From a virus, in IMG/VR virus record IMGVR_UViG_3300009091_000040, positions 1 through 32,895 of that record: DNA of 32,895 nt; one strand, given 5' to 3'. Positions 1 through 32,895 of the stretch are shown here, piece by piece. Each line of letters begins with the position of its first letter. The first letter of the stretch is position 1. The notes beneath the pieces were generated by a model. It searched no databases, was not told the DNA's origin, and saw nothing but the letters and a program-made list of their open reading frames with translations. Both the position numbers and the translations under genes were made by a program.

Positions 1-2
1 CC

Positions 3-464
3 CTGAACTACATGAGCCCGCTCACGGCGGAGACCTTCGAGGTCTCGCCGGACCACTTGTGGATCGAGATGGAGCGGGTGGTCCCGTTCACCAAGTCGCG
101 GTTCAAGCAGGCAACCGGCTTCTCCCAAGAGGACCTGTGGAACCTGCTCGCCCACGAGGCGAAGCGGGCGGATCCGAGGATGCGGCTCTTTTCCCCCCGA
201 GTCCCAGTTGTCTTTCAGGTCAAGTACCCCGGTTTTGATCCCCGCGCGGACGATCATCCGGGTTGGTCCGAGGCGTGGGACAACGAGTTCCTCTACGACC
301 TGTTCAGCTTCCTCGCCAACGCTGGGCTTTGGGGTGTCTGGCAGGACTACGCCCAGGCCAAGCACTACGGGCTCAACGCCAGGGGCGAGATCCGGCTGAT
401 CGACTTCGGGGTCGATGACGAAGTCATGAACGTGTATGTCCAAGGGCGAAGGGGGGCCCGATGA
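3..464 (+). CDS. Kinase-fold (phosphotransferase-like) phage protein, 5' end outside the window
   Basis: The frame is open to the left edge, and the first ATG (position 12) is probably internal. The visible part reads like the hinge and C-lobe of a kinase-like fold. It has a hinge-like IEMERVVPF near residue 20, then a catalytic-loop-like segment DYAQAKHYGLN, then G-x-I-R-LIDFG, which resembles the DFG metal-binding loop. The ATP-binding N-lobe is not in the window, so the gene most likely starts upstream. The usual HRD/HGD motif is replaced by a weaker D-x5-H pattern, so catalytic activity is uncertain. The stop overlaps the start of the next gene (ATGA, 461-464), which implies translational coupling. 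Fold assignment is by motif only. The substrate is unknown. Confidence 0.6.
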   Translation: MNYMSPLTAETFEVSPDHLWIEMERVVPFTKSRFKQATGFSQEDLWNLLAHEAKRADPRMRLFSPRVPVVFQVKYPGFDPRADDHPGWSEAWDNEFLYDLFSFLANAGLWGVWQDYAQAKHYGLNARGEIRLIDFGVDDEVMNVYVQGRRGAR

Positions 465-1219
465 GCCCCCGCAAGAAGACCCCGAAGCCGCTCGGACCGG
501 ATGAACTGGAGGCTCTCATGCCACCGGAACCCCGCGAACCGAAAGAGACCTACGTCCCGCTCAAGCTGCTCGGGCTCGAGATCCCGCTGCCCCGCTGGGC
601 GGTCTACTGCGTGGCCCTGATCGCCGTGGTGGCCTGCGGGCTCTTCCTCTGGGGCAAACTCGCGCCCGTGCTCGAGATCGAGAAGGTCAAACTTTCTCCC
701 GGCGAGTACCAGCAGATCGCCGAGGCCCAGAAGCACTTCACGGAGAAGCCGACGGCCCAGACCCAAGTGGTCTCGGACACCGCCCATGGCCTGCTCGAGG
801 TCTGGTTCTACGACTCGGACGGCTGCGTGTTCGTCTCCCGTCGGACCCCGGGCCCCTTCGGCCGGATGGTCAACGCTTGGGTCCTCGATCCCACCCGGGT
901 CGGGCCTTCGTCTCCGGCCCCGATCGCGGTGGCCCCGCCATCCGCAGGCGGCCTCGTGGCGGATCCGGCCTTCGCCGGCGGCGGGGATACCCGCAACCCT
1001 GAGAACACCTGCGGCGGTCGCTGTCCCCCAGACGGGGAAGCCCACCCTGGAAATTTCGAGTGGTGGACCGAGCCGACTTCCGACGAGTGCTGGGTGAGGA
1101 CTTGGCGCCGATGGCCGGACCGGTGCACCCACTGGCAGCTCTTCAACCGGTGCTACAACTACTGGGCGACCCGGTCCGACGGGTTCCCGGACATCCACTG
1201 GACCTGCTGCGTGCACTGA
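461..1219 (+). CDS. Single-pass membrane-anchored protein with Cys/Trp-rich C-terminus, unknown function
   Basis: This is a 252-residue protein I do not recognise. The first 45 residues are charged and Pro-rich. Residues about 46-65 (WAVYCVALIAVVACGLFLWG) form one clear membrane segment preceded by basic residues, so the C-terminal 185 residues would sit outside the cytoplasm. After a Gly/Pro/Ala-rich linker (about 155-185) the last 65 residues are unusually rich in Cys and Trp, with about seven Cys and ending CCVH. This suggests a disulfide-bonded domain in an oxidising compartment. It starts by ATGA overlap with the kinase-like gene, and its TGA overlaps the next ATG by one base. It could be an envelope or superinfection-related protein, but nothing in the sequence proves this. 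Confidence 0.7.
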   Translation: MSPRKKTPKPLGPDELEALMPPEPREPKETYVPLKLLGLEIPLPRWAVYCVALIAVVACGLFLWGKLAPVLEIEKVKLSPGEYQQIAEAQKHFTEKPTAQTQVVSDTAHGLLEVWFYDSDGCVFVSRRTPGPFGRMVNAWVLDPTRVGPSSPAPIAVAPPSAGGLVADPAFAGGGDTRNPENTCGGRCPPDGEAHPGNFEWWTEPTSDECWVRTWRRWPDRCTHWQLFNRCYNYWATRSDGFPDIHWTCCVH

Positions 1220-1908
1220 TGAACTTTCGATCCCTCGTCGAGGGGCGCGCAGTCTACATCGGCAACTGCGTGGGCTGGCCCCAAGAGGATGTAGATGCCC
1301 CCGGTGGGCTCGTCGACATGGTCGACAGCGCTCGGGAAATTTCCCGGGCGACCTTCGTTCGTGCGGTGGATCCGGCCTCCCGCCTCGAGGTGGAGGACTC
1401 TCTGGGCTACGGCCCCAACTTCCCGATCCAACGAGACTGGTCGGTCCGCTACCACTCGGGTCGTCTGCATGGTCGACCGTGCTACTGGATCACTCAGTCC
1501 GCGATCGAGCACGTCTTCCAAGAGCCCAGCCAAGGGGATCCGGTCGCCGAAGCGGAAGGGGCCCATGTTCCCTCCTTCGGCTTCGACCGCGCCGACCTCC
1601 CCCAAGTGACCGACCTCGACGCGATGATCGAAAAGTTCGATCTTTCCGGGATCCCCTACCACCGGGACTACCTGCCTGCCTCGGAGTTCGTGGGCAGCCA
1701 GAACAACTTCGAGCCCGGAAAGATCGACGATCTCCAGTCCAAGGAGACCTCGTCGAAGCCCCTGTTCGTCTCCCAGGACAAGCAGGTGCTCGACGGTCAC
1801 CACCGCTGGGCGACGGCCCTTTCGGCGGGGGATTGGGTCGATGTCGTGGTTCTGGAACTGCCTTTTGCCCAGGCCCTGCAGGTACTTCAGGGTTTTAGCT
1901 CTTTCTAG
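1219..1908 (+). CDS. ParB/sulfiredoxin-like (DGHHRW) domain protein
   Basis: This is a 229-residue protein starting at the ATG that overlaps the preceding TGA (TGATG, 1217-1221). A longer frame from 1060 would overlap the previous gene heavily and is rejected. The C-terminal third carries KPLFVSQDKQVLDGHHRWATA, with DGHHRW at residues 192-197. That is the signature of the ParB/sulfiredoxin superfamily, whose members include nucleotide-binding partition proteins and nucleases. The N-terminal 120 residues (IYIGNCVGWPQEDVD onwards) match nothing I know. Phages often carry such domains near portal or head genes, where their role is unclear. It could act on DNA during head assembly or be a stand-alone nuclease. 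The family call is good, the function is open. Confidence 0.7.
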   Translation: MNFRSLVEGRAVYIGNCVGWPQEDVDAPGGLVDMVDSAREISRATFVRAVDPASRLEVEDSLGYGPNFPIQRDWSVRYHSGRLHGRPCYWITQSAIEHVFQEPSQGDPVAEAEGAHVPSFGFDRADLPQVTDLDAMIEKFDLSGIPYHRDYLPASEFVGSQNNFEPGKIDDLQSKETSSKPLFVSQDKQVLDGHHRWATALSAGDWVDVVVLELPFAQALQVLQGFSSF

Positions 1909-1996
1909 GTAGCTTTGCCGCCCGGCCCGGGATTTCTCTCTCCCAGGCCGAGAACTTTCTCGAAGAGGACCGTACCTCGGAACAAGGAGAGTCTCC

Positions 1997-2251
1997 ATGA
2001 ACGTCGACATCGCAAACGTCCCCGCGAACCGCAAGACCGCGATGGACAACGACCCGACCGAGCGGCAGATCCACGACCTGCTCGACACGGCCTACCGGCT
2101 GCAGGACCAGCTCCGGAACCTGCAGGGTCGTCCGAGCCGTCTGGGTTCGGCGTCCTACAGCGCCTACGACACGGCGGTCACGAACCTGAAGACCACGGCG
2201 GCGACCTTCGTCGGCTACATCCTCACGATCGACGCGCTGCCCAGCGCCTAA
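1997..2251 (+). CDS. Small helical protein, unknown function
   Basis: This is an 84-residue protein preceded by a good Shine-Dalgarno (AAGGAGA, 1984-1990) six bases before the ATG. The middle (residues 20-45, ERQIHDLLDTAYRLQDQLRNLQG) is a strongly amphipathic helix with coiled-coil-like spacing, and the C-terminus is also helical. There are no Cys, membrane segments or enzymatic motifs. It sits just ahead of the prohead protease and capsid genes, so a small head or scaffold-associated role is possible but unproven. Confidence 0.65.
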   Translation: MNVDIANVPANRKTAMDNDPTERQIHDLLDTAYRLQDQLRNLQGRPSRLGSASYSAYDTAVTNLKTTAATFVGYILTIDALPSA

Positions 2252-2260
2252 GCTGGGCCG

Positions 2261-2791
2261 ATGTTCGCTCAACCCCCGGGTGGGATCGACCTGGACCAGA
2301 TGGTCCGCATGGTCGTTCCGCGCAAGGACATTCTGGCCCTTGCCCTGGGGGCTCGCCGTCTCTCCGACCTGCCGAAGCCCCCGGAGTCGAATCCACGCGA
2401 GGGCCTCGAGTTGGCCGACCAGAAGTACCTCGTCGTCCCGGGCGAGTACCTCCGGATCGAGTTCACCCGGACTTTCCGTCCGGGGGACCTGCTCCGCCCG
2501 GTCGTCGAGGCCTACTCCGTCGTCTTCCCTTCGGGGCACGAGGCGGAAAAGTTGACCGAAGGGGAGTTCTCCGACCTGCTCACCCAGAGGTTGGGAGTCC
2601 CCGCCGAGCAGCTTCCGCGGATCTTCGCCTTCGCCGTGTCCAATCGCCAGATCGTCTTCTGGCCGCACGAATTTCAACTCAGGTCGATCCTTCGACTGCC
2701 CGTCCGGCCCACCCTCGTGGGCCCGGACAAACTTCCGTCTTCCCCCCTCGGCATCGTGGCCCCGGAGGAAAGTTCGGAAGTTTTCCTGTAA
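2261..2791 (+). CDS. Unknown structural-region protein
   Basis: This is a 176-residue protein that starts 9 bases after the preceding stop with only a weak ribosome-binding site, so translation may be coupled to the gene upstream. No recognised domain is visible. It is soluble, mixed alpha/beta, with an EYLRIEFTRTFRPGDLLRP segment near residue 65 and an acidic helical stretch around residues 95-120. Codon use matches its neighbours. Its place directly upstream of the prohead protease suggests a head-assembly role by context only. Confidence 0.6.
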   Translation: MFAQPPGGIDLDQMVRMVVPRKDILALALGARRLSDLPKPPESNPREGLELADQKYLVVPGEYLRIEFTRTFRPGDLLRPVVEAYSVVFPSGHEAEKLTEGEFSDLLTQRLGVPAEQLPRIFAFAVSNRQIVFWPHEFQLRSILRLPVRPTLVGPDKLPSSPLGIVAPEESSEVFL

Positions 2792-2861
2792 CCCGTTGGA
2801 TAGCAACGGTCGACCGGAACCCGAAGCGGAAAGAGACCCGGAGAGAAAGATCACGAAGGCC

Positions 2862-4100
2862 ATGAAGATCATCGACACCTTGCCGTTCCGCTACGAACTG
2901 ACCGAGTCGGGCACCGAGGGTGGCCCGCTTCGGGTTCGCGGAATTTTCCAGCGCGCCGACGAGAAGAACGCCAACGGGCGCATCTACCCTCGGGCGCTCT
3001 GGGAGCGGATCCTCGGCTCGAGGGAAGTCTCGGAGGCCATCGGTCGGCGCCGGATGATCGGCGAGGTGGACCATCCGGTCGAGAGCGAGATGAAGCTCGG
3101 TCGGGCCGCCCATCTGGTCACCGCCCTCTCGCTCAACGAGTCGGGCGAGGTGATCGGAGAGTTCGAGATCCTGCCCACGGCGGCGGGCAAGCACCTCGAG
3201 AGCCTGCTCAAGGCCGGGGTCGAGTGTGGCATCAGTTCGCGGGGGGAGGGGTCGACGGTCTCGCGCAACGGTAGCGAGATGATCGCCGACGACTACCGCC
3301 TGCTCACCTTCGATGTCGTCGCGTCGCCCTCGACGCGCGGAGCCTTCCCTCAAGTCGTCCAGGAATCCCAAACTGCGGAGGATCGCAACGCCATGCTGCC
3401 CACCTTCAACGAAGTCTCCGAGCGCACCCAGTCGATTCTGGAGGTGGATCTCTCCAAGACGACCCAGGCGCAGCGGTCTCAGATCCGCACCGAGATCCCG
3501 TCTTTGGTCGAGACCCTCGACCGGATCGCGGCCAACGACCCCGGCTACGGCAGCCTGTGCAAGGGCAAGGTCGAGCAGTTGCTGGCCCGCGCCCGGGTGC
3601 TCGAGAGCAAGTCCGCTCCCCCGGTGGTCGAGGCCCAGGTCGACGCCGCCGAGAAGGTGATCGAGGAGATCTCCCGCCAGGCCAAGCAGGTCGTGCTCGA
3701 GTCGGTCGGCAAGAGCCGCAAGCTCGCCGAGGAGCTGGCTCGCACCCGCCGGGCGCTCGCCGAGGCCCTCCAGGTGGGCGAGAAGCTGCTCGAGCGCTAC
3801 AAGCACCGCCTGCGCGAGAACCGCCTGATGGAGTCGGCGGGCGACCAGATCCTCGCCGAGTACACCGAGCTCTCCGGCTACCTCAAGCAGGTGCGCGGCG
3901 TGGCCGAGTCCCGCCGCCCCGCCCGCAAGGCCGCTCCGGCCCAGCCCGCCAAGAAGGAGTCGGTGTCCTCCCGGCGCGTGATCCGGGAGCTGGTCGAGTC
4001 GGGCAAGCGTCGCGTGAAGCTCGAGGAGCGGGGTAGCGACCCCTCGGGCAAGGATCCGATCTTCGAGCAGATGCGCGGCATCAACAGGCTGCGGTTCTAG
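2862..4100 (+). CDS. Prohead core protease (T4 gp21-like, peptidase S80 type) with C-terminal scaffold-like region
   Basis: This is a 412-residue protein. The first 165 residues match the T4 gp21 prohead protease family. They have MIGEVDHP with candidate catalytic His71 and GISSRGEGS with candidate nucleophile Ser125/Ser126. They open with a typical beta-rich segment (GIFQRADEKNANGRIYP). This enzyme cleaves scaffold and head proteins inside the prohead. Residues about 180-345 are helical and coiled-coil-like (KSRKLAEELARTRRALAEAL), as expected of a scaffold core, so protease and scaffold appear fused. The C-terminal 60 residues are basic. They carry repeated x-E-S motifs (KKESVSS, ELVESGK), which may be self-cleavage sites. 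I chose the ATG at 2862. A longer TTG start at 2796 is possible but has poorer support. The capsid gene follows. Confidence 0.88.
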   Translation: MKIIDTLPFRYELTESGTEGGPLRVRGIFQRADEKNANGRIYPRALWERILGSREVSEAIGRRRMIGEVDHPVESEMKLGRAAHLVTALSLNESGEVIGEFEILPTAAGKHLESLLKAGVECGISSRGEGSTVSRNGSEMIADDYRLLTFDVVASPSTRGAFPQVVQESQTAEDRNAMLPTFNEVSERTQSILEVDLSKTTQAQRSQIRTEIPSLVETLDRIAANDPGYGSLCKGKVEQLLARARVLESKSAPPVVEAQVDAAEKVIEEISRQAKQVVLESVGKSRKLAEELARTRRALAEALQVGEKLLERYKHRLRENRLMESAGDQILAEYTELSGYLKQVRGVAESRRPARKAAPAQPAKKESVSSRRVIRELVESGKRRVKLEERGSDPSGKDPIFEQMRGINRLRF

Positions 4101-4160
4101 GACATCAACGACCAACGGACGAATCAGGACAGTCAACGGACCTGACGAGGAGAAAGAACC

Positions 4161-5558
4161 ATGCAGGACAACGCCGAACTCACTTTCCAGGAGATGCGCC
4201 GTCAGGGCCGGGCACTCGCCGAGGGCCGGTGGCGCAAGCTGTGCGGTGACCTTCTCCAGAAGGACGAGGAGAAGGCCATCATGACCGCGATCCTGCTCGA
4301 GAACGAGCGCAAGGGTCTCGATCGGCTCGACGAGGACGTGAAGATGCTCAACGTCGGCTCGTTCGACCGCTTCGCCTTCCCGATGATCCGGGCGATCTAC
4401 CCGAATCTCGTGTCGACCGAGCTGGTCAGCGTGCAGCCGATGCAGGGCCCGACCTCCATGATCTTCTACATGGACACCCGCTACGCGGTGACCAAGGGTT
4501 CGGCCGTCGCCGGCCAGACCTCGCTGTCCCCGCTCGAGGGCCACACCGGGCCGAAGAGCTTCACCTCGGAGCTCATCGACCACGAGACGCTGGTCACGGT
4601 CGCCGGCACCGACGACACGCCGACCATCCCGACCATCGGCTGGCTGCCCATCCGTCCGGGCTCCTTCTACATCTACGCCACGGTCGCCGCGGCCACCGTC
4701 ACCGGTCACGACAACGGCAACGGGCTCATCACCGGCACGGGCATCGACTCCGGCACGATCGACTACACGACCGGCGCGGTCGCCATCGACTACACCACGG
4801 CCCCGGACAACCCGTCCGAGATCTGGTGCACCTACCGGTACGTCTCGGAGGGCAACACCCAGCGTCCGGAGCTCGACATCATCCTGACCTCGGCCGTCGT
4901 GCTGGCCGAGACCCAGTCGCTCGTGACCAACTGGTCGGTCGAGTCGGAGCAGGACTTCCGCGCGGTGCACGGCATCGACGCGCAGGTCACGCTGATGTCC
5001 GAGATCGCGGAGAACATCCGCTTCGAGATCGACCGCGAGATCGTCAACGACCTGTGGACCCTCTCGGGTCCCGCCGTCGACGTGACCTGGGACTACACCC
5101 CCCCGACCGGCATCGACTTCTACCGCCACCAGCTCACCTTCGTCAACGCGCTGGTGCAGGCGTCCAACGTCATCTTCCAGCGCACCCGAGGCAAGGGCCG
5201 CGGCAACTGGATGGTCTGCGGCACCAACGTCTCCACGGTGATCGAGGCCCTGCCGCAGTTCGTCTCGGCCGACTACGGCGACGCCGAGGGCGTCGTCTAC
5301 ATCGGCCAGCTCGGCTCGCTCAAGATCTACAAGGACCCGTGGTTCGAGACCGACTACGCCCTCATGGGCTACAAGGGCTCGACCTGGCTCCGCGCGGGCT
5401 ACGTCTACGCCCCCTACGTGCCCCTCTGGCGCACCCCGATCGTGACCCTGACCGACATCAAGCGCCGGGTCGGCATGATGACCCGGTACGGCAAGAAGAC
5501 GATCAACGACAAGTACTACGTCAAGATCTATGTGGACAATTTCGGAGTGATGGCGTAA
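4161..5558 (+). CDS. Major capsid protein (T4 gp23-like, HK97 fold)
   Basis: This is a 465-residue protein with a strong leader (GAGGAG 4147-4152) directly after the prohead protease. NLVSTELVSVQPMQGPTSMIFYM (residues about 81-103) closely matches the gp23 signature in which NL is followed by VQPM-GPT. Later GRGNWMVCGTNV and the C-terminal RYGKKTINDKYYVKIYV are also typical. The N-terminal 60 residues are helical and charged. They include LAEG and LLEN, which fit the L-x-E cleavage rule of gp21 and may mark a removable delta-like propeptide. Residues about 155-235 form a Gly/Thr-rich beta insertion (GTIDYTTGAVAIDYTT) absent from T4 gp23 as I remember it. This insertion could be a surface-exposed insertion domain. 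It is followed by a terminator, as befits a highly expressed gene. Confidence 0.93.
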   Translation: MQDNAELTFQEMRRQGRALAEGRWRKLCGDLLQKDEEKAIMTAILLENERKGLDRLDEDVKMLNVGSFDRFAFPMIRAIYPNLVSTELVSVQPMQGPTSMIFYMDTRYAVTKGSAVAGQTSLSPLEGHTGPKSFTSELIDHETLVTVAGTDDTPTIPTIGWLPIRPGSFYIYATVAAATVTGHDNGNGLITGTGIDSGTIDYTTGAVAIDYTTAPDNPSEIWCTYRYVSEGNTQRPELDIILTSAVVLAETQSLVTNWSVESEQDFRAVHGIDAQVTLMSEIAENIRFEIDREIVNDLWTLSGPAVDVTWDYTPPTGIDFYRHQLTFVNALVQASNVIFQRTRGKGRGNWMVCGTNVSTVIEALPQFVSADYGDAEGVVYIGQLGSLKIYKDPWFETDYALMGYKGSTWLRAGYVYAPYVPLWRTPIVTLTDIKRRVGMMTRYGKKTINDKYYVKIYVDNFGVMA

Positions 5559-5589
5559 GCCAGACTTCGGAGTCCACGTAAAGACCTGG

Positions 5590-5623
5590 GGGGGTCGGGC
5601 CGGACTTCGGTCCGACCCCCTTT
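5590..5623 (+). terminator. Intrinsic terminator after the major capsid gene
   Basis: A GC-rich hairpin pairs 5590-5602 with 5608-5620 (13 pairs, one G-U, loop GACTT) and is followed by TTTCAGTTT. An alternative inner fold uses a CTTCGG loop. It lies 32 bases after the capsid stop and would separate capsid mRNA from the HNH gene. Confidence 0.8.
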
Positions 5624-5636
5624 CAGTTTCAAGGGG

Positions 5637-6347
5637 ATGATGGAAGAGACCAAGAAGTGTTCCGCCTGCGGGGCCGAGTCCCCCAAAGCCGACTTCCCTC
5701 GCAAGAGCGGGAAGTGCCGCAGGTGCGTCAACGCTCGGGTCCGGGCCTACCAGCAGAAGAACAAGGAAAAGGGTGTGGAGCGGGTCCGGGCTTGGCGCAT
5801 GAAGAACCTCGAGCGTCGTCGGCAGCAAGCCCGGGAGTGCGCTCGGCGCCGCCGTGCGGACCCGGAGATCGGCAAGCGGTTGAACGAGGAAAGGAAGGAG
5901 TACTCCAAGTCGGAGCGGGCCAAGGAGCTTCGGAAGGCGCGGGTTCCCACGGACGCCCACAAGGAGTACATGCGGAGCTACTTGAAGGCCTATACTCCGC
6001 AGTGGCGGCACAGGAACCCAGATAAGGAAAGGGAGATCCAGCGTCGTCGGAGGGCCAGGATCAGAACGACGGCGGTCGAGGCCTTTCACGAGTTGGAGAT
6101 CTACCGCAGGGATCGGGGCATCTGCCAGCTCTGCAACTCGGCGGATCCCATCGACCTGAGGTTGCCGCACCTGCATCCGAAGGGTTTCACCCTCGACCAC
6201 ATCATCTCCTTGGCCGAGGGTGGCAGTCATACGAGGGCCAATGTTCAGGCTGCTCACCGGATCTGCAACTCCCGTAAGGGGAGGGGCACCGGGGGCAGAT
6301 TTCGTGCTGGGGCGAGCCTCCGACTCTTCCTCCTTGGGTCGGGGTGA
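5637..6347 (+). CDS. HNH endonuclease with N-terminal zinc-binding motif (homing-type)
   Basis: This is a 236-residue protein. The N-terminus has CxxC pairs at Cys8/Cys11 and Cys27/Cys30, a zinc-ribbon-like element. Residues 35-155 are extremely Arg/Lys-rich and helical, suited to DNA binding. The C-terminus is an HNH nuclease: Cys163/Cys166, then LDHIISLAEGG (His188), Asn202 and AHRICNSRKG (His207, Cys210). Such free-standing HNH genes in phages typically behave as mobile homing endonucleases. The gene lies between capsid and ChaB-like genes with a terminator-like hairpin on each side, which supports insertion as a cassette. Two adjacent ATGs (5637 and 5640) can serve as start. The second has better spacing from AAGGGG. 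I see no intron or intein boundary in the flanking genes. Confidence 0.9.
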   Translation: MMEETKKCSACGAESPKADFPRKSGKCRRCVNARVRAYQQKNKEKGVERVRAWRMKNLERRRQQARECARRRRADPEIGKRLNEERKEYSKSERAKELRKARVPTDAHKEYMRSYLKAYTPQWRHRNPDKEREIQRRRRARIRTTAVEAFHELEIYRRDRGICQLCNSADPIDLRLPHLHPKGFTLDHIISLAEGGSHTRANVQAAHRICNSRKGRGTGGRFRAGASLRLFLLGSG

Positions 6348-6352
6348 AACGA

Positions 6353-6392
6353 GGGGGGCCGGGCCGAGCGGGGCTCGGCCCCCCTAACTTTT
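6353..6392 (+). terminator. Intrinsic terminator after the HNH gene
   Basis: A perfect 9-pair stem joins 6361-6369 (GGGCCGAGC) to 6373-6381, with loop GGG. The upstream G run 6353-6358 can also pair with the C run. TAACTTTT follows. It closes the HNH unit a few bases after its stop. Confidence 0.75.
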
Positions 6393-6419
6393 CAAGGGAA
6401 GGGAGCGCGGGGGGACGAG

Positions 6420-7070
6420 ATGCCGTACCGATCCGTCTCGGACATCAACAAGTCCAAGCGTCGGGGCATGACCCCGCACGGTGCCCGCATCTACAAGTCC
6501 GCCTTCAACAATGCCCTGAAGCACTACGGGGACGAGTCCAAGGCCCACGCTGTGGCTAATGCCGCCGTGACCAAGGCAGGCGAGCGGCGCAAGAAGCGGG
6601 AGTCGTTCCGGGGTCTTGCTCTGGGCGAGGCGACCGAACTGGTGGCCCGCAGCGGAGCGGACTTCGCGGACCGGCTGGCGGACCTGCTCAAGTCCCGTGG
6701 CTGGTACGTGCACACCCCGAACCAGATGGTGGCTCCGGGCCAGCCGGTGCTCTTCGTGGCCTCCCCGAATTATCACCACTTCGACTACTCCTTGGAGGTC
6801 CTCCGGCAGTTTCGGAAAGCCGTTCGGGACGAGAACTCTGAGGAGGCCAGCCGCCTGCTTCTTGTGCTGCGGGAGATGGTCGAGAAGGGGATGATCGTCG
6901 TCGTCACCCAAGAGTGGGGCAAGCCGGACTGGTACAACGTCGCCGACCAGTTGCGGGCTCATGGGGTCAACCTCAGGTTTTCCCAGGAGAGGGGGCCCGA
7001 CTCCTTCTTCGCGGTCGAGGGGATCCGCAGGGGCCGAGGGGACCAAGACAGGAAGTCGGCGGCCTTCTAG
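6420..7070 (+). CDS. ChaB-like N-terminal domain protein
   Basis: This is a 216-residue protein. Residues 1-60 (MPYRSVSDINKSKRRGMTPH, ARIYKSAFNNAL, AHAVANAAV) match the ChaB family pattern: MPY, then LP-like loop, IY..AFN.A and A...AW..V. ChaB was named as a cation-transport regulator, but ChaB-like proteins are also common in viruses and their role there is unclear. Residues 61-66 (KKRESF) form an x-E-S motif at the domain border. Residues 68-200 form a separate alpha/beta domain with no family that I recognise. It has a hydrophobic strand MIVVVTQEWGKPDWY and repeated helices. No clear Shine-Dalgarno stands out beyond GGGGACGAG just before the ATG. ChaB assignment is good for the N-terminus only. 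Confidence 0.72.
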   Translation: MPYRSVSDINKSKRRGMTPHGARIYKSAFNNALKHYGDESKAHAVANAAVTKAGERRKKRESFRGLALGEATELVARSGADFADRLADLLKSRGWYVHTPNQMVAPGQPVLFVASPNYHHFDYSLEVLRQFRKAVRDENSEEASRLLLVLREMVEKGMIVVVTQEWGKPDWYNVADQLRAHGVNLRFSQERGPDSFFAVEGIRRGRGDQDRKSAAF

Positions 7071-7095
7071 GCGCCGGACTGACGAGGAGATCGAG

Positions 7096-7581
7096 ATGCC
7101 GATGTACTACCGCAACCCGAAGAGCTACAGCGTCCAGGTCCCCTTGGCGGACCACCGGGGCAGCGTCCATCTGCGCCCCGGCGACGTGGTCGAGGGCGAC
7201 TTCTTCGCCCGCTACTCCTGGCTCGAGCCCGTGCTCCATCCGCTGCCCCCGGGCACCCGGATCGCCTACTCCCAGGCCGAGAAGGACCAGAAGTATCAGG
7301 ACGGTCTGGCCAAGCTCGCGGCGGTGCGCACCAAGCCCGCCCCGGAGCCCGAGGTGGGCTTCGAGGTCGCCGTCGAGGACATCCCGCAGCCGGAGCCCGA
7401 GCTCCACCTCGAGGCCGAGGAGGTCGGGGAGGAGCGCGACGAGACCGCCGCCGAGTCCGCCGCCGCCGACGCGGTCGAGGACGAAGCCGCCGAGGTCAAG
7501 CAGGAGGAAGCCGAGGCGATCAAGGACGCGGCGGACCGGAAGGCTGCCCGCTCGCCCAAGCACGGCAAGGGCCGCAAGTAG
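7096..7581 (+). CDS. Small protein with N-terminal beta domain and Glu/Ala-rich tail
   Basis: This is a 161-residue protein. The start at 7096 is supported by GAGGAGA at 7084-7090. A longer frame from 6961 would run through the previous gene and is rejected. Residues 1-60 are a compact beta-rich unit (YYRNPKSYSVQVPLADHRG, then LRPGDVVEGDFFARY). Residues 75-150 are a low-complexity acidic stretch of Glu, Ala and Pro. The C-terminus turns basic (SPKHGKGRK). The layout of a small folded head plus a long acidic tail is common in virion proteins and chaperone-like head proteins. I do not recognise a family. Confidence 0.7.
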   Translation: MPMYYRNPKSYSVQVPLADHRGSVHLRPGDVVEGDFFARYSWLEPVLHPLPPGTRIAYSQAEKDQKYQDGLAKLAAVRTKPAPEPEVGFEVAVEDIPQPEPELHLEAEEVGEERDETAAESAAADAVEDEAAEVKQEEAEAIKDAADRKAARSPKHGKGRK

Positions 7582-7602
7582 GACTTCCGCTTGGGGAAGC
7601 CG

Positions 7603-8730
7603 ATGGGGCGTTTCCGGGACCTGATCGAGAAGGACGATCCGCCGAAGAAGAAGAGCAAGGCGGCTGCGCCGAAGGCTTCTCTGCAGGTCAAGGATCGTCC
7701 GAAAGCGGACCTCAAGACGGCGGTCCGGGTCCCGGGCACGCTGTCCACCCGCGCGCCCAGCCACATCTCGGTCCCGTCGGACCCGGAGACGCTGGCCAAG
7801 CTGAACCAGCACGCGCAGGCCTTGGCCGCCTTGGCCGACCTCGACGATCAGGACGCCGATCTCGAGGTGGGCGAGCCCGAACTTCCCGTCACCCCGTCCA
7901 ACCTGCCGGCGGTCATCAACCGCGAGATGATCCACACGGGCGGTCGGATGGCGGTCCAGTGGTATCAGGTCCGCCAGTTGCCCGGCTACGCCCGCAACGC
8001 GATCCGCCAGATGGGCAAGGAGGTCTTCTCCTCCTTCACCAGCACGCCCATCGAGGACATCTTCGTGCTCTCCACCCTGACCAATACGGAGACCGAGGTC
8101 CGGGGCGTGGCGGGCTGGATCGTCAAGAACGGTCGCTCCCGGGACAACCTGGCGATGCAGTTCCAGGAGAAGTTGCCCGGCTACGAGGCGGATGTCCGGG
8201 TCTTCGACGTGGGCGGCTACCAGTTCGCCATCGTCAAGGACTTCATGGGCCTCTACATCTACGGGTACGTCTCGAAGGATGGCCGGTACTTCGATCCGCA
8301 GACCCGGAGGTACCTCGAGTCCTACCTGCCGGTCGCCATCCTCTGCCTCGACTGCGAGTGGATCTACTCGGGCAGCTCGGTCTGCCCGAAGTGCGGCTCC
8401 GACGAGCAGTTCCCGCTCGCCCGGGCGCTCAACCGCCAGCTTGGGGCCGTGAAGGCGATGCCCGAGCCCAGCTACCAGCGCCTGCGCCCCGCCGTGGGCG
8501 AGTCGGTCAACGAGGGCCCCCTGTGGAACAAGGTCAAGCGGCTGGCCCGGAAGGCCAAGCGCCGGGTGATGGGCAAGCCCGCTCGCAGGCCCGCCCTCAA
8601 GAGCACTCCGTGGGGCCCCGTGCCCAAGCGCCGGGCCCGGCGGGAGAGCGTGTCGACCAGCTTCCGGACGGCGATCCGGGAGTCCATGGGCGGGGATGAC
8701 CCGACTTGGAAGCCCGAGGTGAACCGATGA
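7603..8730 (+). CDS. Zinc-knuckle protein with basic C-terminal tail, probable virion protein
   Basis: This is a 375-residue protein starting at the ATG at 7603. A TTG at 7591 is an alternative. Residues 1-70 are basic and disordered. Residues 105-245 form a folded domain of unknown type (MAVQWYQVRQLPGYARNAIR onwards). A four-Cys zinc knuckle follows, CLDC at 248/251 and CPKC at 261/264. The last 75 residues are a striking run of Lys/Arg (VKRLARKAKRR and PKRRARR) interrupted by x-E-S motifs: GESVNEG at 299-305, RRESVS near 348 and IRESMGG at 358-364. This resembles a DNA-binding segment that the prohead protease could trim or release. It overlaps the next gene by ATGA. Confidence 0.75.
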   Translation: MGRFRDLIEKDDPPKKKSKAAAPKASLQVKDRPKADLKTAVRVPGTLSTRAPSHISVPSDPETLAKLNQHAQALAALADLDDQDADLEVGEPELPVTPSNLPAVINREMIHTGGRMAVQWYQVRQLPGYARNAIRQMGKEVFSSFTSTPIEDIFVLSTLTNTETEVRGVAGWIVKNGRSRDNLAMQFQEKLPGYEADVRVFDVGGYQFAIVKDFMGLYIYGYVSKDGRYFDPQTRRYLESYLPVAILCLDCEWIYSGSSVCPKCGSDEQFPLARALNRQLGAVKAMPEPSYQRLRPAVGESVNEGPLWNKVKRLARKAKRRVMGKPARRPALKSTPWGPVPKRRARRESVSTSFRTAIRESMGGDDPTWKPEVNR

Positions 8731-9569
8731 CCGAGTCCGTGGTCGTCGCCAAGCCTCGCGTCCACACCGCGAACTTCCTCCGGGCCATCCGGCTGGAGTT
8801 GGGCTCGGACCGCGGCTACGGGGTCAAGGTCGAGTTGTCGGACGGCCAGATCGTCCACGCCCTGCGCGAGGCGATCAACGAGTACTCGCGCTACCACCCG
8901 CAGAAGACCTACCAGACCTTCGACACCTCCGTCGGGACGTTCGAGTACACGCCGGACCCGGCGATCCGGGGCATCCTGAAGATCGACCTCGTGCGCAACA
9001 CCCAGTTGGGTCTCGCCCTGCCCGAGCTCACCTTCATCGGCGGGCGGATCCTCGGGCATGGAGGCGTGCTCAACTACAAGATCCCCTACGAGTATGCGGT
9101 CTTCCAAGAGTGGCGCCGCGGCGCCGAGCAGATCTTCTCCCAGGAGCCGGTCTACGAGTTCGTCCCGTCGGCCAATAAGCTCTACGTCTACAGCCCGGCT
9201 TGCCCGGTGCGGGTCTACCTAGTCGGGGCCATCGACCTCGACCCCGGTTTCGACGAGGAGTTGCTCGAGGATGTCCCCGAGGAGCTCGACGACACCGAGC
9301 CCGGCCCGGTGGTGACGGAGCGCTTGGACGCGACCCTCGGGCTGATCCCGGCGAGGCACCTGATCTGGATCCGCAAGCTGACCCAAGCCCGGTCGATGCA
9401 GATCTTGGGTCGCATGCGGTCCAAGTACGGCTCGATCCCGACCGTCGAGGGCAAGGACATGCAACTCGACGGGGACGCGATGAAGGTCGAGGGCAAGGGC
9501 TTGTGGGACGAGACGATCGAGCAGATGCGCACGGCTTCTCTTGGGGAGTTGGGGCCCCTTTTCGCCTAG
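8727..9569 (+). CDS. Neck/head completion protein (T4 gp13-like)
   Basis: This is a 280-residue protein starting by ATGA overlap. The N-terminus FLRAIRLELG, then VKVELSDGQIVHALREAINEYSRYHP, follows the gp13 pattern. In that family a helix is followed by V-x-L-T/S-D-x-Q-I and a second helix ending in Y-H. gp13 joins the portal vertex to the tail in T4. Residues about 70-160 are mixed beta and Tyr-rich (KIPYEYAVFQEW, then KLYVYSP). An acidic linker at about 175-195 precedes a helical C-terminus. The gene lies downstream of the capsid genes and upstream of gp14- and gp15-like genes, which matches T4 order. The call is from remembered family patterns and should be read as probable. Confidence 0.6.
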   Translation: MTESVVVAKPRVHTANFLRAIRLELGSDRGYGVKVELSDGQIVHALREAINEYSRYHPQKTYQTFDTSVGTFEYTPDPAIRGILKIDLVRNTQLGLALPELTFIGGRILGHGGVLNYKIPYEYAVFQEWRRGAEQIFSQEPVYEFVPSANKLYVYSPACPVRVYLVGAIDLDPGFDEELLEDVPEELDDTEPGPVVTERLDATLGLIPARHLIWIRKLTQARSMQILGRMRSKYGSIPTVEGKDMQLDGDAMKVEGKGLWDETIEQMRTASLGELGPLFA

Positions 9570-9585
9570 AGTGGAGAACTAAGTA

Positions 9586-11532
9586 ATGGCTATCGGCGAC
9601 GACTTCTCCGTAGACTTCACCACCGGCAACATCCGGCACGTCTCGGGCACCACGAACTACACGGTGCTCCAGCTTCACCGCTGGCTCCAGGACCTGGCCG
9701 ACAACGCCTCGGTCTCGGGCGGCTCCAACGACGTGCTCGACATCACGGCGCCGACTCCCTCCGAGCGTTCGACCGACGAGATCATCACGCTGCTCGGCAA
9801 CTACAACATCGACGCCACGGCGGCCGAGTTCCTCTACGGGGGCTCGATCCGTCAGGGGTCCGGGGCCACCGAGGTGCTCTACTCGGGCCTGCGCGTGCTG
9901 GGCTCGGTGATCTCGGCGACGACCCAGATCCAGGTCGTGCAGGACAAGGCCCTCTACGACGGGGATGCTCCGTTCTGGGGGGACCAGTCGACGGGCGGGT
10001 ACAACGGCAACGCGGCGGGCGGCGTGCTGATGCGCTGCCTCATCCGGTCCCGGGCCTACGGCTGCGACATCGACGAGCAGAAGGTCATCGTCCAGATCCG
10101 CAACTACGGGGACTCCTACGCCTTCTTCAACGTGACCCTCGGCCAGGGTGAGGCCGTGGCCGCCGTCGCCAGCGTGGACGACCCGCAGAACAGCACGGCC
10201 CAGGGCACGGTGACCGCCTACACCCACATCACCAACGTCGAGGGCTTCCAGCAGATCGACATCGGGGACGGCAACGGCAACCAGCCGTACTACTCCAAGT
10301 GGAGCTACACGATCGACACGAGCGGGGACCAGCTTCGTGCCGTGTGGGAGTTCTGCAAGGACCTGACGGCCACCGGGACCGCCAAGACCATCCACGGCAT
10401 CGACGGCGAGATGTTCCTCGGGATCACCCACACCTACGTCTACGACAACCTCTCGGGTACCTTCACCGAGGACGAGACCGTGGTGTGGGGGACCCGGGTC
10501 ACCTACGACACGCTCACTGGCGGCACCTTCGCCGCCGGCAACTACGTCCGGATCGGGGCGAACGGAGCCGCCGGGCGCATCATGTACGACAATGGCACGA
10601 CCAACTTCACGGTCGCGCTCGAAGACACCTCGATCACGCTGCTCGACAACGATGTCATCACCGAGTACAACAAGGCGACGGGGGCCACCGGGGTGACGGC
10701 TGCGATCGCCACCACGATCCTCGACAACGACAAGGCGGGCGGCTCGGGGATCCTTCTCGCCGCCGACACGGGCGGGGTCAAGCATCACATCCAGCTCCGC
10801 ACGGGCTCGGCTCCGGTCAACAACCTCCAGGTCCGGGGCCTGACCAGCGCGGCGACGGCCGACGTGAACATCACCGTCACCACCCGAACGGTCAACCCGG
10901 TCTTCCTCGGCTCCTACGTCGGCACGATGATCGGAGGCTTCGGCGTCGGCTTCGCGGCGACCGACCTGACCGCTTCCGACAGCGTCATCGACCTCGACGG
11001 GGACACCAACACGCCCCCGAACAACGTGACCTGGACCCTCGACGGGGTCGTCTCCGGTGAGGACTACGTCCTCGTCGGCCCGAAGGCTGGCGGCAACGAC
11101 TTCAACTTCACGCAGATGACGCTCAACGGGACCCTGAACGGTCCCGGAGTCACCTCGGTCGTGGTCACCTCGATCCCGGCGAACACCCCCCAGACCGGCT
11201 TCCTGCGGATCACCCTCGACGACGGGCGCCGCCGCAAGGTGGCCTACACCGCCCACAACGGCACGACCACGTTCACCATCGGCTCGACGAACTTCTCGGA
11301 TCCGGACGACGCGACGACGGGCAACGGGGTCATGGTGGCCTACATCGACAAGCTGGCGACCGCCACCTCCGAGGCCTACACGACCATCTACACCTCCGGT
11401 CCGCAGTCGCTGTGGGTCCGCGTGCGCGATGGCGGCACGGTCAACAACACGCCGATCAAGACCTACGAGGCCCAGTCCTCGCTCGGCCCGGCGGGGGGCA
11501 GCGCGACGGCGTCGAGGATCGCCGATTCGTAG
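9586..11532 (+). CDS. Large beta-rich virion surface or fibre-like protein
   Basis: This is a 648-residue protein rich in Gly, Thr, Asn and Asp, almost free of Lys runs and Cys, as typical of phage fibres and decoration proteins. The first 200 residues look like a globular domain (NYTVLQLHRWLQDLADNA). Residues about 280-370 contain repeated turns such as GTFTEDETVVWG, GTFAAGNYVRIGANG and NGTTNFTVALED. This style is common in tail-fibre beta modules. The C-terminal 150 residues are Thr/Ser-rich. It opens a run of beta-rich proteins between gp13-like and gp14-like genes. Whether it is a head fibre, neck whisker or tail adhesin cannot be decided from sequence. Confidence 0.75.
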   Translation: MAIGDDFSVDFTTGNIRHVSGTTNYTVLQLHRWLQDLADNASVSGGSNDVLDITAPTPSERSTDEIITLLGNYNIDATAAEFLYGGSIRQGSGATEVLYSGLRVLGSVISATTQIQVVQDKALYDGDAPFWGDQSTGGYNGNAAGGVLMRCLIRSRAYGCDIDEQKVIVQIRNYGDSYAFFNVTLGQGEAVAAVASVDDPQNSTAQGTVTAYTHITNVEGFQQIDIGDGNGNQPYYSKWSYTIDTSGDQLRAVWEFCKDLTATGTAKTIHGIDGEMFLGITHTYVYDNLSGTFTEDETVVWGTRVTYDTLTGGTFAAGNYVRIGANGAAGRIMYDNGTTNFTVALEDTSITLLDNDVITEYNKATGATGVTAAIATTILDNDKAGGSGILLAADTGGVKHHIQLRTGSAPVNNLQVRGLTSAATADVNITVTTRTVNPVFLGSYVGTMIGGFGVGFAATDLTASDSVIDLDGDTNTPPNNVTWTLDGVVSGEDYVLVGPKAGGNDFNFTQMTLNGTLNGPGVTSVVVTSIPANTPQTGFLRITLDDGRRRKVAYTAHNGTTTFTIGSTNFSDPDDATTGNGVMVAYIDKLATATSEAYTTIYTSGPQSLWVRVRDGGTVNNTPIKTYEAQSSLGPAGGSATASRIADS

Positions 11533-11599
11533 GCCCGGGCGGATGGGACAGAGGCTGTGTTCTATCGCTTTGGGTTCCAGTTGGTAGGGGGCTGATCTC

Positions 11600-13480
11600 A
11601 TGTCCGCCCCAGCGTGGGCTACTGACCTCACCGACATCTGGATCGACCCCACCACCACGACCGGGTTCACGGCCTTGGGTGGTGGTGCCTCTGGCTTGCC
11701 GACGGCGGGCGAGACGGACTTCTACATCCAGGCCGGGGCGACCAACAAGACCTGCATGTCCAAGGCCGCGTGGACCAACGCGATCAAGGGCTTCATCTAC
11801 AGCGCCGGGACGTTCTCCGTCGGCACCGACGGTGCGGTGATCTGCTGGGGCTTCTACTCCGCTGCGGCGTCTCTGGCTACCCGCCAGCCCTCGGCCAACA
11901 ACCCCGGCGGGCTCATGGTCATCGTGGGCAGCGCGACGACGGCCTACTGGCGCTTCAACGTCGGCGGCTCGGACACGTTGGCCTTCGACTCGTGGGTACC
12001 CTACGTGGTCAACCCCGACAACTCGCTCCACGACGGCGGAGCGGTCGGGTCTCCCTCGGGTACCGAGTCCTACGTCGGCATCGAGGCGAACCTGCCGACG
12101 ACCGCCGGCCCGACCAAGGGCAACCCGCTCGCCCAGGACGCGGTCCGCTATGGCCGGTGCCGGATCGACTACACGCTGGGGGACCTCGCGAACGGCTACA
12201 ACACCTTCTCCGGGGCCAACGGATACGCCAACGCCGAGCTCCGTCGCTGGGGCCTGATCGAGTTGACCGGCGGTGTCTACAAGGTCCAAGGGTTCCACAG
12301 CTTCGGCACCAGCGGCACGCTGGTGGACTTTAGGGACTCCAACAAGACTCTCATCATCCGGGACACCTGCCGCCACGTCACCTCCGGGTTCAACCGGTTC
12401 GAGGTGATGAACTCCTCGTCCGTCGTCCAGTGGACCAACATCTCCATCCTCTCCCTGTCCACCGCCTCTCCGGGGACGTTCGTCATCACCGCTGGCACCG
12501 TGACGTGGTCCCTCTGCCAGTTCACCGACATGGGGGCGTTCACCCTGCTGTCCTCGACGGCGGCGACGGACTGCGTGTGGCGGCGCTGCCTGGCAATCAC
12601 GGCTCCGGGCTCCAACCTCTACGGCTCGACGATCGCCGAGTCCGCCGTGGCTGCCGATGCCTCGGCCCTCGTGTGGAACGTGGCCACGGACCCCGGCGGG
12701 GGCAGCCCCCCCGGAAAACTCGATGGGATGACGTTCACGAAGGGGACCAACGCCCATCACGCCATCGAGTTCGGCACCTCGGTCCCCACGGACATGACCT
12801 TGCGGGGGTGCACGTTCTCGGGTTTCAACGCCAGCAACGGGCAGAACGATTCGACCTTCAACTTCCTGCCGACGAGCGGCACCTACACGCTGAACCTCGT
12901 CGGCTGCACCGGCAACGTCTCGGTCAAGACGACCGGCACCGCCGTCGTCAACGTCGTGCAGGACCCGATCACGACGACGATCACGGTCAAGGACATCAAC
13001 ACGGGCAACCCGATCGAGAACGCCCGGGTCCTGCTGGTCGCGTCCGACGGGACCGGCCCCCTGCCCTACCAGGAGTCGGTGACTCAGATCACACGGTCGG
13101 GCTCGACGGCGACGGTCTCCCACACCGGCCATGGGCTCGTCACCGACGACTTCGCCCTGATCTCGGGGGCCAACGAGGACGAGTACAACGGCTGCTACCA
13201 GATCACCAGGATCAACGACGACTCCTACAGCTACACCGTAGCTGGGACCCCGAACACCCCGGCCACCGGTACGATCACCGCGACGGGAGGCTACTTCAAC
13301 ACCCTGACGAACGCATCGGGTATCGTCACGGACTCGCGCACGATCAACGCGGATCAGCCCTTCACGGGTCGTGTGCGGAAAGGCTCCTCCGCGCCCTACT
13401 ACGTGTCGAGCCCGATCTCCGGGACGATCGACAGCGTGGTGGGGTACTCGACCACGGTGTTGCTGATTCCGGACCAGTGA
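11600..13480 (+). CDS. Beta-helix-like virion protein with C-terminal carbohydrate-binding-style modules
   Basis: This is a 626-residue protein with AGGGGG ahead of the ATG. The N-terminal 450 residues are Ser/Thr/Gly-rich and beta-predicted. Short repeating strands occur around residues 240-450 (LIIRDTCRHV, WTNISILSL, WSLCQFTDM, MTLRGCTFSG), which look like right-handed beta-helix rungs with inward hydrophobic residues. Residues about 455-485 start an Ig-like module (TTITVKDINTGNPIENARVLL). A GHGLVTDDFALISGANEDEYNG unit follows near residue 515. That unit is a widespread phage surface module and is also seen in the gene at 14770. The protein is probably a receptor- or surface-binding adhesin. 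Confidence 0.72.
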   Translation: MSAPAWATDLTDIWIDPTTTTGFTALGGGASGLPTAGETDFYIQAGATNKTCMSKAAWTNAIKGFIYSAGTFSVGTDGAVICWGFYSAAASLATRQPSANNPGGLMVIVGSATTAYWRFNVGGSDTLAFDSWVPYVVNPDNSLHDGGAVGSPSGTESYVGIEANLPTTAGPTKGNPLAQDAVRYGRCRIDYTLGDLANGYNTFSGANGYANAELRRWGLIELTGGVYKVQGFHSFGTSGTLVDFRDSNKTLIIRDTCRHVTSGFNRFEVMNSSSVVQWTNISILSLSTASPGTFVITAGTVTWSLCQFTDMGAFTLLSSTAATDCVWRRCLAITAPGSNLYGSTIAESAVAADASALVWNVATDPGGGSPPGKLDGMTFTKGTNAHHAIEFGTSVPTDMTLRGCTFSGFNASNGQNDSTFNFLPTSGTYTLNLVGCTGNVSVKTTGTAVVNVVQDPITTTITVKDINTGNPIENARVLLVASDGTGPLPYQESVTQITRSGSTATVSHTGHGLVTDDFALISGANEDEYNGCYQITRINDDSYSYTVAGTPNTPATGTITATGGYFNTLTNASGIVTDSRTINADQPFTGRVRKGSSAPYYVSSPISGTIDSVVGYSTTVLLIPDQ

Positions 13481-13490
13481 AAGGGACCTC

Positions 13491-13778
13491 TTGCCAGCCC
13501 TCGAACGCCCGACCCGCGAAGAGCACGATGCCCTGCGCCGCCGCCACGACGCGATGACCGATGCTGTGCTCGACCTCCAGATCCGGCTGTCGTCCATGCG
13601 GACGGAGTTGGAGACGGTCAAGGCGGACCGGGCCCGGCTCGAAGCCCAAGTGAACGCTCTGCAGGCTACGCTCCAGACCCTCGGAACCGACAACAACAGC
13701 CGCTACGACGCCTCCAACCGGGAGGTCGAGCGGCTTCGGACTCTGCTCAAGGCGAACGGCGTGCAGCTAGGGGGCTGA
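13491..13778 (+). CDS. Small coiled-coil protein (TTG start)
   Basis: This is a 95-residue protein beginning at a TTG preceded by AAGGGA, with no ATG suited to its length. Almost the whole chain (residues 15-90) is a heptad-patterned coiled coil (LDLQIRLSSMRTELETVKAD, LEAQVNALQATLQTL), very charged. The N-terminus (PALERPTREEHDALRRRHDA) is also helical. It sits between two surface-protein genes and its stop nearly abuts the next GTG start. It may be an oligomerisation or whisker-like component. Confidence 0.65.
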   Translation: MPALERPTREEHDALRRRHDAMTDAVLDLQIRLSSMRTELETVKADRARLEAQVNALQATLQTLGTDNNSRYDASNREVERLRTLLKANGVQLGG

Positions 13779-13779
13779 C

Positions 13780-14574
13780 GTGCCTCTGACGATCAGCTAC
13801 ACCGACAACGTCATCCACGTCCCACAGTCGTACCTGACCCCCATCTCGGCGGGTCTCTACGAGTTGGACGTGGATGGCTTCCGGCTCGACTTGAAGGACC
13901 TCGAGGACGATCCGGAGGGGATGGCCCACCCCGACACCCACCGGCACAACACGACGGTGGAAGTCGGAGGCGTGACGCTCGCCCGGACCGTGGAGATCCT
14001 CGCTCCCTACACGGTCGAGTTCGAGGACGTGGGCGTCCCCTACACGGTGCGCTGCGTCGGGGCCAACCACAACATCTCCGACGTGAAGGTCGTCAACCAG
14101 GTCAGCCTCATCATCGGCAACTCGGCGGGCCTGATCGTCTCCGAGACCGGGACCTCCGGGTTGACCCCCGAGGAGTCCCAGGCCCTGCTCGACATCGACT
14201 CCAACGTGACCTTGGTCCAAGGGGACGTGACCACCATCCAAGGGGATGTGTCGGCCATCGAGGGGGGCATCGCGGTCATCCAGGGGGACGTGGCGGACCT
14301 CGACAGCAACGTGGCGGCGATCTCCGGGAGCGTGCTGGCCATCGAGGGGGACATCGCCCTGATCCAGACCGACGTGGGGACGGTCCAGATCGATCTTGCC
14401 ACCTTGGAGGCGATCCTCCGGAACCGCCGCCAGATCGACCCGGCCACCGGGATCGAGACCGTGTTCGAGCCCGACAGCGTGACCCCCAAGTTCACCCGCA
14501 ACGTCTACGAGGACAAGGACGCCACCCAGCCCTATCGGGGCCGCGGCGTCGAGCGGGCGGGGAGATTCACTTGA
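13780..14574 (+). CDS. Conserved fibre-region protein with IQGDV coiled-coil repeats (GTG start)
   Basis: This is a 264-residue protein starting at GTG one base after the preceding stop. Residues 1-125 form a domain with the run HRHNTTVEVGGVTLARTVEI, then TVEFED and GANHNI. I know this arrangement as typical of small phage proteins encoded beside tail-fibre genes. Residues about 140-205 are an 11-residue-type repeat (SNVTLVQGDVTTIQGDV, SAIEGGIAVIQGDVADL, SNVAAISGSVLAIEGDIALIQ), a probable trimeric coiled-coil or beta-roll stalk. The C-terminus is charged and ends with GRGVERAGRF. It is probably part of a fibre or tail-tip complex. Confidence 0.75.
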   Translation: MPLTISYTDNVIHVPQSYLTPISAGLYELDVDGFRLDLKDLEDDPEGMAHPDTHRHNTTVEVGGVTLARTVEILAPYTVEFEDVGVPYTVRCVGANHNISDVKVVNQVSLIIGNSAGLIVSETGTSGLTPEESQALLDIDSNVTLVQGDVTTIQGDVSAIEGGIAVIQGDVADLDSNVAAISGSVLAIEGDIALIQTDVGTVQIDLATLEAILRNRRQIDPATGIETVFEPDSVTPKFTRNVYEDKDATQPYRGRGVERAGRFT

Positions 14575-14756
14575 GTTGGGTCACCGTCGGCTTCGGTCGG
14601 GAATATAGCCAGGGCCTCCCGTTCGTGACGATGGGATTGGGCCGCTACCTGCTTCAAGAGGCGAAGTCGATTTGGGCCAAGGTCCAAGGGGCCCCGATGT
14701 TGAGACAGCGCAAGCCGAGGGGAACTCTCTTCCCTGGTCACCGGTACCCTCGATAA
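14571..14756 (+). CDS. Possible very small protein, coupled by TTGA overlap
   Basis: This is a 61-residue frame that starts at TTG inside the preceding stop (TTGA, 14571-14574) and fills the gap up to the leader of the next gene. It begins MSWVTVGFGREYSQGLPFVT. Aromatic/Gly short proteins of this kind occur in other phage fibre regions. There is no Shine-Dalgarno of its own and no known domain. The frame could be spurious, but the exact fit to the gap and the overlap favour a real gene. Confidence 0.42.
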   Translation: MSWVTVGFGREYSQGLPFVTMGLGRYLLQEAKSIWAKVQGAPMLRQRKPRGTLFPGHRYPR

Positions 14757-14769
14757 GGAGAGTGGTGCA

Positions 14770-15624
14770 ATGAGCAACAGAGTCTTCGAAAAGGGGCGCC
14801 AGGGATTCGCCGACGGCTCGATCGACTGGGACACCCAGAACATCAAGGCCGTGCTGGTGGACCTCCACGACGCCGACACCATGGTGAAGGCCATCACGGG
14901 GGCGACCAACGCGACCCCCATCGCGGTGGAGTGCACGGGCCACAGCTTCGCCAACGGCGACATCGTCGTCATCGGCGGGGTCACGGGCAACACCGCCGCC
15001 AACGGCACCTGGAAGGTCTCCAACCAGTCCACGAACAACTTCGACTTGGTGACCCTGGACGGGCTCAACTCGACCGGCAACGGTGCCTTCTCGGCCAGCG
15101 GCTGGGTCATCAACCTGACCGGGGCCGACAACCTCGACGACATCAACGCCGGGGTGGTGGCCACTTCGGGCAACATGGGGACCAAGACGGTGGCGGACGG
15201 CGTGATCGGCTGCGCCGACTTCTCGCTCACCACCGTCTCCGGAGACCAGTGCGAGGCCCTCGTGTGGTACTACGACTCCGGGTCTCCGGCCACCTCGAGG
15301 CTGATCTTCTTCAACGACGGCAAGACCCGGGTGGCCGTCGCGTCGGATGCCCTGATCTCGGCCACCACGCTCTGGATCGAGCCGCTGGAGAGAAACCTCG
15401 CCGCTGGCACCACGATCGTCCTGTCCAACGGGGTCACCGCGACTCTTTCGGCCCCCGCCACGGCGGGCGCTAGGTCGCTGGCCGTCAACGCCCTGTCCGC
15501 TGCCGTGGCCGCCGGCCACTCCGGGGACGCGGCTTACACCGGAAGCGGCCTCCCGATCACCCCCAACGGCAACGACATCTCCGTCGCGATCAACACGGGC
15601 GTGAACAAGCTGTTCAAGCTCTAA
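14770..15624 (+). CDS. Virion surface protein with GHxF/ADG modules
   Basis: This is a 284-residue protein with a strong leader (AAGGAGAG 14755-14762). The N-terminus FEKGRQGFADGSIDWDTQNIKAVLVD is a pattern I associate with small phage structural proteins of fibre clusters, in which a strand ending in KAVLVD follows an ADGSIDW turn. Residues about 42-100 contain a GHSFANGDIVVIGGVTGNTAANG unit, a degenerate relative of the GHGL module in the gene at 11600. The C-terminal part is Ala/Thr/Val-rich and beta-predicted. Probably exposed on the particle. The exact location is unknown. Confidence 0.75.
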   Translation: MSNRVFEKGRQGFADGSIDWDTQNIKAVLVDLHDADTMVKAITGATNATPIAVECTGHSFANGDIVVIGGVTGNTAANGTWKVSNQSTNNFDLVTLDGLNSTGNGAFSASGWVINLTGADNLDDINAGVVATSGNMGTKTVADGVIGCADFSLTTVSGDQCEALVWYYDSGSPATSRLIFFNDGKTRVAVASDALISATTLWIEPLERNLAAGTTIVLSNGVTATLSAPATAGARSLAVNALSAAVAAGHSGDAAYTGSGLPITPNGNDISVAINTGVNKLFKL

Positions 15625-15636
15625 GGGGGATAGCCT

Positions 15637-15831
15637 GTGGCCGTCCTTCCCAACTTCCTCGCCTCGGCCATCCTCGCCTCCTACGAGGCGGCGGATGCTC
15701 AGGCGACGTACCCGAAGATCGATGTCCGCCGCGTCACGGGGGACTGGAGAGGTTCGAGCGTCACCTACAAGATCAAGGTCGTGCTCCAGGACCCGGACTC
15801 GATGAGCGTCGCCATTCAGCGGAGGTCCTGA
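15637..15831 (+). CDS. Small protein of fibre cluster (GTG start)
   Basis: This is a 64-residue protein starting at GTG with an AAGGGGG leader about eight bases upstream. The C-terminal half (YPKIDVRRVTGDWRGSSVTY, then KIKVVLQDPD) looks like a small beta sheet. It sits one base before the next GTG start, so translation is likely coupled. No family is recognised. Confidence 0.62.
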   Translation: MAVLPNFLASAILASYEAADAQATYPKIDVRRVTGDWRGSSVTYKIKVVLQDPDSMSVAIQRRS

Positions 15832-15832
15832 C

Positions 15833-17806
15833 GTGGCGACCCGGCTCAAGACGATCCGCTTCGCCTTCCCGACGCTCGCCTCGATCTCCGATGCGGTCGT
15901 GACGAACTTCACCCAGATCACGGTCTACATCCCCGAGTCCTCCCCGGTCTTCAAGAAGGTGGCCGTGACGTGGGGTGCGGGGGACATCATCACGGCGACG
16001 GGCGGGACGTGGACCGAGCAACGGACCGGTCTCCGGCTCGGCGCGGCGGGCTACACCACGGTCACGAACACGAACGATGTCGCCCACTCCAGCGAGAACC
16101 TCTGCGCCGTCATCACAGCGGACCTGACCGCCCACTTCACGACCAACTGGACCGGCACCTCGATGACCTGCGACCTGCAGGTCTACGCCGACCAGAGCAC
16201 CGGCACGACTCTCGGGCTCGTCGATGCCTTCGCCTACGTGGACATCACCTACGAGTACGACGACACCAGCGCGACCCACATCAAGACCGTCTGCCTGCCC
16301 ATCGGGGGCCTTGCCGTCGCCAACGCCAACACCACGAAGCCGGGTACGGCGCAGTTCGACGGTACCTTCCCGGCGCTCGACACGATCTGCCCGGAGGCGT
16401 CGAAGACCTACCGTGCGATCTGGCTCGAGGTCGAAGGTGCGGAGGGGCTGGGTACCAGCACGGTGGACCTGACGTGGTCGTGGGAGATCGACTCGCTCGG
16501 GGCCTACACGACGAGCAACCACGAGAGGGGCTTGGGCTTCGACCGGAAGTGGACCTACTGCTACAACCTGATGAGCGGCGGGACCCCGATCTTCACGACC
16601 AACGCGACCCACTCGATCTACGTCTGGAACAGCGCCACGGGGGCTTTCCTCTACTCCTCCTTCAAGCTGTACGTGACTTACGAGTTCTCCCCGGGCTCGA
16701 CCACGACGGTGCTCAACAGCATCCAGGTCCCCTTCAGCAACGTGACCCTACCGAGCAACACGGACATCACCGACCCGACCGTGGTCGAGATCCCGGTCTG
16801 GATCGATGAGCCCGGGACGATCACGAAGCAACTCACGGCCTTCGAGTACTGGATCGAGAACGTATCGAGCAACAGCTCGGACGTGCGAATCGCTCCGGGC
16901 ACCTCGGGGACTTACGTAACCTACGGAAACACGACCACCGGCCTCGCCGGGAACTACCACAGGCTTCAAGAGTTCTCGACCGTGACGAATGGTCTCACCT
17001 TGGCTCGAGGCCTGAACCGGATCCTCCTCAACGTGAGGGACTTCGCTGGGGCGACCTGCAGCATGACTGGGTTTCTCCTGCTGAACTACCACTCGGGGAA
17101 GGCCAGCGCTGGGGTCGGAGCCCACAACCACACGGTCCACTGGCCGGTATACCTGAGAGACGCGACAGCGACGGGGCAGGAGTTCCTCTCGGCAAGCGTG
17201 GCCCCGGCCCTCCCGGAGTCGGCCTACTTCCTCAACGGGGTCGCGGCGGTCTTCTCCCTCTTGGGGACCTCCACGGGACTCTCGGTCAATGGCTACGACT
17301 ACGCTGTCGAGCGGCTGGCCGCAGAGCAGACCGCCGGGGTCAAGGGCTGGGATCGGCTGATGGCTGCGTATAACTACGCAGTGGTGATGGAGACGGGCTA
17401 CTACATCACGGTGATCGATGCCTTGTGGTTCTTCAAGCAGTGGCCCTCAGATCCCCGTCCAGCTCTTGGGTCGGATGGCAAGCCCCGCGTGGACATCGAG
17501 ACGGCCCGTCGTTGGCGTTGGGCCCTGCATCCGCCTTCGAACAACAAGTACCCCACCTTCCAACTCTACGTGACCTACCACTCGATCACGTTCGAGAAGA
17601 CCACGACGGTCTCGTCCTCCGGTGGCGGGACGGTCAACGCCTCGCTCTGCCGCAAGGGTCCGCCGGTCGAGACCGTGCTGACCGGCTCGCGCAGCGGCAA
17701 CGGAACGATCGTGTGGACGTGGTACGACGACACGGCGAACATGCTCGTCGAGGCCCGCGAGGACGCTACCCACGTCGGCAGGAGCAACGACTTCACCTTC
17801 GCGTGA
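15833..17806 (+). CDS. Large beta-rich surface protein with C-terminal carboxypeptidase-regulatory-like sandwich
   Basis: This is a 657-residue protein starting at GTG right after the preceding stop. It is Thr/Ser/Gly/Tyr-rich and almost entirely beta-predicted. It has two similar beta units in the N-terminal half (ITVYIPESSPVFKKVAVTW and IQVPFSNVTLPSNTDITD). A more compact Tyr/Trp-rich segment lies around residues 430-560. The last 65 residues, after SSSGGGTVNASLC, form a unit ending ANMLVEAREDATHVGRSNDF. This looks like a small Ig-like or regulatory beta-sandwich. It ends the fibre block before the neck genes. It may be a head decoration protein or tail adhesin. Confidence 0.72.
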   Translation: MATRLKTIRFAFPTLASISDAVVTNFTQITVYIPESSPVFKKVAVTWGAGDIITATGGTWTEQRTGLRLGAAGYTTVTNTNDVAHSSENLCAVITADLTAHFTTNWTGTSMTCDLQVYADQSTGTTLGLVDAFAYVDITYEYDDTSATHIKTVCLPIGGLAVANANTTKPGTAQFDGTFPALDTICPEASKTYRAIWLEVEGAEGLGTSTVDLTWSWEIDSLGAYTTSNHERGLGFDRKWTYCYNLMSGGTPIFTTNATHSIYVWNSATGAFLYSSFKLYVTYEFSPGSTTTVLNSIQVPFSNVTLPSNTDITDPTVVEIPVWIDEPGTITKQLTAFEYWIENVSSNSSDVRIAPGTSGTYVTYGNTTTGLAGNYHRLQEFSTVTNGLTLARGLNRILLNVRDFAGATCSMTGFLLLNYHSGKASAGVGAHNHTVHWPVYLRDATATGQEFLSASVAPALPESAYFLNGVAAVFSLLGTSTGLSVNGYDYAVERLAAEQTAGVKGWDRLMAAYNYAVVMETGYYITVIDALWFFKQWPSDPRPALGSDGKPRVDIETARRWRWALHPPSNNKYPTFQLYVTYHSITFEKTTTVSSSGGGTVNASLCRKGPPVETVLTGSRSGNGTIVWTWYDDTANMLVEAREDATHVGRSNDFTFA

Positions 17807-17817
17807 GGCTCTAGGCC

Positions 17818-20070
17818 GTGGCCGACCAGGACGTCCAACTCCGATCCCCGGGCTCCAACCCGCAGGACGTAGCGCTCGCCGATAGCGGGGCGCAGGGCGT
17901 CTCGGCGGGCGGCTCGAGTTCGGGGTTCCAAGCCGGAGGCGCCTCGGTCGGCCTCTCGCTGCTCGTGGGCGGAGCGCTTGCGCTCGGCCTGATGGGCGGC
18001 GCCGGGGTTTCGGGGACTCTGGGGGCTGGCGGCGCGGCAGGCGGCGAGCGGGGCGGTGGGGTCTCGGTGGACCTCGTCCTCGGCCCGTCGGGCGGAGCGG
18101 GCTCCGGGGAGGAAGCGGGCGGAGCGGACCCCAGCCTCGGCATCGGGGCCGGCGGAGGGTCCGGCCCGCCCAGCGGAGGGGCTTCGGCGGGGCTCGAGTT
18201 GTCCGCAGGCGGCGGCTCGTCGGGGCAGGCTCAGGGCGGGGCCTCGGCGGGGCTGGGGGCCTCGGCAGGCGGAGCCAAGACGGAGGAGGCCGGGGGCGGT
18301 GCCAGTTTCTCCTACACGCCGATTTCCGTGGGGGGTGGCGGGGCCTCAGGGCTCGCTGGGGGCGCTCGGGCCTTCCTGGCCTACGAGCCGCCCGTGGCAG
18401 GGGGTTCGTTCGTTCTCGGGGGCGCTGGCGGCGCGGAGGTGGCTCATTCCTACCGGAAGCGCATCCAGAGTCCCCCGACTCCGGCCCGCTCAGGCGAGAC
18501 GTTCCTCTCCATGCTCCGCAAGGACCAGTTCCGCAACACCTTCCCGACGATCAAGGTCTTCCTGCCCAACGACGACTACGACGTGCTCTATCTCGAGCCG
18601 ACCTCCTCGGTCGACTTCACCCGGGGCGAGGTGGTCAAGGTCCCGGCCTACATCCGGTCCGACCCGCAGAAGCAACTCCTCAAGAAGTTCGGGATCGAGG
18701 GCCATCGGGCCATCGCCGTCGAGTTCGAGCGCAAGATGGCCGAGGCGAAGGGCCTCTCGATCCAGCGGCTCTTCGGCGCCGTGGTCTTCCACGAGAAGGA
18801 GCCCTACCGGCTCACGGACGCCTTCCGCCGCGACTACGTCAACCAAGCCTTCGCCGAGCACACCTCGGCTTCGGTCATCGCCTTCGGGGTGAAGGTCCGC
18901 CCCTCCGCCTTCGACGACATCTCCGAGCAGGCCCAAGGGCTGGTCGCCTTCGGCGTGAAGCTCAGGCCCTCCCTCACCGAGACCGTCGTGGACATGGCTG
19001 CCGAGCAGACCCAGATGATGGCCAAGCCCGAGGAGTTCGAGTCCTACTCGAGGTATCAGGCCGAGCTCTACGAGAAGTCGTTCCAGCCGATCCACCTGTA
19101 CTTCCTCAAGGACCCCTACGCCCAAGACCTCCTCTACGGGGAGTCCACGGCGATTCCGGAGTTCACTCAGTACCCGGTGCCGTCCCTCATCACCACGGGG
19201 GACGACATCCAGCGCTCGCTGCTCCGGCGCTTCGGGGTGGAGAAGTGGCGGGGCCTCAACGCCGACTTTTCCCTCGAGCTGCTCCGCCAGCGCAACGTCC
19301 CCCCGCCGGTCTTGGGGACCCTGTTCGGGGTCGAGGGGGAGTTCTACACGATCACCAGCATCCTGCCGGCCGACTACTTCGGCAACACGGGCCAGTACGC
19401 CCGGCTGTCCTGCTTGGCTTCGAAGAACCGGCCCTCGTCCCTGCTGCCCGACGTGACCCCCGACGCCCGCCCCGAGACCACGTTCTGGCTGACTCCCGCC
19501 GACCTGAGGATCGTGGCCGAACTCCAGGCCGACCTCTACCGGGTGGCGATCACCAACGTCGAGTTCATCGACCGGGACTTCGCGGCCAACTTCGATCCGC
19601 TCTACCTCGAAGAGGCCCAGGACTACATGGCCCGCGGGATCCGCTACCTGTTGCCCGCCTTCGTGAACTTGGAGCCCAACCGGGCCACCCTGAAGAAGTA
19701 CGGGATCGAGTCCGAGCGAAATATCCAGATCACCCTGCCGCGGATCTTGGCCGAGGCGGACATGCCGACCGTCCGGGACGAGACCCAGAACCGGGACCAG
19801 AGGTACCCCAACATCGGGACCTTGGTGGTCTTCGAGGGCGAGCTCTACCAGGTCACTTGGGCCAAGCGGGCCCACTACTTCGGCTCGACCGAGCGCTACC
19901 TGACCCGGGTCCTGTTCGCCAAGAAGCTGCGCTCGTCGTCCTACGATGAAGGGGACGTGACCCACCCCAACGCCGTGCCCGACCGCGACGCCTCGCGCAC
20001 GATCGAGACGCCCGGTCCCACGGATCCCGGGGAGGATCCGCTGGGGGCCTACGGGGACCGCAAGGTCTAG
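17818..20070 (+). CDS. Neck protein with Gly-rich N-terminus and three tandem T4 gp14-like domains
   Basis: This is a 750-residue protein with a GTG start. Residues 1-215 are a Gly/Ala/Ser-rich repeat region (GGASAGL, GGGSSGQ, GGAKTEE). Three homologous domains follow at about 235-385, 416-545 and 570-725. Each has a D-x-LY-x-E segment, a helix plus KFGIEGHRAIAVEF-type strand, and GxLxxxEGELYxIT with a Tyr/Phe-rich loop. Each ends in a K-x-RPS motif (GVKVRPS, GVKLRPS, ASKNRPS, KKLRSS). The order of these elements, above all the EINW-like strand followed by PxDxFxxxG, matches T4 gp14 as I remember it. gp14 forms the neck ring with gp13 and gp15. Triplication could make one chain fill three subunit positions. 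Confidence 0.72.
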   Translation: MADQDVQLRSPGSNPQDVALADSGAQGVSAGGSSSGFQAGGASVGLSLLVGGALALGLMGGAGVSGTLGAGGAAGGERGGGVSVDLVLGPSGGAGSGEEAGGADPSLGIGAGGGSGPPSGGASAGLELSAGGGSSGQAQGGASAGLGASAGGAKTEEAGGGASFSYTPISVGGGGASGLAGGARAFLAYEPPVAGGSFVLGGAGGAEVAHSYRKRIQSPPTPARSGETFLSMLRKDQFRNTFPTIKVFLPNDDYDVLYLEPTSSVDFTRGEVVKVPAYIRSDPQKQLLKKFGIEGHRAIAVEFERKMAEAKGLSIQRLFGAVVFHEKEPYRLTDAFRRDYVNQAFAEHTSASVIAFGVKVRPSAFDDISEQAQGLVAFGVKLRPSLTETVVDMAAEQTQMMAKPEEFESYSRYQAELYEKSFQPIHLYFLKDPYAQDLLYGESTAIPEFTQYPVPSLITTGDDIQRSLLRRFGVEKWRGLNADFSLELLRQRNVPPPVLGTLFGVEGEFYTITSILPADYFGNTGQYARLSCLASKNRPSSLLPDVTPDARPETTFWLTPADLRIVAELQADLYRVAITNVEFIDRDFAANFDPLYLEEAQDYMARGIRYLLPAFVNLEPNRATLKKYGIESERNIQITLPRILAEADMPTVRDETQNRDQRYPNIGTLVVFEGELYQVTWAKRAHYFGSTERYLTRVLFAKKLRSSSYDEGDVTHPNAVPDRDASRTIETPGPTDPGEDPLGAYGDRKV

Positions 20071-20072
20071 CC

Positions 20073-21842
20073 ATGAGCACTCTGGTTCAACTCCTGCCGC
20101 AGATGCTGGAGCGCTACTCCGGAAAGACTCTGCCGGTCGTCATGGGCTACACGGTCTTTCGGCTGGAGGGCAAGCCCACCCCTCGGCAGTCCCGTCGGCT
20201 CCGGATCGGGGACCAAGTGACCTTAGACGAGCGGACGGACGAGCTCTGGGGGATCGAGGACGATCCGGACTGCGGGGTCTTCTTCGAGTGCGCCCGCTTC
20301 CCGGGCGAGACCTTGGTGGCGACCGCCTACGAGTTCTTCTCCTTCGTCGGGACCCCCTTCCGGCAGAAGGCCTTGAACTACGACCCGGCCATGCCGGACA
20401 ACGAGCCTGAGGAGCCCTTGGCGGAGTCCCAGTTGAGCGCCCGGGAACTCTCCCTCCGCTTGCTCCAGCAGTACCGGGGGGGCCAGCCCTTGCGGGTCGT
20501 CACCCCGATGGCTGCCTTTCACCGGGGTCTGGATGGCGAAGTAGAAGAGGACGCGACCATCCCCGTGGGGGCCAAGATCCGGGTCTTCGCTCCCCGTGAG
20601 AGTTGGAAGTACGACAACTACACGGAGATCGAATGGGTCGGTCACGATCCCGACGACTGGTCCGTCGATACGATCGAGTTGTGGAGCTCGGTCAAGACGC
20701 CCTTCTTGAAGGCCTTCCTCAGGTCGAGGCGCCTTCGCTTCGGCAACGAGCCCGAAGAGCCGCTCGAGTCGGTCCGGGAGGCCTACGCCTTCTTGGGGGG
20801 TCGGCTCACCTCCTACTGGCTGGGCCCGGCGGGCCAAGCGATTCAGGTGTATAACCACGGCGACGCTGCCGGGGACATCCTGAACCGCCCTGGGGACTAC
20901 AGCGCCTTCGACGAGTTGATCCGGCTGGGCTGGGTCCGAGTAGTCATCGAGCCCCGGGAGTCGACGATCTGGATCAACGACGTGCCGAAACCCAACCCGC
21001 ACCAGAAGTCTTGGCTTCGGCACCAGTCCGAGGTCTCGGGCTTCTCCGTGCGGGACCAGCAACTGCGCCGGGTCTGGCTGGGCGAGTCGGTTTCCTTCCG
21101 GGGCCTGATCGAGATGGCCGTGGACCCGGAGTCGTTGTTCCCGATGGTCGAGACCCTGCTCGGCAAGGAGTTGGTGCTCACCAAGGAGATGACGGCGGCA
21201 AACTTGTGGGGGAATACCAGCAGGTATACGCACTCCAGGGTGCCCCGGGGGAATACGAACTATCCCTTGAAGATTGAGCGTTTGACCATCGCTAGGGGAC
21301 TGGTCGTGAAGCCCTTGGAGCTTGACCGCCAGATGAACCTCGTGTCGTTCGAATACAAGGGCCACGATGGCACGATGCACTTGGCGCACACGATCCCCTT
21401 GGTCCTGCTCACGTCGACCAAGAACCCGTTCAACAAACTCGTCCGCAAGAAGGCTTTGTCCGGCAACCATGGGTTCTGGGCTCCGCACATGCGCAACGAG
21501 CCCGAAGAGCCGCTCGAGTCGATCCGGGAGTCCATCCCCTTGGGATGGCAGAGCATCTGGCTCGACCCCAGCGGCAACGACCACGAGGTGTACTCCCACG
21601 ACGAGTTCGCCTTCGCCCAGGTGCACCACGCCTTGGACCATCAAGATGCCCGCGTGGCGATGTTGGAGGACGGCTGGGCCCGGATCTCCATCGAGCCGAA
21701 ACTCGAGGTGATCTGGGTCGAGCACTTGGTCCCCCTGACCCGGGAACAAGAGAACTGGCTTCGCTTCATGGCGGAGGAGACGGACTTCGAGGTGAAGGAT
21801 ACCGAGAACCGCCCGCTGCGGATGGTATCGGCCCATGGCTGA
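20073..21842 (+). CDS. Multi-domain neck-region protein with repeated NEPEEPLES linkers
   Basis: This is a 589-residue protein beginning two bases after the preceding stop. It is built of alternating repeated units. Unit X occurs at about residues 1-108, 123-223 and 350-470 (MLERYSGKTLPVVMGYTVF and LLQQYRGGQPLRVVTPMAAF correspond). Each unit X ends in TPF/NPF then, after 11-25 residues, the linker NEPEEPL at residues 110, 225 and 475. Unit W occurs at about 235-335 and 485-585. It shares GWxRxxIEP, IW and QxxWLRxxxExxxFxVxD. The linkers carry LAES, LESVREA and LESIRES motifs, possible protease sites. A fourth unit X lies in the gene at 22734. No function is recognised. Position between gp14- and gp15-like genes suggests neck or tail-terminus assembly. 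Confidence 0.7.
   Translation: MSTLVQLLPQMLERYSGKTLPVVMGYTVFRLEGKPTPRQSRRLRIGDQVTLDERTDELWGIEDDPDCGVFFECARFPGETLVATAYEFFSFVGTPFRQKALNYDPAMPDNEPEEPLAESQLSARELSLRLLQQYRGGQPLRVVTPMAAFHRGLDGEVEEDATIPVGAKIRVFAPRESWKYDNYTEIEWVGHDPDDWSVDTIELWSSVKTPFLKAFLRSRRLRFGNEPEEPLESVREAYAFLGGRLTSYWLGPAGQAIQVYNHGDAAGDILNRPGDYSAFDELIRLGWVRVVIEPRESTIWINDVPKPNPHQKSWLRHQSEVSGFSVRDQQLRRVWLGESVSFRGLIEMAVDPESLFPMVETLLGKELVLTKEMTAANLWGNTSRYTHSRVPRGNTNYPLKIERLTIARGLVVKPLELDRQMNLVSFEYKGHDGTMHLAHTIPLVLLTSTKNPFNKLVRKKALSGNHGFWAPHMRNEPEEPLESIRESIPLGWQSIWLDPSGNDHEVYSHDEFAFAQVHHALDHQDARVAMLEDGWARISIEPKLEVIWVEHLVPLTREQENWLRFMAEETDFEVKDTENRPLRMVSAHG
20744..20780 (+). repeat. Direct repeat copy 1 encoding NEPEEPLESVRE linker
   Basis: This 37-base stretch differs by one base from 21494-21530 in the same gene, much closer than the surrounding sequence. 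It encodes an acidic linker with an x-E-S type motif. A third, diverged copy lies near 20400. Confidence 0.85.
21494..21530 (+). repeat. Direct repeat copy 2 encoding NEPEEPLESIRE linker
   Basis: This is the partner of 20744-20780, 36 of 37 bases identical. The mismatch changes Val to Ile. The neighbouring unit W sequences on the 3' side are only moderately similar at protein level. Confidence 0.85.
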
Positions 21843-22377
21843 CCGGATCCGCCAGACCTCGGCGTTCCCGGATGCCCGGGTCTTGGCCGACGTGATCGAG
21901 AAGGAGACCCGCAAGGTCGCCCGCGAGATCGCTTATCGGATCGCCTCGAAGTTGGCGGGCCGGGTCCGGGCGACGATCCTGAACCAGGAGCAGGACTGGG
22001 AGCCGCTCTCGGAGGCGTGGCTCCGCAAGAAGGAGAAGATGGGCTGGGACACCCGGATCCTGCGGGCCACGGGCAAGTACGTCAACTCGATCGTCGCCCG
22101 GCGGGTCAAGGACCAAGCCAAGTACACCGTCTCCCCCTCGGAGGAGAAGATCCACTCCGGGGCGACCCTGAAGCAGCTCGGGACTTGGCTCGAGTTCGGG
22201 ACCAAGATGCCGGACGGCAACGTCCGGATGCCCGCCCGGCCTCACTGGAGGCCCGTCTGGCGGGAGTTCAAGATGAACCAGGAGAAGCTCATCCGGGAGA
22301 TCCAGAAGCAGATCCTGCCCGCCTACCGGAACGCCCTGAAGACCCGCCGGGTCAACAAGACGGTGTTCTACCGATGA
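21835..22377 (+). CDS. Tail completion protein (HK97 gp10 / virion morphogenesis type)
   Basis: This is a 180-residue protein overlapping the previous gene by eight bases. The N-terminal 60 residues are a long amphipathic helix (VIEKETRKVAREIAYRIASKLA). Residues about 118-145 read WLEFGTKMPDGNVRMPARPHW. The order x-EFGT, then MPARP and an aromatic, is the hallmark of HK97 gp10-like and Mu gpG-like tail completion or head-tail joining proteins. In that fold the last helix follows at residues 145-170 (KLIREIQKQILPAYRN). The protein probably seals the tail end that meets the neck. Its presence beside gp15-like and gp14-like proteins makes this a mixed T4/siphovirus-style junction. Confidence 0.75.
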   Translation: MADRIRQTSAFPDARVLADVIEKETRKVAREIAYRIASKLAGRVRATILNQEQDWEPLSEAWLRKKEKMGWDTRILRATGKYVNSIVARRVKDQAKYTVSPSEEKIHSGATLKQLGTWLEFGTKMPDGNVRMPARPHWRPVWREFKMNQEKLIREIQKQILPAYRNALKTRRVNKTVFYR

Positions 22378-22730
22378 GCATCTACCCCGACTTGGGGACT
22401 TGGGAGCAGATGGCCCTGAAGCTGAAGGGCCACCAGTTCACCTTGCGGGACCGCCTGCTCGTTTACCCCGACCCGTGGGACAGCTTGGACCGGTATGACT
22501 GGATCCCCATGGGGGGGAAAGTCCGGATCCTCAACTTCGAGGAGTACTACTTCGGGGGCAACACAGACCTGACCTTGGCCATCCTCGTCTCGTCCCCGAA
22601 GCGGAAGAACGGTTGGGCCTTCGCCCATGACCTGCTCTCGGTCATCGATTCGACGTTCCGGCCCGTTGCGATCCGGGCTCGGAGCTTCTGGTACGACCAG
22701 AATGAACTCGGAGATGTCGAGCCCGAATAG
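22374..22730 (+). CDS. Small protein of the neck/tail region, unknown function
   Basis: This is a 118-residue protein starting by ATGA overlap with the tail completion gene, so translation is coupled. It opens MSIYPDLGTWEQMALKLKGH and contains a beta segment GKVRILNFEEYYFGGNTDLT and a hydrophobic strand AILVSS. The mixed beta pattern and position after an HK97 gp10-like gene would suit a tail terminator, but I cannot show homology. A frame that begins earlier at 22017 is rejected because it would run through the gp10-like gene. Confidence 0.68.
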   Translation: MSIYPDLGTWEQMALKLKGHQFTLRDRLLVYPDPWDSLDRYDWIPMGGKVRILNFEEYYFGGNTDLTLAILVSSPKRKNGWAFAHDLLSVIDSTFRPVAIRARSFWYDQNELGDVEPE

Positions 22731-22733
22731 CCG

Positions 22734-23162
22734 TTGGAAAGTTCGATCTTTCCAGAAAGATCGGGCTTCCGCAGGCTGGTGGAGGGAGAGGACGAAGAGT
22801 TCCTCCTCCGGTTCGCTCAAGCCTTGGTTGGCCGGATCCTCACCACGATCCATACCCTCCCCTTGCATGGCTCGGCGGTTGACTCGGGCAACCCGTACCC
22901 CGCTCGGCAGCCTGGCGGCGAACTCCCGAGGGGAACCCAGATCCAAGTCCTGCCCTTGGAGGACGAGGACTGGTGGGGCTTGGAGATGGAGTTCCGGTGC
23001 ATCGGCTACCCGGGCCGGATCTTCTACGCCAACCCGATGGATGTGCTGCTGTGCACCGAGCACCCGTTCCGCAAGAAGATCCAAGCCTGGAACCAAGCCT
23101 CCCGGCGCCGACCCGAGCCCGAACTGCCGCTCGAGAGCCGGAATCTCCGGGCTCGAGGATAG
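22734..23162 (+). CDS. Single unit-X domain protein, paralogous to repeats in the gene at 20073
   Basis: This is a 142-residue protein that begins at a TTG three bases after the previous stop. No good Shine-Dalgarno is present, so the start is uncertain. The chain parallels unit X of the gene at 20073. It has a helix FAQALVGRILTTIHTLPLHG, a beta pair around QIQVLPLEDEDWWGLEMEF, and FYANPMDVLLCTEHPFRKK followed by PEPELPLESRNLR. The HPF plus PExPLES ending matches TPF plus NEPEEPLES. A gene duplication or domain shuffling event is therefore likely. Function is unknown. Context points to the neck or tail completion complex. Confidence 0.65.
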   Translation: MESSIFPERSGFRRLVEGEDEEFLLRFAQALVGRILTTIHTLPLHGSAVDSGNPYPARQPGGELPRGTQIQVLPLEDEDWWGLEMEFRCIGYPGRIFYANPMDVLLCTEHPFRKKIQAWNQASRRRPEPELPLESRNLRARG

Positions 23163-23171
23163 GACTTCCTG

Positions 23172-24074
23172 ATGGCCGACGAAGACACCAACCCCGTCCG
23201 GGAACTCCAGATCCAGCCCGAGGTCGTCGGCTACCCGCCAGGCTCGAACTATCGGGTCGATCCGGCGGACATCCTGCGTCGGCACGACGAGGCGATCTGG
23301 AAGGCGCTCTCGATCTGGACCCCGTCCTCCAAGGTGGAGCGGATCTACCCCTACGACGAGCTCGACGCGATGGCGGTCGAGGAGCTTCGGATCCTCGCCA
23401 TGCAGTTGGGGGTGGACACCGAGACGGACCGCCGCGAGGTCCTCGTGCGCAACTGCTTCAACGCCCAGCGCATCCCGGTGGTCTTCGCGACCCCGGACCC
23501 GGCCTATGCGGCCCAAGCCCAAGCCACGGGCCGCAAGGAGGGGACTCCGACCTTCACGGTGCGCTACCCGATCATCTCGATCCAGCGCCTCTCCATCGTC
23601 GATGACCAGAACCGGTACTCCCGGCCCCTGCGCCGCAAGCTGGGCTGGACCTCCGACGGCAACGCCGTCCAGCAGTCCACGCAGCCCAATGCGGTGCTGA
23701 TCCCCTACCAGGTCGAGTTCCTGACCCGGACCATGACCCACATGAACATCATGGTCCAGTGGATGGAGCGGTTCTTCGGTCCCCCGAGGATCCAACTCAG
23801 CGTCGACCTCGGCTATCCATGGGGAGTGAGACGGCTCGACTTGAGTCGAGAGAGTTCGTATCAGGACATGACCACCTACGAGATGGCCGCCGAAGAAGCG
23901 GAAAAGATGATTCGGTACATCTACACCCTCAACTTGTTCGGCTGGATCCCGAACCCCCACTTCTTCGTTCCAACTGTGCGCAAGGTGACCTACGAGTTCG
24001 CCGACTCCACGGGGACCTTGGCCACGACTACAACCGTTCTTGAAGATGTTTATGCCTCCCCGGCTGAGGGCTGA
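23172..24074 (+). CDS. Tail sheath completion/terminator protein (T4 gp15-like)
   Basis: This is a 300-residue protein just upstream of the sheath gene. Residues about 135-150 read VRYPIISIQRLSIVDDQNRY. Then IPYQVEFLTRTMTHMNIMVQ is followed by MERFFGPPRIQL. Near the C-terminus RYIYTLNLFGWIP precedes the last strand VRKVTYEF. This order of PY-x-V-x-F-x-TR-x4-M, a 30-residue gap to P-x-I, and F-x-L-x-GW-I/M-P follows T4 gp15 as I remember it. gp15 caps the contractile tail and binds the head neck. The N-terminal 90 residues (EAIWKALSIWTPSSKVERIY) are helical and have no clear counterpart in memory. Probable rather than certain. Confidence 0.66.
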   Translation: MADEDTNPVRELQIQPEVVGYPPGSNYRVDPADILRRHDEAIWKALSIWTPSSKVERIYPYDELDAMAVEELRILAMQLGVDTETDRREVLVRNCFNAQRIPVVFATPDPAYAAQAQATGRKEGTPTFTVRYPIISIQRLSIVDDQNRYSRPLRRKLGWTSDGNAVQQSTQPNAVLIPYQVEFLTRTMTHMNIMVQWMERFFGPPRIQLSVDLGYPWGVRRLDLSRESSYQDMTTYEMAAEEAEKMIRYIYTLNLFGWIPNPHFFVPTVRKVTYEFADSTGTLATTTTVLEDVYASPAEG

Positions 24075-24134
24075 TTCCTCTTGGCCCACGGCGAGGATAT
24101 TTCGAGAACATAGCAAGGGGAGGACAAGACCAAC

Positions 24135-24359
24135 ATGGCGTCTTCTTCGATCGAAAACAAGACCCGGCAGTCGATCCCGATCCTGTACAAGGACCCGGAC
24201 GACTTGACCCAGCTCAAGTTCGTCGTCCTGCGGGACCGCGAGCGGGTCGTCATGGACGACGAGGTGCTCTCGCAGGACATCCTGGACAAGGAGTCGGCGG
24301 GCTATCTCCTGAAGGCCGTTTCGACCGAGACCCCGGACTCGCGGTTCGACTACACCTGA
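24135..24359 (+). CDS. Small protein ahead of the sheath gene
   Basis: This is a 74-residue acidic protein (NKTRQSIPILYKDPDDLTQL, KFVVLRDRERVVMDDEVLSQ) with a leader AGGGGAGG about 12 bases before the ATG. It is probably a small beta/alpha fold. The 60-base stretch upstream is A/T-richer than its surroundings and might hold a promoter, but no clean motif can be named. Its gene lies 14 bases before the sheath start, so the two are likely co-translated. No family is known to me. Confidence 0.68.
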   Translation: MASSSIENKTRQSIPILYKDPDDLTQLKFVVLRDRERVVMDDEVLSQDILDKESAGYLLKAVSTETPDSRFDYT

Positions 24360-24373
24360 TACGGAGCTGACCG

Positions 24374-26602
24374 ATGGCCGTCTACGTTTCCCCCGGTGTC
24401 TACGTCCGCGAGGTCGATCTTTCCCTCTACCTGCGGAACCTCTCGACGACGGTCTGCGGCATGGTGGGCACCACGCCCCGCGGTCCCGTCAACGTCCCGA
24501 CCCTCATCACGAACATCAACTCCTTCGTCTCGACCTTCGGCCGGCCGCATCCGAACTACCTGGCGATGTACGCCGCCGTCGAGGCCCTGCGCTCCACGAA
24601 CCAGCTCTGGTTCGTCCGGGTCAACTCGGCCGAGTCGGTGGCCGCCGACGTGGACATCGATGGCTCGGCCGTGGCGGCCACCGTGGTCTCCTCGCTCAAG
24701 GGACCGTTCGCCATCGTCGACGATGCCTCCGCCACGCTGCTCGGCACGGATCAGGCGGCCACGGTCGCCGTCACGAGCACGAACAAGTTCCTGCTCATCT
24801 CGGTCAACGGGGGCCCCCAAGTCACGGTGACCCTGACCGAGGGCGGCGCGCGGACCAAGGCCCAGATCGCGACCGACATCGACACGGCGCTCGCCTCCTA
24901 CGGCGGCGACTCTTCGGTGGCGGGCACGAACCAGATCCAGATCAACAGCACGGCGACCGGCTCGACCACCTCGGTCACGCTCTACACGAGCGCCAACTCG
25001 GCCTACACCGACCTGGGCTTCACCCTGACCGGCGGTGTGCTCTCGGCCAGCGGCACGGACTCCACCCGGGCCTTCCGGATCATCTCGGTCGACAACACGA
25101 CCGGCACCCCGGTGGAGACCCCGCAGAACGTCAGCCTGACGCTCGGGGCGGCGCGCACGGTCGACCAGTTGGTCACCGAGCTCAACGCGGCCTTCACGGT
25201 GCCGATCACCGTCGACAACTACAGCGGGTCGTTGCGCTTCACCCACGACTCGATCGGCCAGAAGTTCGCCATCAAGTTCTCCAACGCCAGCACGGCCAAC
25301 GTCCGCACGGCGACCACCTTGGGCCTCGACACGAACGTCGACCACTGGGGCTACGGTCTGAACCCGGCTTCGCTGACCCTGAACGTCGCGGCCCAGTCGG
25401 TGGGCGAGTGGGGCAACCTGCTCTCCGTCACCGTCGCGGCGGGCTCGGTGGCCGGGTCCTTCAAGCTCACCGTGCTCGAGGACGGTGCCGTGGTCGAGGT
25501 GTTCGACCGCCTCGTCGGCCACCCGGACCTCGAGGACGACGATCTCGGGACCGAGTACTTCCTGACCGCAATCAACGGCACGGGGGTCTCGCCGGTCTCC
25601 AAGTACATCACCGTCACGGACACCCTGACCAACACCGGAGCCCCGGTGAACGGCACCTACGTGCTCGCCGGCGGCGCGGACGGTCTGGGTACGGTCTCCG
25701 ACGACGACTACATCGGCGTGTCGACCGGCTCCACGGTCACCGGCCTGCAGGTCTTCGCCAACGCCGAGCGGATCAACGTCAACGTCATCGCCACTCCGGG
25801 GGTCCACTCGGCCGCCGTGATCCAGGAGATGATCGCGATCTGCGAGGCCCGCGGCGACGCGATGGCCCTGATCGATCCGCCGCTCGGCCTGGGCGTCCAG
25901 CAGGTCGTCGACTGGCACAACGGGGCCGGGGCCTACTCGGACCACTCGGCCTTCAACTCGAGCTACGCGGCGCTCTACTGGCCGTGGCTGATGACCTACG
26001 ACTCCAACTACGACCGCTACGTCTGGACCCCGCCCTCGGGGCACATGATGGCGGTCTACGCCACGAGCGACCAGATGGCCGAGCCGTGGTACGCCCCGGC
26101 GGGCCTCAACCGGGGCCGGGTGCTCCAGGTGACCAAGGTCGAGTACGACGCCGACCAGGGCGCCCGCGACCTGCTCAACGGCGGCAGCAACGCCGTGAAC
26201 CCGATCGTCAACTTCGTCCCGGACGGCATCACGGTCTGGGGCCAGCGCACCCTGCAGCGCAAGCCGACCGCGCTCGACCGGGTCAACGTCCGGCGCATGA
26301 TGCTCTACCTGCGCAAGGTCATCGCCACCTCGACCCGGCAGCTCGTCTTCGAGCCCAACGACTCCACGCTCTGGCGCACCTTCAAGGCGCTGGTCGATCC
26401 GTTCCTCCGGGGCATCCTGACCGCCCGGGGCATCACGGCCTACTCGGTCGTCTGCGACGAGACGACCAACACGCCCGAGCACATCGACAACAACGAGATG
26501 GTGGCCCGGATCTTCATCCAGCCGACCAAGGCCGCCGAGAAGATCCTCGTGGACGCCGTGCTGACGCCCACGGGTGCCACCTTCGACGAACTCGTCCTCT
26601 GA
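24374..26602 (+). CDS. Contractile tail sheath protein (T4 gp18-like)
   Basis: This is a 742-residue protein. It starts MAVYVSPGVYVREVDLSLYL, and YVSPGVYVxE is the classic sheath N-terminus. The N-terminal assembly domain is followed by a long Thr/Ser/Val-rich beta insertion (about 90-400) that forms the exposed, variable part. The C-terminal assembly domain (about 520-742) has WYAPAGLNRG, DGITVWGQRTL, RRMMLYLRKVIATST, WRTFKALVDPFL and a last strand ARIFIQPTKAAEKI. These are standard for sheath subunits, which surround the tube and contract on infection. It is slightly longer than T4 gp18 (about 660). The tube gene is separated from it by two large genes, which is unusual. Confidence 0.95.
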   Translation: MAVYVSPGVYVREVDLSLYLRNLSTTVCGMVGTTPRGPVNVPTLITNINSFVSTFGRPHPNYLAMYAAVEALRSTNQLWFVRVNSAESVAADVDIDGSAVAATVVSSLKGPFAIVDDASATLLGTDQAATVAVTSTNKFLLISVNGGPQVTVTLTEGGARTKAQIATDIDTALASYGGDSSVAGTNQIQINSTATGSTTSVTLYTSANSAYTDLGFTLTGGVLSASGTDSTRAFRIISVDNTTGTPVETPQNVSLTLGAARTVDQLVTELNAAFTVPITVDNYSGSLRFTHDSIGQKFAIKFSNASTANVRTATTLGLDTNVDHWGYGLNPASLTLNVAAQSVGEWGNLLSVTVAAGSVAGSFKLTVLEDGAVVEVFDRLVGHPDLEDDDLGTEYFLTAINGTGVSPVSKYITVTDTLTNTGAPVNGTYVLAGGADGLGTVSDDDYIGVSTGSTVTGLQVFANAERINVNVIATPGVHSAAVIQEMIAICEARGDAMALIDPPLGLGVQQVVDWHNGAGAYSDHSAFNSSYAALYWPWLMTYDSNYDRYVWTPPSGHMMAVYATSDQMAEPWYAPAGLNRGRVLQVTKVEYDADQGARDLLNGGSNAVNPIVNFVPDGITVWGQRTLQRKPTALDRVNVRRMMLYLRKVIATSTRQLVFEPNDSTLWRTFKALVDPFLRGILTARGITAYSVVCDETTNTPEHIDNNEMVARIFIQPTKAAEKILVDAVLTPTGATFDELVL

Positions 26603-26615
26603 TCCGAGTCGCTCG

Positions 26616-28433
26616 ATGAACCGTAAGCCCGCATCCACCGAAGCTCCCGAGGGTCTCCTCCGTCTCGACGAGGAGCAGATCCCCGAGGACCTCGAGGACT
26701 TCGAAGACGACGAAGAGATGGCCGACGAGGACGATCTGCCGGAGCCCGCCGACTGCCCCGTGTGCGGCGGGCCTGGGGTCCCCCTCGGCGCTCTGGGTCG
26801 TCTCGAGCACTACCGGTGCCGGGACTGTGGCATGGACTTCAACCGGGATCCCAACGAGTCGGTCAACGAGCAGAGGCTGGACGAGTTCTTCTTCTACGCC
26901 GTCAAGCCAACTCGTTCGGCGATGGCCTTTTCTGTCCAAGAGTTGGGGGGCTCTCCAGCCTCTTCGTCGCCCGACTTGGAGATTCATCCGGGAGAGGTTT
27001 TTCGGGTGTTGAAATTCGGGCAGCCGCTTTCGTCGATCGAGTTCACGGACGGGAGATTGGCCCTGATTCCTTACGAGGAGTTGCTCGATCTGGGTCGCGA
27101 GGCAGGGTTGCCTCCGTATCTCTATGCGGAGTCGCTCGACGAGATCGGGTTCGGCGGGGTCTCGACGGTCGTCGACCTCGCCAAGAACGTCCCCGGAGTC
27201 AACCCGAAGGGCTTGGCCAAGGTGGCCCTGCCCGTCGTGAGTCCTGGGGTCGCGCTCATGAAGAAGTCCAAGGAGAACTCGAGCCTCGATCCCAGCCTGG
27301 TCCCCTTCTTGACCGAAGAGGAGTTGGCCCTGTTCGAAGCCCGGCCGAAGAAGTGGAGCAACTTCAAGAAGGCGGCCTTCTCCACTCTCCAAGGAGCCGC
27401 TAAGGGGATGGTGGGCGGAGCCGCCGTAGGTGCCCTTGCGGGGGGTGCAATGGGGACCGTCGGCGGGGCTGCGGGTGGCGCACTCATGGGACGGCAGATG
27501 GGCCAGACCGGGGCTGGGGCTCTTGGTGGGGCTATCGGTGCCGGTGCCGTCGGAACTCTTGGCGGGGGCCTGGCAGGGATCAAGTACGGGACCGCAATCG
27601 GAGCCGGCTACGGCCTCTACAAGCACTTCCAGCGGCAGAGAAAGGCCAAGCCGAAGGAGTCCCAGATCAACCCCGGTCTGATCCCCTTCCTGACCGAAGA
27701 GGAGTTGGCCCTGACCGAGGGCCCAGCGTGGAGCAGGTTCAAGTCCCGCTGGAAGGCCGCCAAGCCCGCCATGAGACAGGACCTGCGCCGGACGGGCCGT
27801 CGGATGAAGTACGGTTTGGGCGGAGCCGGGGTCGGGGCTCTGGCGGGCACGGTGTTGGGCGGTCCCATCGGGACGGGTCTCGGGGCCGTCGTCGGGAGTG
27901 CCATGGGCACCTCCTACGCCAAGGGCATCGAGCACGGGGAGCGGAGCCGCCGTCCCCGCCGCAAGCGGAGCGAAGCCGTGGACCAGATCGCAACCGACAA
28001 CACCCGGGACAAGGCGCGCAGCTACGCCTCGACCCAGCTCGATCTTTCGGGCGCCGAGCTCGACCTCTACGTGGACGGCTACGAAGCAGGCCGCTCCGGC
28101 CTGGACTACGGTCCCTCCGATGGAGCCCTCGAGACGACGCCCTACGACATGGGGTTCTCCGACGGCCAGAGCGACAAGGTGGGCTTCGGTCCGCTGTCGA
28201 CGCTGGGCGAGGACGTGACCACGGCCGACGTGGGCAACCCGGGCACGCTGACGGGCTTCGGGGACGACCCCGCGAGCCCCGTCCGGGTCCGCACGGCAGA
28301 GGATGGCAGTTTCTCGATCTTCGTCGTCGAGAACGGCGAGGAGATCCCGCTCGAAACCGGCCTGAAGGGCGAGGCCGCCCAGCAGGTCATCGACGACTAT
28401 CGCAAGATGTTCGCCGCCGACACGGCGTCCTGA
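26616..28433 (+). CDS. Zinc-ribbon, glycine-zipper multi-domain protein with repeated FLTEEELAL linkers
   Basis: This is a 605-residue protein. The N-terminus is acidic. A zinc ribbon occupies residues 47-71 (CPVCGG and CRDCGMDF). Residues about 95-175 use A/T-richer codons. At residues 231 and 358 the same FLTEEELAL segment is followed by FEA or TEG and then a Trp/Lys-rich stretch. Gly/Ala zipper segments (about 259-336 and 400-431, GGAMGTVGGAAGGALMG style) resemble membrane-inserting or packing motifs. The region around 440-520 is acidic. A small beta domain (GSFSIFVVENGEEIPLETG) ends the chain. The F/T-E-A/G steps may be protease sites. Its role is unknown. It could be a virion-internal or ejected membrane-active protein. 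Confidence 0.7.
   Translation: MNRKPASTEAPEGLLRLDEEQIPEDLEDFEDDEEMADEDDLPEPADCPVCGGPGVPLGALGRLEHYRCRDCGMDFNRDPNESVNEQRLDEFFFYAVKPTRSAMAFSVQELGGSPASSSPDLEIHPGEVFRVLKFGQPLSSIEFTDGRLALIPYEELLDLGREAGLPPYLYAESLDEIGFGGVSTVVDLAKNVPGVNPKGLAKVALPVVSPGVALMKKSKENSSLDPSLVPFLTEEELALFEARPKKWSNFKKAAFSTLQGAAKGMVGGAAVGALAGGAMGTVGGAAGGALMGRQMGQTGAGALGGAIGAGAVGTLGGGLAGIKYGTAIGAGYGLYKHFQRQRKAKPKESQINPGLIPFLTEEELALTEGPAWSRFKSRWKAAKPAMRQDLRRTGRRMKYGLGGAGVGALAGTVLGGPIGTGLGAVVGSAMGTSYAKGIEHGERSRRPRRKRSEAVDQIATDNTRDKARSYASTQLDLSGAELDLYVDGYEAGRSGLDYGPSDGALETTPYDMGFSDGQSDKVGFGPLSTLGEDVTTADVGNPGTLTGFGDDPASPVRVRTAEDGSFSIFVVENGEEIPLETGLKGEAAQQVIDDYRKMFAADTAS
27303..27332 (+). repeat. Direct repeat copy 1 encoding PFLTEEELAL
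   Basis: This 30-base stretch matches 27684-27713 at 29 of 30 bases (TTG versus CTG codon). The encoded segment precedes a candidate protease site L-F-E followed by A. Confidence 0.85.
27684..27713 (+). repeat. Direct repeat copy 2 encoding PFLTEEELAL
   Basis: This is the partner of 27303-27332 in the same gene. Here the segment is followed by L-T-E then G and a Trp/Arg/Lys-rich stretch (PAWSRFKSRWKAAK). Confidence 0.85.
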
Positions 28434-28455
28434 GAAAGAACGAAGGGGACACGAC

Positions 28456-30309
28456 ATGAAGAGCAAGGCGCAGCTTCTGATCGAGCAGGTCTCGCGCGGT
28501 CGGGACCTCGGGACCGCGGTCTCCGCGTTCCTCAGCGATGTCTTCGAGGACGAGGACGCCGGGGTCATCCTGCCCGCCACCGACATCCAGCCGGGCGACG
28601 TGATGCCCGACGTGGGCCCGGAGGCCGCCGCCGAGGGCGACGAGGAGGAGGTCGGCCCGGACGGCGCCGTCCTGCCGTCGGCCGACGAGGTCCCGGTCGA
28701 GATCCAGATGCCGCCCGAGGAGTTGGCCACGGCCGATCCCGGGCAGGTGCCGGACGCGCCCGCCGCGGCGGCGACCCCGGAGGCCGAGAAGGATGGCGGC
28801 TTCATGGAGGCCCGCAAGCGCCTGCGCTTCCGGATCGCCGAGCACCTGCGCCGCCTCCGCGAGGAGGACGACGAGGACGGCGACGAGGAGGACGAGGAGG
28901 GCGAGGGGGAGGAGAACGGCGAGGAGAACGGCGAGGAGGGCGACGAGGAGGGGGAGGAGAACGAAAACCCTTTCGCTGAGTCGGTCGAGGAGGACGACGA
29001 GTCCCCGATGTCCGGCCCGACCGACGGCACGATCCCGCTGCCCGGGGACGAGGAGAACGCCGAGCCGGAGGAGGTTCCGGTCGACAGCGGCGACGCCACC
29101 CCGATCGTGGCCTCCACCGAGGGCCGCGTCTCGCGCAACGCCGCGATCCGGGAGAGCCGTTCGATCGGCCACTTCCGCACGGCGGACAAGACCCGCCAGG
29201 TCGGCGTGCCCACCTCGAGCGGCCAGATGCGCGAGTCGGTCTCCCGCACCTTCGCCGGGGCCTTCTCGGCCCTGTTCGAGGGCGACCAGGAGGACGTGAG
29301 CTTCCCCAACTCGGACGACGAAGACCCCGAGGACCAGGGCGGCGAGTTCGAGCCGGAGGACGGGGAGAAGAAGGTCCTGCTCGACGAGCCCGAGGGCGAG
29401 GAGCAGAACGAGGACGACCTCGTCAACAAGCTCCAGAACGCCGGCGACACGCTGGATGACCTGAGCAACAAGACCGACTCCGAACCGATCCGCAAGCCCG
29501 AGAGCTACCAGCGGGGGGGCGTCCAGCGTCAGGACGAGATCGGCCTCCCTTTCGGTAAGGCCCACCGCGCCCGGGTGGCGATCAAGCAAGCCAACAGGGC
29601 TGCCAAGTACGCGGGCAGGGCGGCTGCCCTCAAGACGACCGCCCAAGTCCAGTTCCCCGGGATCAACCCCGCCAGCAAGAAGTTCTGGAAGCGAGGCGTC
29701 TCGAACCTCGCGAACCCCCTCAAGGCCGCCAACGCCGCTTTGAAGGCCCGGGCGGGTGCGCGGTCCCAAGGCTACTCCAAGGCGGCCAAGATGTACGGCT
29801 ACTCCGAGGTGGAGGCTCAGCCGACCGGCGAGCGGGTCGACGAGCGCATGCCTGTGGGTGTCCGTCAGGCCAAGTCGGCCCTCAAGAAGGCGGGTGGCGT
29901 CTACAAGAAGGGGTTCAAGGGCCTCAAGCGGGCGGCGACCGAGCCCCTTCGGGTCGCAGGGAGCAACCTTTTGGCACTGCAGGCCACCGCAGCCGGTACG
30001 CGGGCGGGGCTCAAGCACCTCCGCAACTGGGAGCGCTCCTACTCCAAGGCCTACAAGCAGGCGATGCGCAAGAGCGAGTCCCTCAACGAGGGCGTCTTCG
30101 ACAACCAGATGCAGATCGGCGAGCGGATCGTCTACAACGGCCCGAACCCGGCGATCCCGAAGGGCACCCCGGGCCGCATCACGGACAACGTCCCGTCCGG
30201 GCTGGGCTACCACTACCTCGTCCAGCTCGAGGGTTTCCCCCGCGTCGTGCAGGTCAACGACCACGAGATCTCCCGGGCCAACACGAACCCGGTCCTCGGC
30301 AACAACTGA
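28456..30309 (+). CDS. Acidic/basic multi-domain head-type protein with IRES motifs and C-terminal SH3-like domain
   Basis: This is a 617-residue protein with an AAGGGG leader. Residues 1-22 (SKAQLLIEQVSRGRDLGTAV) are helical. Residues about 30-225 are strongly acidic, with a Glu/Gly/Asp low-complexity block (about 138-180). IRES and MRES motifs follow at residues 231-234 and 258-261, and LFEG near 272. Residues about 355-545 are Lys/Arg/Ala-rich and helical (KAHRARVAIKQANRAAKYAG), like DNA-condensing head proteins. The last 60 residues (GERIVYNGPNPAIPKGTPGR) look like an SH3/KOW barrel. The acidic-to-basic layout with protease-like sites suggests a processed internal head protein. Function is inferred. 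No family is recognised. Confidence 0.72.
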   Translation: MKSKAQLLIEQVSRGRDLGTAVSAFLSDVFEDEDAGVILPATDIQPGDVMPDVGPEAAAEGDEEEVGPDGAVLPSADEVPVEIQMPPEELATADPGQVPDAPAAAATPEAEKDGGFMEARKRLRFRIAEHLRRLREEDDEDGDEEDEEGEGEENGEENGEEGDEEGEENENPFAESVEEDDESPMSGPTDGTIPLPGDEENAEPEEVPVDSGDATPIVASTEGRVSRNAAIRESRSIGHFRTADKTRQVGVPTSSGQMRESVSRTFAGAFSALFEGDQEDVSFPNSDDEDPEDQGGEFEPEDGEKKVLLDEPEGEEQNEDDLVNKLQNAGDTLDDLSNKTDSEPIRKPESYQRGGVQRQDEIGLPFGKAHRARVAIKQANRAAKYAGRAAALKTTAQVQFPGINPASKKFWKRGVSNLANPLKAANAALKARAGARSQGYSKAAKMYGYSEVEAQPTGERVDERMPVGVRQAKSALKKAGGVYKKGFKGLKRAATEPLRVAGSNLLALQATAAGTRAGLKHLRNWERSYSKAYKQAMRKSESLNEGVFDNQMQIGERIVYNGPNPAIPKGTPGRITDNVPSGLGYHYLVQLEGFPRVVQVNDHEISRANTNPVLGNN

Positions 30310-30339
30310 CCGTCTCGGATCGTAGAAGGAGACTTTCAC

Positions 30340-30849
30340 ATGGCAGGCCTCTCCGCCCAGCACATCGCGCCCTCCTCGGGCGGCTTCGAACCGCAGCGGT
30401 CCTACGACTTCCAGCTCGAGCTCTACGGGGTTCCGGGGTCCGAGTTGATCCAGCTCGCGATCGCCGAAGTCACCTTCCCGATGGGGCGCAGCGAGCCGAT
30501 CTCCATCGAGTACTTCGCCGAGAGCCGCAAGGTGGCGGGCAGGCTGAACTTCTCCGACAGCCGCTTCTCTTGCCACGACTACGTCGACGAGAACGTGGCG
30601 GGCGTGCTGATGGCGTGGCGGGCCCTCATCATCGACATCCCGTCGGGGGTGCAGGGCTACGCGCCGCAGTACAAGCGCGAGGGGGCCGTGGTGCTCATGG
30701 GGCCGGACGGCGGTCGCGAGCGGGTCATGAAGCTGACCGGCTGCTGGCCGATGTCGGTGACCGTGGATCCGCTGTCGATGCGCAGCAACGACAACGTGAT
30801 GTGCTCGGTCGACCTCGCCTACGACACCGCCTTCCCGGAGAACTTCTAA
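30340..30849 (+). CDS. Tail tube protein (T4 gp19-like)
   Basis: This is a 169-residue protein of usual length for the family (T4 gp19 about 163). It has a leader AAGGAGA. The N-terminus GGFEPQRSYDFQLELYGVPG, the strand IAEVTFPMGRSEPISIEYFA, RKVAGRLNF, the helix NVAGVLMAWRALI, and the C-terminal TGCWPMSVTVDPLSM strand follow the tube-protein pattern. Subunits stack in hexameric rings to form the inner tube. It lies before gp26-like and tape-measure genes, as expected. Confidence 0.9.
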   Translation: MAGLSAQHIAPSSGGFEPQRSYDFQLELYGVPGSELIQLAIAEVTFPMGRSEPISIEYFAESRKVAGRLNFSDSRFSCHDYVDENVAGVLMAWRALIIDIPSGVQGYAPQYKREGAVVLMGPDGGRERVMKLTGCWPMSVTVDPLSMRSNDNVMCSVDLAYDTAFPENF

Positions 30850-30859
30850 TCCCGCCTTG

Positions 30860-30888
30860 GCCCCTTGCCCTATCCGGGGGCAAGGGGC
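30860..30888 (+). terminator. Perfect stem-loop between tube and gp26-like genes
   Basis: GCCCCTTGCCC (30860-30870) pairs exactly with 30878-30888 around a 7-base loop. No T-run follows. It may be a weak terminator or an mRNA 3' stabiliser that lets the abundant tube mRNA differ in level from downstream baseplate mRNA. Confidence 0.65.
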
Positions 30889-30929
30889 ACAGATGTCCGT
30901 CTCTCTGATCGCACCAGGGAGGTTTCAAC

Positions 30930-31688
30930 ATGGCAGAGCGCCAGTTCCAGACGGTGAAGTTGCCGTCCCTCGGCAAGTTCTACGACGGCAAGGTGCCGAA
31001 CGGGGAGATCGAGGTCTACCCGATCCGCGTCCGCGAGGAGAAGATGATGGCCGGGGCCACGGGTTCGGGCTCCGAGCGCATGACCCTGCTGCTTCGCAAC
31101 TGCCTGAAGACCGAGATCGACCCCCGGGAGTTGCTGCTGGTCGACCGGTACTTCCTGCTCTTCTACCTGTCGCTGATCTCCTACGGCAAGGACCGCAAGC
31201 TCCAGTTGTCCTGCCCGCACGACGGCTGCGGCAAGGTCTTCGACCACGAGGCGGATCTCGAGCAGTGCGAGGTCACCTACCTCGAGGACGGGGTCTCGGA
31301 GCCCTACCTCGTGCAGCTTCCGGTCTCCCAGGACGAGGTGGGCCTGCGCTTCCTGCGGGGCACGGACGAGGTCGAGATGGTCAGGATGCTGGCCGCCCTG
31401 CGCCGGTCCGGGGGCCGGGACGCGAAGGGGCCGAAGCGGATGACCCCGGGCGAAGCGGGCCTGCTCAACATGCTGATGCCGGTGGTCACGGTCAACGGCG
31501 AGACCCTGAGCCAAGAGGACAAGGTGGCTTGGGCCGAGGAGTTGATCGGTCGGGACGCGGAGTTCATGCGCTCGGCCATGAACCAGTTCGACTTCGGCGT
31601 GGATCAGATGATCGAGACCGATTGTCCGTCCTGCGGAAAGGCGGTCTCGGTCCCGTTGCCGGCCGAGAACCTGTTTCGCTTCCTCTAA
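30930..31688 (+). CDS. T4 gp26-like baseplate/tail assembly protein with Cys pairs
   Basis: This is a 252-residue protein with an AGGAGGT-like leader (GGAGGT). The N-terminus VKLPSLGKFYDGKVPNGEIEVYPI fits the gp26-family start (LPS-GKFY, then a polar strand). RNCLKTEIDPRELLLVDRYFLLFYLSLISYG is the matching helix pair. Cys95/Cys100 and Cys232/Cys235 (CPSCGK) probably bind one zinc. T4 gp26 is a baseplate hub protein. Related genes sitting right before a tape-measure gene act as tail assembly chaperones. The stop at 31686-31688 abuts a frame that continues in +1, discussed separately. Confidence 0.78.
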   Translation: MAERQFQTVKLPSLGKFYDGKVPNGEIEVYPIRVREEKMMAGATGSGSERMTLLLRNCLKTEIDPRELLLVDRYFLLFYLSLISYGKDRKLQLSCPHDGCGKVFDHEADLEQCEVTYLEDGVSEPYLVQLPVSQDEVGLRFLRGTDEVEMVRMLAALRRSGGRDAKGPKRMTPGEAGLLNMLMPVVTVNGETLSQEDKVAWAEELIGRDAEFMRSAMNQFDFGVDQMIETDCPSCGKAVSVPLPAENLFRFL

Positions 31689-31697
31689 GGAGGAGGG
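31687..31697 (+). promoter_or_regulatory. Very strong Shine-Dalgarno (AAGGAGGAGGG) without a matching start codon
   Basis: The run AAGGAGGAGGG overlaps the stop codon of the gp26-like gene. The only start at suitable distance is a TTG at 31703, which opens an 11-codon frame ending at 31738. The frame with conserved-looking sequence has no ATG, GTG or TTG until 31753. Confidence 0.6.
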
Positions 31698-31752
31698 TCA
31701 CTTTGCCCAATTCTGGTTCCCTCCGCTCGAGGCCCTGAGCGAACTCTACGAG

Positions 31753-32034
31753 ATGCAGTTCCTGCTCTCGGGGGCGGAGGAAGTCAGGTTGTCATGGTCC
31801 GAGATCGATGAGTTGCCGTTGCCGACGTTCCAGTGGCTGGTCCAGCGAATCTCGCAGGCGCGCAAGAAGAGTTCGCAGGGCACGGAGGCGCTCACGGCCA
31901 TGGTCAAGTCCTACGAGGTTCTACGCCGCGTCAAGGGCGAGCGCCCTGGGGGGCAGGAGTTGAGCCGCAAGGAGAGGATCGAGGCCCGCCGGAGGCGGGT
32001 ATCCGAGGAGGCCTCGAGGCACGCCAAGAGGTAG
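31753..32034 (+). CDS. Small gp51/tail assembly chaperone-like frame, true start uncertain
   Basis: From the ATG this encodes 93 residues (MQFLLSGAEEVRLSWSEIDE, LPLPTFQWLVQRISQARK). It is helical, with the L-x-W-x-E-I-DELPL pattern common to small proteins encoded before tape-measure genes (gp51-like or the second frame of tail assembly chaperones). The same frame is open upstream through 31684 and reads HFAQFWFPPLEALSELYE. This looks like real protein but lacks a normal start codon. A ribosome leaving the gp26-like frame by a +1 (or -2) shift at CTC TAA would produce a fusion of about 367 residues. The second-frame assignment is likely, the start is not settled. Confidence 0.6.
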   Translation: MQFLLSGAEEVRLSWSEIDELPLPTFQWLVQRISQARKKSSQGTEALTAMVKSYEVLRRVKGERPGGQELSRKERIEARRRRVSEEASRHAKR

Positions 32035-32040
32035 GAGAGG

Positions 32041-32895
32041 ATGAACCGGGCTGAGCAGGCGGTCAACTACACCATCAGCTTCGACGAAGAGGAACCGAAG
32101 CGGTCCGCCTCTCGCCTGAACCGTCTGCTCGACCAGATGACCAAGATGGCCGAGGCCTTCGGCAAGAAGGTCATCGAGATCAAGCGGCAGGTCTTCGCCG
32201 AGGTCTCGGGGATGGTCGAGAAGCTCGTCAAGGTCTTCGAGGGCTTCCACAACCGGGTCATCCGGTTCATGGACCCCATCCAGCGGCTGGCCAAGTCCTC
32301 GGTCGGCTACCTGCTGGACCGGCTGTCCCAGGCCTACCAGTTCTTCGAGAAGCTGGCCACGAAGATCCACGCGGCGTGGGACCGGACCCGCCAGTCGATG
32401 GTGATCTACCTGCGCAACCTGATCTCGGTCCACTCTGAGACGAAGACCCACATCAAGGACCTGGGCGAGGTCGAGAGCCGCTGGGACCGGATCAAGAACA
32501 AGGTCAAGGAGTACAAGGAGTCGATCGCCTCGGCGGCGGCTACCTCGGGGCTGCTCGCGGCGGGGCTCGGGGCCAGCCAGGACCTGCGGCAACTCAACCA
32601 GATGCCGCTCTCCGGGTTCCAGGAGTCGACGATCCGGAAGCTCCCCTCCTGGTCCACCGGCCAAGCGGCCAAGTTCCGTCAGGACCCCTCCGCGATGGTC
32701 CAGACGATCAAGACCCTCGGGGACATGAACCCCACCCTCCGGAAGAACGAGGAGTTGCTGTTCAAACTCGGGACGACGGTGGCTCGGGTGGCCTACTACA
32801 CGGGCCAGTCCCCGGACGCGCTCACCCCAGTGGTCTCGGACCTGAACAAGTTGCTCGGCTGGAGCAACGACGAGATCGAAGCCTTCATCCCTCAA
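32041..32895 (+). CDS. N-terminal part of a large tail protein, probable tape measure
   Basis: The frame opens with ATG seven bases after the preceding stop (AAGAGG and GGAGAGG nearby) and stays open for 285 codons to the window end. It begins MNRAEQAVNYTISFDEEEPK. Residues 25-175 are long amphipathic helices (LLDQMTKMAEAFGKKVIEIK, VFAEVSGMVEKLVKVFEGFH). An Ala/Gly-rich hydrophobic stretch follows near residue 170 (IASAAATSGLLAAGLGA), then more helices. Helical start, hydrophobic middle and place after tail-chaperone-like genes are typical of tape-measure proteins, which set tail length. The rest of the gene is needed to confirm. Confidence 0.68.
   Translation, partial: MNRAEQAVNYTISFDEEEPKRSASRLNRLLDQMTKMAEAFGKKVIEIKRQVFAEVSGMVEKLVKVFEGFHNRVIRFMDPIQRLAKSSVGYLLDRLSQAYQFFEKLATKIHAAWDRTRQSMVIYLRNLISVHSETKTHIKDLGEVESRWDRIKNKVKEYKESIASAAATSGLLAAGLGASQDLRQLNQMPLSGFQESTIRKLPSWSTGQAAKFRQDPSAMVQTIKTLGDMNPTLRKNEELLFKLGTTVARVAYYTGQSPDALTPVVSDLNKLLGWSNDEIEAFIPQ

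Follow-up and report, generated by a model that had tools for sequence, protein, structure and literature searches.

The stretch of DNA analysed here, the window, is a viral record of 32,895 bases. It carries a head and tail module of the T4 type, in which neck, hub, sheath, and tail tube proteins are encoded along with a protease and a capsid protein. It very probably specifies head maturation of the conventional T4 type, carried out by a protease fused to a scaffold-like half, with the short glutamate motifs of its other proteins being mostly background and internal duplications. An initial annotation had read these motifs, of the form [ILVM]-x-E-[SAG], as a processing programme wider than that of T4, run by a gp21-like protease. 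The protease (supported by Pfam, structure 5jbl, and the catalytic triad) and the candidate sites in its own chain held up, but the programme reaching neck and tail proteins did not.

The protease is encoded at 2862..4100 (+, plus strand) as a protein of 412 aa in which one reading frame joins the prohead protease to a C-terminal half that is helical and scaffold-like. It matches PF03420 at 59 bits (cut-off 27) and PHROG 207, head maturation protease, and aligns by sequence with the T4 gp21 structure 5jbl (E = 1e-25). The protein model also matches 5jbl by fold (E = 1.4e-8, TM 0.70 of the target); gp21 ranked first in the fold search, followed by the herpesvirus UL26 proteases (assemblins). 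H71, S125, and D151 align with the T4 catalytic triad, H85, S140, and D168. Thus, by profile, catalytic residues, and fold, the enzyme is a member of Peptidase S77, the T4 gp21 family. The model shows a confident domain at residues 24–167, a low-confidence gap at 168–177 (pLDDT < 50), and long helices at 182–357. The low-confidence segments 1–19, 168–177, and 358–366 contain E15, E168, and E366.

E168 (3363..3365, +) lies at the junction of the protease and the scaffold-like half. VQE168/SQTAE, where the slash marks the putative cut, aligns with ITE187/SQTAE of T4 gp21, and the low-confidence break in the model coincides with it. From the alignment and the model, E168 is most likely the self-release site. 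C-terminal cleavage of T4 gp21 is thought to occur, but is not settled (PMC9026906, PMC5694885). E15 of LTE/S (2904..2906, +), in the low-pLDDT segment 1–19, is a candidate N-terminal self-cleavage site. It is conserved in relatives, whose distinct N-termini have a hydrophobic-x-E site in 63 of 63 cases, with L at P3 in 56 and S at P1′ in 53. This may be a self-cleavage site or, equally, a conserved structural turn. N-terminal self-cleavage has been proposed in work on T4 (PMC9958956). E366 of KKE/SVS (3957..3959, +) is in a loop of low pLDDT (358–366) beside the C-terminal helices. In the relatives numbered L002–L084, the protease tails have conserved [KR][KR]E[SN][VYF] and KNE[SGA] words, and self-cleavage with a basic residue at P3 may occur in this region. 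Judged by sequence, the protease protein's own sites, above all VQE168/S, are good cleavage candidates.

The scaffold-like half, residues 169–412 (3366..4097, +), has several [LVI]xE[SA] motifs. It sits between the protease and the major capsid protein (MCP), matching the position of the scaffold in relatives. A comparison with the relatives' scaffolds by hhalign gave a probability of 0.3%, with no detectable sequence match, so the scaffold role, which we infer, rests on position, modelled helices, and site density. Within this half, E324 of LME/S (3831..3833, +) is a candidate scaffold cleavage site that resembles sites in the relatives' scaffolds, such as ENTKLNE/A and RNRILE/S, in an alignment that is not significant.

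The protease and scaffold are separate genes in most relatives, whereas in the window the protease and the scaffold-like half are one chain. This fusion is the single unusual trait of an otherwise conventional T4-type system. Long fused forms are also found in the viral contigs L012 and L074/L075/L083, in Listeria phage LIS04, and in Bacillus phage SP-15. Like the window, SP-15 (SP15_031) and LIS04 (WJZ23488.1), with proteins of 559–568 aa, as well as L012 and L074, have an N-terminal PF03420 domain with a long C-terminal extension, and then the capsid gene. The SP-15 and LIS04 extensions are coiled-coil-like, similar to the half in the window. However, the C-terminal halves in these four are longer, and the VQESQTAE junction is absent. 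A capsid-protein tree, with the SP-15 MCP left out, places the window, LIS04, L012, and L074 together with moderate support (81/85) and long branches. The portal genes of L012 (2799–7586, 1595 codons) and L074 (3049–7176, 1375 codons) contain long intein-like insertions, and the SP-15 capsid gene is interrupted by an endonuclease gene. Directly after the capsid gene of the window (5637–6347), there is a protein with an HNH-like C-terminal sequence, possibly a homing endonuclease. Outside the phages, herpesvirus UL26 has the same architecture of protease, linker, and helical scaffold, although its fold similarity to the window protein is only distant. The cleavage specificity of UL26 is unlike that of the T4-type protease.

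The MCP (4161..5558, +) belongs to the gp23 family (PF07068, 212 bits). E58 of RLDE/DVKM (4332..4334, +) is the predicted boundary between the delta region and the mature capsid protein, and it occupies a homologous position in relatives. Among 38 distinct relatives, 37 have a hydrophobic-x-E sequence before the mature domain, with P1′ mostly V or A. In the window P1′ is D, so the S/A/G rule of the initial annotation misses RLDE58/DVK. From these features we infer the following sequence of events. In the prohead, the single chain would cleave itself at VQE168/S, and perhaps at LTE15/S as well, freeing the protease. Once free, the protease would cleave the scaffold half at [LVI]xE sites, and it would trim the MCP at RLDE58/D ahead of DNA packaging. 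Most of the similar motifs in other proteins would reflect background and duplication within genes rather than a processing programme.

All of the motifs quoted in the initial annotation are present at the residues given: IRESMGG at 358 (gene 7603), IRESRS at 231 and MRESVS at 258 (gene 28456), LESVREA at 231 and LESIRES at 481 (gene 20073), LFEA at 239 and LTEG at 366 (gene 26616), VQESQT at 166 and LMESAG at 322 (protease gene 2862), and KRESF at 59 (gene 6420). Charge changes adjoin some of these sites. The motifs had been assigned to linkers, but by a simple composition score the surroundings of the motif glutamates are no more disordered than those of other glutamates. Furthermore, several of the quoted examples are copies of one another and are not independent. 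LESVREA and LESIRES have a common 7-residue linker and most codons, and LFEA and LTEG lie inside a near codon-for-codon duplicate.

The class [ILVM]-x-E-[SAG] was counted against shuffled sequences and against the mirror motif [SAG]-E-x-[ILVM]. Over all window genes there are 45 motifs (32.6 shuffled), and the protease gene contributes 11 (2.9 shuffled). All genes except the protease have 34, against 30.1 expected (p = 0.24) and 37 of the mirror motif. The five other genes named in the initial annotation have 14 (10.4 expected, p = 0.16), and the genes remaining without the protease and these five have 20 (19.5 expected). The excess over shuffled sequence is therefore in the protease gene only, and the original observation is partly confirmed: the motifs are real, but their enrichment is limited. 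With the strict form [LI]xE[AGS], the protease protein shows a small excess, 5 vs 1.7. Genes 6420, 7603, 20073, 26616, and 28456 jointly have 10 LxE[AGS] sites vs 5.8 (p = 0.07), short of what known substrates show. Over the whole window, targeting-like LxE sites at N-termini occur about as often as chance predicts (3 vs 2.3 expected). As a P1 residue, E ranks first in the protease–scaffold protein, third in the five genes (z 1.7), and second in the rest (z 0.9). The counting test is weak for proteins cut once: with 34 observed, 30.1 expected, and an s.d. of 5.2, the 95% limit leaves room for about 14 further true sites in genes other than that of the protease. Proteins cut once could thus escape it, so there may be a few single-site substrates among the genes that have no functional assignment.

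RES/ESV was considered as a lineage-specific site and rejected. Among [KR]xx words, [KR]ES ranks first with the repeat-bearing gene 20073 counted, and ES[VIL] then looks enriched too. Without this gene, [KR]ES is only 8th of 273 comparable words, and ES[VIL] is 33rd of 344. The common RES/ESV words might instead be short binding or targeting motifs rather than cleavage sites, as ESVS occurs in three proteins with differing codons. Given the ordinary word frequency without gene 20073 and the lack of a known match, we consider this highly improbable.

The same kind of shuffle test, with [LI]xE[AGS] as the motif, was applied to controls, and it is able to detect real substrates that have several sites. 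The T4 head genes have 21 sites vs 6.6 expected, the T4 tail and neck genes have 16 vs 14.4, and E. coli proteins show no excess. As relatives, we used 80 viral contigs encoding protease relatives, with the genes sorted by position. Observed counts are 4.6 times the shuffled ones for the scaffold, 3.7 times for the protease, 3.6 times for the core gene that precedes the protease, and 2.2 times for the capsid protein. The corresponding factor is 1.28 for genes farther upstream and 1.13 for those that follow the capsid gene, on the neck and tail side. The portal bodies of the relatives have 51 sites vs 60 expected, and the 40 portal tails show no overall excess, though L003 and L048 carry sites. 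E is first among P1 residues in the T4 head proteins and in the scaffold and core proteins of the relatives.

The portal C-termini of L003 (1302–3083) and L048 (4740–6554) end in LTE/SV and LNE/SV, unlike the other portals seen. L048 also encodes a protein (11467–12270) with a scaffold-like tail of basic sequence and evenly spaced TVAE/S, RVDE/G, TLVE/S, and TISE/G. A few small proteins downstream of the MCP in relatives have leaders, e.g., MISFYQMMNLLEAK and MEFKSFYFLIEAK, similar to the capsid-targeting sequences of T4.

These counts bear directly on the proposal that neck and tail-region proteins, too, are cleaved by the protease at I/L/V/M-x-E/S/A/G. The proposal accounts for the motifs as quoted, some of them at charge changes, and for the lead of [KR]ES when gene 20073 is counted. 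However, this word excess shrinks once the repeat gene is removed, the examples are copies, and outside the protease gene there is no excess over composition or over the mirror motif. The downstream genes and portals of the relatives and the T4 tail have none either; the neck and tail side of the relatives is at 1.1x, vs 2.2–4.6x for head genes. Since the motifs outside the protease and capsid proteins are no commoner than chance, the wide programme is unsupported. In addition, a prohead protease works within the prohead, at a stage when neck and tail have yet to be attached (PMC9026906). We regard such a programme as very unlikely indeed. Processing wider than in T4 would not be new in any case, because 19 processed proteins have been reported in 201phi2-1, where they are described as head proteins or inferred to be such (PMC9026906), and it is established that proteases of this kind process giant-phage proteins widely (PMC9026906, PMC10052503).

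Four motif-bearing proteins need separate consideration. Gene 28456 (28456..30309, +) encodes a protein segmented into acidic and basic stretches, with IRES, MRES, LFEG, LNEG, and an N-terminal LIE10/Q; it has 4 motifs, in line with the 3.3 expected, and it is possibly an additional substrate, the best candidate remaining. The protein of gene 26616 (26616..28433, +) has a segment, L[VI]PFLTEEELALxE[AG], duplicated nearly codon for codon, and each copy is followed by a basic stretch and a glycine-rich one. In the protein of gene 7603 (7603..8730, +), ESVNEG and IRESMGG bracket a basic segment of charge +15, an N-terminal LIE is present, and the motif count is 3, with 1.0 expected (p = 0.07). 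Repeat comparison of the gene 20073 protein (20073..21842, +) shows that NEPEEPL, found at residues 110, 225, and 475, is a linker between repeated domains, with copies 2 and 3 near-identical in codons through LES[VI]RE; its single-sequence model (pLDDT 31) is unusable.

Homologues of the motif-bearing proteins were sought by tblastn in phages and viral contigs, and the search was extended to the whole records behind 20 related loci; for gene 6420, the related loci were searched. Genes 7603, 20073, 26616, and 28456 gave no usable homologues in any searched collection; gene 26616 has no convincing homologue, and the gene 7603 protein has no Pfam or PHROG match. The capsid protein as a query against viral and genome contigs yielded nothing usable for finding homologues of these proteins. 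The first 25 kb of the window matched no similar phage DNA in the searched collection, and no counterpart of gp24, gp67, gp68, or the IPs, the additional capsid, core, and cargo proteins of T4, was identified in the window.

In T4, Alt and the IP proteins are cut at a few LxE sites. By analogy, one to three proteins of the window, 28456 first, then 26616 and 7603, could be ejected proteins or internal proteins of the head whose genes lie among those of the tail, and could be cut at a few LxE sites. The charge-segmented composition agrees with this, LFE/G, LFE/A, and LTE/G fit L-x-E, the 7603 sites flank the +15 segment, and both 28456 and 7603 have LIE at the N-terminus. Single-site substrates slip past the counting test, and the core proteins of the relatives are enriched. 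On the other side, the motif counts are at or near expectation in each of the three proteins, N-terminal LxE is at chance, and the homologue searches found none for them. We consider this extension tentative and rather unlikely; processing of 7603, 26616, 28456, and 20073 at a few sites is possible but unsupported. A more elaborate version, in which E168/S release from a UL26-like single-chain protease–scaffold starts a maturation that also trims 28456, 26616, and 7603 as lineage-specific internal proteins encoded among tail genes, with relaxed P3 as in [KR]E/S, appears improbable.

Conventional maturation by a fused protease–scaffold thus remains our preferred reading. The T4 gp21 system resembles the window in family, fold, triad, the L-x-E-type site at the capsid boundary, an ITE/SQTAE-like C-terminal site, and a motif-rich, scaffold-like part, but in the window the protease and scaffold-like half form one chain. 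phiKZ gp175 and SPN3US gp245 are also proteases, of giant phages, that cut after Glu. The SPN3US enzyme prefers S at P1′ and undergoes C-terminal self-cleavage (PMC10052503), but its P3 preference, A-x-E, differs from that of the candidate sites in the window. For phiKZ and SPN3US, many processed head proteins have been found by mass spectrometry.

A motif as short as this one needs mirror, shuffled, and known-substrate controls before any claim of a processing programme. With such controls, scoring each gene class for LxE[AGS] excess distinguishes the motif-rich head genes (scaffold, core, protease, and capsid) from neck and tail-side genes in uncultured T4-type relatives. The fused protease–scaffold parallels, in a phage, the layout of herpesvirus UL26, and it is tractable for studying protease release.
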